This document shows, one piece after another, positions 1 to 64,000 of a stretch of 64,000 bases of DNA; position 1 is the stretch's first letter, and every line of letters starts with the position of its first letter. The translations under genes and the position numbers were made by a program. The DNA is taken from NCBI GenBank assembly GCA_026075535.2, contig AP026546.1, positions 620,001 to 684,000 of the forward strand. Reading direction: 5' to 3'. The notes beneath the pieces are model-generated. The model had not been told where the DNA came from. It made no database searches and saw nothing but the letters and a program-made list of their open reading frames with translations. The DNA is from Tricholoma matsutake (lineage: Eukaryota > Basidiomycota > Agaricomycetes > Agaricales > Tricholomataceae).

Positions 1-702
1 TACTATGTTACATATATTGTACATTGTTGTTACTGATGCGTTCGTATGTGCACATACATATTGATTCGTGCGAAATAAAATTCTCACACTATCAAAGTGT
101 AGCATCATTTGGTGTCATGTAGCATAATTCAACATAATAAAATAAAAATGAAATTTTATTAGGTAATGGGGTGGTTTCCTAACACTCGACAGTGAAATGG
201 CCCAGCAACCGTGCCCACTGACATTTCCCAGCTGCAGCCCTCAACCACATCCAAGCGTCAACACATCAATGAGGAAGAAGATATTGAATTATGACTCATC
301 AATAGTCCAAATGGAAAATGTACTAACCACATGACACTTTTTAGAATAGTTTGGTGTCAGATCACAGGTTGTGTCAATTTTCTCCCTCAGCATGCCAGTT
401 TCATGAAGTCAAGCAATCATCAACCTGAGAAGAATTTGAGGAAGACCAAAGTAGCTAAAATACTAGGTAAGAAGGGATGGCATAAAGGTTGGAATCATTA
501 TTGTTGAGCAATAACTCTCCAAATACCAACCACCAAACAAAAAAACCCTGGACTGTAATGGAGAGGACTGTTCTAGATACTGCCTGCCTGCAATGCTTGG
601 GAAATATTCTGGTCCAGTCTATATGAAGATCAAGCACCTCTAAATAGCTGATAAACTCACAAATCTTGCACTGAAAATACTACACCCATAAACATGATGA
701 TA
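1..702. other. No supported gene
   Basis: AT-rich sequence with only short open frames that lack recognisable motifs. It may hold the 3' untranslated part of the WD40 gene to its right. Nothing else could be supported. Confidence 0.5.
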
Positions 703-3060
703 TCAATGAACAGGACGATGGCGTGGGTTTGCAGAGATGTCAGAGTTTTGTCTAAGCCACGAAGTTGAGAGTATTTCTCCATGACGGCCATACCATATTT
801 CTTGATCCTGTGGCACTTCAATGTTAGTGGAATTCTTAGCTTGTGGAAGAAGCTCACCCTTGATAGTGTTCCGAGAGAAACCTATCATCCATCCTTTGAT
901 CATCCAGCCATGGCTGTAGTCTAGAATATACATAAGGTTATTCTCAGGGAAACACAGAGAAATTATGTTTATACTCAGTGCAGAACATGGTTAATCTAGC
1001 AATATCATAAGTGCATATATTACAGAGTGAGGACCTGACTTTGTGGAGAGTGGCAACAGCCACGAATCATGACAGACAGGATCTGATAATGAACAATACA
1101 TGTGAAGTGTGGCAGTCTTCCACCAGAGTCAGGGATCATCCAGGCAAAGGGATAAAACTGTTCTTGCATGAACCACCACCAGCATTCACAAGTACTGCGC
1201 TGGACCACTGGTCGATAGGAAACCATCTCACAAGTGACCCTGAATTTGTCAGAAAATATTATTATTTGTGAAACAATTAGTGTACACATGATCTGGATCA
1301 ATTCATGTTCAACTTGAAGTCGTACTTAGTAGTAGTAGTAGTACTACTAATACTAGTACTAGGCCATGCGACTTGCCCCATAAATTGAGACAATTACTAC
1401 ACTTACTGATATAAGTACAATTGAAGTAAATTGACTGTCATCTACATCTTGAAAATTGTTGTCTGACTATGGGAGACTAACTTAAATTAACTCTCATATA
1501 CTACTGTACTTTATACACTGCTGGAAATCACATACTTATATACAGCTGGCTTATACAGTAGAATATGAAAGTAGACATTATTAAAGCAAGTAACCCAGCC
1601 AACACATAGAGTGGCTTGTTCCATGCATACAGTTCTAGAACATCATCCATGAGTGAGGTGTGACCTGACAATTTCAGGGTCCCTTGGTGCTCTAGACATG
1701 ATCAGAGCAAGTATTTTATTACACAGAGTAACCCATTGTACCAGTAGATAATGTCTCCCAGAGAGCGACATGGGAACCTCCAGTACCTGAGGAGGTTGTG
1801 ATCGCGATGTGAAACCTGTCTTCAACATAATCATAGTTCTCCTGAAGAGACCCTGTAGCTGTTAGTGAAATTATACACAGCAGGTAGATGAGCAGATGGA
1901 TGGCTAGACTGGTTATTTCTCCTTTCCCTGTAGTTCCAGATTTAACTTTTGTGAACATCATGAATCAGCTGATAAAGTAGTACCTGGATGTTTAAACATT
2001 GCCAGGCAGGTCCCCGACCTTACACTTAATAGATGAGCAATGCCCCTAGGTCTCCCTACTACAAAAGCATGTCTGTCATGGGCAATGAGGCCAAGTTGGC
2101 CAGAGTTCCCGATTCCATGGAAAATTAAGGTATCTTCATCGATATTGTACAGGTCAAAACTGCAGTCTGGAGTTTCAACAGCCAGAAGCCTTTTCTGGAG
2201 GGTTGCAGAACATCTGTAGAGATATTGGGACACATTTATGTATTCCAGTCAATCAAGCACACTGACATGTTGCCCTCGAGTAATGATGCTTTGTGTTTCA
2301 AGATTCCAGATACTAATGAGGACAGAAACAGCAATATTGATCAATAAGAACCATTTGTCACTCTGGTGAAGGAACAACATACTAGATCCCATGATATTGT
2401 ATGCCACAAGAAACACCACATCAGCTGGGATAGACCATTGTACACCTGTGATGACAATGTCCCCAGTATTATGGGTCATGGGTTGATTTGAGGAAGCACT
2501 CAGTGCTGGAGATGGGAGAAGCCAGCTGCATCTTGATTTGGGGGTTCGCCGCCTACTACTAGAGTCACTAGCAGAGTAGTCATGATCACAATGATGCAAT
2601 TCCCATATCTGGACTTCTGCTGTTCCAATCACCAACAGAGGCCTGGAATTATGTACAGTGATTTTCGACATCCCATCCATAGATGCTTTGATTCCATGGG
2701 CATGAAGTATCTGAAATTAAGTGATTGGATGCACCAAGTCATATGTATGTAAGCAAAGTGATCTACCTGGTGTTCATCATCAGGAACCACCTCTACAAGT
2801 ATCCCATCACTAAAACTGGAATACAGTCTGGGACTATTTCTCTGTAGTGACCAGGCGAGTGAGAGCACAGGACTATGTCCTTTATAAGAGAATCTGATCT
2901 CACCACAAACACAGTTCCAAATAGTAATAGTGCTGTTGTTATCGCCTGCAGCCAGCATTCTCCCATCATGCAAAAATGCAGTGCAAGTAACATCTGAGTG
3001 TTCATATATATCCCTTACGATGGCTTTTGGACTATATTCTATGTGAGAATATTTGGTCAT
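703..3060 (-). CDS. WD40-repeat protein, multi-exon
   Basis: The first exon starts at an ATG ending at 3060 and encodes WD40 blade sequence (HSDVTCTAFLHDGRMLAAG, then TITIWNC). Plausible introns follow: about 2713-2767 (GTAGAT to TTTCAG), one inside the 2249-2680 block (GTATGT to TTAG, joining NIMGS to IWNLETQS) and one near 1935-1980. Later coding blocks include HGIGNSGQLGLIAHDRHAFV, HIAITTSSGTGGSHVALWE and CECWWWFMQEQFYPFAWMIP. WD40 propellers are protein-interaction scaffolds with no catalytic role of their own; the partner here is unknown. Exons downstream of about 1700 are inferred from amino-acid texture only, so the C-terminus and the stop at 703 are uncertain. No transposon domain is visible, so I read it as a host gene, possibly a decaying family member. 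Confidence 0.6.
1322..1363. repeat. AGT/ACT trinucleotide repeat, self-complementary
   Basis: A run of AGT units passes into ACT units and then CTAGTACT, so the tract can fold back on itself. It lies in the presumed intronic or 3' part of the WD40 gene. Confidence 0.7.
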
Positions 3061-3173
3061 GGTGGTCTGTGATCAATGAAGTTGAGCCACTGAACTGTGC
3101 CAGGCCCATTTTTAGCTTCGAATCCATGCCACTGTGCCTTTCTTCTTCAAGTGGACTACCCAGTCACCTGTAG

Positions 3174-3731
3174 TTGGCATGCTTATTGACTCCTACACAT
3201 CCTGTGGACATCATTGCCAAAGAACAGGCTGTTGCACTCGTCAATCCACCTATTGATTGGGCCCAGTTATCCATAGAGGATCCCACCTTTGTTGATGTTG
3301 TGGATTGGGGTTCTGATGTAGGAGATGAAAATTTCTCCACACATAGGTATGATGCTTCTGCTCCTGCACAAAGTTCTTTGCATGCTTCTAGCTTTGAGGA
3401 CTCGATGGCTATCGATGCTGATACAACTATACCTACTGACTCACTTCTGACGGGCCATTCTTCTGATTTTGATGTCCTCATCACCCAGCAGAGGTCGTTT
3501 TTTATAGACAACACAGATACTCTGGAAGTGATGCCATGGGCTATGGATGCCAATGCAGTCAGTGATGGTACAGTGGTGTCTGGAGCTGAAGAAGGATCAT
3601 CTAGTGTGGACATTTGCAGCATGCAGAACTTCCTTTGCCCTAAAATGAATGCCTCATCTACCCCATGCACAGCATCAAAATCGAAAAGGAGCAAGCATGG
3701 TCCTACAAAGATGCACTGTGCAGGCTACTGA
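3174..3731 (+). CDS. Hypothetical acidic Ser/Thr/Asp-rich protein
   Basis: An ATG-initiated open frame of 185 codons between two minus-strand genes. The protein is rich in D, S, T and A (for example DPTFVDVVDWGSDVGDE) and ends with a basic patch (SKSKRSKHGPTK). I recognise no domain. An overlapping minus-strand frame of 176 codons also exists, but its composition is less protein-like. Low-complexity acidic ORFs occur both as transcription-factor-like host proteins and inside fungal retroelement debris; the sequence does not decide. It may be one exon of a longer gene. Confidence 0.35.
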   Translation: MACLLTPTHPVDIIAKEQAVALVNPPIDWAQLSIEDPTFVDVVDWGSDVGDENFSTHRYDASAPAQSSLHASSFEDSMAIDADTTIPTDSLLTGHSSDFDVLITQQRSFFIDNTDTLEVMPWAMDANAVSDGTVVSGAEEGSSSVDICSMQNFLCPKMNASSTPCTASKSKRSKHGPTKMHCAGY

Positions 3732-3866
3732 GATGCTCTGTTCAATTGATTTGGTCTGAAATTTTGGGAACTTCTTGAGGTCATCACTGCTGAGCAGGTA
3801 GCCAGCTGTACCCCTGAACAACAAGTATATATTGCCAATCAACGGATGAAAGCTGGTTTGCAGAGT

Positions 3867-4985
3867 TCATGTTAGTAAATAAAATATAACAACATGCATT
3901 ACAGTAACCAGATGTCCAAAGCTTATTAAAAATGTAAGATGCTTGTACAAACAGTAAGAAACCAGATATCCAAAGCTTATGTTACACAAATAAGAAAGCT
4001 TAATGCCTGCACCCTCATCAGAAATCATCTGAGGTGGGTGTATTACTTGAGTGGATACATTCCCACTTTCAGTTCTCCCAGCACCAAGAGCAAATATAAC
4101 CACCATCTTGCTGTTGCTGAAGGTATCACAGAGTAACTGTATCAAGCTGACAGTGCTTATCTTCAGTGTCCTGAGTCCACTTGAGGATGAGGTTTCTTTC
4201 ATCGGTGAGGTGACCAGATAGTGTCATAAGAGATACAGCAGTAGAGAATAGGAATTGTTTTAAAAAGCAGAGTCCCTTCAGCTGAACAGACCACTGATCA
4301 ACATTATCCCATGGGCGAACTAGTAAATCTAGATTCAACTTTAAAATTTCAGGATTGGCTAACATGAACATGTGATAGACTGTACATTGTTTAGCAGTGT
4401 TGTTTCAGTCAATTTAAGGGAAGGCACATCCAGCACATGTGTGCAGATTAACTGGAGGATGTCATCATTACTTGGTAGGAAATTGAGGTGAAGCACAGTG
4501 ATGTTCATGGTTGAAGAACTTAATGCAACAAATAGAATAGGTAGTGTTTCAGGGTGAAAATAGTGGCGCACGATGGCTCTAGAGACAGGATTGGCATGTA
4601 AGTATAAGTGAGGTACTACATGCAACTGGGGCATCAATGTTGGACAAGGAGGGGCAGGCATGGTATGGAAGCGGACATTCATGCTGCCCACATAAGCACA
4701 GCTGTAAAGAAGATATCTTGGGATGGTTGGATAAAAGCTCCATGAGAGCCTGATGATGAAGGGTGGTAGAAAAACATGTGAGGCGAGGGAGCTGTAAATT
4801 ACGAAGGACCTTTGCTGACCTCTGTGGACTGAGGGCAGTTGGATAGATAGGATGTTTACTTGATTGAGGACAGAGAGAAGATGGTTGATTTGTTCAACTG
4901 CAGGCATGGAGGGAAGACAGATCTCCAGTGACATTACACCACTCACCAATTCTTTGTTCGCAGTAAAGATGGCAGTATACGACAC
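3867..4985 (-). CDS. Leucine-rich-repeat / F-box-like hypothetical protein
   Basis: Two or three adjacent minus-strand blocks read as one interrupted gene: 4359-4985 (208 codons from an ATG at 4985), 4126-4371 and 3867-4202. The first block has leucine-rich spacing reminiscent of the LRR part of basidiomycete F-box-like proteins (SLEICLPSMPAVEQINHLL, TMNITVLHLNFLPSNDDILQ, VLDVPSLKLTE). The later blocks continue the pattern (NPEILKLNLDLLV, LRTLKISTVSLIQLLCDTF). No F-box helix is clear at the N-terminus, so substrate-adaptor function is an inference from family resemblance only. The breaks could be short introns or frameshifts. It neighbours the WD40 gene in the same orientation. Confidence 0.45.
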
Positions 4986-7900
4986 AAGTGCTTGGTGTGT
5001 ATGTATGAATATGAGATGCTAAACAGTAATGTTACATGATGAGATCGCGCATCCCAAGACTAGACACAGGCTTACAGGAGTTCCCATTCCCAATATGCCT
5101 TGGGCGATTGCAACCTAGAGAACAAGGATTAATCTCGACTTATTGTGAAAGAAAAAAATAATGACACACAGTTTGAGCCCGAGTCCGAACACTGTAGTGA
5201 AGAGGCATTTCGATGCAAGACAAACACTTCACAGTCAGGAAAACAGGAAGAATGGGAGGTCACACAAATAAAGAGATCATTGACAGTCACATGCACAAAA
5301 ATCTACGGTAGGTCAAACTTCACTGTTTGAGTCTTCGTTGACAGGTGTATGAAGCTTCGAGTCCAGAGAGAGAGTTGCCAAAGATTGCAGGAACTTAACG
5401 GATGTGGCATTTCATAGGCTAAGCCTTGTGTGAAACATCTTTTCTCCTCAGGATTGGGGAATCCACCATATCGAATGAAATAAAAAGTATAATTCAATAC
5501 TTGTCCTCAAGCTCTCCATCATTTGTGAGCCATCCACCTAAGAGAGCACCATCAGGGTGAAAAACACTGATGGTGGCCCCAACAATGACCTGACTTCCAA
5601 GGCTCAAGAGCAGTGGATTCCAAACAATTAAGTGTGTCCATGCAATTTAGATTGGCAACCGTGCACATGGATCATAGTACTGGCATGCTAAGCAATAACT
5701 GTTGCATGGTGTAGATGTGACTTTTTGATGACCCAGTCATATAGACCAGCCAGGCAGTATGACCAATATCTACATCTCAGCCAGGGTGCACCAGTGATCC
5801 GGATCGGTAACCGTGCCCAATGGATCATAGTACCGGCATGCTGAGCAATAACAATTGGGGCAAACTGAGGATGGTGTTGGACAATCGTGAAAGACAGTAG
5901 GCATCCAACAGATGACAACGACCTAGCTTGGCAACTGTGCCCAGCCTGACCATCAATGTCAACAGTTGTCCTCAGCCAAAATAGACCAGCACTTGCAAGT
6001 GTTCATTTGATATTGAGAGAAAGTAGTTTCTTTTGCAGCTGCCTGATCTGCCAATGACCAGTACATAGGTGCAAAGAGAAACTAAGGGACATAATGTTAG
6101 AGCCTAGACAGACACGAAAAAGAGACATTGGCATACCATGTTCAAAAATTCGAAGCAAAGCAAAGATCAAACAGCCCTGAGTGGCTTCCCGACGTGATTA
6201 GATTACAAAAACTACAAGTCTCAAGAACCTTAGGCTTTAGCAAGGGCATGGCAAGAATAGTGGGGAAAATCAAAATCAGATGTACTATGTGTGGCCGCCA
6301 GCCTCATAAACTGCCATGGGGTCAGGGCTGTTATCTAGGAGCTCGACCATGGGGCAGTCAAGAATAATCTCAATGATGCCATGGAATTTGAAAAGGGGTT
6401 AAAGGCACTTGAGATCTGATCAAGGATAGTAAGAACTAGGAGCAGACAAGAAAGAATTCAATTTACAACTGCAGAGAGAAGGCATGTAATAACAGTAGCA
6501 AGCCAGTATATATATGACCACCAACTGGGGCACAAATCCATGGAGCGAATTGCCATGCAGCTGGGGAAGACGGTAAACATATGGATGTGCTAGATGACAA
6601 TGATCTGGCTTGGCAACTGTGCCCAGCCTGATCAATAATTGCAACTGGAACTTGGGGTCTTGATCTTTGTGCCCTTGGTGAGGATCTGAATGACACCAGG
6701 GAATTCAGTAGATCATTGTTACAGATACTATGATCATACTTACTGAGGATTCACTGGCAGCTGCTGATGGAATACAGCCTTCAGAATAAAACTCAGATTC
6801 TCCTGGGCACAAAGATGTGGCATTGGGACTAGAATGGAGAGGACAAGAGAAAGAAAAAACTCCAGCATTTCGGAATATACAGGAATGAGAGGTGAAATTT
6901 TGAAGAGCCTCGGTATTTGACAATAAGCAGTGAATAATTCGGCCTAATCAGTGTCTGTAATACTTCCACAGCCACAGCACGCTCGACGATGATCTGGCCT
7001 GGCAACCATGCCCAGCCGTCACCATGTTGGGACAATGAGTGTAGTAGTTCAGTTGGTGGCAGTGTCACACTTAGTCATACTTTGCTTACAGTGCTTGTCA
7101 CCACCAACACAGCTCGGGTTCCGCCGAAAATTTATCAGAATTTTGAGAGAATTATTTTTAGGAAGGAAATCCATGAAAAGAAGGTTTTCTGACCAATGTA
7201 CTGGGTATAAATTGATACAAACAAAAAAAAAAGAATTAAAAAAAGAGGAAATTATGTAACCATCACTGGCGCATCAGTCACATTGCATTTACTTTGACAC
7301 ATTTTCATAGGCTGACTGTGTTTGGGGGCACCAGGGGGTCAGGGGCCATCTTTTGAACCTTTTGGATGGCCAGGTAAGTGGGACATGGCGGCTTTGCAAA
7401 TCAAGCCGAAGATTTCAGAAAAAAATTGAAAAGTGAATGCATTTAAATTTGCCACAAGATTGTATTTTTTCCCACACATTTCACTTTTCTCAACCCAAAT
7501 CAAAAAAAAAAAATACACACCTCTCCTTGAGCCTGCGTGTCGAACACTCAACAATTCCACAATGCCTAAGTGAAATAAGCATTCCCAAAAAGCTTGAGAA
7601 TGTGAGGCTGCCAAATGAGGTGAAATCACTCTGGCTAGCGAAAGAGATCAGCACCGACCTGACATATGGAGATGGATTTCGATGACTCTGTATCAGAAGA
7701 TTTCAAGATAGGGTAGGGTTTTGTGAGGTCAGCAATGGGACCTTTCCCCGTGCAAAGCAGCTTGTCCAGGAATGTCTCAACCATGTCAAATATCAAACAT
7801 CAATCGCTACTTTTGCCTCGGCCACCTGTATCTCTCAGAAGCTTACAGGCAAGTTCTCGTTCCTAACTTTAATGTAGCCAAAATATTCTAACATGATGTT

Positions 7901-8154
7901 TCACTTTTTTCGTCAACCCAAAAAAAGTCGACCAATAGACTAATGGTTGACAAGGGGGGTACCTATAGCATACTAGGGTACTATACAAGTGATTTCAATG
8001 TGATATCTATTCTTTGAAAAATGTAGTTTAACTTGCAGAATTTTTGTTTGTTTACACCAAAAGCAGTTGTCATGACCTGGTGACGAGCACTGTAGATTTA
8101 TTTTGTTCATGGGCCAATCGCACAGCATGATGTATAGTACTTACAACCTGAAGC
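4986..8154. other. Gene-poor interval
   Basis: Only short frames without motifs are present, for example 6128-6367 and 7437-7685. The interval carries the dispersed GGCAAC motif described separately and several A-rich tracts (about 7225-7250 and 7500-7512). No RNA gene was recognised. Confidence 0.5.
5650..7030. repeat. Dispersed GGCAAC(C/T)GTGCC repeat family
   Basis: Five copies of a near-palindromic core GGCAACYGTGCC occur at about 5654, 5806, 5931, 6611 and 7001, with a related copy near 205. The pair at 5650-5703 and 5802-5858 shares about 55 bp (ATGGATCATAGTA, GGCATGCT, AGCAATAAC). The other three share the flank GATCTGGC(T/C)TGGCAAC and CCCAGCC. I recognise no known element. Confidence 0.6.
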
Positions 8155-10310
8155 TAATGAAATGCACAATGCACAATCTGAAATTTGCAATGCACAATCT
8201 GAAATGCACAATGCATAATCTGAAATGCAGAATGTGGAATCTGAAATGCCCAATGCAGAATTTGAAATGCACAATGCAGAATCTGAAATGCAGAATGCAG
8301 AATCTGAAATGTGCAATGTGGAATCTGAAATGCGGAATGCAGAATTTGGAATGTGGAATGCAGAATTTGAAATGCACAATGCAGAATCTGAAATACGCAA
8401 TGTGGAATCTGAAATATGCAATGTGGAAAATGCAGAATGCAGAATTTGGAATGCACAATGCAGAATCTGAAATGCGCAATGCAGAATCTGAAATGTGCAA
8501 TGCGGAAAATGTGCAATGCAGAATCTGAAATGCAGAATCTAATATGTAGAATCTGAAATGTGCAATGGAGAATTTGAAAAGCGCAATGCAGAATCTGAAA
8601 TGCGCAATGCGGAATCTGAAATATGCAATGTGGAATCTGAAATACCAAATGCAGAATTTGAAATGTGCAATGGAGAATGTGAAATGCACAATGCAGAATG
8701 TGAAATGCACAATGCAGAATCTGAAATGCACAATGCAGAATCGGTAATGCAGAATTGGAAATGAAGAATTTGAAATGTGCAATGCAGAACCTGAAATGCA
8801 CAATGTGGAATCTGAAATATGCAATGAGCAATACGGAATCTGAAATGCAGAATCTGAAATGTGCAATGCATAATCTGAAATGCGCAATGCAGAATTTGAA
8901 ATGCACAATGCAGAATTTGAAATGCGCAATGCAGAATCTGAAATGCACAATGCAGAATCTGAAATGTACAATGCGGAATCTGAAATGCAGAATGGGGAAT
9001 CTGAAATGCAGAATGGGGAATCTAAAATACGCAATGCACAATCTAATATTTGCTATGCAGAATGTGAAATGTGCGATATGGAATGTGAAATGTGCAATGC
9101 AGAATTTGAAATGTGCAATGTGCAGCATGTGAAATGCGCAATGCTGAGTTTGAAATGCACAATACAGAATCTGAAATGTGCAATGAAGAATGTGAAATGT
9201 GCAATGGTGAATCTGAAATACACAATGCACATTCCAAATTCTGCATTGCGCATTTCAGATTTGGCATTGCACATTGCAGATTCTGCATTGCGTATTTCAG
9301 ATTCTGCATTGCACATTTCAAATTCTGCATTGCATATTGCATATTTCAAATTCTGCATTGCACATTTCAGATTCAGCATTTCAGATTCTGCGTTGCGCAT
9401 TCCAGATTCTGCATTTAAGATTCTGCATTTCAGATTCCACATTGTGCATTTCAGATTGTGCATTTTAGATTCTGCATTGCACATTGCAGATTCCGCATTT
9501 CAGATTCTGCATTGCATATTTCAGATTCCACATTGCATATTTCAGATTCCACATTGCATATTTCAGATTCCACATTGCAGATTCCACATTTCAGATTCCA
9601 CATTGTGCATTTCAGATTTGGCATTGCACATTTCCCATTCTGTATTGTGCATTTCACATTCCGCATTGCACATTGCATATTCCACATTTCAGATTCTGCA
9701 TTGCATATTTCAGATTCCACATTGTGCATTTCAAATTTGGCACTGCGCATTTCCCATTCTGCATTGCACATTTCAGATTCCATATTGGGCATTTCAAATT
9801 CTGCATTGCACATTTCAGATTGTGCATTGCGCATTTTAGATTCCACATTCTGCATTTCAGATTCCGCATTGTGCATTTCAGATTCCGCATTGCACATTCC
9901 ACATTGCACATTTCAGACTCCGCATTGCACATTTCAAATTCTGCATTGCACATTGCACATTGAACATTTCAGATTCCACATTGCGCATTTTACATTCTGC
10001 ATTGCCCATTTCAGATTTCACAGTGTGCATTTCAGATTGTGCATTGTGCATTTCAAATTCTGCATTGCACATTTCACATGCTGCATTGCACATTTCAAAT
10101 GCGGAATCTGAAATGGGCAGTGCAGAATTTGAAATGTGCACTGTGAAATCTGAAATGGGCAATGCAGAATGTAAAATGTGCAATGTGGAATCTGAAATGT
10201 TCAATGTGCAATGTGCAATGCAGAATTTGAAATGTGCAATCCGGAGTCTGAAATGTGCAATGTGAAACCTGAAATGCAGAATCTGGAATGCACAATATGG
10301 AATCTGAAAG
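8155..10310. repeat. Large 21-bp tandem array with two orientation switches
   Basis: The unit is about 21 bp: GAATCTGAAATG followed by CACAATGCA. It runs forward from 8155 to about 9228, as its reverse complement (CATTTCAGATTCTGCATTG) from about 9230 to 10095, and forward again to 10310. The switch points are small palindromes (AATGCACATT near 9228 and CATTTCAAATG near 10095). Because 21 is a multiple of 3 and the unit lacks stops, frames of up to 358 codons appear on both strands; I treat these as by-products, not genes. Units are diverged, many differing at CG versus TG/CA. Confidence 0.95.
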
Positions 10311-10705
10311 GTTTAAGCTCCCAATCAGCTGTCAACTCTGAGTCCTTTGCTATTTTTTATTCTGTTACTCTATCTATGCTTCTCCAACTCACTCTCACTC
10401 CAAGTAGTATATGCTGACAATACAATCTGAGTTTCCCACACCATCAAGTTGCAGAGCAATGCACATGCAGAAAACTAGGCTACAAGGATGATGTTGTGAT
10501 ATTGCCTTAGCAGTATGATTACTATATGTTGCATATGATCTCTGATACTTCCCAAGTATGCTTTCCACAGTATCTTGATAGTAACTGATATTTATGTGCT
10601 AGATATTTTTTAAATACTTCTTTTTAAATATCATATCAGTATGAATCATAACTGAAAAATCTTACCTTCATCATACTTTCACCTTACTGCTGTAGAGATA
10701 CAATA
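10311..10705. other. No gene seen
   Basis: AT-rich spacer between the 21-bp array and the MITE. It contains several AGTATNTTGA-like motifs similar to those inside the MITE, but no open frame with recognisable content. Confidence 0.4.
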
Positions 10706-11430
10706 CACTGGGTGCAAGGCACAATACTGCTGGAGAAGTACCCTGACAGTATTCCTAATATTGTCCACAGATGTTGCCAGAAGTATTTTGACAGTATCAT
10801 TTGAGTATCATATCATATTTTGACAGTACTAAAGGTACTCAAGTAGTATCTTAGATTGGTTTGAATACTGGCAAAATATCTCTTTGTGAGCATGATGACA
10901 GTATTTGACATGATACCTCCCCAGAAGTATCTTGCTGTGCAGCCAGTGTAGAAAATACTGTAACTATCCTGTGTCTTATATTTTAATAGCATCATTGAAG
11001 TATCTTGAGGTGGCATTCATTTAACTTAGAATACTGTCAAAATATTTACAGTATACATTTCTAGCCATCCAGTGAAAATATTTTGCTTTTATTTGAGCCA
11101 GTAATGTGACAATAACATGACAGATTTCCTTAGTATTGCTTGAATATGCCCACAGAAATATGTGAACAGTATAGTATATCTGATATTCAATATTTCTTTA
11201 ATATCTTACTCTCAGTATCTTACTGGTATCTTGACAACCAGGTGGGAGTATCTTGAATGCATTTTTACAATATCTTTCTAATTTTGCTCAATACTGACTT
11301 AATATTGATGTAATATAATTACTTAATGTTCTATCAAAATACTTCTTGTTCAGTATTGTGACAGAATTAGGAATACTTTCAATATACTGATACAATACTT
11401 CACTAGGAATTTCTTGCCCTGCACCCAGTG
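10706..11430. mobile_element. MITE with long inverted ends and TA target duplication
   Basis: The left end CACTGGGTGCAAGGCA at 10706 matches the complement of the right end TGCCCTGCACCCAGTG finishing at 11430, with one mismatch. Weaker inverted similarity continues for about 60 bp inward (GAAGTA, AGTATTCCTAAT). The element is flanked by TA on both sides (10704-10705 and 11431-11432). The interior is built from many AGTATNTTGACAGTAT-like motifs and has no coding capacity. A TA duplication is typical of Tc1/mariner-type transposition; which superfamily mobilised it is inference. Confidence 0.75.
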
Positions 11431-11613
11431 TATGTGATTGCTAAAGAGATGCTGACCAAGTACATATCTTATGCATTTTTACAAAATCCATGTAGTTTTC
11501 ACCAGTATGCTAACCCTAAATAGATTGCCATAAGGATAAGCAGGAGTGCTAAAATTAGGGGAGCAATGCTGTTGATAATGCGGTGGTGGTGGTACTAGGT
11601 AAGATGGTCATGG

Positions 11614-12147
11614 TTAGATAAGTTGACTGCAACTATAGATTGTAATGCGCACCTGCACCTGAGCCAAAGCTTTTGATACATGGGTATCAGCCTGTAGAGC
11701 ATTTGATAGGGCATTTGCTTGTTCAAAACTAAGGGTGCCATACTCTGCAGTCCTCAGCATACCTTCCCATTTGCTACTTTGTACCGTTGTTGTAAGTTTA
11801 TGAAGCCATGGAACCATTGTATCCTTGAGCTCAAAGCGGTCTAGTACTGAGTCAGTGTTTGGACCAATACTAATGATTGGAACCATTGCAGCAGCTGGCA
11901 TGGGCATTGGATGAGGCATTTGATCTGCAATGGACACTGTGGTGAAAGGCAGTGGAGATGTCAAAGGTGGTTCACCGTTCCTAAGCCCAAGCGGTGGAGG
12001 AGCCTGAAATTCTACCTCAGCTCTACAGAGGGCCCACCTATGGGAGAACATTAACACTGGCATCGAAAGTGTGAACTTCCTTGTGGTGTGGCTTTGGGCG
12101 ATGTCAACAGTCTTTCTCCACAAATCTGCATGCCAGGGTCTAAGCAT
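11614..12147 (-). CDS. Hypothetical protein, possible exon of a larger gene
   Basis: A 177-codon frame from an ATG at 12147. The central part is proline-rich (LTSPLPFTTVSIADQMPHP). The C-terminal third reads like a folded helical segment (DSVLDRFELKDTMVPWLHKL, SFEQANALSNALQ). I do not recognise the family. Minus-strand sequence just upstream (12309-12494) also has coding texture, so an additional 5' exon is possible. It sits next to the LINE relic in the same orientation but shows no retroelement motif. Confidence 0.35.
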   Translation of the reverse strand: MLRPWHADLWRKTVDIAQSHTTRKFTLSMPVLMFSHRWALCRAEVEFQAPPPLGLRNGEPPLTSPLPFTTVSIADQMPHPMPMPAAAMVPIISIGPNTDSVLDRFELKDTMVPWLHKLTTTVQSSKWEGMLRTAEYGTLSFEQANALSNALQADTHVSKALAQVQVRITIYSCSQLI

Positions 12148-12479
12148 TATAGAAGTTCTTAAATAATCGCTCTTACACTGCAGGAAAGTAACTTACTAGG
12201 ACGCTTAGAAAGCCTCATGCCCTCAATATGACAACAATTTGTGAAATGTTGGGGATGGGGATGCACCACATCCCTTCCAAAAGCCTGGATGAAACTGGTG
12301 ATGGTGGATCACAACTCAATCCTGCCCTCGGCAAGTTCATGAGGGGACATGTAGACCTTGACAGTGGTGTCATTCAGACAAGTTCCACTGGATGGTTGGT
12401 AACCTGGACTATGAAGCAACAAACTAATGCCCCCATTGATACGATCAAGCATTGCAATCTGCAAAGGTTGAACATGAGG

Positions 12480-13980
12480 ACTAATAAGCCACAATTTGAT
12501 AACTTACTGCATCATAGGCATCAGTTAGGGACTCATCCAGCAGCCAGTGAGATGAATAGAGTGAGTGTGCCATTCCAAGGTGATAGAGTGGATGTCATGA
12601 GAAAGTTGAGTGGAGGGGAATAGGGATGAATGTAGTGTTGGCTGCTCAAACCCTAGGAGTTTTGTAATGTCAGGGATCCGGCCAAGGTAGAAGGTGGAAA
12701 GGTGCAGTGGCCATATAATACTGTCATCAGAGAAAAGGGACTTAGCTGCTATAATGAGGTGTTGCACTGCTTTGTGAGACAGCTGGTGCTTTATGACCAT
12801 ATCCTGACACTTGTTCCACCACAGCAGAGAGACTGCTAGACTGTAGTTCAGTGAAATATGGGCATTCAATGAGGATGTGATGATCATCCTCAGGAATGTT
12901 GATGGAGCCAAAACGACATTGATAGGAGTCGATCATATGTTGGGAGTGAAGACATGTTGCTGTGGGAAGCTGTCCTGAGTGCGAGTAAAGTTGAATGAGT
13001 GCAGAATAACAAGATAAGGAGCATAAGTATGGATAGGATGGGGGAGGGGTAGGGTCATAGATGGAACAAATTAATTGAAGGCCATGGTTGAGCTCCAGTT
13101 TACAAGAGCTTTGGGCTGAGAGCAAACAGTCAGTGGAGCCTCATTTGTTAGACTCGATCCAGCTGTCAGCTGAAGTGAAAAAGGTGAAACAGTCCATGAA
13201 GAAGGTGGGGAGAGGAGCATGATGTAAGTGGTTGAGATTTGGATGCGTAGTAGTCTGCAGATGCATTGAGAACAGATGGGATTGAAGACTCAGCTGAGTG
13301 ACCCTTCATGTAAAGGATAGTTGCCCAGGAGTCAAAATATCCATTTATAGTAAGATCGACCATTCATGTGTCAAAGATGGGCATCAATGTTAGCTGAGGT
13401 TCGACTGTCATTGATGAGTCTAGTGGAATTGAGATGGTCAGTATATATCACAGTGGAGTTGTTCTGAGAATCTGAGAGAACAAGACCACCAATGATTCCA
13501 ACAAGCTCGCCATGGAGGATAGATATATTACGGCTGAGGAGTTTCATGACAATGGTGTGTGGGCCCATGATTGCAGAGGTGACTGATTTGTCATCTAGAG
13601 GGCCAGCTGCAGATGCAGCACAGTAACCATGTTTGTGGTCTCGATAGCCAGTATTGAGTTCCCACGCTAGTATCGAGGCCACATTTGGCCTCGATAGCCT
13701 AGTACCACTGCAATGTTCAGTCTTCTGGGTCTGCCACCATGCTTCAAATACCACTCTAGTGTCAGCTGTGATCATCCCTTTTATTGCTACACTGAGGTCA
13801 CCTTGATATGTTGTCTTGTGCTTCTGGATCTCAATGTCTTGGTGTCTCACTGCTCTCTCTCTATTTCTTGGGCTTATCCCCTTGTGACTTTTCATACCTG
13901 CACTCTGAGCATTCCCGCTGATGGATATTTGAAGTCTTGGGGATCTACAATATTTTGGGTCCTGACATGACACAATTTAA
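12480..13980 (-). pseudogene. LINE-type retrotransposon 3' relic (RNase H and terminal zinc-finger region)
   Basis: The fragment reads from right to left. RNase H motifs come first: SILHGELVGIIGGLVLSDS with the catalytic-type Glu, then VIYTDHLNST with the Asp, then ILYMKGHSAESSIPSVLNAS and ADYYASKSQ across a frame break near 13365. Next is a Cys/His tail of the kind found at the C-terminus of fungal non-LTR polymerases (CRFGSINIPEDDHHILIECP) at about 12880, and then WPLHLSTFYLGRIPDI. Several frame changes (13371-13973, 13166-13363, 12742-13125, 12525-12911) show it is dead. Endonuclease and reverse transcriptase are missing, as expected of a 5'-truncated LINE insertion. I see no clear poly(A) tail at the left end. 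Confidence 0.65.
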
Positions 13981-14950
13981 AATTTTGTCATGTGCACAGC
14001 CACCCTCTCGATGAAAATCTTCGGACCACTGTATCTCCTCTGCCCTTGCCTTATTTTCTGTCGTCTTTTTTGCTTTCTAATTCACATATACAATGAGTTA
14101 TTTCCCTGCAATGATTAGTCCCCATGTGTGATCCTTCAATTTAAGAAACCCATGCATCTTGTCCCTCAAAATTTCCTGTTCCACCACCAGGATACCCTCA
14201 GTTTACCTAGTTCTTTCTGCCATTTAATCTACAACAGGCTGATACAGAGTGCTTAGTCCTGGAATTTTAGGTCCTCACTTTGCTCTCACACTTTCCAGAT
14301 TTGTTGTATTTTTGACTTTCTTGTTACACATTCATCCATCTATTATCAATCTTGTGCTTAACCCCAACTAATTATGCTGCAGAAAGCTTCTCCATCCCTC
14401 ATTTCAACAGGTTTTCATCCATATGCTAATCCTATATGTGTGATGTACATATACTCTGTAATTGAAGATGTGTAGTGTATGCAAGCCAAAATAACTAGTC
14501 TAATTCTGTATTTCACATGACAAGCACAAATATATTCATGTCCAGTGACCCACTTCATTAAATGGTGAGATGCACAGTTACTACGAGGAGGTGCTGTCAA
14601 TCTTCCCTCTTTCCTTTTTTGTATTTTCCTTTTTGGGAATTTATTTTCAATGGATTTGGAGTGTCCACAAACACCGCTATCAAGCCATGGATGCAGGGAT
14701 CATGGACTTGTTACTTGCTTGATATCTGCCTATGCTAACTAGAGCTAAGGATCTCTACTGGCACAACTTGCCCTACATAGTAAGGAATATTTTAACCAGT
14801 TCCCTATGTAATTTCTCCTCCTGTTCTTGTTCTTTTCACTACTAATAGTCTCCTTTGTTAGATCATAACCTGTATTCTCACAAGTCACCAGATCCTTGCT
14901 TCCACTGTCAAAGTTTTTTCTTTCTCTTCAACTATAACTAGAAAAATGTT
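13981..14950. other. No gene seen
   Basis: T/C-rich sequence with no coding texture and no recognisable repeat. The right end (14930-14964) looks like the 3' part of a conserved intron (AACTAG followed by CCATAG), belonging to the element fragment described next. Confidence 0.4.
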
Positions 14951-15775
14951 CTTTTCCATAGGTTACACTGCTACAGTGTTTTCAGCTCGACAACAGCCAA
15001 CAATGCATGCAACACAACACCACCCCTCCTCCCCATCCAAATGGGATGTGAGGCTCTCGTTTGGGCATAGGAGACCACAGAGGGGTGTTGGGAGACCTGA
15101 AGACTGCCAGGTACATCCCCTATTTCCATCTCCACCCACCACAACTCACACCCCACCCCCAGATCATCCACCAACCCAGCACCTGCCACCATTACATTAT
15201 AACAATGGAGACAGTGGATGAAAATGACGATGACAAATGGAGGACAATGATGAGGACAACCACCAGGACAAGACCAACACTCTAATGGACTGATGCCATG
15301 GAAAATGACAGGAAGACAACAATGTGGAGGACCACACAGCCACTGCTCAGGCTACCACCACCACAACAGCAGCACCCCCAACCCCCACAGTGAACAACTG
15401 CTTGTGGGTGGAAATGGGGAGCAACGGGACAGGGGATGGGACAACTTCCAGACAGTAACCACCAGAAGAGGATGAACCACAAACGGTGGGGGAGAGTGAA
15501 CAACCAGAAGTGAAGGTATGGGCACCACCACCACCACTGCGTCAGATGAAGGATGCTAACACATATGGGGAAAATGGGGACAAGAGACATGGAAGCGGCA
15601 GCTCACCCAACCACCACTGTGAGCAGCTGCTCATGGGGTGGCCTCCCTGTGAAAAGTGCAAGTTTTTTGTTTTGATCATTAATTACTTTTGTGGCCCCTA
15701 CTTTTGGGCCCCTCGCTTCATGCGAGAGAGGTTAGTTAGCTCAATAAAAACCTTGAACACTTTCATCAAATACTA
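14951..15775 (+). mobile_element. Internal fragment of the hairpin/intron element family (fragment Z)
   Basis: The segment beginning at the intron-like acceptor at 14964 is homologous to element D from about 51697 and to the complement of element B around 32400-32600. All three share CCTCCTCCCCATC(C/A)AAATGG and then GATGTGAGG. It carries a class-1 hairpin (GAGCAGCTGCTCATGG at 15620) and a C-rich class-3 hairpin (CCCCTCGCTTCATGCGAG at 15711-15728), in the same order as D. The terminal minisatellites and tRNA-like sequences of complete members are absent, so it is a truncated copy. The short frames here are low-complexity and not supported as genes. Confidence 0.6.
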
Positions 15776-16678
15776 ATATTTTAAACTGTGTACATACTGA
15801 AGTTATTAAACAGCATATAGATGGTTATACTGTTTAGGCTACCGTTTATGTATACTTGACCTTCATTGAGTAAGCATAAACTAAACGGTTGGAGCCTTAG
15901 CCAGTGCCATGTCTGAATCAACTTGTACTAGTACGAGAGTAATTTTTTTGCTAGTCTTCAACTTTCTCAATCATCATTACCTCTAGTACTTACTCTGTTG
16001 TACAACTGTATCAGGAAGGATTTTGAAATCAGATTTCGATTGCAAAGCATGGGGGAGAGTAATTCAGGAGTAAAGCCATATTCAAGGTACACAACTGTCC
16101 AATGTTGAAATGTTGAAGGCATCAGAGTCATTAAAGTAGCGAGGTTGTAAAAAAATGGCAGGCTCAGAGACCTGTCATGTGCGGTGAAAGTTGCTCCTGA
16201 TAGGGAAGTGTAAGGGGTCCAGCCTTTCAGCTAGCCTTTTGTCGCTTGGCTATAGGATAAACATCAGTGAGCTACAGGAACTAAAGATAGGTCCAATCTC
16301 CATGTACGAGCATTCTACTCTGCTGAGTCCTCTGCTGAACCTCCTTCTGAGTGCCCATCCATTTCCATGTCCTGGTCTTCATCTTCATCTTCATCTTCAT
16401 CTTCATCATCATCATCATCATCGTCATTGTCTTCAAGAGGGCCCATCTCTATGCTATAATCTGGGAACAAGTCAGCTTAATGATGGTTATACAAAATGCA
16501 TGCAAACCAAATTCATCTGCAGGGAAACACTTCACAGGTTGTCTGATGGAGACCTTGAAGTTTGCATCTGTCCATGATAAGAACTGTTGGGAATGACTGC
16601 CATTGATGGTGTGCCATGCTCTCCAAAATAGTCAGTTGTTTTGGAAAACTTGCCAAATAGCTGCAACCACTTGCTTGG
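15776..16678. other. No gene seen; one microsatellite
   Basis: Mostly unique AT-rich sequence. A TCTTCA/TCATCA microsatellite lies at about 16379-16430 and generates the apparent frames there. It ends at the LTR of element X1. Confidence 0.45.
16379..16430. repeat. TCTTCA / TCATCA microsatellite
   Basis: Repeated CATCTT units pass into CATCAT units. Both strands are open in frame over it, so its ORFs are not evidence of coding. Confidence 0.85.
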
Positions 16679-17686
16679 TGATATGCTCGACCCGGAAACC
16701 CAAACAAAACCTACCAAAATGGCCTTGGATGGTATAACACGAGTTAGAGGAAGGGTGCAAGGTGGTACTAAAAGTCACCGAAGTCAACCTGATGGATGCA
16801 TAAGACTTCTGAGTGGGTATGAAGGGCTTTGAGAATGTTTGAAGGGGCATGAGATCTCTCGATGTAAGTTCGAGGGAGATCGATAAGGTTCGAGGGGTAG
16901 AGGAGACATTCGAGGTAATTGGGAACAATGTAGATGGTTTACGAAGGGTGTAGAAAGAATATGTGAGTGGGGTGGCGATGATAGTGATGAGGGTCAATAA
17001 CGATATACGACAGATGAAGGGTTCGAGGGCTAATATGAAGTTTCGAGGAAGTTCGCAATGATTCGCAGAACTTTGGGCTAGACAAGAGGCTTGGACTCAA
17101 GAGCTGAACTATTAAATCAGACGATAGCGAAGTAAGACAATTTCTTTCCTGCTCCTCAAGTGAGTAACTATTACAAGTTAAATAAGTTCTGAAGAGGTAC
17201 TACCAAAAAAGGGAAGGAGAACATGAGGCCTACATGAGGTGAAGTCTAGGATAAAAGATAAACCTCTATCACTGAGTAAAACAATAAAAGATAAGAACAA
17301 AATCTCCGGAGTCCTGATATGTGTGAAATGTACTCATCCTATGTCATTACAAACTGACTAAATGTCAGAAATTCACCTCATTGCATCCTAAGTCGTCTCG
17401 TGTGTGCTCAGTCGGTGGCCAAATAGCTTGGCCAACCTTGCTATGACTCGTCGGCATGTAGTAAGAGTGCCCAAGGCCATGATGATGGCGGCTGAGTGCA
17501 TTCAAAGTGTTCCTAAATCGTTTGAGGGGGATTGAGGGGGATTGAGGTAGTGCAAGGCCACTCAAAGCCTGTTTGGGAGCATTTTGCGAGGCTCAAAGGC
17601 ATTTGAGGGGTTCTGAGTGCTGTGGGAGATTGATGCGGAACTGCTGTGAGTGGTTACAGACCTTATAGCGTGAGGTGGACCTATCA
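16679..17686 (+). repeat. LTR of element X1 (5' LTR)
   Basis: About 1,008 bp starting TGATATGCTCGACC and ending GACCTATCA, so it has TG...CA ends. Its beginning (CTCGACCCGGAAACCCAAAC, then GGTATAACACGAGTTAGAGG) matches the complement of 22430-22536 and of 41457-41557. Its end matches the complement of 39684-39700 (TGATAGGTCCACCT). The X3 LTR has nearly the same length once the inserted element H is removed. The interior is rich in TTCGAGG-type motifs. The gag-like ORF begins about 145 bp downstream. Confidence 0.65.
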
Positions 17687-17831
17687 ACCTCCCCCTAAGT
17701 GAAATACTGACTGTCCCAGTCAGCCGATCTGAAACACATCATGTCACAAGGTCATGTTGAAAATGATAAACAAACATCGAACCACTTATTTCCTTCCTAT
17801 CTCAATCGTTCTCCCTACCTCACATCTTTGG

Positions 17832-18542
17832 TATGTCTCTCTTAGCTCAACTGAACACCGAGGTCCTTGAGTATGCCAAGTCCATGCCCGAACGCAGTGT
17901 GGTGGAAGACATCGATTTCGAAGTGTGGGGTAAGGGTGTTTGCGAGAAGATGGTACATTTTTGTCATTTTCCTTTTGGTTCAATCTACTGAAATGTCTCA
18001 TGCAGGCTGAATATGATGAGTTGGCAGACGATCTTGGCAAAGAATGCGAACCGGCCATCCAAAAGGTTGTTAACGAGGCATTCAAACTATTTAAGCCAAT
18101 GGCATGTCAGGAATGGGTTTCATGGGGTGGAGACTTGTTGTTATTGGATCTGAAAGAGGAAATCAAGCTGGAGGAATGAGAGGTGATGGATAGGCATCGA
18201 CAGGTGGTGGTGGAGCGGAAGGCAGAGAGAATGCAAGAGCACAGGGCCACTCTTGTGGAGTCACGACAAGCACTTCTTGAGAGTTTCCCTGCAAAGACAC
18301 TTTTGAAGGAGGCATTGCGGGAGTGGAATGCAGAGGTGGAGGTGGAGGCGAAGGTGATCGAGGTAGTGGAACTCGCTGATGATGACGAGGGTGAAGTTGG
18401 ACAAGGGGAGTTGGTAGAGCTGGGGAAGTGAAAGGTGGGAGATGTGGAAGATGGCGAGGTGGAGTTGGAGATAGAGGAGGTGAATGCGAAGTGCATGAAG
18501 TTTGCTGAGAGCGGACTGCTCAAGTTTGAGGGCCTGGTAAGT
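17832..18542 (+). pseudogene. Gag-like protein of LTR family X, copy X1
   Basis: Exon 1 starts at ATG 17832 and encodes MSLLAQLNTEVLEYAKSMPE followed by SVVEDIDFEVWGKGV. An intron of about 50 nt ends at CATGCAG near 18005. Exon 2 reads AEYDELADDLGKECEPAIQK, then a long coiled-coil-like acidic and basic region, with in-frame stops at about 18178 and 18429. The last recognisable part is SGLLKFEGL. The same order is found in copy X2 (minus, 22617-23490), and the same first exon in X3 (minus, 39419-39536). The position just inside an LTR suggests a Gag-type role, but no capsid or CCHC knuckle is visible and I do not recognise the family. Protease and polymerase are absent. Confidence 0.55.
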
Positions 18543-18585
18543 TGTCAAGTTCTGCCTTGTCCTTTCTGGTTTGCTAAAAACATAT

Positions 18586-18669
18586 TAAACATAAAACAAT
18601 TTTTCCAGTCTATACATTTTCCAAGGTTTTGAGAAAAATGTATGAACTGGAAAAATTGTTTTGTGTTTA
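18586..18669. repeat. Long-armed hairpin
   Basis: Two arms of about 37 nt (18586-18622 and 18633-18669) are inverted complements with about four mismatches. The core is ACAATTTTTCCAGT against ACTGGAAAAATTGT and the loop is about 10 nt. It lies between the end of the X1 gag-like ORF and a copia fragment. It could be a tiny foldback insertion or an inverted duplication. Confidence 0.75.
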
Positions 18670-18826
18670 ATAGGTTTAATTACGTAAAAACCACTGAGGC
18701 ATAATGACAAAACATTTTTGGTCCTATCTTGACATTGTGTACAAAAAGTCCTGAAATGCCAGGATAAGTTGTAAAGCTTTAACAAGCAGATTACATCTCA
18801 AAATTCCAAAAGACTGTTACATAACC

Positions 18827-19562
18827 ATGGACTGGACCTTCAAACACTATGTCAGATCTTTGATGTATGCCTCACTCAGAATTTTCCCTGACATTTTGTT
18901 TGCCATCCAAACCCTCTCGCGTTTCTCCCCTAAGCCCAGAATTGCTTACTGGGAAGCTGTCAAACATGTTTTCTGCTACTTGAAGGGCACGGCAGATCTT
19001 TGGCTGTTGTATGGGCAGAAGAAAGTTGATCTGGTGGGATACACAGATGCAGATGGAAGTATGGCTGAGGACAGGCATGCTATATTTGGGTACACATTCA
19101 TTATTCACAGGGGAGCCATTTCTTGGAGTGCTAAATGCCAGGAAATCGTCTTGTTATCAGTGACCAAAAGCAAATACATCCCTGCCACCCACGCTGCCAA
19201 GGAAGCTTTATGGCTTCAATCTCTCATCCAACAACTTTTCGACACCACTCTATCCCCCACGACTCTTTACTCAGATAATCAATCCGCTATCACACTTACG
19301 AAAGATCATCAATACCACGTGCGCACTAAACACATCGACATTCGATATCATTTTATTTGTTGGATCATCGAGCAAGGTTCTATTCAGCTCATTTAACACA
19401 TCGACATTCGATATCATTTTATTTGTTGGATCATCGAGCAAGGTTCCTATTCAGCTCATTTATTGTCCCACCGATGATATGGTCACTGACATGCTCACCA
19501 AAGCTCTCCCCTCTGCCAAAGTCAAGTATTTTGCTACTGAACTCGGACTTGCGTTACCTTGA
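18827..19562 (+). pseudogene. Ty1/copia polyprotein 3' fragment (RNase H domain)
   Basis: The frame encodes the copia RT/RNase H junction and RNase H: SLMYASLRIFPDILFAIQTL, YWEAVKHVFCYLKGT, LVGYTDADGSM (catalytic Asp), GAISWSAKCQEIV, SKYIPATHAAKEALWLQ and LYSDNQSAITLTKD. The tail CPTDDMVTDMLTKALPSA follows, with a stop at 19560-19562. A direct duplication (19329-19461) interrupts the frame near the end. A purine tract GAGGGGGAG lies directly before an LTR start at 19570. Everything upstream of RNase H (gag, integrase, most of RT) is missing. Confidence 0.85.
19329..19461 (+). repeat. 66/67-bp tandem duplication inside the copia fragment
   Basis: The sequence from AACACATCGACATTCG to ATTCAGCTCATTT occurs twice in direct succession (19329-19394 and 19395-19461). 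The second copy carries one extra C (GGTTCCTATT versus GGTTCTATT). The first copy preserves the reading frame that continues into CPTDDM, so the second copy is the added one. Confidence 0.95.
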
Positions 19563-19569
19563 GGGGGAG

Positions 19570-19990
19570 TGTTGAATTGGCAAGGCTAACACAAGACCCG
19601 AAACCCCACACTCATGCTAGCAGCCACCATGCTATTTTTACACCATGTCTACATTCTTCGTGCCATTTCCTTCTATGACCCTATCATACTACAATATTGC
19701 ATTGCTGTGCTTGTACTCCATGTCCTTTCACTTTTCCTATTCCTTACTGCTCTCAACAAGAGCTTACTCTTTTGTTCTGCTAATTGTGGTCTAGCTCTTT
19801 TCTACTTATGTATTTGTATAGTCTCCTCGACACATCTTCCCTCAGTTGTTTGACTTCTCACAAACACTGAGGTAAGATACCTATCTACTATGTCTACTTT
19901 ATTTTACTCACCATGTATTGTAGTGTATTTATTCTTAGGTGATTTAATACAGTTGTTTGACTTCTTGAAAACACTGAGTGTATTTATTCT
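19570..19990 (+). repeat. Copia 3' LTR
   Basis: The sequence starts TGTTGAATTGGCAAGG directly after the polypurine tract, as copia 3' LTRs do. The right end is not certain. Two similar segments (TTGTTTGACTTCT and AAACACTGA near 19848 and 19953) lie close to it, just before the gypsy fragment. Confidence 0.5.
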
Positions 19991-19993
19991 TAG

Positions 19994-20838
19994 TTTGTGC
20001 GGCCAGGTTCCTATCTTAACAGGGGTTCCCTATACAAAATCATGAGCGATAACAGATCAGCCTTCATCACAGCATTGGAGTACCTTTTGAAACAATATCA
20101 TATTAACCACATTCAGATTAGTGGTTACAATTCTTGTGTGAACAGACTCGTTGAAAGAGCTCATTTCGACATTCAACAATCATTATTCAAAGCAGTTGAT
20201 GGAGATCAGAGCAAATGGTCAGCTGGAGCACACTCTGTGTTTTGGGCAAAATGAGTTACAGTTCATAGATGTATGGGTTTCTCTCCTTACTTTGCAGTTA
20301 CAGGTTCACACCCCCTCATCCTGCTCGACATTTCCAAAGCAACATACTTGCAACCCCCTCCCGATTCTATATTATTGACAACTGATCTCATCGCTCGAAG
20401 AGCAATAGCATTACAAAAAGATCATCTGACCTCAAAATTCTATAATCGAAAGTCTATACCACTTGACTCGAAGCCATGAAATGTTTCAAACTCATTCACA
20501 AATGAATGATGTGCAACTACAACTTTGAACTGGTCCTACTTCAAAACATGCAAATCAAGAAATCCCTAAATTGCAAGATGGGACCTCAATATTTAGGTCC
20601 CCTCATCATCATCATTGATCAAAACTATGGAGGAGCCTACATCATCTGTGAACTCGATGGATCAGTATTCCATCAACCAGTCGCCACCTTCCGACTTCTC
20701 CCTTATTTTGCTCGAAAGTCTATTTCCCTTCCACCAAACTTCCTCGATATCAACTCAGAACATCTCGAAAAACTTCAAAACACTTCGAATGTTGACGAAG
20801 ATATTCCTGAAGGCCTTCCAGACTTCAAGGACAAATAA
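19994..20838 (+). pseudogene. Ty3/gypsy integrase C-terminal fragment
   Basis: The pieces follow the order of a gypsy integrase. IMSDNRSAFITALEYLLKQY carries the second Asp, HIQISGYNSCVNRLVERAHF carries the Glu, then come GDQSKWSAGAHSVFWA, MGFSPYFAVTGSHPL and TTDLIARRAIALQ. The C-terminal domain follows: KMGPQYLGPLII, GGAYIICELDGSVFHQPVA and YFARKSISLPPNFLDI. Two or three frameshifts or stops (about 20254 and 20479) break it. It is a different lineage from the complete chromodomain element at 42120-54164: no chromodomain is seen and the spacing differs. Confidence 0.8.
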
Positions 20839-21452
20839 TTATTCCTTTCTCTTTGTTCACAATCACTTACCTATGACTTCAACTTCTTTTAGTGTACAAT
20901 ACAAGTTGCGATATTGCATTATAGCATGGTCATGCAAACTCCAAAAGGGTTTTTCGGCCATGATGATCTACTGAGCCTTTCCCTTATTCTCTTTTTCTTC
21001 TTTCTTTCTTTCTTTCTTACTTTCTTGTCACTACTTTTTGAGACTCACAAGATTTAGATTGCAAAAATAAAATAAAATAAAAATACGATAAAGTTTTTTT
21101 TTTCCTACTCTTCCAACATAACCTCTAATAACTCTATTTCTCTTCCAAATATCTCCATCTCAATTTTTTTCTGCATCAGCTTCCCCACAATCAAGCCATG
21201 ACACACTATTCATTCATCCTCAGCCCCTTCAACCTCTTCGACCACCTAAACCTCCTTCTTCCCCTTCCCTTTCGACAACCACTTCTTGTGCTTCGACTTT
21301 GGCATCGATGGCTTTGACAGTGATAGGTTGTCTCCTCGGCTCAAAGGCTGATTCACCATTTTGACCACATCCTAATCACATCTGATAACTCACACGAGGT
21401 CCCAGAAGCAGTGCGACCACTCCTCACCAAGTCTACCAAGTGCAATATCGTG
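20839..21452. other. No gene seen
   Basis: T/C-rich sequence with CTTT runs near 21000-21030 and an A-rich patch near 21066. It could be the 3' end of the gypsy fragment, but no LTR boundary could be recognised. Confidence 0.35.
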
Positions 21453-21690
21453 TCGAACACGATCAAACATCGTCGAACATCATTGAGCATCGCGAGCATC
21501 ATCGAACGTGATTGAACATTGTCGAACATCATCGAGCATCATATTGAATGCAATTGAACATCGTCGAACATCATTGAGCATTGTATCGAACACGATCAAA
21601 CATCATCGAGCATTGTGAGCATCATCGAACATGGTCAAGCATTGTATCAAACATGATCAAACATGATCAAGCATCGTCAAGCATTATCAA
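21453..21690. repeat. GAACATCATCGA-type minisatellite
   Basis: Variants of a roughly 10-12 bp motif (ATCGAACATC, GTCGAGCATC, GATCAAACAT) repeat for about 240 bp. Many units differ by CG versus CA/TG. Confidence 0.75.
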
Positions 21691-21791
21691 TCGATATTGA
21701 GAGACTGTGAGCAACATCGGGCACCACATTTGTTATCTATATGGTGGAATAACATGCACCAGGAAGTATTCCAACTCGTGCTCAAACTTGC

Positions 21792-22536
21792 TGATAGTAG
21801 GTCAGCCTTGTTCCAAGTCCCTATTGTGTGCAGAACCCACTGGACACATTATTGCAAGACTTAGCGCAGTGTATACACAAAGGACAGTCCCCTTTTAGTT
21901 CTATACCCTTTATTACTTTTTCATCATATGATATATATCTTTCTTGTTTGGATTCCAGTCTCCTTTTTGGCCTTGTGCCTTAACTCATATCTTTTGCCTC
22001 ATGTTCTACACATGTTCTCTAGCCTTTTTAGGTACTTTCCTTATTTTATATAAAAAGATGTACTAGATACAAAGAAAAACAAGAAAGTTGTCATCTTCCT
22101 CCCAGATCATGGTGATTTGAGAGTACAGTTTAGTCTTATTCAGTCTGAAGTTTGGTGTTTTATGCTAAACTTCCTCAAAATTCCTCAAAATTCCTCGCAT
22201 TATGCTATTTTCACTCTCGCTTCCCTCGATTAGCCTTTTTGTCACTTCTACTACTTGTCTAGTCCCCCGATCTGATCTTGTGTCTGAACATATCTGCGCA
22301 CTCGAAATTCCTCGAAACCTCTTCGAAAAATATTGCGACATCTCGAAAAGCATCGCAAAGTCTCGAAACACATTCTTTTAGCCTCGAACTGCTTCAACAA
22401 GCAGTTGTTTTATGACTATTTGACAGTTGGTCTGACAGGTGACATCTAGAGGGCCTCGCATCCTTCCTCTGACTCATGTTATACCATCTGAAGCCTTTTG
22501 TGGGTTTTGTTTGGGTTTCTGGGTTGAGCATCATCA
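21792..22536 (-). repeat. LTR of element X2 (3' LTR)
   Basis: Read on the minus strand it starts TGATGATGCTCAACCC at 22536, matches the first 150 bp of the X1 LTR, continues through TTCGAGG-rich sequence and ends near CTACTATCA at 21792. It is about 745 bp, shorter than the LTRs of X1 (1,008) and X3 (about 1,025 without H), so it carries deletions or the left boundary is misplaced. Confidence 0.5.
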
Positions 22537-22616
22537 ATGGCCCCACAACCATCTCCTCTGTCTTGACAGGCCCCACAACTTGAATTCGAAGTGCTAAAAC
22601 AATCTGAACAAAAGGG

Positions 22617-23490
22617 TTAGAAAGGTTCAAGATGAGTCCAAATAAAACTCATACCTGGCTTTGGCTGCAAAACATCCTTCACAGCCCTGAATTTTCTAGC
22701 TTCGCCCTTTCGAAGCCCCTTCCTCAATACTCCTTCCCAATAGCACCCCTGCCTCACCTTGGTGCACTTGACCCACTTCGGGGCCTCTTCTTCAACCACA
22801 CAGTGCAGCTGGGATTCCATCCAAGCACATCGATTGCACTATGAAATTATTAGCAGTATGAAAAACCTTTGAAGTCGAATGAGAAAACTTACTGGGCCCT
22901 CAAAATCAAGAAGTCCACCCTCTGGGAAACTCCTCCATTTGCCTTCAACCTCATCTTCCCTATCCTCACCTGCCTCAATCTCCACTATTTTTCATTTGGT
23001 CACCCGCACCATGAGCAGCTCCTCCTCCTCCTCCTCCTTGACCCCTGCCTCAGCCTTCTCGATCACTTTCGCTTTGGCTGACAGTTCTTCATTTCATCGC
23101 AGCAACTCCACCTTCAAAAGGCTCTTCATGCAAAAGTCACCTAGTACAGTTTTGTGAGCCTCAACAAGCATGGCCCTCTGGTTGCCCAGCCTGGCCTTCT
23201 TCACAGCTGCTGCTGCCTCATGAGCCAGTTGCTCCTCCTCCCGACATCATCTCATCTCTTCCTCAGCCTGTGCCTGTGCCTTCGCCTCAGCAGCTTCTCA
23301 TTCTTTATGTTCAACTTCTTTGCACAACTCTGAAAATAACAACTCCCTGCCCCTCAAAAGCCAGTTGCAACACACCAATGGTTTGAAGATCTTGAACACT
23401 TCATCAATGACCTTTTGGATGGCTGGATTGTGCTCCTTGCCCAGATCGTCTGCAAGCTTGTTGTATCACCAGTGTTTGGCAGGGTGATGT
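22617..23490 (-). pseudogene. Gag-like protein of LTR family X, copy X2
   Basis: On the minus strand from about 23490 the frame reads KLADDLGKEHNPAIQKVI, which aligns with X1 ADDLGKECEPAIQKVV. It continues through a coiled-coil-like region (QRAMLVEAHKTVLGDFCMK aligns with RATLVESRQALLESFPAK) with several stops, then GGLLDFEGP. After a possible intron comes a cysteine-rich block CNRCAWMESQLHCVV, then KCTKVRQGCYW, ending near 22617. X1 stops before this Cys block, so X2 shows the family encodes a C-terminal Cys cluster. Exon 1 (MSL...DFEVWG) is missing here. The 3' LTR follows directly. Confidence 0.55.
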
Positions 23491-23581
23491 ATCATGACCT
23501 GCTAATTACCATGAAAGGGTGATACATTATCTGTGGTAGTTAGCAGGACAGCTGATATATCATCATCCTGCTAGGTGATCT
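23478..23581. repeat. Hairpin with about 35-nt arms at the X2 gag break
   Basis: Arm 23478-23510 (GCAGGGTGATGTATCATGAC, then CTGCTAATTACC) is the inverted complement of arm 23535-23581 (GGTAGTTAGCAGGACAG, then ATATATCATCATCCTGC), with a few mismatches and a loop of about 24 nt. It begins exactly where the X2 gag-like similarity stops, so it may be a small foldback insertion. Confidence 0.7.
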
Positions 23582-23990
23582 CCCCACTCCTGCCCCACTA
23601 CCACCCCGCCCCAAGCAAACTCAAACAGCATGCTATTTTTATTATTTTTATTTGATCTTCTTTCACGTCCTTTCATGTTCTTTCTGTCGTCATTGTCAGT
23701 GCCCTTGCATTATTTTTACTCATGCTTCTTTCCCTTCTTTTATGTTCTTGTCCAGTTCCTTGTGTTATTTTTACTCATGCTTCTTCCCCTTCTTTTAATG
23801 TTCTAGTCCCGAACCTGTACCACTATTTTTAACCACACTAGACATGACATTACTGGTACACAACATATTGTTTCTAACAACATTCAACAAAATTACCATC
23901 CACTGCAGTCCCTTTTCCTCCTAAGAGAAGCTCCGAAAGGCCTACCCACTTTGTCTCACACAGAGCTCGCATTTCATCATGGATAGCAGC
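23582..23990. other. No gene seen
   Basis: T-rich sequence with two imperfect copies of a segment of about 60 bp (TTATTTTTACTCATGCTTCTT at about 23710 and 23767). No coding texture. Confidence 0.4.
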
Positions 23991-26900
23991 CTAGTACAAA
24001 TAATCAGCATGATCGGAATCAGATATCGGATGATGGGGGAATGGAATACGTACCTGACAATGTGCATATGCACGCTGTCCCTCATCTGCAGCCACTTGTT
24101 CAAAGATATCCCCTGGTAAGCATGAATTTTTGGGTGAATGGCTGTTATTGGTGGTAGGGAATGTGACAATTGCACGTTCATCCCAGGTCTTGCTTTGCCA
24201 GGTAAAGAATTCCTTCACCCAATGCATCTCTTCTTCCAGCAAGAGACACTCCTCCTGCCACCAATGAGCCCTTGCATGCGCTTTACACCATTTGACATGA
24301 AGAGCTGTAAGTAGGGAAGGTCATCTGCTTTGTGGTGATGAGTCAGGAATATATGAACGTACCTTCTCGTGGATGCTTATCCATACCCTCTTCCAAAATT
24401 GAACTATGAACCTTCCATATCCATGTCACTTGTTTCCTGCCCTCAGCATGGCTGCCATCCATCCATGATAGTCCAGCCACATCGCTGTCTGCCAGATCAT
24501 GGAGCTGACTACTCCAGGTGACTTCCAGTAGTGGTGGCACAAGTTTTTCAATTGCAGCATGTGACTGGCAATATTGGGCCATGGCCACATTTACCCAAAT
24601 AGAGACCAACTCAATGACCACGCAACTTCTGGTGAGCATTCAGTTTCCAGATACATGTCAATCCTTGTCACAGCAAAGATATGAATGGAGGAGTAGAAGC
24701 CCACAAAGTTCATCAAGATGGTGAAATGCCCATGCCTGTCGTAAGCAGAATTCACATGACATTAAATGATGTGGGCACCAGATGTCATCAATAACCTTGG
24801 ATGGTAGGAGAAGCTTCATGTCAAATGAAGCAGGCTGCTCCTTGCTACTATCAGGATTAGCATGGGCACATATCGTTGCAACAGCTGGCATATATAGGTG
24901 TTGGATTTCTATCCAGGATTCAATCTTGCATTGCAGGGCGTTGCATCACTCAAGGACCTTTGCATGCTGGAGGTCTGTGGAATGAGGCCCTATGGCATTG
25001 GAGTCAGATTGTAGTTTACTCCTAGCGCCCAGATTAACCACATACTCAACAGATAAACATGGTGCTTACTGCTGTTCCTCTAGCTCCAGGCCCTGCCAGA
25101 TCAGCATGCTTGAGGAAATGGATTCATGTAGGAGCTTGGAGGTTCCCTTCTCGCCAATCCTGGACCATCTTCGTCCACTCCTTGGTCATGCTGGCAGGAA
25201 GTGCCACATCAAACTCTTGAAATGCCTCTACCTGCTCTGCATGAGCCTCAAGAGCCTCCTTGACTTGACAAACAAATGTCTGTGCTGGTGAAAGAATGAG
25301 CGAGTGATTCATTGAGAAAGTATGTACAAACCTATTGACATGATCTTGTGCCAATTGTAGTCCCCAAAGTGGTCATTGAGAGTATCACGTCGAGATCCAG
25401 GGCCCATCTTCTTTGTGCTATTTGCGACAGCATTTGTAGCCTCCCAGCCATGTTCAGGTGCTTCACTATCAGTGCGGCCAACACAGGGTGTGTAATTGAA
25501 ATTGTACTCAGTGTGACAGCCAACTTTATGGGCTGGCAGGTGGAACTTTGGGATAAGTGCAGTAAGGATATGGGAGTGGCCAGGACTGAGAGGATTTGGA
25601 GAATAGGAACTGCAGCGACTAGCGAGGTTCCGAGTCCATTGGCAGACAATATCATAGGATACTACTAATAGGATGGGAAGATAATGTGCAAGACTTACAA
25701 GAAAAAAATAGTCCATGTTGATGTACCTTGAATGGAGACATGTAAACAAAAGAGGATAAACACAGTAACAACTCACTGCTCCCCTTTCTGAAGGTCGCCT
25801 AGCAACGTGGGTTGTGCCATATCATGTCTACTACATCCAGCCAATCCTAGACCATTTGCTGACACTCCATGACCACTGCGCATTGTTGCAGATTTGAGGG
25901 CATTGTGATTGTTGCATGTGCTGGTATCATCCTCCAATTTATCTCCAAATTGAGTGAGATGGCTCTGAAACTTCTTCTCCTTGACAACATATGCGTAACC
26001 ATGATTCAGGCCTGGGTCTTTTGCATTGTTAGACACATTCATTCACTTCAAGCAAAAGTTTGCATCAATTGCCAAGAATAGAGCATATAACCAACTGTTT
26101 TTGGATATCAATGGATATCCTCTACACAGCAACAAAGGAAGACATACACTTTCTCCTTCCCAGCCTTCTCCCAACCTTCAGGTAAGTTTATTCCCACATA
26201 CGGGCAGGCAGGACATAAAACTGCACATTATCCCTCCTTGGTGCCAGAGATGCCCATTGGGTCATGCCTGTGCCCACTCCACTTGAGTAACCATACATGG
26301 TGCCACTGGTGCATCATTCACAAGAAGGAAACATATCAATCCTAAAAACTCGTCAGCATGTGCTGATCAGGTGGAGGAAAATCCTACCAGTGGGGATTGG
26401 GTTCCAGTATTGTTGGATTGGCATGCTAAGGCTCGATAGAACTCCCACCCAGATATTTTCGATGTAAAGTTGAGAAGTTGGAAGTGTTCGAGAACTTGGA
26501 ATGTTGTGGCAGACTGGGGATCTGTGACTGTTGATGGCCAAAGTCAAGCCTGGAGTAGCTGAATGGGGTGTGAATTTGCTTGTTGGCAGGCACAATAGTC
26601 AAGGCAGACATTGTGAATGCTGTGCATGTTGATGATAATGAAAGTGTCATTGTAAGCCTTCGCAGGGTTAGGGCAAGTTTCACCGAGGGGGTGGCCCAAC
26701 TGTACGTGAAGGCCCAGGTGTTTGAGCATTGTTTTAGAGAAATATGAGATGTCCCATCACTGGATCCATCAGCTGACAGACCACATCAAAATCAGACAAT
26801 ACTCACATCAATGCGGTGAAAGGGCATCGCCTGATGCAAGGTGATGATGCACGTACAGCAGTAGAGTTGTAGGTCATGACAGTCATGGCAATGGAAGATA

Positions 26901-27441
26901 GGTGAAGCATCCACTTCAGCACAGCGGCTACATGACTTTCTGGCATCACCACATCCTTTGAGGCATAAAACTTCCTCCAGGTACATGTCAATGTAGGGAA
27001 CCCATGCAAGAAGTGGATTTTCCTATGGCAGGAGTCAGGAACAGCTGTATCAGTGAACTGAAAATAACATACAGAAGCCAAATTCCATTTCCTGCATTCG
27101 GAGGGCTGTTCAAGCATCTCAACACTGGAAAGTTGTTGCCCATCTTCAGCAAGGGTGTCATCAAGGGGTATACTGTTATCAAACCCACTAGTAGGCGATG
27201 TTTCATCAAAAATATCAGTCCTAAATACTAGCTCATCGACATTTTCTGAAGGATTGCAAGTAGCAGACCATTTCACTGGAGAGGTGGGTACAGATATGAA
27301 ATCTTGGCGAATGGCCAGGTGATGTAGACTAGGTTGAAAATGGGTGTGTCATTCCAGAGTTTCATGGGTGGGCAGTGTATTCTCAACATGGGGATTGTAG
27401 TGATCAAGGACAATGCGGCGACATTTGCTCTTTGAGGCCAT
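23991..27441 (-). pseudogene. KDZ transposase with CxC2 cysteine cluster, decayed
   Basis: Start is probably the ATG at 27441 (MASKSKCRRIVLDHYN). In order on the minus strand: a CxC2 cluster at about 26970-26810 (CLKGCGDARKSCSRC, FHCHDCHDLQLYCCTCI, HQAMPFHRI); LGLHVQLGHPLGETCPNP and AKAYNDTFIIINMHSIHNV at about 26720-26610; DPGLNHGYAYVV, TSTCNNHNAL and LLGDLQKGEQ at about 26010-25775; YDIVCQWTRNL near 25645; LIPKFHLPAHKVGCH; then CVGRTDSEAPEHGWEATNAV and STKKMGPGSRRDTLNDHFGD at about 25500-25350. A C-terminal helical region runs on to 23991. These are the hallmark blocks of KDZ (Kyakuja-Dileera-Zisupton) DNA transposases. Frame changes between blocks are partly introns, but several stops and the substitutions EHGW and GRTDSE at otherwise conserved places indicate decay. 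Terminal inverted repeats were not identified. Confidence 0.8.
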
Positions 27442-27618
27442 CACACCTAGTGGATGACAGTAAGCAATCAATAATCTTGAATGACAACCATGTGACTGGC
27501 ATTGAGAACACGTGAGCATATACGTGTCGCATTGACATAGGGAAAGATCAACAACAGTCATTGAACAAAGAAAGAACTATTCCATTGCTGATACATTGTA
27601 AAAACTAATGGGAGTTAC

Positions 27619-28310
27619 TTAAACAAAATTTGTTATCCTGGTATGGAGTTTTCTCATTCTTCTTTTTGGCATGCCCCCAGTACATACAATATATTCCTCA
27701 TCACTGTCATGTGTATCCTTTCTCACTAAAAACCCCAGTGTTTGAGGCTGCGATGGCATGCAATTTGTGGGCACATTGTCTCTCTGGAGCCTTTCCAAAC
27801 TTGCCAGATACTGATGGATGAGCTGTTTGTGGAACCTGTCTGCCAACTCATGGTCTTCTGCCAACTAAGATCCCCACTCAGTTTCAGGATTGCAGATATC
27901 AAGGAAATGCTTGACACACCAGCTGAAGCCGGTAATCTTCAAGCTTTGAGACCCATTGATCATTGACCCCCGCCACCACGCAAAAAAAATGGTCAAAGTC
28001 TTGCTCCAATTGCTGACATTCCAGGTTCAGTACAAATTGCAAGCGATGGAGCCAAACAGAGCTTTACCACCATCCGTCCCTCTGTGGCAAGGTATAATGC
28101 CTCTGAATCATGATGATCTTGAAGGCAAAATGGCCAGCGCTCAAACCAGATCTCTACTGCTTTAGTGATGAACTCGAGCTGCTCCCCACTCAACCTTGCT
28201 TGACGGAAATATGGGCCAAGTTCTTTGATAAACAACTGCTTTTCCTGGCTCTCCCAGAACCAGGCTGGAAGGATGTTGTTGCCAAATATCACCTCAATTG
28301 CCAGCGTCAA
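27619..28310 (-). CDS. Hypothetical protein beside the KDZ gene
   Basis: Two minus-strand blocks: 27993-28310 (AWFWESQEKQLFIKELGPYF, then RQARLSGEQLEFITKAVEI and WFERWP) and 27619-27917 (HKQLIHQYLASLERLQRDNV, then SDEEYIVCTG). The first resembles the N-terminus of the gene at 35311 (WATSEQQEFLK ... FFLRWP), suggesting one Agaricomycete-type family with a W-x-SQEKQ...RWP signature. Function is unknown to me. The frame break between blocks may be an intron. It is upstream of and in the same orientation as the KDZ gene, so it may travel with it, or simply be a host gene. Confidence 0.45.
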
Positions 28311-28320
28311 TCAGCAACTG

Positions 28321-29046
28321 ATCATTCCTGATCAGGATACAGGAACCAATACCTCTTGAACCAGCTGTCCCGCATTCAAATGGAGCTTGGAGACCAAGTC
28401 ATAGATTGATCGTGAATATGGCCAGCCGACTGTGAGTTGAGTAGCCATTCTGAATTGTGGCTGGAGTGTATGGTTGAAAAGAAGTGTTTGGATTTGGCTC
28501 CGGTTACGCTGTTTTCCAGATAGCCAGGTCTGGAATAAAAGCAAGAAAATTCAACAAGAAATCCTTCCTGTACCAAAAATTTTGGAAACACAGAAATAAA
28601 AGGTCTAGAAATACTGTACTGGTTGCCTGTTATGTTATTTCAAAGGAAACCGGAAGTTTTGAGTAAAGGTCAGACAGTTGTCCAGAAGTAAGCAACATGA
28701 TGTGTGAAGTTTCAACTGTTAACATGAGTACACCCATGGGTTGCCCAAGATTATACCACATGCCTGAGGCCCATTTAGCAGCAAACCAGACCAAAAGTGA
28801 ATGGTCATATGATAAGTAAGTTTTCCTTGTCTTATATCACTTTTTCCAAGATTCAGTGCAGTCTAGGCACAAGTCTGCAATTGCAGCATGCCATCGTCAA
28901 AACTGTGGATCACATAAACCAGAGTATTAAGCCTTTTCTCATTCTGTGTAATCATCCTCAACATTTTTAATAGGTCAGACCAACACAAAAGTCATGAAAA
29001 ATCTCATACAAAAGGCAAACATGCTGTCAAAGCCCAAGACAGCAGT
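28321..29046. other. No gene supported
   Basis: Short frames only. The first ATG of the plus-strand frame at 28994 runs directly into the element A minisatellite and is therefore not meaningful. Confidence 0.4.
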
Positions 29047-29082
29047 AATTTACACTCCTCCACCTATTCTGATCAGAGTCCA

Positions 29083-29787
29083 GTGGATTCCAGTGGATTC
29101 CATTGGATTCCAGTGGATTCCATTGGATTCCAGTGGATTCCATTGGATTCCAGTGGATTCCATTGGATTCCAGTGGATTCCATTGGATTCCAGTGGATTC
29201 CATTGGATTCCAGTGGATTCCATTGGATTCCAGTGGATTCCATTGGATTCCAGTGGATTCCATTGGATTCCAGTGGATTCCATTGGATTCCAGTGGATTC
29301 CATTGGATTCCAGTGGATTCCATTGGATTCCAGTGGATTCCATTGGATTCCAGTGGATTCCATTGGATTCCAGTGGATTCCATTGGATTCCAGTGGATTC
29401 CATTGGATTCCAGTGGATTCCATTGGATTCCAGTGGATTCCATTGGATTCCAGTGGATTCCATTGGATTCCAGTGGATTCCATTGGATTCCAGTGGATTC
29501 CATTGGATTCCAGTGGATTCCATTGGATTCCAGTGGATTCCATTGGATTCCAGTGGATTCCATTGGATTCCAGTGGATTCCATTGGATTGATTCCAGTGG
29601 ATTCCATTGGATTGATTCCAGTGGATTCCATTGGATTGATTCCAGTGGATTCCATTGGATTGATTCCAGTGGATTCCATTGGATTGATTCCAGTGGATTC
29701 CATTGGATTGATTCCAGTGGATTCCATTGGATTGATTCCAGTGGATTCCATTGGATTGATTCCAGTGGATTCCATTGGATTCCACTG
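29083..29787. repeat. Minisatellite: perfect 20-bp units, then 24-bp units
   Basis: GATTCCAGTGGATTCCATTG (20 bp) repeats about 24 times without a single visible change through 29580. A 24-bp version with an extra GATT then repeats eight times to about 29780. All frames on both strands are open (up to 285 codons), purely because of the repeat. The units are partly self-complementary. Confidence 0.97.
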
Positions 29788-29911
29788 GATTCTGGTTATT
29801 CCGACCAGATTCTGGTTACTCCAGATGCTCAACTTAGAGTATATACCCTAATGGATAGTCAAATTTCAAGTCTTAAGTTGTCAAAGTGCCTACAAAATAT
29901 ATTTGTGCAGA

Positions 29912-29995
29912 GTAAGAATTGAACTCAAGACATCTTGATTAGAGTGATCACATGACAAACCAAACATGTGTGCTTAACCAGTTGAGCCACAGGAG
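29912..29995 (-). other. tRNA-like sequence, element A left (alpha type)
   Basis: On the minus strand CCTGTGGCTCAACTGGTTAA resembles a Pol III A box, and about 45 nt downstream GAGTTCAATTC resembles a B box. Stems are too degenerate for a functional tRNA. It is closely similar to 31761-31843 and 52765-52847. Confidence 0.65.
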
Positions 29996-30097
29996 AATTA
30001 TTAGTTAGTAATATAATGTTTATTCATGACACTCTAATTTTTTTCAAAGTAGTTAAGATCAAAAAATTTTAATTAAGGGAGTTTTATTTATATACAT

Positions 30098-30450
30098 AAA
30101 AAGCTAACCCCTCATGCCAGATGCGAGGGGGGAGGTAAAAATGACAAAAAAAATCCCTCCCCCAGGCAAAACAGGGGAGGGGGGGCACAATACTAATAAA
30201 TAATTAAAAGTACAAAAAATTAAAAGTACAAAAAAAATCCCTCCCCACACAAAGTGCAGGGGAGGGGGAGGGGATGCAACCCTGCTGTTGTCTGTCGTTC
30301 CACTCACGATCCACCCCACAAGCAGTTGCTCATGAGGCTGGAGGTGGGTGGCTTGTCATCATTGTCATTTCACCCACAATCCACCCCACGAGCAGTTGCT
30401 CATGAGGCTGGGGGTGGGTGGTGTGTCGATGGCCCTGTCATCATTGTCCG
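30098..30450. repeat. Hairpin cluster of element A (class 3 then class 1)
   Basis: C-rich class-3 hairpins: CCCCTCATGCCAGATGCGAG at about 30109, and CCCTCCCC...GGGGAGGG at about 30160 and 30240. Class-1 hairpins follow: CAAGCAGTTGCTCATG at 30318 and CACGAGCAGTTGCTCATGAG at about 30388. A related, less symmetrical copy is at about 30548. Confidence 0.75.
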
Positions 30451-30628
30451 TCATCATTGGCAGCCATGCTTTGCATTCTGGGGGGTTCTGGTGCTGGTAG
30501 ATGGTGGCATCATTGTTGTTGTTGCCTGCACACACTCATGATCCACCCTACGAGCAGGGGCTCACAGGCGTGGGGTGGGTGTGTTGGCTCGTTTGCAGGT
30601 GGTGGTGTTGTTACTAGTAGATTATAAC

Positions 30629-30735
30629 CTAGAAAGCTAAAAAAAAGGTTAGTTAGTTTATAAAACAAAAAGCAAATGAAAAAAAACATACTTAGGCCCC
30701 AAATGATGCAATCTGCATCGTTTGGGCCCGCATTC
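30629..30735 (-). other. Hairpin-adjacent intron-like unit, element A
   Basis: On the minus strand a class-2 hairpin (GGGCCCAAACGATG paired with CATCATTTGGGGCC, about 30693-30729) is followed by donor GTATGT at 30691, branch-like AACTAACTAAC and acceptor TTTCTAG at 30629, giving a 63-nt intron. The exon after it starts GTTATAATC. Confidence 0.65.
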
Positions 30736-30990
30736 TGTCCAGTCGGCTCGTTTGAAGGTGGTGGTGATGGTGGGAGTGGGCATGGGAATGGTGGTGGCAG
30801 GTGCGCATGCAGTGGCAGTGGTAGAGTGGAGAGGAGGAGGAGGCAGCCTTGAAGATGGTGGTGGTGGTTGTGAGCTGGCAGTCACGTGTCACATGTCATG
30901 CAATATGCATGTGTGCATATTCCATTAATGGCTGTAACTACGCACCTTGGTTGGGTAATAAAAGCATTAGATGGATGTAGATGAATAATG

Positions 30991-31062
30991 ACCCAGTAGC
31001 TCAGTGGTTAAGCATGCTGTTATGTGTGCAGACCCAAGGTCAAGTTTTCAATTCTTGTTGCA
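30991..31062 (+). other. tRNA-like sequence, element A right (beta type)
   Basis: GTAGCTCAGTGGTTAAGCA resembles an A box and AAGTTTTCAATTC a weak B box. It lies on the opposite strand to the left-end copy, so the two point toward the element ends in mirror fashion. Confidence 0.6.
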
Positions 31063-31334
31063 CGTCGAAATTTTATTTGGGAAAGCACATGCATTCCAGT
31101 TATTCCAGTTATGCTAGTGCCATGCATCTGGTTGATCCGACTATTCCAGGTAAAAATGAGTCCGGGTAGATTCTGGGGATTCTGGAGGTAAAATTGACCC
31201 CCCAGTCCGACTGGAATTATGAATTGTGAGAAAAATATATGTAAATGGAATTGACCAGAATTCCTGAAATTCCAATCGGAATGGGCATTCTGACTGGAAT
31301 CTGACCGGAATAGGTGGAGGAGTATAATGTACTC

Positions 31335-31412
31335 TGAGACAAGTACAATACGAAATCTCAACTGCTTTGCTATTTGACTGAGATACCTGCTTGAATATAG
31401 TATCTATTCAGT
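31335..31412. other. 78-bp spacer between elements A and B
   Basis: Short unique sequence. Its last 12 bases (TATCTATTCAGT) form the left target-site copy of element B. Confidence 0.7.
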
Positions 31413-31429
31413 ACTTTACAGTCCCCCAC

Positions 31430-31664
31430 CTGTCCTAGTGGACTCCAACCGGACTGACTGGAGTCCACTGGAGTCCGAGTGGAGTCCAATTGAACTACAC
31501 TAAGTCATGTAGAGTTCAATTGCCCATTGGAGTCCAACTGGAGTCCAAGTGGAGTCTGAGTGGAGTCCAAGTGGAGTCTGAGTGGAGTCCAAGTGGAGCC
31601 CAATGGGAGTCCAAGTGGAGTCCAACTGGAGTCTGAGTGGAGTCCAACTGGAGTCCAAGTGGAA
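31430..31664. repeat. Left minisatellite of element B
   Basis: Ten-bp-based units such as GGAGTCCAAGTGGAGTCTGA repeat irregularly. The same theme in complementary sense fills 33490-33820 at the other end. Confidence 0.85.
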
Positions 31665-31760
31665 TGCATTTCAACCAAATGATAAGTCAATTAGATATGA
31701 GCTCAAAGGACTTCGGAGTTGGTGAATTTCATAAAGTACCCACAAAATAAATCTGTGTAC

Positions 31761-31843
31761 TGCAGGAATTGAACTCAAGACCTCACCATAAGGAATCACA
31801 TGACAAACCAAACAAGTGTGCTCAACCACTTGAGCCACAGGAG
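31761..31843 (-). other. tRNA-like sequence, element B left (alpha type)
   Basis: On the minus strand GTGGCTCAAGTGGTTGAGCA (A-box-like) is followed by GAGTTCAATTCCTGC (B-box-like). It is about 85% similar to the element A left copy. Confidence 0.7.
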
Positions 31844-31949
31844 ATTTATTAGGGTTCAATATAAGGTTTACTTATGACTCAACTTTTCATATTCTTCGAG
31901 GAGGCATTTTTCAAACAATTAAGATCAAAAAATTTTAATTAGCCACATC

Positions 31950-32200
31950 CCTCGTGTAGGACACAAGGGAGTGGGTATAATATAATAATAAACAAAAAAA
32001 ACCCCTCTCACATCTTGCGAGAGGGGGGGGATTATTACTATGTATGTAAAAAACTAAACCCCTCGCATTTGGCGTGAGGGGGGGATTCATAAGTACTACA
32101 ATATATATACCCCTTGCATTCGGTGCGAGGGGGGAGCAGAGATAAATTAAAAATAATAAAGACCCCTCCCCACACAAAATGTGGGGGAGGGGGGGTTGGG
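31950..32200. repeat. Four C-rich class-3 hairpins of element B
   Basis: Successive stems: CCCTCTCACATCTTGCGAGA, CCCCTCGCATTTGGCGTGAG, CCCCTTGCATTCGGTGCGAG and CCCCTCCCCACAC...GTGGGGGAGG. Each has different stem bases but keeps pairing, with G.T or one-mismatch positions. Confidence 0.75.
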
Positions 32201-32697
32201 GGATGCAGTCTGGGGTGGGTGTTGTTGCCCACCCCTCCTCGCATGCATCCGTCGCCATAGCAAGCCACACCCATCATCCACCCTACGAGCAGAGGCTCGT
32301 AGGTGTGGGGATGAGTGCCATGATTGTCGTAACCCTGGTGTACCTGCCATCCACCCGACGAGCAGGTGCTCATCGGCGTGGGGTGGGTGTGTTGTCAGTT
32401 TTGTGGGTCTCCTAGTTTGGAGGGGTTGGGGGGAATGGTCAGTGATGTGGCATGCAAGGGAGGGGGTAGGTGGGTATCCTGCTCTGCTGGTCTCCTGGTA
32501 CCCCTCTGCTGTCTCCTATCCTTTATTGACACCCTCACATCCCATTTGGACAGGGAGGAGGGGGCTGGCATGGGTGTTGTTGGGTCTGGGTCGTTCTGGG
32601 TCCTGGTGCTGGTAGGCGGCATCGTCATCGTCGTCGTTGACTGCACACACTCACGATCCACCCTACAAGCAGGGGCTCATAGGCGTGGGGTGGGTGT

Positions 32698-33165
32698 GTT
32701 GACTCATTTGTGGGTGGTGGTGTCATTACTAGTAGATTATAACCTAGAAAACTCAAAAAACGAGTTAGTTAGTTGATAAAAACAAAAACCAAACAACAAG
32801 AACTTATGTAGGGCCCAAACGACGCGATCTGTGTTGTTTGGGCCTGTGTTGGCTCGTTTGTGGGTGGTGGTGTCGTTACTAGTAGATTATAACCTAGAAA
32901 ACTAAAAAAACGAGTTAGTTAGTTTATAAAAACAAAAACCAAATGAAAAAAACTTATGTAGGGCCCAAACGATGTGATCTGCATCGTTTGGGCCCACATT
33001 GGCTCGTTTGTGAGTGGTGGCGTCGTTTCCAGTAGATTATAACCTAGAAAACTAAAAAAAAACAGGTTAGTTAGTTTATAAAAACAAAAAGCAAACAAAA
33101 AAAAAACTTATGTAGGGCCCAAACAACACGATCTGCGTCGTTTGGGCCTGCATTCCATCCATTCG
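32698..33165 (-). repeat. Three tandem hairpin-intron units of element B (about 152 bp each)
   Basis: Units begin near 32698, 32850 and 33000, with a partial fourth at 33165. On the minus strand each has a class-2 hairpin (GGGCCCAAACGATG paired with CATCGTTTGGGCCC), a donor-like site, an AACTAACTAACT branch region and acceptor TTTTCTAG followed by GTTATAATC. Intron-like spans are 32744-32807, 32894-32957 and 33044-33111. In all three the expected GTAAGT reads ATAAGT, so the donor G appears to have been lost before amplification, unless AT-AG splicing is used. Confidence 0.7.
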
Positions 33166-33214
33166 GCTCGTTTTTGGGTGGTGGTGATGGCAGATTGGGC
33201 ATGGGAGTGGTGGC

Positions 33215-33302
33215 AGTGGGTGTCCATGCAGTGGTGGTGGTGGTAGAGAGAGGAGGGAAGGAGGTGGCATCGATGGTGGTGGTGGTGGTGGTGGTGGTGG
33301 TG
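33215..33302. repeat. GGT microsatellite
   Basis: Runs of GGT/GTG at 33228-33244 and 33272-33302 produce low-complexity frames on both strands. Confidence 0.85.
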
Positions 33303-33397
33303 AGTGATGAGCTGGCACATTTGATGACGCAGCAATATGCTTTGTCATACACAGCTGCACCATGGTACCTAATGCAAGTAGATGATGCCTCACACAA

Positions 33398-33475
33398 GGT
33401 ACTGTGGTGTAATGGTTATATTGTGCATCATAATTGATTACATAAGCAACCTACAGAGATCTGGGTTTGATTCCT
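33398..33475 (+). other. tRNA-like sequence, element B right (beta type)
   Basis: CTGTGGTGTAATGGTTATA resembles an A box and GGGTTTGATTCC a good B box, about 50 nt apart. It lies just before the terminal minisatellite. Confidence 0.65.
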
Positions 33476-33489
33476 TTTCTTACACACTT

Positions 33490-33825
33490 TTTCAGTGGAA
33501 TCCGACTGGACTCCACTTGGAATCTGACTGGACTCCACTCAGACTCCAACTAGACTCCACTCGGAATCTGACTGGACTCCACTCGGACTCCAACTAGACT
33601 CCACTCGGACTCCAACTGGACTCCAACTGGACTCCATTGGACTCCACTGGACCAGTCCGAGTGGAATCTGGTGTTTGAGTGGATTCCACTCAGAGTCCAG
33701 TCGGACTGGACTGGGACTGGACTGGCAACTTTGCAGGCAGTTGGCTGGTGAACAGTCCTGGTGGACTCCAGTCAGACTCTGGTCAGTCTGGTCGGACTCC
33801 AGTTGGAGTCCAACAGGAAAGGTGG
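33490..33825. repeat. Right minisatellite of element B
   Basis: GGACTCCACT and GGACTCCAAC-type 10-mers repeat across the interval and mirror the left array. Confidence 0.85.
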
Positions 33826-33842
33826 GGGAGTGTAAAGCCCTC

Positions 33843-34200
33843 TATCTATTGGATAAAGCGCTGCAAGCGTGTGGCCGAAAAACTTACTACATTTACCAGT
33901 GGGTCCACCCCGGCACTTGTTGACAGTGTCTACCAAAAATATGCAATTTCTCGTGACCAAGAGGTCATCAATGTGGTGGTTGCTCAAACAACACGCTTTG
34001 TTACGTTGATCTGTTGCTACCAAAATGAATTACTGCAGCTTACTGGGGTGGGGCCAGAGCTAGGGGTAGCGAACATGGTTGAAAAGGATGTTGGGGAGAT
34101 CAATTCATGGATGGAGGAGCTCCTGTGCAGCACGATGGGAGGTTTTGAGGATGTCATCGCAACATACCACTCACAAGGTTTTATGTTCCAGCAGCAATAA
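33843..34200 (+). pseudogene. C-terminal remnant of an unrecognised gene cut by element B
   Basis: Immediately right of element B the frame IYWIKRCKRVAEKLTTFTSG continues through TPALVDSVYQKYAISRDQEV, AQTTRFVTLICCYQNELLQL and VEKDVGEINSWMEELLCSTM to a stop at 34198-34200. The texture is helical and protein-like. No domain is recognised. The sequence left of B does not clearly continue the frame, so the 5' part may be lost or separated by elements A and B. Confidence 0.4.
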
Positions 34201-34299
34201 TTCAACACATTTTGCAGTCTCTGGTATACACATGCAATGGGGTGGTAGGTAGGAAGGTGCGACAACAAGAAATATATTCCAAGAAACTATATCCTTCCC

Positions 34300-34944
34300 T
34301 TACACAATCACAACGGTACCATGGCCAAGGGCTTGCTCAAACACCTCCCTAGCCTCAATCTCCGTCGAATACTTTTCATAACAGGCCCCAGACACGCCGC
34401 TGACAAGTGGAGATACAGCATGCCTGAAAACGTCAATTAGTGTATACAGAATATCATTGGTGATATATTGGCTCACCACCCTTGGTAAACTCCTACTTCA
34501 CGGCCCTGCGTTACCACAAACCACTTTTGAGTGGCACGGCATTGTGGGGTTTGACTCCAACTTGGGCTGCCGCGCGCTAGGACAGCCCGAGTCGGCAAGG
34601 CACTCAAAAATGGACTGCAATGGGGGAGGATCTTGAACCACAGCAGGCTTGGTAGGTGCTGTACAGGGACACAGGCTGAGCATGTAATAACAGGACAGCA
34701 TGGCTTGACATACCACAAGATTGGTCTTGAGTTGACTGAGGAGGGGAAGGGGCATCTGCAACCCCAGCAAGCTTAGCTGGCACTGAGGAGGGGCTGAGCA
34801 TATGATGTCGAGGGCATGAACCCACATACCATCAGATGGGCCAGTGGAAGGCTGTGTATCGGAGTGCTCAGCTGAACAAAAAATGAGTCGGAATCCATCA
34901 GTAAAAATAAAATCACCTATGGCCTGGGGGATTGGCATCACCAA
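34300..34944 (-). CDS. RNase H1 N-terminal (viroplasmin-type) domain protein
   Basis: The C-terminal part is clear. The frame KWFVVTQGREVGVYQGW is followed by a donor GTGAGC and an acceptor TTTTCAG; splicing gives VYQGWHAVSPLVSGVSGA, then YEKYSTEIEAREVFEQALG and HGTVVIV with the stop at 34300-34302. G-R-x-x-G-V-Y-x-x-W ... V-S-G-A-x-x-x-x-Y ... E-A is the pattern of the small RNase H1 N-terminal RNA/DNA hybrid-binding domain (Caulimovirus VI/viroplasmin-like). Many Agaricomycetes carry single-domain versions without the nuclease. The upstream portion (34498-34944) is proline- and cysteine-rich, with probable introns I could not place. It is convergent with the plus-strand remnant ending at 34200. 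Confidence 0.6.
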
Positions 34945-35017
34945 CTACATTGATACCCAGCTGGGAGAGGATTGCAATAACCTGAGAGAGGGGGACATCA
35001 ACACGGCGCTGAGTTTG

Positions 35018-35224
35018 GGACACTGAAGAGCGGTTGGTTGAGTTTGATTGCCATATACGCTGCGCCGCCATGGGATCAACTGTATAGTTACCGGAATTTG
35101 CCGTAACCCCAATTACAGAAACTACAGACAGGGTCATTGAAGAGAGGTTGGTTCGCTGTGCCACCATGGGATCAACTGTATAGTTACAGAATTTGCCGTA
35201 GCCCCAATTGCAGAAACACAGAAC
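35018..35224. repeat. Two direct copies of a ~100-bp segment
   Basis: GCCATGGGATCAACTGTATA, then GTTAC, GAATTTGCCGTA and CCCCAATT recur in two direct copies (about 35018-35128 and 35129-35224). The second copy has small deletions. Confidence 0.85.
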
Positions 35225-35310
35225 CAGAGTAATGGCTAGTAACAGCAGCAAAAGGCAAGTCAGTGATTATTCGACTTACTGGAAGAACACATGATAACCG
35301 ACCGTTGTAG

Positions 35311-37607
35311 ATGGTGCCAGCCCCTTGGGCAACTTCGGAGCAGCAGGAATTCTTGAAGGGACGCCATGCAGATTATCAGCTTCATCAGGCAAAAAAAACA
35401 CTCGCAGCATTTTGGCCAGTCGTGTACCAGGACTTTTTCCTCCGATGGCCTATCACGGAAGTCACTGGTAATATGGAGGTGGAATCAGAGCGTGCTGGTG
35501 ACAGAGGGGAGCAGGGTATCACCGAAAGCCTTCAAAAGGTAAGTTTACCTCATGTTCACCCATGGAAGAAATCTCATACACCGAGTTCTAGAAAATCAGG
35601 ACGTGGTTCAATAATCACGGGAGTGAAAAAGGCCGCAAGGCAGGAAAAGGAGCAGCAATTGTTTTGGGGAAGCTTGACCCAACACGTGTACACCAGGCAC
35701 ATGAAATATATTCGCAGATGTTCTACAATGAACGTTTGAAATCTGAGGTCCTCGCAGAGGTTGAAAGAACAAAAGAGCGTCATGTTGTGGTAGCAGCCCG
35801 TGTTTCACGAAAAGCATTTGCAGCAGAGTCAAAGGATGTGCAAGCCATGGTGTTTGCAAAAGTAGACGAAGAAAAAAGAGCGAAAGAAAAATTGGCTGAG
35901 GCAGCAGAGGTGGATGAAGCAGCAATGCAAACCATGCTGACACCCGACGAGTATGCTGAGTAAGTGGTAGAATATGCAAGTGAAGCACCGCGAACTTAAT
36001 TGATGACGCCAGTGGTATTGCACGATTGCCTGATTTGCTGGACAATTTTGCACTACAGGCCCACAAGTTCACAGGCTGGACATTCACAATCCTGTCAGGT
36101 GGTCCTGATCTGGTACAAAATGGTCACATCCGCACAATTGGCTATCATCACGGGAAGGACTCCATCAGAAATACATTTGGTGTTGCCTATCCAAAATTTC
36201 GTGAGGAGATATTGGTACCTTACTTGGCATTCCTTCACAATGTCTTCTGTAAGCCCAAAATTTCAAATGAGAAATGGTAATGTTGATGCAGCCCAAGAGG
36301 AACAAACAAAATGGGCAATCACCAAGCAGACTAGCACAGAACCAGAGGGACAGGCCAACCCATGTGATGATACTTGTGAGCCCAATGCAGCAGGCAACAA
36401 TTCCGAGACTGGGGATGGCATGGACCAGGTTGATCTTCCCGATGACGCCCATGAAGGGAATCATGGGATGTCAAGCAGAGAGGATGCCCATGAAGGGAAT
36501 CACAGGCCATCAAGCAGAGAGCACAATACAGATGTAACAGTGGACAGCACATGTTTATCGACGGGTGAATACGGGCTAGAGGATGAGATGGAGGGTGAAG
36601 GGAATCGCGGGCCGTCAAGCAGAGAGCACAACACGGATGGAACAGTGGAGAGCATGTGTTTATCGATGGGTGAATACGGGCTAGAGGATGAGATGGAGGG
36701 TGAAGGATATCATGGAACGTTGAGTGGAAACTATGGCAACGTTGGTGATCCAGCCAACACAGCGACAAATGTCGAGAATACAGCTCGACCAGAAGAGGGA
36801 CCAATCCCAGAGGGCACGACCAACAGTCCTGAGCCATTTCCTGACAGTGTTATTGATCCGAGGCTGGTGGAGGAAGCAGTTGTGTCTTCGCATGCGGTGG
36901 CTGTGCCATGCACCGCACACCGCAAGAAAACAAGGAAACCGGTGGAAGATGCCACTGCGCAGCACCTGGGTGAACCAATTGAAGATGTCAGCAAATGGAA
37001 GCGACCAGCAAACAAAGAGGTTGTACCTTTGACACAAGGCTGAGAGTCTGCCCGGATGGTTGGAGGATTCACGTGACTACTTGTTGAGCGGTGATAGGGA
37101 TCCAATATGGCAGGCATGCGTAGAGATTTGGTTGCAGCTTGAGAAAGACATCGGCTACTATGACGTGTCATCAGTAAGTTGCCTTCTGATAAATGTGGAG
37201 AGAAGCTCACCCCACCAAAGGCTCGTTTATCCGAAGCAAAACTGTGCCCTGGTGAGCTCAGCCATTGGTTACAGACCCGTAAATTCAACACGATCCCTGA
37301 CCTCAATGCGTTGCCCACATTTGCAAGCCAGTGGATCACATGGTGGAATGCCTTGCAGCTGAAATGGAGGCAGGCAATGCAAAGTGGAAGCCTACCACTT
37401 TCGATCGGGCCACATGAATCCCGCCCGCTTCCAAGCCTCCAAAAGGGAGGTCCAAACAGGATTGTCACTGTCTTGATTGGCTTGAAGTGGTGCAGGGCTG
37501 CTGAGAATCGAAATTGGACAGCGGCGGTGAAGGATGTGAGATCCTGTCTGGAGCGATGCTTAGCAGGTCAGAAAGGTCCAAGGGAGAAAAGCCGGAAGGG
37601 AGAGTAG
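35311..37607 (+). CDS. Unknown-function multi-exon gene of an apparently Agaricomycete family
   Basis: Start ATG 35311 (MVPAPWATSEQQEFLKGR, then QLHQAKKTLAAFWPVVYQDF and FLRWP). An intron near 35539 is likely. Coding blocks follow: HEIYSQMFYNERLKSEVLAE and KRAKEKLAEAAEVDEAAMQT (35664-35963); LPDLLDNFALQAHKFTGWTF and TILSGGPDLVQNGHIRTIGY (36026-36280); a long acidic repeat-containing linker (36000-37043) where SREHNTD...GEYGLEDEMEGEG occurs twice; then GWLEDSRDYLLSGDRDPIWQ near 37050 and SQWITWWNALQLKWRQAMQS and GGPNRIVTVLIGLKWCR (37179-37607). The WATxEQ start, GGP...G and WxxWW...GGPNG blocks match a family I have seen as uncharacterised in mushroom-forming fungi. No enzymatic motif is visible. 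Long open blocks and little decay suggest it is, or recently was, functional. Confidence 0.6.
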
Positions 37608-37649
37608 CGCTCAGTAACGAGGGGAATGAGGAGAACCAGGATCACCCAC

Positions 37650-37786
37650 ATTCTCACAGTTGGTTGAAAGTAACGGCTAGGTAAACTTTGGATCAGATCA
37701 TTACCTAGGGCAACCAACATATTCTCACCGTTGGCTGAAAGTAATGGCTAGATAAAGGATCAGATCATTACCTAGGATAACCAATC
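37650..37786. repeat. Two direct copies of a ~70-bp segment
   Basis: ATTCTCACAGTTGGTTGAAAG, GGATCAGATCATTACCTAGG and CAACCAA recur at 37650 and 37721 with a few changes, just downstream of the 35311 gene. Confidence 0.85.
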
Positions 37787-38149
37787 CATACGAAGGGTAC
37801 CCAACATATGTTTTCCGAGGCCATCATACATATATATGTTATTCGCAAAATTTATAGGCGGATTGCCACGTCAGAATCTGCGATGGTGGAAGAAGCCGGG
37901 AAGCCAACAGTGAGGGAAGGGGAAGAAGCCTAGAAACAAAAGAAGGAAACAAACAAAGGAAGAACAAACAAGTGTGTGATGTGTGATGAGAACCTCATCT
38001 GGAAACAAACAAGCGAAGCAAACAAATGGTGGTCAAATTGAGCCAAAGAGCAGTGCGCCCCGCCCCCGAGGGCATGATATATCACTGTTGTGCTTGCTGG
38101 CCTCCACAGATAATGTATCACGTTGTGGTGCTAACAAGCTGGGCCTTAT
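37787..38149. other. No gene supported
   Basis: A-rich sequence (AAACAAACAAAGGAAG) with short frames only. Confidence 0.4.
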
Positions 38150-38206
38150 ATATCAGAGTGACAGTATAGCCTGGTTGTATTCAGCTAGACCAAACGCTTC
38201 AGCGAC

Positions 38207-39379
38207 TAGTGTTTAAAAGTCCGGTCCGGTCCGGTTTTTTTGACAACAACAGGGGCAACCATGGACCAGACCAGTTGCTTACATGCTCAACATCAAGGCA
38301 ACTGAGGACTGCTGGACTGGTGTAAACCAGTCCATACTTAGACTGGTCCTGACCAGTTCACAACCGGTCAGGACCGACTATTTGTACACTAATATACATG
38401 TCTCGAAGTAATATATTTTGAAAACTAGTAGTAGTAATATAAGTAAACACTACAGACAAAACCATAAATGAATGGCTAGACCATGTGGCTAGTGCTTTCG
38501 GGGGTGTATCTATATCATATATGTAGTGTCTAATCCAAGTTTAACAAAAGGATACATTGAACCATTATTGAATTACAGTTCTACAGAGTTTTCAGAGGAA
38601 TGAGGAGGAAGGGTTGCTTACCATAGATGAATGGTTGTACCATTTGACTAGTGCTTTAAGGAGCACATATATAATATATATTGTATTTAATCCAGGTTTA
38701 CGAAAGGATTGGTTGAGCCGTTATTGAGTTACAGTGCTATGGAGTTTTCAGAGGAATGAGGAGGAAGGGTTGATTACCATAAATGAATGACTGTACCATT
38801 CAACTAGTGCTTTGCGGAGCATATATATATGCCATATATAGTGTCTAATCCAGCTTTATGAAAGGATGCATTCAGTCATTATTGAATTATAGTCCGACGG
38901 AGTTTTGAGAGGAATAAGGAGGAAGGGTTGCTTACCATAGATGAATGGTTGCATCGTTTAACTAGTGCTTTTGGGAGCATATATATATATAATATATGGT
39001 ACTTAATCCAAGTTTACGAAAGGATCAGTTAAGCCGTTATTGAATTACAGTGCTACGGAGTTTTCAGAGGAATGAGGAGGAAGGGTGTTTACCACGAATG
39101 AACCACTGCACCATTGAACTAGTGCATTTGGGTGGATGTAGATATACTCTATACAGTGTGGAATCCTGGTTTATGGACATAGCTGTTAAGGTATTACAAT
39201 CCTACAATAACTTATTTAGTCAGTGCCAGCATACAGATTACTTGTATCACATGTAATCAATTGATCACTTGCCTTAGCAACACATCAAATTATGATCAAA
39301 GACTGGTTGGAACCGGTCTTTACCCAGTCCATAATTATTTGAAAAACTATGCAACCGGCAACCGGACTTTCAAACACTA
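38207..39379. mobile_element. hAT-like MITE G
   Basis: Ends are TAGTGTTTAAAAGTCCGGT and its inverted partner ACCGGACTTTCAAACACTA. An exact 8-bp target duplication TCAGCGAC flanks it (38199-38206 and 39380-39387), which together with TAGTG ends is typical of the hAT superfamily. No transposase is encoded. Subterminal zones carry many ACCGGT/ACTGGT motifs. The centre is a roughly 157-bp tandem repeat. Confidence 0.9.
38466..39240. repeat. ~157-bp tandem repeat inside element G, five copies
   Basis: ATGAATG followed about 15 bp later by ACTAGTGCTTT recurs near 38466, 38626, 38779, 38938 and 39094 (spacings 160, 153, 159 and 156). Each unit also contains GGAATGAGGAGGAAGGGTT and an ATATAT patch. 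Confidence 0.9.
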
Positions 39380-39683
39380 TCAGCGACCCACACAGAAAAA
39401 TGAGCCCAGAAACATACCATTTTGTCACAAAAGCCCTTCCCCACACTTCGAAGTCCAAATCTTCGGCAACATTGTGCTCGGGTATTGACTTGGTGTAGTT
39501 GAGGACGTCGTCATTAAGTTTGGTGAATAAAGACATAATGGAAGATAATATCGAGGGTGTAGGAGTGATGAAGAAGAACGAGAGGTATTTCAAATTTTGT
39601 TGACATTTTCAACATGATCACACATTTCACATGTGACTCTGATCGGATGACTGGGACAGTCAGGATTTCAGTAAGGGGGAGGG

Positions 39684-41557
39684 TGATAGGTCCACCTTGT
39701 GATCTAAGCTCTGGGAACATCTCCAAATGCATCAACACATCACCACACATGCTGCCATCCCCTACAAACCCCATGAGACTGCTCTGTAACTATTTCAAGC
39801 GACTTTGAGCGACTTTGAATGATTTTGAATGACTTTGAATGACTTTGCAACACTTTGAGCAGGTTCGAACGTCTTTACAGCACCTCAAATGTCTTTGGCT
39901 GCCATATACCTATCGCACTGCCCTTCAGACACATGCAGCACACCTTGTATGAGTTAGTGCATCACATATCGAGCACCACTGGACACGAGGAGACACAATG
40001 ATGGGATTTTAGGACATGATTGTGGTGCTTTGATGTCTTGATAATATATTGGATCAATAGGACAGGTACCTGTGATAAATTGTGACTCTATACATTTCCC
40101 TTCTCATCATCTTTCATTTATTTTATGATTTGCAAAGTTCTTTATTGTTTTATATCTTGCCTCATGTATTCCTCATGTTTTATTTCCTTTTAAGTACCAT
40201 CTCTTCCAAACATATATAGCCTTGTACTAGCTACTTGGAAGGACAGAATAGATCATCCTCTCACATCAATTGTCTGATTTAAGAGCAATTCTCTTGAGTC
40301 CAAGCCTCTCATCTTAGTCCCAAAGTTCAGTGTTTTATGCTGAACTTCTTTGAACTTCTCATACTAGCTTCTCAAAACTATCATCTATCATCTATCCCCT
40401 CCCAAAGCCTTTGTACATCCTTATAGTCTATCCTCAGGCTTTGTCAAAATTGTCCTTGTCCTTTATAAGCCCCTCAAACTTCTGTGAACATCTTTGAACC
40501 TCTTTGAACTTTCCTCAAACATTATCACAGTACTTCATACACTCTCGAACCTCATCGAACATCATTGGACCCTCTCTAAAGTCATTTCCCTAACCTTGGG
40601 TAACAGCTAGTGTTTGAAAGTCCAGTGCATAGGACCGAAAAAAGACCGTAGACCCAACTGAACCAGACTGATGGCAACTGGACTTTTGGTTGCGGTTGCC
40701 ACACAATTGTCACACATGCGGTTGTGGTCCATCAACAAAAAATATATATTAATAGACCATGTATAAACCGGTTTACAACCGGTCAAAGACTGGACTTTGG
40801 TTGCAGCAGGCTCACAAAGTATAGAAATATATACTCAAGGACTACATACATACTACAGTTCTTCTAGACATAACACACATGTATGTGGTACAAAATAAAA
40901 AGAACTCAAATACCGTAACAAATAGAAAACAAACATAGCTTGGTGGCATGTAAGCATGTCGACATCTGCACTTCGTTTGCTAATGAGGATGGCTACCACT
41001 CAAGAGGTTCCATATTGTTGAAACCTTGCACTGCTCCTCGTTACATGTACCTTTTCTGGGTTATCGAGTATGTTTTTTATTTCAGTCTAATGCCGTCTGC
41101 TTTCACCTAACTCTGATATATAATAGATTTTTCTCTATCTGTTAGAACTTCTACTTGTTACCTGCCTCTTATGCAGGACATTAGATTAGTTTTATTGACT
41201 TAGTATACATGTTTTGTATTGAAAGACCGGTCTGGAACTGGCTTGCACTGGTTCTGAACTGGTTCTGAACCGGCCCTGTGAGAAACTGTGCATGACCGGT
41301 TGTTAGACCGAAACTGAACCGGTATAGACTGGTTCTTGTAAGTCCGGTCTGCGGTTGTAGCTTACTTGAGTTTACATAGACCGGTTGCAGGTCCACTTCA
41401 CATGAAAAGTGTCAAAAAAACTGGACTGGACCGGACTTTCAAACACTAGTAACAGCAGTGATATTTAGTACCACCTTGCAACCTTCCTCTGACTAGCATT
41501 ATACCATTTGAGGCCTTATTGTGGGTTTTGTGTGGGTTTCCTGGTCGAGCATCATCA
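39684..41557 (-). repeat. LTR of element X3, interrupted by element H
   Basis: On the minus strand it starts TGATGATGCTCGACC at 41557 and ends CACCTATCA at 39684. Removing element H plus one target copy leaves about 1,025 bp, close to the 1,008 bp of the X1 LTR. It lies directly upstream of the X3 first exon, as in X1. Confidence 0.65.
40608..41448. mobile_element. hAT-like MITE H
   Basis: The ends TAGTGTTTGAAAGTCC and GGACTTTCAAACACTA are perfect inverted copies. The exact 8-bp duplication GTAACAGC flanks the element (40600-40607 and 41449-41456). There is no coding capacity. Many ACCGGT/AACTGGT motifs lie near both ends. It is inserted in the X3 LTR. Confidence 0.93.
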
Positions 41558-41671
41558 CTGTTGGCCACAGTACCTTCGACCTTTGACCAATTGTTTCAGC
41601 CATCATGTATGGCCCAAATGTACCATTGGAATTCTCCCTTGTTTGACTCAGCCTAAGTCACTGAACTAGCT

Positions 41672-42119
41672 GTGCAACAGGCATCTGCATCTGTGAGATA
41701 TACACACCACACAGTGTGCATACCATTCCATGGCATTGAGGAAGATCAGATTGAGGATCTCATCCATGGTGGTGTTTGTCCTGATATCAGTCTCATTGAT
41801 GATGCTATGACCACCCAGTGCATAATGGCCTACCTCAATTCTGGGGGAATCTCATTATCCTCAGACAGCATCCTCCTTCAAGCTTGGGAGAGTTCAAGTT
41901 GTATAGGGACAGACTTCTCGTTTCAACATGGCTTGGCCACACTTTCCCATCCTTATAGGAAGATCATTCTGTGCAAAAACTGTGTAGAGAAACTGCCTCA
42001 GGGTGATTGCCCTTACTTGTATTTAATGCCTCTGATGATGGACACCAACAACCTTATTTGTATCAAGTGTCATCCTGTCAAGGCCATGGAATTAGTGTAT
42101 GAGCTAAACACAGGAAATC
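41672..42119 (+). pseudogene. Unrecognised ORF disrupted by the gypsy element (5' part)
   Basis: An open frame with no ATG (first codons after TAA at 41654) reads YTHHTVCIPFHGIEEDQIED, LIHGGVCPDISLIDDAMTTQ, RKIILCKNCVEKLPQGDC and LICIKCHPVKAMELVYEL, containing two CxxC pairs. It is cut by the gypsy LTR after GGAAATC. Joining across the 5-bp duplication, the frame would continue for 16 codons from 54165 to a stop at 54211-54213. Family unknown. The 5' end may have been removed by the X3 insertion. Confidence 0.45.
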
Positions 42120-42803
42120 TGTTAAGAACTGATCCTAGGAGGTTTGTTGGAATCCGATCGGACACTGTGGGTGTTGTTTACGGAAGGGTGTTGGTTCGTT
42201 GTGGATTCTGCGGGAGGGGAAATGGAAAGGACTTGGCTTCAGCTTGTAAGAAGCTGCGCCCTTCACCTCATCTGGTGTCCTAATTTCAAGTTGGAGGTTT
42301 GGAGGTAGGAATGGGAAAGTGCAGGTAAACATGGGAAGGAGTACAGAGGGACTTAGGTTAAGTTCAGATGAGGTTAGAACTTCAGAGGGAGACTGGAAAT
42401 CGAGTTGAATGGAGTTCAGACTCTTAGAGAACTGAGGTTGGAGTAGAAGGAGGTTTGGATTGGCAGATTAAAGTCGAGTCTATGTCGATATATGAACTGA
42501 GGAATACAAGGCAAAACTAACTAAGCTTAAATACTGTAGTCTGGAATAATGCAGAACAGGAACAAAGACTGTGGCAGTGTCTTGACTGCGTAGATAAATT
42601 ATCTAGCAGGAGCTGCACAGGAATCTGTAGTTGAATTTGCAATAGAGATGGCAGCCTTGGGAAGGCAGCCTGGTGCACAGCAGTGTGGGCAGTGCCAGGT
42701 GGCTGGGAACGAAATCGGGAGGCATAGACAAAAATCAGGTTTGATGTGTGGGAAAGGGTCAGATGGATGCAGGTTCTGATCGAGCAAGGAATGGTTCTTG
42801 ACA
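42120..42803 (-). repeat. Gypsy 3' LTR (684 bp)
   Basis: TG...CA ends with terminal inverted TGTTAAGAAC / GTTCTTGACA. It is nearly identical over most of its length to 53470-54164. A polypurine tract (AAGGGGGAAA on the minus strand at 42805-42816) precedes it. Confidence 0.95.
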
Positions 42804-42939
42804 GTATTTCCCCCTTAGTGCCAAGCCTACGAGGCACATGAGGGTTTGAGTCTGAATGAGGAAGTTGGTTGAATTTCTGAAAGTGGCAATTGGTTGAAAA
42901 AATTTTCATGTCGTTTCCTACTCCCATCACATATCAGAA

Positions 42940-43906
42940 ATGTCCACCCCAGCAGTCTCCGTGCAGATCAAAATGGCTGGGATGAAGGTCTAACATGAAC
43001 AGAGGGAGCGGGCACTGAGGGAGCAGATGGAAAGGGAGATGAAGGAGCTAGAGGAAGTGGCAAGGGAGGAGGAATGCTGGGTGCAGGAGGAGCAAAAGGC
43101 AGCAGAGGAGGCTGCAAAGGTTGAAGATGCATGCCAGGCAGAGGTGCAGAAAAAGGAGGCAGCGGCCGCAAGACGAGTGCAGAAGAAGTGGGCAGCTGCA
43201 GATGTGGGTTTGGAAGATGAGGCCGAGGGGAGCAAGTCCCCAAAGAAAAAGAAAGTTGCCAAGTCAAAGGTGTGAGTGGGGTTGGAGGCTGGTGTGGGTG
43301 CAGGCCATGTTGCCCTGCAAAAGGTGCGTATTTGTTTCCCTTCTCAGTCTCCTTTTACTGATGAGTGGCCTAGATGCAAATATCAAAAGATTGCTTGGTG
43401 CAAAGGGACGCATGTGTGACAACTGCATGCGTGTCAAACATAAGTGCGAGGAGGTAGTGTGGGAGGGGCAGGAAGCCCCTGCAGCAAAAATGGCGGGAAC
43501 GATGGGGGCGACCAGGGAAAACCTGGAACTAATGCAACAAATGATGAAGTTAATAAGGAAGGGGTTCACTGAGGTGGCCAATGCGGTGCAGGAGTCAATG
43601 GGGGAGATCTGGGATGCTTTGGACCCAGAGTGGGTGGAGGAAGAAAGTGCTGGGGAGGAGAGCGACAAAGGTGACGAAGAGGTGGAGCGGGCAGTGCAAG
43701 AGTCCCAGCAGGAAAGACGTGGGATCTGCAAGTCTGGAGATGACTGGGAGGCCTTCCAGAGATATCTGGAGAAAAGGCAGGCAGATGATGAGGAGGAGAG
43801 TGAGAGTGGAGATGAGGAAGGTGGGGAGAAGGACAAGGGTGGAGAAGAGGGCAAAGTTGGAGGAGAGGGTGACAAAGATGGAGAGGGAGAAGCAGAGGTA
43901 GTGTAG
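42940..43906 (+). CDS. Antisense coiled-coil/acidic ORF inside the gypsy element, with CxxC pair
   Basis: It lies between the end of pol and the 3' LTR but on the opposite strand. ATG 42940 opens MSTPAVSVQIKMAGMKV, then one stop (TAA, probably from CAA), then a long Glu/Lys/Ala coiled coil (QMEREMKELEEVAREEECW) ending SPKKKKVAKSKV. A GTGTGA...TTCTCAG intron (about 43270-43351) leads to SPFTDEWPRCKYQK, CKGTHVCDNCMRVKHKCEE, an acidic helical tail (GFTEVANAVQESMGEIWDAL) and a stop at 43904-43906. Architecture (coiled coil, Cys cluster, acidic tail) resembles the gag-like protein of family X, although sequence similarity is not evident. It may be an additional retroelement gene or a captured host gene. 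An AATAAA-type signal (CAATAAAG) follows at about 43926. Confidence 0.6.
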
Positions 43907-43979
43907 GGATAAAAAAATCTTTTTTCAATAAAGTTTGTTTCTGAGTTCAGACTGAGTGAATAAGTAACGTGAATAGTCT

Positions 43980-44122
43980 TTAAGCAGGTAATGGTCCGGG
44001 TTTCTGTGGGTAGTGGGTGTGAAAATCCACAAGGAGTCCTTGGGCATGGTCAAGTTCCGTAACAGGTAGCCAGGAGGTCTCTTCATCGGTTCCCTGGTAA
44101 CCTTCCCATTGGACGAGGTAGA
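43980..44122 (-). CDS. Gypsy chromodomain (3' half, separated by element C)
   Basis: CKILYLVQWEGYQGTDEETS, then WLPVTELDHAQGLLVDFH and HYPQKPGP: the aromatic and Trp pattern of a chromodomain that typically directs chromovirus integration to chromatin marks. The N-terminal half (DSKVDNRHHCK) is on the other side of element C at about 46346-46390. Element C therefore split the domain. Confidence 0.85.
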
Positions 44123-44154
44123 GAATCTTGCAGTACTTTACACTCCCCCCCCCC

Positions 44155-44345
44155 CAGTCCAAGCAGACTCCGCTTGGACTCTGCTCGGACACTTGGACAC
44201 TCGGACTGTCCAAGGACTTTACTTGGACTCTGCTCGGACTCTGCTCAGACACTTGGACTGTCCTAGGACTGTCCAAGTTGTCCAAGTTGTCTGAGTAAAG
44301 TCTGAGGACTGCACTCAGACTGCACTCAGACTTTGCTTGGACAAC
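44155..44345. repeat. Left minisatellite of element C
   Basis: GGACTCTGCTC and TGTCCAAGT-type units; mirrored at 46090-46325. Confidence 0.8.
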
Positions 44346-44450
44346 ATCAATTGTGCATTTATTTACACCTTCTAAAGTACTGTCCAAGTAAAGTCCGAGT
44401 TCCAGTCTTAGAGAAAGTCTTATAAGTCTCACAAAATAATGTGTACACAG

Positions 44451-44531
44451 CAGGAATTGAACCAACAGCCTTCTGGACTAGCAATCACATGACAATGAAA
44501 CATGCACACTCTACCACTTAAGCTAAGTAGT
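44451..44531 (-). other. tRNA-like sequence, element C left (alpha type)
   Basis: On the minus strand TAGCTTAAGTGGTAGAGTG is A-box-like and GGTTCAATTCC is a near-consensus B box, with TGTGTACACATTATTTTGT after it as in A and B. Confidence 0.7.
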
Positions 44532-44609
44532 CATTTAAAGTTACATACATTATATCTATTTATTACTGAAATCTAATTTTTTATATATCATGAATAGATT
44601 ATTAAATTG

Positions 44610-44865
44610 ACCCCCTCACATCTGTGTGAGGGGTAATTAGTATGGGTAATTAATATGTATAATACTAAGCCCTCCCCTCGCAAGCTCGAGGGGAGGGGGC
44701 CATAACTATCAATAATAAAAATAAATTAAAAACACCCACCACAAGCAACTGTTGCTCATGGCGGCGTTCGTCTCTCCCCGGGTTGTCCCCTGGCTGTCTT
44801 GCTCTCCTGTCCCCATTCTTCTCCCCCCCAAATGACCCCATGAGCAGATGCTCGTAGGGGTGGGG
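44610..44865. repeat. Hairpin cluster of element C
   Basis: C-rich stems CCCCTCACATCTGTGTGAGG (about 44613) and CCCTCCCCTCGCAAG...GAGGGGAGGG (about 44671-44698). Class-1 hairpin ATGAGCAGATGCTCGTAG follows at about 44840. Confidence 0.75.
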
Positions 44866-45090
44866 TGGGTGTCATTGTGGGTGTCCCCACTCGTCATCAT
44901 CTCCATTCCCTCTCGTCTCTGTTCCCTCTCATCTCTGTTCCCTCTCATCTCTGTTCCCTCTCATCTCCCTTCCCCCTCATCTCCATTCCCTCTCGTCTCT
45001 TCACCCTCACCTTCCACCCTGTGAGCAGGGGCTCACAGCAGTGGTGGTGGAGGTGTCATCATCATCGTTGTCGCCAGTATTAGTTCGTAC

Positions 45091-45180
45091 CTATAAAAAG
45101 CTAGTTTGGATCGAAAAATGAAATGAGAAAAGAAAAGAAAACTTACCTAGGACCCAAGAGATGTTGATGTCTCTTGGGTC
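45091..45180 (-). other. Hairpin-adjacent intron-like unit 1, element C
   Basis: Minus strand: hairpin GACCCAAGAGACATCAACA paired with ATGTCTCTTGGGTC (45150-45181), donor GTAAGT at 45146, acceptor TTTATAG at 45091, 56 nt. Confidence 0.65.
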
Positions 45181-45385
45181 TCCCTAATCATCGTCATTCC
45201 ACCCACCATCCACCCCATGAGCAGTTGCTCATGAGGCTGGAGGTGGGTGGTGTGTCCTGCATGGTGGGTGTCAGTAGCCGTTCTTGTTGTTTCAAAGTTG
45301 CACCCATTCCCACTCCACAAGCAGCTGCTTGTGGCAGTGGTTCTGAGTGCTCATCATCCTCATCATCAGCAGTACTAGATAATAC

Positions 45386-45468
45386 CTAAAAAGGTTTGTT
45401 AGTAACAAAAACAAGAGAAAAAAACTTACCAACAGCCCAAGAGACGTCAAATGACATCTCTTGGGCCT
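45386..45468 (-). other. Hairpin-adjacent intron-like unit 2, element C
   Basis: Minus strand: hairpin GGCCCAAGAGATGTCA paired with TGACGTCTCTTGGGC (45434-45468), donor GTAAGT at 45429, branch TACTAAC, acceptor TTTTTAG at 45386. It is 44 nt, exactly the length of the homologous unit in element E. Confidence 0.75.
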
Positions 45469-45748
45469 TTTCTTCATTTGCTTTGCCTTTCTTTCACTGT
45501 TTCCTGCTCATCCCCTCGTCATTCCATCTCCCAGTCCCAGTTGTCTCCAATTGTCTCATTGCGTTGTCGTTCTGTTTGGCCAAGTCAGCATGGCCGTTGT
45601 CTTGCCATTGTCTTGCCGTTTTGCAGTTGTACCCATTCCCACCCTGCAAGCAGTTGCTTGCGGTGATGGTTCTGGGTCCTAGGGTGGTGGCTGTGTCAGC
45701 CGTTGTCATGGTTTTGATGCTGCAGCATCGTTATAACATAGATAAAAC

Positions 45749-45850
45749 CTATTATTAAAGAAATTTCAGTTAGTTAAACAAAATAACAAAGATCATGTAA
45801 AAAAACACTTACAAGTAAGCCCAAACAACAATGCTGTTGTTTGGGCTCAT
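45749..45850 (-). other. Hairpin-adjacent intron-like unit 3, element C
   Basis: Minus strand: hairpin GAGCCCAAACAACA paired with TGTTGTTTGGGCTT (45817-45848), donor GTAAGTG at 45812, branch TTAACTAAC, acceptor AATAATAG at 45749. It is 64 nt, the same as the E counterpart. Confidence 0.75.
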
Positions 45851-45980
45851 TCCCATTGTTGTTTATTGGGGTAGGAGGTAAGGAGGAGGCAGCACCGTTG
45901 CCAGCATTGTTGATGACATGGGTGTGTTGATTTGTCATCACAGCTGGGGCGGTACATAGAGAGATATACTTACCTGTAAT

Positions 45981-46058
45981 GATGCTTTAGTCTAGCTGTT
46001 ATATCGCTGACTTAATTGTACTTTATCATGTGACTATGAGGGTTCAATCCCTGCAGTA
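45981..46058 (+). other. tRNA-like sequence, element C right (beta type)
   Basis: Weak A box (TAGTCTAGCTGTTATATCG) and good B box (GGGTTCAATCCC). It corresponds to 63155-63232 in element E on the opposite strand. Confidence 0.65.
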
Positions 46059-46532
46059 GCTACAGATTTTTCAGTCAATTATATAAGCAACTCGGACAGT
46101 CCTAGGACTGTACGAGTGCTGGTCCACTCGGACTCAGCTCGGATGCTCAGACAGTCCTAGGACAGTCCGAGGTCTCAGCTCGAACTCAGCTTGGACTGGA
46201 CATTTAGTTTGGCAGGACTTTCAGCCAAAGAAGTCTGAGCAAAGTCTGAGCAAAGTCCTCAGACAGTACTCAGACAGTACTCGGACAGTCCAAGTGTCTG
46301 AGCGGAGTCTGCTCGGATTGGGGGGGGGGGGAGTGTAAAGACCTCGAATCTTGCAGTGATGTCGGTTGTCAACTTTGGAGTCAAGGACTTCGGTGATCTC
46401 ATATTCAAGCTCATTGTTGATGGTGATCAGAGGAGGTGGAGGTTGTACTCAATTTGGAATTGTGTTTGGGGAGTGTGTCTCTAGTTGAGAGACATGGAAA
46501 ACAGGGTGAATGGCCTGCATGTGATCCGGGAG

Positions 46533-47678
46533 CTACAGGGTGACTGAGTGAGTGCCCGGGAGGGCGATGATTTCGAAGGGGCCATGGTGCTTATCAGAAA
46601 GTTTCTTGGAAGGATGGGTGGTGCAGATATTTTCCGCAGTGACATAGGCAGAGTCACCAATGTTGAAGTTGGGTGTGGGTGCCCAATGTTTGTCCACAGG
46701 ACCTTGATAATGCTCTTGAGCAGCTGCAAGCTGTTTCCAAAGCTCCTGATGAAGGTTGTCTAAGTCGACAACAAACTTGCAGGTGCACTGTGAAGCTAAG
46801 TTGCATTCTGGAAAGACAGAAATGTTCAGGTGATAGCCTTTGTTGGAAAAGAAAGGGGATACACTTGTAGAGGCAGAAGGAGCATTGTTGTAGGCAAATT
46901 TGCCCAAGGGTAAGAGGTGAGACCAGTTGTCCTGCTGATAGTTGCAGAAGATCTGGAGGTACTGCTCCAAGGTCTGATTAAGTTGTTCTGTCTGACCATC
47001 ACCTTGTGGGTGATAACTGGAAGTGAAGTGGATCCACATGTCGAGTGCTTTTCCGATGGAGCAGAAGAAATGGGAGACAAACTCGGATCCCCGGTCGCAA
47101 GTGACATGCGATGGAACACCATGCTTGGAGAAGATGTGGAGGACGAACAGGTTGGCTAGTTCTTGGGCTGTGATTTCATTGACAGTTGGGATGAAGATGC
47201 CTTGTTTGGTGAGATGGTCAACGATGACCAGGATAGCAGTGTGACCATCAGAGTCGGGTAGTTGCTCAATGAAATCCATGGAGATGGAGTTCCAAGGTCG
47301 TTCCGGAACCAGAAGTTGCTTTAGAAACCCATAGGGCTTGTGTTGAGGTGATCTGGATCATTTGCAAGTGGTACAGGATTTGCAGAATTCCTGCACAAAG
47401 GTGTGGAGGTTTGGCCAGACATATTCCTGGTGGACAAGCTGCTGGGTTTTGTTTTGTCCGAAGTGGCCAGAGAGGATGTGATCGTATTTGTACTGAAGGA
47501 CCTTGAGGTGAAGATCCACGATGTCCGGAACATAAATCTGGTCAAAGTGGCAGAGGAGACCTGCCTTGTCTATGGTCCAGTTGGGGTCGATAGGTGTCGG
47601 AAGATGGGCAGATGAAAAGGGGTCAAGGGGTAGGGAGGTGTGGATGTTGTGGTGAAGTTTCTCAACATCCATGATCAC
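46533..47678 (-). CDS. Gypsy integrase (zinc finger and catalytic core)
   Basis: H2C2 zinc finger: HILSGHFGQNKTQQLVHQEY ... CKSCTTC at 47480-47360. Catalytic core from 47279: MDFIEQLPDSDGHTAILVIV (first Asp region), SHVTCDRGSEFVSHF (second Asp) and SYHPQGDGQTEQLNQTLEQY (Glu). The C-terminal PFEIIALPGTHSVTL leads into the chromodomain. A frame break lies between the zinc finger and core near 47340. The D-D-E residues remain. Confidence 0.92.
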
Positions 47679-47738
47679 TGCTTGTCGAAGGATGTGTGTG
47701 GCGAAATAGATGGCATGAAGGGAAGAGGTGAGCTGTTC

Positions 47739-49532
47739 CTATGTGAATACAAGTCGGAAGTTGGTTGGGTTTATGGAGGCGAAGTCACTATTTCCCCCTT
47801 TGCAGTAGACATCGCAACGTCTAGTGAGTGTGTCTGGCTTGGCCCCTAATTTTCCGGGGTGGAAGTGGATGATGAGATTGAACTGGGAAAGGTACTCAGA
47901 CCAACAGGCCTGGTGGTGGGTGAGCAACTTGGTAGTGCTGAAGTACTCAAGATTTTTGTGGTCGGTGACCACATCAACTGGGTTTGTGGAACCCTCAAAA
48001 TACTGCCGCCAGTGTTTGAAGGCTTCAAAAATGGCCAAGAGTTGCTTATCATGGGTGTCATAATTTAGTTCAGTGGGATTGAAGGAGTGGGAATGAAAAT
48101 GATCAGATGGATCTCTCCATCCGCAGTGTAAACCAAAAGGATAGCCACTAAGGCATAGTCAGAAGCATCGGTTTTGAGTACCATCTGTGAATCAGGTACC
48201 CATTGCATTAAGATGGGGGCATGAGTGAATTCTTGTTTGAGCTTTTCAAAAGTGTCGCAGCACTGTCCAAGGGTGCAGATTTCTGCATCAAGCGGGTGAG
48301 TGGGATGACAATGTCTGAATAGCCATTAATGAAGCAGCGGTAAAGCCTAAGAAGGGTTGTATATCCTTAACTTTCCTAGGCTTGGGCCAGTCAAGCATGG
48401 TTTTGACTTTATCCTTGGACATCCGCAGTCCATCCGGTGAAAGGATGAAACCTAAATATTCGACGATGTCTTTGTGGAACTCACATTTCTGTGGAGAGGC
48501 ATAAAGTCCATTTTTCTGGAGATGGTGGAGGACTTCTTTGATGTGAGTCCCATGCTGGGACTTGTCATTGGAATAGATTAGGATGTTGTTGAGGTATACA
48601 ATGACACAAACATCCAGCATGTCGCTGAAGGTGTTGTTCATAAACCACTGGAAGGCTGTGGGTGCATTAGTGAGCCCAAAGGGAACCACCAACCACTCGA
48701 AGGATCCATAGCGGGTGCAGAAAGTAGTTTTCCACTCATCACCATCAGCAATGCAGACGAGGTGATAAGTGTGCCACAAGTCTATCTTGGTGAATAAGTG
48801 GGCTTTGCGGGGAGAGTCAAGGAGGTTGGAACTGAGAGGAAGTGGGTAGCAGTCTTTCTTCATAAGACAGTTAAGACCTTGGTAGTCGACACAAAGTTGG
48901 AGACTACTGTCCTTCTTCTTGACGAAGAGAATTGGAACACCATGCAGAGACTTGGATGGGGATGAAACTGAGCAGACATTTTTGTCAATAAAGACTTGTA
49001 AGGCTTCTAATTCAGAGGGGGAGAGAGAATACATTTGGCCCAGAGGTGGAGGAGTATTGTCTTCTGTCTCTATCTTGAGGTCGTAAGACCGATGCGGAGG
49101 AAGGGTATCCACTTTAGTCTTATTAAAGACATCAGCAAATTTGTGATACTTGGGTGGAATATCTGAGAGGTCGGATGAGTTAGCAGATTGGGCAGAGTGG
49201 GTGGATAACCCTTCTGGAGCAAAGGTCATCTGAAAAGCTACTGCCCCAGGAAGTTTGCTTGCATGCACATAAGTGGCAGCATTGATGAAGGAGATGTCAG
49301 GGGGTGTAAATTTAGGAGGAATGGGGGTTTCAGAAAGTGCAGAGGAGTCGAGGATTTCTACTGGAAGATTTGGGGACAAAGGTGATGTCAGGGGTGCTGG
49401 ACCTCTATGATCTGCAGAGCAGAAAGCGAGCTGGCTTGAAGACCAGTCAATCAATGGATTGTATTGCTTCAACCAGTTATGACTGAGTATGGTGGAACAG
49501 GAAGAGTTGAGTGAGGTTACATAAAATGACAA
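47739..49532 (-). CDS. Gypsy reverse transcriptase and RNase H
   Basis: The RT frame (48288-49532) contains SLHGVPILFVKKKDSSLQLC, VDYQGLN, HLFTKIDLWHTYHLVCI, FCTRYGSFEWLVVPFGLTNA and CEFHKDIVEYLGFILSPDG. The polymerase signature reads VIVYLNNILIYSN where YLDD is expected, so both catalytic aspartates are Asn. R to Q (VDYQGLN), R to W and R to C changes occur at conserved positions. RNase H (47739-48061) shows VVTDHKNLEYFSTTKLLTHH and PGKLGAKPDTLTRR. The two parts are separated by a frame disruption at 48061-48290. Confidence 0.93.
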
Positions 49533-49549
49533 ATTGAATACTTCACCAG

Positions 49550-49808
49550 CAGGGAAGGTGACCAGAAGTTTGACGATCTGAGTTATGGTGGAGTTGCAAG
49601 ATCCATCAAAGAGTCATAAACCAATCGGGTTAATGGACTCTGTGCTGAGTTGGTTATTCAACATGAAAGAGGAGTCAAGGAAGCAGTGGGAGGAGCCAGA
49701 GTCAATAAGGGTTTGGAAAGGGGCAGAAGAGTTGGGAAAGGTTAAAAGAATGGTTAGGGAGTCAGGGTCAGAAAGAGCGGACACATTGAGATGAATGTAG
49801 GCAGCCAA
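49550..49808 (-). CDS. Gypsy aspartic protease
   Basis: FQTLIDSGSSHCFLDSSFM carries the retroviral-type DSG active site. It is preceded by SLTILLTFPNSS and lies between gag and RT in the usual order. Confidence 0.85.
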
Positions 49809-49929
49809 GTGGGTAAGGTCAATGCAACCCCCAGCCCCAATGGCTGAATCCTGAGGGTTGTGGACTATTTTTCCGAGTCCATAGTCTCGGGAATGACAGT
49901 GGATGCATGGACTTTTGCAGCTTTGGATT

Positions 49930-50867
49930 TTGGGCAGTTTCCTGCTACATGCCCTTCCTCACCACAGTAGAGACAAAGTTGTTCTCTCATGTCACTGTCG
50001 AGTCATGTGACATTCTTGTTCCTCCCCAGTAAGCTTGCTGTTCTTCCCCAACTTATTGGAGATGGACGACTTGGGCTTGTCCCAGGAAGTGTTCTTTGTC
50101 ACAGAAGACTGCTGGTTGGAGGTGTTACCATGGGCAGAGTTTGAAGAGGCTTGGTTTGTCAGTGGGGAAGGGCTTTTGGAAGAGTCCTTCTGACTAGAGT
50201 TAGTGACATCACTGGAATTCTTTGTTTCGAAATGGGATTCGTCTTCTTGCATCCAGTAGATGTCGTTGTTGTCCTGCACTTTCAAGCGCAGTTCTGTGAG
50301 AGTATTGGGTTTACCACCCTGGAGAACTTCTATGCAAAGCCAGAGTGGAAGACCATGGAAATAGTGGTCACAAAGGGCTGCTTCATTCCAGTTGACCCTA
50401 GAAGCTAATTCCCAGAAGTCAATGTTATATTTTGTGATATGACCACCTTTCTTCATTGCTAAGTCAGACAGAGCTTTTTCTGCATCTCCAACTGGGTCAT
50501 GTGGACTGAAATTGCTTTCCAGCTCAGCGAGGAAAGCTTCATAGTCCCACATCCAGTGTGCGGAATCTGTCAGGTCATTCAGACCAGGCTCAAACCAACT
50601 GAGAGCTGATCCCTTAAGATAAGAAAGGATGAATATGATCTTTTTCTCATCAGAGGAAAATACATGCAGATGGTTGTGGAAATGAAGATTGCAGGAGACT
50701 AAGAAGTCTCTAAGTTTCTTTGGATTGGCACCGTCGAAAGTGTTGGGGTCGCAAACTTTGATTTTCTTGGTCTTGGGTGTGTTATTCTGATGAAGGGTGT
50801 GGATACTCTCCAAGAGGTTGTAAAGGACATCTATGAACCTATCCCCTGGGTCAGGGTTTTCCCCCAT
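49930..50867 (-). CDS. Gypsy Gag with CCHC zinc knuckle
   Basis: ATG at 50867. The capsid-like region includes FDGANPKKLRDFLVSCNLHF, LSYLKGSALSWFEPGLND and WDYEAFLAELESNFSPHDP, then NIDFWELASRVNWNEAALCD and YFHGLP, as in Retrotrans_gag domains. A Ser/Asn-rich linker follows. The knuckle CLYCGEEGHVAGNC (about 49965-49925) is in a different frame from the stop at 49992, so a frameshift separates them. Confidence 0.92.
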
Positions 50868-51280
50868 GGGAGGTTGATCCTCAGGATCATTGGGATCGGG
50901 GTCACCCCCAGGGCCGTCAGGACCACTAGGGTCGTCGGGTCAACTGGGGGGTCTGTCCTCTAGACCAGGATCAGGATCTTCCAACCCAAAGGGAGGTCTT
51001 TACACTCCCCCCCATATTCCTATAGGAATCCAATGATTCCAATGATTCCAATGTCATTTTCACTAGCCAAATTGACATGAAATGGCACATTTAGTCCTAG
51101 TCCAGTCCTATGTAGTCTGATCAGAGTCTGATCGGACTATCAGAATTTCCTAGGAATTTCCAATCATAGAAATCACATAGGACTAGTCTAAAGTTATGCT
51201 AAGACATCAGACAACATAGGATTCCGATAGGAATGAAAGCAGCCTTGCTTAGTAATATAGTATGAAAAATTAAATGCACA

Positions 51281-51354
51281 GATGAGAATTGAACACTTGA
51301 CTACAGAAGATTATGTAAGCATAAACTGACAACAATACCATTAGGCTAAACAGT
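51281..51354 (-). other. tRNA-like sequence, element D left (beta type)
   Basis: On the minus strand TAGCCTAATGGTATTGTTG (A-box-like) and GTGTTCAATTCTC (B-box-like). It occupies the type-2 end, as beta copies do in A, B, C and E. Confidence 0.6.
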
Positions 51355-51601
51355 CATTACAGGTAAGTGATCATACTACACTACATACCATTCCCATGGG
51401 TGTGATGACAAAGCACATAGCCGCATCATCACACCTGCCAGCTCATCAACTCCCACCACCACCACCAACAACAACAAGCACGCCACCTCCATCCCCCCCA
51501 CCTCAACCACCTCAACCCAGCAACTCCCACCACTCCCACTTCACCCCCATCTCTAGACCAGCCCCCAAGACCGGAAACAACTGGTTTCAATGCTGAATGA
51601 C

Positions 51602-51696
51602 ACCCAAATGATGCAATTGTCATTTGGGCCATAGTAAGTTTTTTTCATTCATTTTTTACTTTTGTAAACTAACTAATTCATTTGTTCTGTTTCTAG
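51602..51696 (+). other. Hairpin-adjacent intron-like unit, element D
   Basis: Hairpin ACCCAAATGATGCA paired with TGTCATTTGGGCC (51602-51630), donor GTAAGT at 51634, branch AAACTAACTAA and acceptor TTTCTAG ending at 51696 (63 nt). The next exon starts GTTCTAATC. Confidence 0.75.
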
Positions 51697-51914
51697 GTTC
51701 TAATCTACATGAGTAATGATGGACTGATGCAAGCCAAACCCACACCCAACAATGCCCCTGGCAACCCCCCTCCTCCCCATCAAAATGGGATGTGAGGGTA
51801 TCGATCATGGTCAGGAGCATGGGGAGCAACACCAGGAGACCCCAGAAGGGGAATACCCACCTGGTAAGCACCACCCAACCCCTCCCCTCGAGCTACATCA
51901 CTGATGAACTGACA

Positions 51915-52370
51915 ATGCACCCACCCCACGCCTATGAGCTGCTGCTCATAGGGTGGATTGTGAGTGCATGGACCCCCCACGACACCAATAACATCCAGCA
52001 CCCCCCATCACCACCATGAGCAACTGCTCACAGGGTGTATATGGGGTGCGAGAACATGGGAATGGCATGGAGGAACAATGATGGCACCAAATGACATGCC
52101 TACAAGCAGCTGCCCGTAGGGTGGTTTGTGGGTGCAGATGATGAGGGGGATGAACAACAAGGGTGATGAAACCACAAGGGGAAAGGGAAATGATGACCAG
52201 AAGGGGAGATGATGGTGACACCCACCCCACGCACACCTACGAGCATCTGCTCATAGGGTGTTTAAGGGGAGGGGGAGGGAGGGGACGATGGACAAACACC
52301 ACCACCAACATATGATGCACCACCCACCACCAGCCTCGCAAGCAACTGCTCATGGGGTGGACAGTGGGTG
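51915..52370. repeat. Class-1 hairpin series of element D
   Basis: TATGAGCTGCTGCTCATAGG (51929), ATGAGCAACTGCTCACAG (52014), TACAAGCAGCTGCCCGTAGG (52101), TACGAGCATCTGCTCATAGG (52241) and CGCAAGCAACTGCTCATGGG (52338) recur about every 90-110 bp. Stem bases vary between copies but mostly remain paired. Confidence 0.8.
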
Positions 52371-52509
52371 GAATGATGAGGGAGGGGAGACAAGGGAAGC
52401 GAGGGAAGCCACAGGGGAGGCGAGGTGAGGGAGGCAAGACACAACAGAGACAAGAGGGAGGGGAAACAATGGGACAGGGCTGATGAGACAGCCAATGCGA
52501 TGCACCACC

Positions 52510-52672
52510 ACTCCCTCCCCCGCATTTTGTGGGGGGTGGTTTTTTTTTTTTGTAGAATTTAAAATAGTATAATTAAATAGTATAATTAATTCTCCCCCTC
52601 ACATTTGCATGGGGGTTTTTAAAAAAATCTATATTAGTTATCTACTCCCTCGTGTAGATGTGAGGGCTCAAC
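52510..52672. repeat. C-rich class-3 hairpins of element D
   Basis: CCCTCCCCCGCATTTTGTGG (about 52512), CCCCTCACATTTGCATGGGG (about 52594) and CCCTCGTGTAGATGTGAGGG (52648-52667) lie beside the alpha tRNA-like sequence, as in A, B and C. Confidence 0.75.
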
Positions 52673-52764
52673 AATTTTTTTTCAAGCTCTTGTGAGAGAG
52701 GTTAAAAATAAGTGAACTAATCCTAAGTGCTTTAAATGGACTTTATATTACATATTTATTAATG

Positions 52765-52847
52765 CTCCTGTGGCTCAACTGGTTGAGCACTTGTTTGGTA
52801 GTCATGTCACTTATATCCCAAGGTCTAGAGTTCAATTCCTGCTCTGC
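52765..52847 (+). other. tRNA-like sequence, element D right (alpha type)
   Basis: CCTGTGGCTCAACTGGTTGA (A box) and TAGAGTTCAATTCCTGC (B box). It is the best-preserved member of the alpha group. Confidence 0.7.
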
Positions 52848-53469
52848 CCATTTATTTTGTAAGCACTTTCATCAAGTTAAGTCTTCTGAAATGGTGTGGT
52901 ATTCCGACTACTACCTGTTGGAATTGCATTGGACTTTACTCGGAATTTACTAGGAATTTCTTGGAAATAAAAGTACATGGTCATCAAGATACATTCCGAT
53001 CAGATTCCTATCAGACTCCTAGGACTAGTGTCAGACTAGTAGGACTCCTATTGGATTCTGATCGGACTCTTATTGGAAAACTCGGACTCCTAGGACTCCG
53101 ATAGGAATATGGGGGGGAGTGCAAAGTCTACCCTGAAGGGTTCAGGCTGGTTGATGCCCCCTATGTACTCAAGGGAAGTTCTTGATTGAAAACCTTCTGG
53201 GTTGCCGGAAGGAAGGTTGCAGGGCATGGGTGGACATGAGATTGGCACTGATTGAGGGGGATCCTGAGTCAATTTGTCAGAAGATGTTTGAGGGTCTGGA
53301 AGACACTCCAAAAGTAGTGGTGGGTTGAGGGTCAGAAAGGGTGGATCGCTGGATTGCAGAGATCCCTGGAATAGTACCAGTGCATTGGGAATTTTTTGTT
53401 GTGCACTGGTGGGTCTCAGTAGGGGTCATAGAGAGGAAATGGATGAGTGAAGTGTGAGTTTGTATATAC

Positions 53470-54164
53470 TGTTAAGAACTGATCCTAGGAGGTTCATTGG
53501 AATCCAATCAGACACTGCGGGTGCTGTTTACAGAAGGGTGTTGGGTCATTGTGGATTCTGTGGGAGGGGAAATGGAAAGGACTTGGCTTCAGCTTGTAAG
53601 AAGCTGCGCCCTTCATCTCATCTGGTGTCCTAATTTCAAGTTGGAGGTTTGGAGTTAGGAACGGGAAAGTGCAGGTAAACACAGGAAGGAGTACAGAGGA
53701 ACTTAGGTTAAGTTCAGATGAGGTTAGAACTTCAGAGGGAGACTGTAGGCCAAGGTGAATGGAGTTCAGACTCTTAGAGGAGTAGAAGGAGGTTTGGATT
53801 GGCAGATTAAAGTTGAGTCTATGTCAATATACGAACTGAGGAATACAAGGCAAAACTAACTAAGCTTAAATACTGTAGTCCGGAATAATGTGGAACAGGA
53901 ACGAAGACTGTGGCAGTGTCTCAACTGCATAGATAAATTATCTAGTGGGAGCCGCACAGGAATCCATAGTCAAATTTGCAATAGAGACAGCAGCCTTGGG
54001 AAGGCAGCCGTGGATGCTGTACAAGGCGGCCTGGTGCACAGCAGTGTGGGCAGTGCCAGGCAGCCAGAAACGAAATTGGGAGGTGTAGACAAAAATCAGG
54101 TTCGACATGCAGGAAAGGGTCAGATGGATGTGGGTTCCAATCGGGCGAGGAATGGTTCTTGACA
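53470..54164 (-). repeat. Gypsy 5' LTR (695 bp)
   Basis: Homologous to 42120-42803 with an added ~15 bp segment near 54009-54027. As 5' LTR on the minus strand it should contain the promoter. No obvious tRNA primer site (TGG...) follows it at 53469, so priming may be by another mechanism, or the site has decayed. Confidence 0.95.
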
Positions 54165-54213
54165 AAATCTTACTCTCTGGCATTGCCAACACCTGAATTT
54201 CTGGTTCGGATGA
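54165..54213 (+). pseudogene. 3' part of the ORF disrupted by the gypsy element
   Basis: After the second copy of the AAATC duplication the frame of 41672-42119 continues as LTLWHCQHLNFWFG and stops at 54211-54213. This short tail supports the reconstruction of the insertion site but not a function. Confidence 0.4.
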
Positions 54214-54218
54214 TTGCT

Positions 54219-54405
54219 ATATCATCTTTAGAATGGTTTTTATAGTAGTCTAATCATACAGCGTGACAATCAGCCTGGACCATGACATCTCCTTTCCTGG
54301 TTTCTGAAACTGGCTGTCCCCATGTGAGCGATGCACATTCCCAGACTTGTAGAGTTTCAAGCCTGCGCTTGCCTAACTCCCTCAAGTCTGCGATCCATCT
54401 GTTTT
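54219..54405 (+). repeat. Left direct repeat of the recombinase element
   Basis: About 90% identical to 57187-57380. It begins only a few bases after the disrupted ORF's stop codon. Confidence 0.85.
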
Positions 54406-54476
54406 TGTGGCCTTACTTGATTTCTCCAAATCAATCACACTCACATCTCCAAATTGATTTCAATCAACTTCTGTTG

Positions 54477-55700
54477 ATGCATGCACTCATGTCTAATAAA
54501 GTAACGAGATCATTGCAAACTCCTATTCTTAGCAGTCCTGGTATTGCAGTATCTGACTCGAGCACTCCCAAAACTGCTGGTATCTTGGGCTCTAGTGGTA
54601 CTGCTGGCACAACTGTTGTAGCAAATCCGGCCGAACAGCCTATTGCTCATGAAGTTTTGGCAACCTGTGATGGTCATGTCTCAGACTACCAGAATTGTCA
54701 TATCTCAAAGGCTGCTGCTCTTGCTTACATCCATACATCCCTCACTAATGTGCTTCCTGAGGGAAGTGCAGCAGTGGAACATCCTTTTGCACAATATATC
54801 ACTATCCTTGAGAATCACAACCAATTCATTGCTGCAGCAGGCAAACAGGGTACTACTATGGAGTCTGAGGATGAGGAGGAAGGTGAAGGAGAGAGGAATG
54901 TGCACCAGGCTCGTAAGAGAGCTCATCTTGACTCAAGGTTGAACAGCTCCAAGCCTGTATATCCCTGGAATATGGCAGATGGCAAACAAGTCACTTTATC
55001 CATCAACCTGGAGAGAACATGGACACTCCTTAAGCTTTACACAAGTGATCCCAAAGGTGCAAAGTCCAACTTACTCAATCAGCCAGACTGCCCAGAGTTT
55101 CCAGACAGCAAGTGGAAGAATATTCTTGTGGGCCATGCAGTCAACCTCGATAATGTTCTGTCTGGATACCACTCCACCTCCAACAACAACAATCACATTG
55201 AAGTCTTGGGTGACCTGGAGTTCAAGATCCCATCCATTACACTGAACAAGATTGTCAGCACTACTGGAGATTGGAGTATTGCATGGAACAAAACCATTCA
55301 AGCTGTCATCTTTGCTTTTCCTCACAGATCAAGAGAGCTTGCTGGGTACAGCGAAACTATCATTAATCTCTTTGGGGCAACACATGTCAACTTCCACCAG
55401 TGTGTTATCGCTTTCAATCATGCTGTCCAGTGTCAAGTGGGATCCTGTTGTGACATCGAGCTCATGGACCTGCACAAATTCCTTGACCTGCAAACGAGTC
55501 ATATGGATAACATTGGGGCAGCCATTGTTCATACCAGTGGAATACAAACACCCAATACCTCACACAAGAAGAGTGAAGTGTGCAATCAATGGAACCAAAG
55601 TTTGTGCACTCTGGAGGACACTGTGTGTTGCTGGATGCACATATGCAACATCTGTAAGGAAAAGGGTCACAAGGCGCCTAGCTGTACCTCCAAGGCCTAG
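54477..55700 (+). CDS. Gag-like protein with C-terminal Cys/His knuckles
   Basis: The frame is open from 54282, but upstream codons lie in the terminal repeat, so ATG 54477 (MHALMSNKVTRSLQTPIL) is preferred. Regions: a Ser/Thr-rich N-terminus; an acidic stretch MESEDEEEGEGERNVHQARK; a folded core TLNKIVSTTGDWSIAWNKTI, QAVIFAFPHRSRELAGYSET and HVNFHQCVIAFNHAVQCQVG; and a C-terminal array CNQWNQSLC, then CCWMHICNICKEKGHKAPSC, which includes a C-x2-C-x4-H-x4-C knuckle. The C-x2-WN-x-x-x-C...C...H-x-C-x2-C arrangement is typical of Gag-like proteins of fungal tyrosine-recombinase elements. The frame is intact for over 400 codons. Confidence 0.7.
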   Translation: MHALMSNKVTRSLQTPILSSPGIAVSDSSTPKTAGILGSSGTAGTTVVANPAEQPIAHEVLATCDGHVSDYQNCHISKAAALAYIHTSLTNVLPEGSAAVEHPFAQYITILENHNQFIAAAGKQGTTMESEDEEEGEGERNVHQARKRAHLDSRLNSSKPVYPWNMADGKQVTLSINLERTWTLLKLYTSDPKGAKSNLLNQPDCPEFPDSKWKNILVGHAVNLDNVLSGYHSTSNNNNHIEVLGDLEFKIPSITLNKIVSTTGDWSIAWNKTIQAVIFAFPHRSRELAGYSETIINLFGATHVNFHQCVIAFNHAVQCQVGSCCDIELMDLHKFLDLQTSHMDNIGAAIVHTSGIQTPNTSHKKSEVCNQWNQSLCTLEDTVCCWMHICNICKEKGHKAPSCTSKA

Positions 55701-55808
55701 CTGTCACTCCTTCAGCAACCTTGCCTCACGATTCCATCATTTGGGCCCCAATTCACAGTTCCTATCTTTTCTATCTATACTACCCCCTTGAGGCTGAAAA
55801 AATGATGA

Positions 55809-56801
55809 TTGAGCTTTCAGAGGGGCCTTGACAGCCTCTCTTGGAACCTTGGTCAATGGATCATCTTATTCATAAGTGTGCATGCCATTGCGCTTGGTCT
55901 CTCTATCAATGAATCATCAAATCTGACTTACACATCTGTGCTCAACTCTTACATCACTTTCTGCAGACTACATCATTATCCCATTGAACCTACCAAAAAA
56001 ACTCTCAGTTTCTTTGCAGTCTATATGTCGACCTTCATCAAACCTGACTCAGTCAACTCTGGTGTTGCAAACCAGCTAGAACCATTTTCCCCTAATGTCA
56101 GAACTCACCGAAATAGTAACCTCATCAAACATACTATGGCAGGCTGTCATTGTCACTTTGGTTCTCCTGTCAAATGCAAACAACCACTCTCAGAATCTGA
56201 CCTCAAGGTCATGATTGAGAAGCTGGGTGTGTCGTACTCACATGACGAGAAGCTGTTCCTGACAATCCTTCTCACTGGTTTCCATGGATTGATGCAACTT
56301 GGAGAACTCTGCTTTCCTGACAGAATTGCTTCCAGAAACTACAGGAAGATTTCACTGCACCACACAGTCATTGCTAATGGATTACACTACTCAGTCTTCC
56401 TCCCGGGACATAAAGGAGACCATTTCTTCAAAGAAAACACCATTATCATCCAGAGCACAAATGCTACAACAAATCCTTACCTACACTTCATCTTGTATCT
56501 TGCACCACATGATCACCTGCACCCTTTTCAACCTGAATTGTGGCTCCAGGAAGATGGGGAGGTCACTACACATGGATGGCTCATGAGGAAGCTCAGGAAT
56601 TTTTTTCCAAAGGACATCAGCAGTCCATCCATGCATGCAGGGGGGGCCACATCTCTGGCTGAGGCTGGTGTGGCTCCTCCTCTCATTCAGGCTATCGGCC
56701 AGTGGGCATCAAACTCCTTCCAGATTTACATCCAAAAGAACCCTGTTCTTTTGCAGGCCCTTCTTTTTGGGCATCCAGCACATCAGCCTGCAGCTTTTTA
56801 G
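55809..56801 (+). CDS. Tyrosine recombinase, catalytic arginines lost
   Basis: 330 codons. The N-terminal SAM-like domain includes NLTYTSVLNSYITFCRLHHY. The catalytic region starts TILLTGFHGLMQLGELCFPD, where family members normally carry Arg instead of Gln before LGE. A Lys-containing beta hairpin follows (HYSVFLPGHKGDHFF), then PSMHAGGATSLAEAGVAPPL, where box II normally has Arg before AGGAT but here has His. IQAIGQWASNSFQIYIQKNP keeps the Tyr nucleophile but has GQW for the usual GRW. The three Arg losses are CAG, CAT and CAG, each one CpG transition away from CGG, CGT and CGG. The frame is intact, so inactivation is recent or the protein is kept for another reason. Confidence 0.85.
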   Translation: MSFQRGLDSLSWNLGQWIILFISVHAIALGLSINESSNLTYTSVLNSYITFCRLHHYPIEPTKKTLSFFAVYMSTFIKPDSVNSGVANQLEPFSPNVRTHRNSNLIKHTMAGCHCHFGSPVKCKQPLSESDLKVMIEKLGVSYSHDEKLFLTILLTGFHGLMQLGELCFPDRIASRNYRKISLHHTVIANGLHYSVFLPGHKGDHFFKENTIIIQSTNATTNPYLHFILYLAPHDHLHPFQPELWLQEDGEVTTHGWLMRKLRNFFPKDISSPSMHAGGATSLAEAGVAPPLIQAIGQWASNSFQIYIQKNPVLLQALLFGHPAHQPAAF

Positions 56802-57186
56802 TCATTTTTTCTTCTTTTCTTGTTCTCCCCGCTTCTTCTGTGGACTATTGACTTGCTTCTGAGCACAGACTTTCTCATAGACTATGTATGTCTTGGACTA
56901 TGGACTCCACCTATGGAGATGTTGTGTATTTCTTTGTGTTCCTGATCACTACATTCAACTTGTATTTTTTTTATATTTTTTTTTATTCACCTGATTAACT
57001 CTTTGCTTACAACTTCTATCCCTCCCATCCCTTTCCCACTCTTGATAGGTTATAGGGATCCACACTTGAAATACATGCCTGCAGACCCATCAGGATGGCT
57101 GGTGCTATGCACCGCCTCCTCACAGAGCCATGCATTTCCCTATTCTGCCTTTCACTTCTCATGGTCCATACTCATCAAGGGTAATT
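56802..57186. other. 3' untranslated part of the recombinase element
   Basis: T-rich sequence with runs of T near 56980. No further gene was seen before the right direct repeat. Confidence 0.5.
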
Positions 57187-57380
57187 AGTCATCTTTAGAA
57201 TGGTTTTCATAGTAGTCTAATCGTACAGCATGATGATTGGCCTGGACCATGACATCTCCTTTCCTGGTTTCTGAAACTGGCTGTCCCCATGTGAGCAATT
57301 CACATTTCCAGACTTGTAGAGTTTCAAGCCTGCACTTGCCTAGCTCCCTCAACTCTGTGATCCATCTGTTTTCGGGGCCC
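57187..57380 (+). repeat. Right direct repeat of the recombinase element
   Basis: Matches 54219-54405. Beyond 57385 the similarity ends. Confidence 0.85.
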
Positions 57381-57444
57381 TGCCCACCCACATCCTGGGT
57401 ATTGTTTCGAGTCCACCTACTTGGCATGAGCTGTAGAAAGTGAT

Positions 57445-57790
57445 CCTAGTACAAATAAGATTGTCTCAGTCTCTGTACAAGTGACTATTTTCATGTATAC
57501 TGTACCTAGTACAAATAAGATTGTCTAAAGGGTACAGTAAGTATAGGCATATAAGTAAGTGGTATAAAATGCACTCACCTCAGTCTCTGTACAAGTGACT
57601 GAGGTAGTAACTAAAGTATGTACTGTATATATATATGTATTGTGTATAACAAAGAGAATTAGAGATAAAGGGGGCTCAGTAATGAACCATAGACATGCAC
57701 CAAAGGAAAAGGCTAAATATAGTGCACATATCAAAACAATACTCACAGTGTATTCTTAGCAAGGTGACTGCAGGCAGTGCATTCTCAACA
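57445..57790 (-). repeat. Copia 3' LTR
   Basis: On the minus strand the LTR starts TGTTGAGAATGCACTGCC at 57790, directly after a polypurine tract GAGGAGGAG. Two nested direct repeats (CACTTGTACAGAGACTGAG and ACAATCTTATTTGTACTAGG) mark the far end, whose exact position is uncertain. Confidence 0.65.
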
Positions 57791-57812
57791 CTCCTCCTCA
57801 CATGGAATCGCA

Positions 57813-60535
57813 TTAATGAAAGCCAAGGTAGTTGTGGAGATGTACAAATTGTTTGGCATCCAATGCTTTGGTGAACATGTTGGCAACATTATCGCAGGTG
57901 TTCACATAGGCAATATTTAAGTCACTGAACTGGACACACTCACACAGGAAATGATATTTGATGTTGATGTGCTTGACGCAGGAGTGGAGTAGGGGGTCCT
58001 CCAATAGGGTTTTAGTGGCATTGTTATCGCAGGAGATAATTGTAGGCATATTTTGTTGGTAACCGACAGCATTAAGTAAAGTGCATAGCCAAATGCACAC
58101 TTTTGCAGCTTCAAATGCTGCAATGTATTCTGCCTTGCATGTGGATGCTGCAACAACTTTCTGCTTACAAGCAGCCCAAGAGACTGCCCCAGACCTGAGG
58201 GAGCAAACGTAACCACCAACACTTCAACACATATCAAGACAGTTGGCCCAGTCTGAGTCAGTAAATGCATGTAAGGTGATGGGAAGGTGGCTGCCCAGGT
58301 GAAGTTTGAGATCCCTGGTGCCTTTAAGATAGCATACCAGTCTGATAGCAGCATCCCAGTGTTCAGACGAATATGAATCTAGGTACTGTGAGAGCTGTTG
58401 GACTGCATAAGAAATATCCAGATGGGTAGAAATTGCCAAGTAAAGTAAGCACCCAATGAGAGAGCGGTAAGGGAGTTTGAGAAGAGCATTTTTGGTATCC
58501 AGCGACATGGTTTTCTGATCAAGGCATCACAGTTTTGAGCCAGGCTCTAGGGGAGCAGAGACTGGGTGAGCATCCTTTTGACCAAATTGCTCCACAATTT
58601 TGTCAATAAGTGCAGTTTGTGAGAGCGCTATGGTATGCACGTCCCAGTCCCAGGTGACAGCAATACCTATAATAAAATGTGCTGTCCCCAATTCAGATAT
58701 AGTCCATACCTCATGCATTTGATTTTTCAAATGCTCATTCTCATCTTTGGTGTCTGCAATGGCTAAATAATTGTCCATGTGGACAGCAGCAATTATTGTA
58801 CCAGTATCAGTTTTGTAGTAATAGATACAGGATTTGCAAGAAAGACAAGTGAATCCCCAATTGAGCATTTGTGCATTGAGAGTTTGATTCCAAATACATC
58901 CACTCTGCTTCATACCATACAGGCCACACTGGAGCTGCCAAACCCAGTCCTCCTTGCCTGGCTCCTCAAATCCTGTAGGCTGCTGCATATATTGAATTTC
59001 GTTGTCTGGGAGTAACCCCTAGAGAAAAGCAGTTTTTATATCTATTTGTTGCGCATCCCATCTGAGAGAGGTGGCAATGTGTAGGAGAATCCGCTAAGAT
59101 TCCATGCATGCAGTCGGTGAGGTGGTTTTAGTGTAATCCCTGCCATAAATCTGCTCATGACCCCTGAAAACAAGGCATACCTTCCACCTAATAGGGGTGC
59201 CCACTTCATCATGCTTGATATGGAAGACAGGTTTCCCATGTCTAATATGCTTCCCTGGTGGGACCTTGGACCAGGGTATCAACTTATAGACTCCCATCTC
59301 CTTCAATGAGTTCAATTCATTGCGGTACTCATGTTCCCAATGCGCTACATCAGCTGAGTTCTTGGCCTCATCCCAAGTTTTTGGCTCATCCTCAAATTGA
59401 AGTGATTCTGGATCAAAATCCACCATTTCTGAGATCAGGGCCTGAAGTTGATGTGCCTGATCGCCCAGATCAAGATTATGAAATGATTGATGAAGTTCTT
59501 CAATGACATCACAATCATGATTGGTGGATTGATTTGGAACATGGTCTGATCTGGCAGCAACAAGTGCAGCCCAACGTTCCCACCATGCCTCCTTGATCCA
59601 AGCAGTGCTTTCCAGAGAGTCATGCATGGCAGCAGCAGTTCTGGTAATTGCAGGGCCACCATTAGCATTCTTCTCAGTGGGTATAATCATGTGGGTTGGT
59701 CGATGTATTGACTGGGCTGGTGGTGGTAGTGGCAGGGGCCAGGGCCCGCAGGGCTGTGTTATGAGAATGTGCATCAGGGACAATGGAATCATGAACAGAC
59801 TCATCATCAACATCATTTTGTAAAATGGGACCCAGGAAGGGGGGTTGGCTTCCAACGGAGTCAATATTTCCATCCTCCTGTAGCATGGTGGGTGGGGGCA
59901 GTACATGGCCATCATGGCTCTCAAGGAATCTGACATGAAATGATCTATGGAGCTTATAAGTAGCATGGTCATAACATCGGTATGACTTCGATTTCAGGTC
60001 ATAACCTACCAAGATGCATTCAATTGACCGTTCATAGATCTTGGGATTATCCTTCTTGGGGATCAGTACAAACACCCTGCATCCAATTTCATGAAGGTAA
60101 GAGTAGTCAGGTTTTCTCTCATACCATAATTCCCAAGGTGTTAGGCCTGCAAGAGAACATGTTGTAGTCTTTGCATGTAAATGAGCAGCCATGAGGTAGA
60201 ATTCGTCCATAGATAAGAGGGCAGTCCTGCATAAATTTGCATTGTGCATGCTTTAGCCATTAGTGTTCTATGCATTTGCTCGACACAGCCTATATGTGCA
60301 AAAGTGTAAGGAGCTGTGAAGCATTGATTGGCACCCCTAGTCTTCAACCAGCTCTCCATTTCAAGTGATTTAAGTTCACCATTATTGGTGATATAGGTTT
60401 TGACCTTGAGTCCAGTTTCATTCTCCTGAGCAAGCTCCCAAGCCCTGAGTTCAGAGAAAGCATTGTGTTTATTTTGTAAGGGTATAGACCATGGGAAGGA
60501 AGTGTAGTCATCTTCTATATCCATGATATAACAGT
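57813..60535 (-). pseudogene. Ty1/copia polyprotein (integrase, RT, RNase H), 5' end cut by element F
   Basis: Minus-strand order: integrase (YIMDIEDDYTSFPWSIPLQN with first Asp; TYITNNGELKS where D-N-G-G-E is expected, so second Asp is Asn; GCVEQMHRTLMAKAC with Glu; TPWELWYERKPDYSYLHEIG); a linker; RT (AHWEHEYRNELNSLKEMGVY; GLYGMKQSGCIWNQTLN; AAVHMDNYLAIAD where YVDD is expected); PYRSLIGCLLYLAISTHLDI; and RNase H (TLHAFTDSDWANCLD; IISCDNNATKTLLEDPLLHS; VNTCDNVANMFTKALDAK). Frames change at about 60141, 59674, 59094, 58527 and 58224. Gag and the 5' LTR are not found. Element F sits immediately after the YIMDIEDDY block. Confidence 0.9.
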
Positions 60536-61254
60536 TAGTGTTTTAAGGTTGAGTTCAGTCTGGTTTTTCAACCCCCAAGAGGGCAACTGGTCTGAACCAT
60601 TGCCCACATTTGATGGACCACAACCAAAAGACTGGTTTCGACCAGTCATACTACTAATTTCATAACTAAATTCTATTATATAGTAAATAAAACTAATTAC
60701 ATTTACACCCTGCGAGCAGTTGCTCGCAGCAGTGGGATGTTACTAAGAGAATGAAAATAAAAGTGAATTAGAAAGAAAAAAACACACCCCACTGTCTCAC
60801 ATTTGTAGCAAGGGTGGGGTGGCTGCTGTTGTTGTCTTGTCCCTGCCATTTGTCCTCCCCCTGGGGCATTGTCCCTGCCAGTTGTCATCCCCACCAGTTT
60901 TTGTCCCCACCAGTCATCACCGCTGTTTGTTGTTCCTGTATCTGTCGTTCCTGTGTTCATTGTTCCCATGTTCATTGTTCCCAACCCACTCATTGTTCCT
61001 GTGTTCATTGTCTCCTGCTGTTTGGCATCCTTGTTGGTTGGCATTGTCATTTGTCATCAGCACCTCCATCTCCCCCTATGAGCAGTGGCTCACAGGTGGG
61101 TGGTGGCACTGTGACATGGCAATCGCGTGTTGTTGTCCAGAAATGGAACCCCTTGCAACTCTGTGAGGAGGGGCTCACAGCAGCTGCATAGGGCATGGGG
61201 TACTGAGAGAGGTTGGGGTGTGGGTGGGAGATGTTGTTATCAAGTGGTAAGAAC

Positions 61255-61356
61255 CTAAAAAGTAAAAAGAATGGTTAGTTAAGTAGTAGAAGTAAGAGAT
61301 CAATCATAAAAATGTACCCTTACAGCCCAAATGACAATACTTGTCATTTGGGCACA
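61255..61356 (-). other. Hairpin-adjacent intron-like unit 1, element F
   Basis: Minus strand: hairpin GCCCAAATGACAA paired with TTGTCATTTGGGC (61325-61353), donor GTAAGG at 61323, branch TTAACTAACC and acceptor TTTTTAG at 61255 (69 nt). Confidence 0.7.
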
Positions 61357-61446
61357 CTTTGCATGCAACACTGCATTGTCATTGGCACAGCTGCTGTTGG
61401 TGTTAGGGTCGAGCGATTGCATGGTGTCATTATCAAAGGTAAGAAA

Positions 61447-61542
61447 CTAAAAAGAAAAGGTTTAGTTAGTAAAAAAGAAGAAATCAACAATAAAAACCAT
61501 ACCTGGGACCCAAACAACATGCTAGTCATTGTTTGGGCCCAC
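61447..61542 (-). other. Hairpin-adjacent intron-like unit 2, element F
   Basis: Minus strand: hairpin GGGCCCAAACAATGAC paired with TGTTGTTTGGGTCC (61507-61541), donor GTATGG at 61502, branch TACTAACTAAA and acceptor TTTTTAG at 61447 (56 nt). Confidence 0.7.
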
Positions 61543-62385
61543 TTTGTGGTCATCTAGTTGAGGTGGGGGGGCTTCTGAGCTAGGCAGTGCAGGTGTTGTT
61601 GGTGGTGAGAGCAAATGGTGGAGAGAAAGTGGCATTATGGGTTGTTGATGGTCATGGGAATTGTTTCGCAAGTGGTGCTACTTTCTGTTTTTCAGGGCAC
61701 AAGCATGACCAAATGGTCTGTGCACAGCCATGGGGTATATAAGCACTCATTTCTTTGAATGCTTCTTCCCCCAGGCTTGTCCCATGTCCATTCCTTGACA
61801 TAGTATCTAGTATAAATAGTAAATAGTATTAATATAGTACATATTAGTTGTATTTTTCTTGTAAAGTAGTTACTTTTATATGAGTATATAATACTGTGAA
61901 AAGACCGGTTGCAACCAATTGCAACTGGTCTTTGAATGGTTTTCAAAGATTTTAAAAATAAGGCAACTGGCAACTGGAATGACCCCAAATATGGGCAACT
62001 GCAACCAAAAAAAAGACCGGACCGCAGTTCAGTCCAGTTCAGTCCTATGGTCATTTTTGGTCCTATAGACTGGACCTTGAAACACTAATAATGGTTGCCT
62101 GCTCACGATACCACAGCACATCAGGAAAACCACTTTTTGACACAAGCTTTCCCAGGGTTAAAGGCTATTTCCCAGGACCCATCAAGTGCCCTGGAGTACT
62201 CTATGATGCCCTGTGATGTCCTGTGCCATATGATATTATACTGTAATTGCACCTCTGAGCATTTCAACAATGTCAATGTAATTTATCAATTTTATAACAA
62301 TCTAAAAGTAGATTATATGACATTACATGATACACTAATGATACACTACTGTATTCTACTCTACCACTATGCAATGTCTAACCTA

Positions 62386-62810
62386 TGCTGGCCTCTCATC
62401 TAATTGGGACCTTCAAACAATACCTGAATAGAGTCAGAATAAGCCTAAGATCAGATCAAACAGATGAGAACTTACTACAAGTACCTCATCTCATATCAAG
62501 CTCCTACTAACAAAGATGTGGTTGTTGCAAAAGAATGAGTAAATGCTGGCCTCTCATCTAAGTGGAACCTTCAAACGACACCTAAACAGAGTCAGAATAA
62601 GCCTAAGATCATAGCAAACAGATGAGAACTTACTAAGATCTCAAGTACTCATATCAAGCCCCTACTGACAAAGAGGTGCTTGTTGTAAAGAACAAGTAGG
62701 TGCTGGCCTCTTGTTTAATCAGGACCTTCAAACAAAATCTAAATAGAGTCAGAATAAGCCTAATATCATATAAAACAGACCAGGACTCACTTAAGATCTA
62801 GAGCAACCAA
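62386..62810. repeat. ~157-bp tandem repeat, about 2.7 copies
   Basis: TGCTGGCCTCTCATCTAA, GACCTTCAAAC and AGAGTCAGAATAAGCCTAA recur from 62386, 62544 and 62701 (spacings 158 and 157). Non-coding. Confidence 0.9.
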
Positions 62811-63154
62811 AAACATACTCATACAGAAGGCAGGTTAAGTGTGGGTCACAGGTGACAAAAGTGTGACCCATACCCAGAGATACCCATAGCTGTGACCTGC
62901 ATGGGTTACCCCAACCTGTGCCAATGCCTAATTACCAGGCTCAAATTCAAGTTGTAAAGATAGGTCAATGCACCCAAGGTCTTTACACTCCCCCCCCCAA
63001 TCCGAGCAGACCCCAATCCGAGCAGACTCCGATTGGACTCTCGGACAGTCCAAGAATTCTTGGCTGAAAGTCCTGCCAAACTAAATGTCTAGTCCGAGCT
63101 GAGTCCTCGGACTGTCCAAGTTGCTTATATAATTGACTGAAAAACCGGTAGCTA

Positions 63155-63232
63155 CCACAGGGATTGAACCCTCATGGTCACATGATAAAGCACAATTAAA
63201 TCAGCAATAGAACAGTTAGACTAAAGCATCAT
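63155..63232 (-). other. tRNA-like sequence, element E left (beta type)
   Basis: On the minus strand GGGTTCAATCCCTG is a near-consensus B box. It is the counterpart of 45981-46058 in element C. Confidence 0.65.
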
Positions 63233-63369
63233 TGCAGGTAATTAGTTATATCTATCTATGTACCGCCCCGGCTGTGATGACAAATCAACACAGCCATGTC
63301 ATCAACAACGCTGGCAACGGTGCTGCCTCCTCCTTACCTCCTACCCCAATAAACAACAATGGGAATGAG

Positions 63370-63464
63370 CCCACGACAGCATTGTCATTTGGGCTCACTT
63401 GTAAGTGTTTTTTTAGATGATCTTTGTTCTTTTGTTTAACTAACTGAAATTTCTTTAATCATAG
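63370..63464 (+). other. Hairpin-adjacent intron-like unit 1, element E
   Basis: A hairpin of the AGCCCA...TGGGCT class (63369-63396; here the left arm reads CCCACGACAGCA and pairs imperfectly with TGTCATTTGGGC), donor GTAAGTG at 63401, branch TTAACTAAC and acceptor ATCATAG ending 63464 (64 nt). Confidence 0.7.
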
Positions 63465-63544
63465 GTTTTATCTATGTCATAATGATGCCGCAGCCTCAAA
63501 ACCATGACAACGGCTGACACAGCCACCACCCTAGGACCCAGAAC

Positions 63545-63575
63545 CACCGCTGCAAGCAACTGCTTGCGGGGTGGG
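63545..63575. repeat. Class-1 hairpin in element E exon 2
   Basis: CTGCAAGCAACTGCTTGCGG; the homologous position in C reads CCGCAAGCAACTGCTTGCAG. Further class-1 hairpins of E are CCGCAAGCAGCTGCTTGCGG near 63880 and CACGAGCAACTGCTCGTGGG at the window end. Confidence 0.85.
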
Positions 63576-63745
63576 AATGGGTACAACTGCAAAACGGCAA
63601 GACAACGGCAAGACAATGGCCATGCTGACTTGGCCAAACAGAACTACAACGCAACGAGACGACTGGAGACGACTGGGACTGGGAGATGGAATGACGAGGG
63701 GACAAGCGGGAAACAACGAAAGGAAGGCAAAGCAAATGAAGAAAA

Positions 63746-63827
63746 GGCCCAAGAGATGTCAAACGACGTCTCATGGGCCGTTGGTAAGTTTTTTTTTCTT
63801 GTTTTTGTTACTAACGAACTTTTTTAG
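63746..63827 (+). other. Hairpin-adjacent intron-like unit 2, element E
   Basis: Hairpin GGCCCAAGAGATGTCA paired with GACGTCTCATGGGCC (63746-63778), donor GTAAGT at 63784, branch TACTAACG and acceptor TTTTTTAG ending 63827 (44 nt). Confidence 0.75.
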
Positions 63828-64000
63828 GTATTATCTAGTACTGCTGACGACGAGGACGACGAGCACTCAGAACCACTGCCGCAAGCAGCTGCTTGCGGAG
63901 TGGGAATGGGTGCAACTTTGAAATGACAAGAACGGCTACTGATGCCCACCACGCAGGACACACCACCCGCCTCCAGCCTCACGAGCAACTGCTCGTGGGG

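Follow-up and report, generated by a model that had tools for sequence, protein, structure and literature searches.

A family of non-autonomous DNA transposons with unequal inverted ends in Tricholoma matsutake and its probable CxC5/CxC6 KDZ-type partners

hAT transposons typically generate 8-bp target duplications and have ends beginning with CAG. MITEs and non-autonomous hAT elements are short, gene-less and numerous, with 8-bp duplications and short inverted ends. In Foldback elements (Drosophila FB and Galileo), the inverted ends are repeat-rich and contain minisatellites, and in tRNA-derived SINEs, an A/B-box sequence is followed by a T-run. The elements described here partly resemble each of these groups. 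Like MITEs and non-autonomous hAT elements, they occur as many short, gene-less copies with 8-bp duplications and short inverted ends, but they are larger, their interior is intron-like and hairpin-rich, and their partner gene is not a hAT gene. They share with Foldback elements the repeat-rich inverted ends with internal minisatellites, but differ from them in the 8-bp duplication and in the kind of partner gene. As in SINEs, an A/B-box-like sequence precedes a T-run; unlike SINEs, they have inverted ends, a fixed duplication of 8 bp, outward boxes at both ends and no match to a tRNA model.

The KDZ (Kyakuja-Dileera-Zisupton) elements are also similar. The accessible part of a 2025 paper (PMC12730594) reports that Zisupton and the Puccinia graminis Dileera element generate 8-bp duplications, the length also seen in the matsutake family. 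For Kyakuja it reports 7-bp duplications, CA..TG ends and no TIRs, whereas the matsutake elements have 8 bp and an inverted TTTACACTCC. Ends that differ in the outer 6 bp and share the inner TTTACACTCC, minisatellite ends and outward A/B-box units are not described for KDZ elements in that part of the paper, and the words CxC, minisatellite and tRNA are absent from its main text. A literature search found no paper on fungal non-autonomous minisatellite, foldback or hAT elements of such a type, and the terms hAT, KDZ, Kyakuja, MITE and class II are all missing from PMC6980582. The element megB1 was considered and rejected as the family, being described in the accessible part of PMC10627285 as a dimeric Alu-like element.

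The window, a 64,000-nucleotide stretch of T. matsutake DNA, harbors five related elements (A to E) with CTTTACACTCCCC-type inverted ends, as a preliminary description had proposed. Their number stands, but the limits had to be corrected, since CAGT had been wrongly excluded from A, B and C:

29043..31334, element A; ends CAGTAATTTACACTCC and GAGTACATTATACTCC; flanks CAAGACAG and TGAGACAA, identical at 5/8 positions; 174 genome matches
29079..29792, terminal minisatellite of A; 20-bp unit, 34 copies
31409..33842, element B; ends CAGTACTTTACAGTCC and GAGGGCTTTACACTCC
31528..31663, left minisatellite of B; 11-bp unit
33497..33652, right minisatellite of B; 11/22-bp unit
44131..46345, element C; ends CAGTACTTTACACTCC and GAGGTCTTTACACTCC; located inside a gypsy element, with an empty site in L028
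50993..53131, element D; ends GAGGTCTTTACACTCC and GTAGACTTTGCACTCC; flanks CCCAAAGG and CCTGAAGG, identical at 6/8 positions
62976..64000, left part of element E; end AAGGTCTTTACACTCC; continues past the window edge

The far end of E was absent from the 2,000 bp past the window scanned with one end pattern. Tandem repeats close to the ends (most distinct in A, B and C) and hairpins and intron-like stretches in the interiors were found as previously described. The ORFs of at least 130 aa in A to E were minisatellite or low-complexity frames, and a Pfam search of four of them from B gave no match. A KDZ gene within the window (25309-25821) was considered but rejected: a scan for an 8-bp duplication and TIRs revealed no convincing pair.

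A genome-wide search for the termini, as suggested earlier, was performed in T. matsutake. CTTTACACTCCCCC occurred 2,015 times in the genome, compared to 6 times for the reversed control. Exact ends were found 741 times for CAGTAC and 1,011 times for GAGGTC, while the reversed controls gave 0. The two ends of an element are unequal in the outer 6 bp (CAGTAC versus GAGGTC), and the inner TTTACACTCC is common to both in inverted orientation. On convergent neighbors, 43 of 44 pairs on contig 1 (C1; at most 12 kb apart) consisted of one CAGTAC and one GAGGTC end. Most elements are 1.7 to 2.8 kb long, and the genome contains roughly a thousand copies.

A 12-bp target duplication had been claimed for these elements. 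An offset scan of the flanks and the empty sites revealed that the actual length is 8 bp; 12 bp was too long because the four bases CAGT of one end had been left outside the element. In C, the apparent 12 bp arise because the right flank happens to have CAGT next to the 8 bp. In the window, the duplication is perfect for B and C and matches at 6/8 positions for D and 5/8 for A. The perfect copies are:

31401..31408, left copy of the B duplication, TATCTATT
33843..33850, right copy of the B duplication, TATCTATT
44123..44130, left copy of the C duplication, GAATCTTG
46346..46353, right copy of the C duplication, GAATCTTG

Among 26 end pairs (18 genuine, 8 false or crossing), mean flank identity reached 0.62 for 8 bp, whereas no other length from 4 to 13 exceeded 0.36. 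A perfect 8-bp duplication flanked 12 distinct copies (10 of the 18 genuine pairs, L046 and L048); 9 bp fitted only 2 of the 18. Empty sites, collected as had been proposed, also gave 8 bp. A relative spanned the empty site for 5 of 16 insertions tested; for the other 11, no relative was in hand. The gypsy copy L028 contains a single GAATCTTG and reads across the position of C without a gap. A nested D-type copy in L023 has an empty site with 15 matches, the L047 insertion has one in four relatives with no gap, and the empty-site relatives of the L049 and L048 insertions show small gaps.

The preliminary description also called for a longer copy that has these ends and carries a gene of the transposase type. 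Such a copy was found: L047, 6.3 kb long. Both ends are present in it, as are terminal minisatellites, A/B-box units facing outward and a target duplication of 8 bp (7/8), and it encodes CxC5 and CxC6, two cysteine clusters of KDZ transposases. A second gene-bearing lineage, L049, has the same features, including an imperfect 7/8 duplication, and is 52% identical to L047 in CxC5. CxC5 (PF18718) was matched in L047 (E=9.1e-31), in its near-copy L050 (E=1.7e-29) and in L049 (E=8.3e-21). CxC6 (PF18721; cut-off, 27.5 bits) was matched in L050 (40.3 bits; E=3.7e-10) and L049 (37.8 bits; E=2.3e-9), and the L047 score of 26.9 bits was slightly under the cut-off. The GAGGTC end of L050 was absent from the stretch analyzed.

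The gene-bearing copies match different subfamilies at their GAGGTC ends. That of L047 is 94% identical over 185 bp to L034 of subfamily B and 89% over 208 bp to element B, versus 19 bp only for subfamily C. That of L049 is 82% identical over 190 bp to C, versus only 20 bp for D and no listed match for B. The CAGTAC end of L049 is less telling: it matches the CAGTAC end of L024, which is C-type, over 43 bp and that of B over 38 bp. On C1, a CAGTAC end lay 2.50 to 2.66 kb from the same residue in all three L047-family genes within the range listed, L047 included; at the six other CxC5 loci of C1 in that range, no exact CAGTAC end lay where this spacing would place it. No gene-bearing partner was found for A or D, and no D-type ends were seen by eye beside CxC5 genes in the first 100 places of a list of 172.

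The observations are common ends, 8-bp duplications, empty sites, the same terminal arrangement and, in each of two lineages, a copy with the gene. The subfamily-matched GAGGTC ends (L047 with B and L049 with C, but not the reverse) argue for a non-autonomous family with CxC5/CxC6 KDZ partners, and we consider it highly likely that A to E are non-autonomous cut-and-paste DNA transposons moved in trans by CxC5/CxC6 KDZ-type transposases from copies of approximately 6 kb that have these ends too (L047 in the case of subfamily B, L049 in that of C). This supports the earlier proposal that the family is non-autonomous, has inverted ends rich in repeats and depends on an enzyme encoded elsewhere. 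The statement that the elements match no superfamily was not supported, since the partner protein carries CxC5 and CxC6 clusters, which Pfam lists as KDZ transposase-associated. Judging from sequence, the CxC5/CxC6 transposase very probably moves A to E; it would recognize the unequal CAGTAC and GAGGTC ends with TTTACACTCC, cut there and insert with an 8-bp stagger.

The partner differs from KDZ proteins in that the KDZ nuclease model PF18758 had no matches in it; for this reason, we do not assign it to Zisupton, Dileera or Kyakuja and speak of a CxC5/CxC6 KDZ-associated lineage. L047-family loci were also absent among the PF18758 matches listed. Comparison of the partner with other KDZ nucleases of the genome by hhalign gave a probability of 0.1% with shallow profiles (Neff 1.4 and 2.1), and no PDB relatives of the C-terminal part were found.

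The other long copies were rejected as autonomous elements. L022, L028, L046 and L048 owe their length to additional sequence within or between the ends, most of it gypsy. L029 and L032 were considered as autonomous PIF/Harbinger elements, but in L041 this 3-kb unit interrupts an element of the B type, so the DDE_Tnp_4 gene of all three is an insertion, whose own AGGGTGGTCGG ends are visible in L041.

These observations bear on other explanations. Movement of the family by a hAT transposase would agree with the 8-bp duplications, with the CAG at the start of one end and with the abundance of hAT dimerization domains in the genome (at least 151 matches). However, the second end begins with GAG, the part common to both ends being limited to the inner TTTACACTCC, the gene-bearing copies that have such ends code for CxC5/CxC6 proteins, and the three hAT matches listed below 5.7 Mb of C1 are all more than 5 kb away from any exact end listed. 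No hAT dimerization domain was found in the partner pieces scanned: only CxC5 and CxC6 scored above their cut-offs, and the remaining matches were weak. We therefore regard hAT mobilization as very improbable. Equally slim is the chance that the KDZ gene is a passenger, i.e., that a KDZ element bounded by ends of its own inserted into elements of the B and C types without being their mobilizer, as PIF/Harbinger did in L029, L032 and L041 and gypsy in L046 and L048. Against this, the two diverged lineages occupy the same relative place, each within the ends of its own subfamily, the CAGTAC end is at the near-constant distance given above, and no inner TIRs with a perfect 8-bp repeat surround the gene, save minisatellite matches in L047. 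Foldback or Mutator-like elements with a long target duplication have long inverted minisatellite ends that look alike, but the duplication is 8 bp and not 9 to 12, and the genes in the long copies read were gypsy, PIF/Harbinger or CxC5/CxC6, which makes this explanation extremely unlikely.

Another alternative is that the interior encodes a conserved RNA, with hairpin exons adjoining introns, that has its own function. The intron-like stretches are:

30637..30691, minus strand, A, GTATGT...AACTAAC...TTTAG adjoining a hairpin
45091..45146, minus strand, C, 56 nt, hairpin 5'
45386..45429, minus strand, C, 44 nt, branch site TACTAAC, hairpin 5'
45749..45812, minus strand, C, 64 nt, hairpin 5'
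51634..51696, plus strand, D, 63 nt, hairpin 5'
63401..63464, plus strand, E, 64 nt; upstream hairpin weak, under the cut-off used
63784..63827, plus strand, E, 44 nt, hairpin 5'

Consistent with such an RNA, a strong hairpin lies directly upstream of 24 of 36 intron-like GT sites versus 7 of 283 other GT sites (related copies counted), and two paralogous hairpins show paired changes (CCCAAAC/GTTTGGG versus CCCAAGA/TCTTGGG). However, at four CpG pairs of 46 CCCAAA-type modules, both arms were changed in 4, 4, 8 and 4 cases, compared to 3.3, 4.4, 8.6 and 3.0 expected. Pairing over all 52 modules (0.705) was above the mean (0.642) but below the maximum (0.721) of 2,000 shuffles. The hairpin arms beside the 5' splice sites thus decay independently, which argues against a selected RNA; an RNA-based function, as previously suggested, was not supported for the hairpins, and we hold this alternative to be improbable.

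In addition to the ends, the non-autonomous and gene-bearing transposons share A and B boxes directed outward:

29916..29989, minus strand, A, A box (29989-29979) and B box (29924-29916)
30997..31054, plus strand, A, right A and B boxes
31766..31837, minus strand, B, left A/B boxes
33405..33473, plus strand, B, right A/B boxes
44454..44525, minus strand, C, left A/B boxes
45988..46050, plus strand, C, right A/B boxes
51286..51348, minus strand, D, left A/B boxes
52771..52838, plus strand, D, right A/B boxes
63161..63223, minus strand, E, A/B boxes

Outward Pol III-like boxes were present at 41 of 44 ends and are thus nearly constant. Of the paired tRNA-like sequences described earlier, the A/B-box-like sequence near both ends was confirmed, but not the tRNA identity: no tRNA gene was found by ARAGORN at default settings, by Rfam on the window (E up to 1) or by Rfam when the right-hand unit of D was searched separately. 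At its most permissive setting, ARAGORN called four tRNA candidates in 13 sequences, with introns that were very long. The units near each end may be read outward by RNA polymerase III. Conceivably, though we think it rather unlikely, the element, autonomous or not, represents a KDZ lineage with an outward RNA polymerase III unit between inverted end and cargo at both ends, this layout being kept across subfamilies with non-alignable interiors because short RNAs aid transposition or shield the ends. Shielding could mean, for example, that the ends are held open or insulated from silencing. A literature search on Pol III boxes in DNA transposons found nothing related; specialists would find near-constant outward Pol III-like units at the two ends of a DNA transposon surprising if these are transcribed.

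According to the accessible part of PMC10211490, unclassified repeats make up 25.4%, about a quarter, of the matsutake genome. The family described here, which may account for part of them, can now be named. Among KDZ elements, Zisupton alone had been well characterized as a transposon, as stated in the accessible part of the 2025 paper (PMC12730594). For the CxC5/CxC6 lineage, the matsutake genome supplies ends, duplication length, empty sites and matched autonomous and non-autonomous pairs, which makes the transposition of this lineage directly testable.

The palindrome-rich elements of the window (A to E) belong to a family with precise 8-bp target duplication, empty sites, common ends and, in two lineages, genes between the ends. 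When the flanks of many copies were read jointly, the element starts were found to lie six bases outside TTTACA, and not at CTTTACACTCC. One end opens with CAGTAC and the opposite end with GAGGTC; D-type copies (subfamilies are named after the window elements) combine GAGGTC with GTAAAC or GTAGAC. In the T. matsutake genome (161,040,721 bases, 13 contigs), where the window covers 620001-684000 of contig 9, the exact ends CAGTACTTTACASTCC, GAGGTCTTTACACTCC and GTARACTTTGCACTCC occurred 741, 1,011 and 172 times, respectively, and each reversed-pattern control was absent. Furthermore, CTTTACACTCCCCC occurred 2,015 times versus 6 for its reversed control. Within the first 11.84 Mb of contig 1, 44 pairs of convergent neighboring ends lay at most 12 kb apart, and 43 of them combined CAGTAC with GAGGTC. 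The sole pair of two GAGGTC ends (stretch L022) consists of a B-type and a C-type end on either side of gypsy sequence. Most pairs (35) were 1.7 to 2.8 kb long, 4 were shorter and 5 longer. PMC10211490 puts unclassified repeat at 25.4% of this genome.

With the corrected limits, flank identity among 26 candidate pairs (18 genuine, 8 false or crossing) was 0.62 at 8 bp versus 0.21 to 0.36 at the other lengths from 4 to 13 bp. The 12-bp duplication claimed previously was thus corrected by the offset scan of the flanks: its real length is 8 bp, and the extra four bases are CAGT. The duplication was perfect in 10 of the 18 genuine pairs, namely window B and C and copies in the genomic stretches L021 (B-type), L023 (D-type), L024, L025, L026, L027, L031 and L036, and likewise in L046 and L048, which are outside this set. 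It matched at 7/8 positions in L034 (which duplicates the L031 region), L037, L047 and L049, at 6/8 in D and L038, and at 5/8 in A. No duplication was present in L029 and L033 (flanks 2/8 and 1/8), of which L032 and L035 are near-duplicates. In two copies, 9 bp fitted better than 8 bp: GAATAAGGT in the D-type copy of L021 (396-2526) and GGAGCAGGC in the C-type copy of L023 (396-4422).

For 16 insertions, the flanks were fused with a single 8-bp copy and matched against the sequences collected here; the test was rerun for five insertions, with the L048 and L049 ends shifted by 1-2 bases. Junction-spanning relatives were found for five of the 16. One is C, which lies, as D does, at the following element:

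46533-50939, minus strand, Ty3/gypsy element with integrase, reverse transcriptase and gag-like frames

C is inserted in its integrase end, and D lies slightly past its gag end. An uninterrupted gypsy copy in L028 represents the empty site of C (90% over 152 bases, gap-free). The L023 D-type copy lies within a C-type element and had 15 empty-site matches, including window C, several of them gap-free. L047 and L049 both lie within D-type elements; the empty site of L047 was found in four relatives (94-95% over 101 bases, gap-free), and the best relative for L049 was L037 (85% over 152 bases, 2 gap letters). The relatives for L048 were 86-88% identical, with 2 gap letters. Among the sequences collected here, no junction-spanning relative was detected for A, B, D, L024, L025, L026, L027, L036, L046, L021B or L031. 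Of the five insertions for which an empty site was identified, three (L023, L047 and L049) sit in fellow family members, two of them (L047 and L049) being gene-bearing copies within D-type elements. Possibly this reflects a preference for relatives, or a bias, since relatives were the sequences compared.

All five longer contig 1 pairs were read. Gypsy elements account for the length of L046 and L048, the pair at 2,111,527 spans the nested arrangement of L023, and the remaining two are L022 (see above) and L047. Outside this set, L029, L032 and L041 contain a PIF/Harbinger element (DDE_Tnp_4), whose own AGGGTGGTCGG ends are visible in L041. These PIF/Harbinger insertions occupy nearly one position, with the terminal minisatellite on one side and the outward box unit on the other, and their host elements include both the C-type and the B-type.

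L047 (6,272 bp) has B-type ends, contains no gypsy element and encodes a CxC5 cluster (E=9.1e-31), with CxC6 slightly below the cut-off. Its CxC5 query retrieved 13 further loci, near full-length and 94-97% identical. On contig 1, the CAGTAC end lies 2,497 bp from the same CxC5 residue in L047, 2,664 bp in the copy at 10,385,555 and 2,508 bp in that at 13,873,124; the fourth contig 1 copy (15,708,191) is outside the range of the end listing. In L050, a near-copy of L047, the GAGGTC end was not found in the stretch examined. A CxC5 gene of a second lineage (52% identical) is located at 10,683,900, 2,565 bp from a C-type end. This locus, L049, is bounded by C-type ends and carries an outward box unit as well as CxC5 and CxC6. 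Like the GAGGTC end not found in L050, six other CxC5 loci in the listed range of contig 1 count against this association: none had an exact CAGTAC end at the expected distance, so only some CxC5 genes of this genome use CAGTAC-type ends, or the ends have decayed.

The comparison of ends covered their outermost 450 bp and took the best match per pair. The GAGGTC end of L047 matched L034 (94% over 185 bp) and window B (89% over 208 bp), versus only 19 bp of C; its CAGTAC end matched B at 78% over 208 bp, versus 50 bp for C. The GAGGTC end of L049 matched C (82% over 190 bp) and L024 (188 bp), versus 20 bp for D and none for B among the matches listed. Its CAGTAC end was weaker, matching the CAGTAC ends of L024 and B over 43 and 38 bp, respectively, and C-type GAGGTC ends at 79-81% over about 100 bp. 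Each of two KDZ-associated lineages thus has long subfamily-specific ends in common with one gene-less subfamily, as is typical of autonomous elements and their non-autonomous partners. Such subfamily-matched ends in two lineages would be hard to obtain with a passenger gene.

Pfam names both CxC5 and CxC6 as KDZ-transposase-associated. The KDZ nuclease model PF18758 had no match in the partner proteins. When five partner C-termini were aligned, as very shallow profiles, to four PF18758-type sequences from this genome, the probability was 0.1%. By inspection only, the partner blocks IDKAC, YHYINH...C and CEQLNAW could be counterparts of YDIVCQ, HVHGHKDEC and GEILESLW in the PF18758-type sequences. 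We therefore limit the claim to a KDZ-associated CxC5/CxC6 lineage, and claim no membership in Zisupton, Dileera or Kyakuja. A KDZ gene fragment of another lineage lies at 25309-25821 in the window (PF18758, E=4.7e-35), without CAGTAC/GAGGTC-type ends.

Outward A/B-box units were scored at 15 informative positions in the terminal 650 bp of 22 elements. A score of 14 or 15 was reached on the outward strand at 41/44 ends (perhaps ten independent cases, the ends within one subfamily being kin), on the inward strand at 4/44, and in 2.7% of 1,760 shuffles of single bases in 20-bp windows, with dinucleotides not preserved. The low-scoring ends were A left, L033 right and L049 left; a separate scan located the A-left unit past a 714-bp minisatellite. 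Both ends of L047 and one of L049 carry a unit. A TTTT run started 13-18 bases after the B box at 36/44 ends and 1 base after it at 3/44, and was missing within 45 bases at 5/44. The units matched no tRNA model, and any function of theirs is putative.

Comparison of the C-type interior with those of A, B or D gave nothing above 80 bits; parts of A and B align at about 80%. Of 13 gene-less copies surveyed, 11 contained intron-like stretches of 44-84 nt with a GTAAGT-type 5' site, a CTAAC-type branch and AG, the exceptions being B (5' site ATAAGT) and L038. A strong hairpin lay immediately upstream of the 5' splice site at 24/36 intron-like sites versus 7/283 others; the two partner-gene introns surveyed had none. 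In 52 distinct arm pairs, changes fell mostly at two CpG sites of CCCAAACGACG...CGTCGTTTGGG, and in 46 CCCAAA-type modules the arms mutate independently of each other. Therefore, the source copies already had palindromes, which decay now, most simply by what would be deamination of methylated cytosine. The CpG clustering in the 52 variants is as expected of methylation-driven repeat decay. Paired changes distinguish two paralogous hairpins and point to compensated change that took place earlier, in the source lineage; RNA-level selection in individual copies was not supported.

The window contains other repeats. A 1,173-bp element (38207-39379) resembles a hAT-type MITE: it has a perfect 8-bp flanking repeat (TCAGCGAC), inverted ends TAGTGTTTAAAA/TAGTGTTTGAAA and, at 38461-39132, an internal tandem repeat of 158 bp. 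Minisatellite arrays in opposed orientation, with the unit TGAAATGCGCAATGCAGAATC or its reverse complement, extend over about 2 kb at 8158-10313 and form a huge foldback structure.

We propose that a CxC5/CxC6 protein would bind the TTTACACTCC repeats, cut at CAGTAC and GAGGTC, and insert the element with an 8-bp stagger. The minisatellites may grow through slippage, and the gene-less copies would be mobilized in trans by the CxC5/CxC6 protein.
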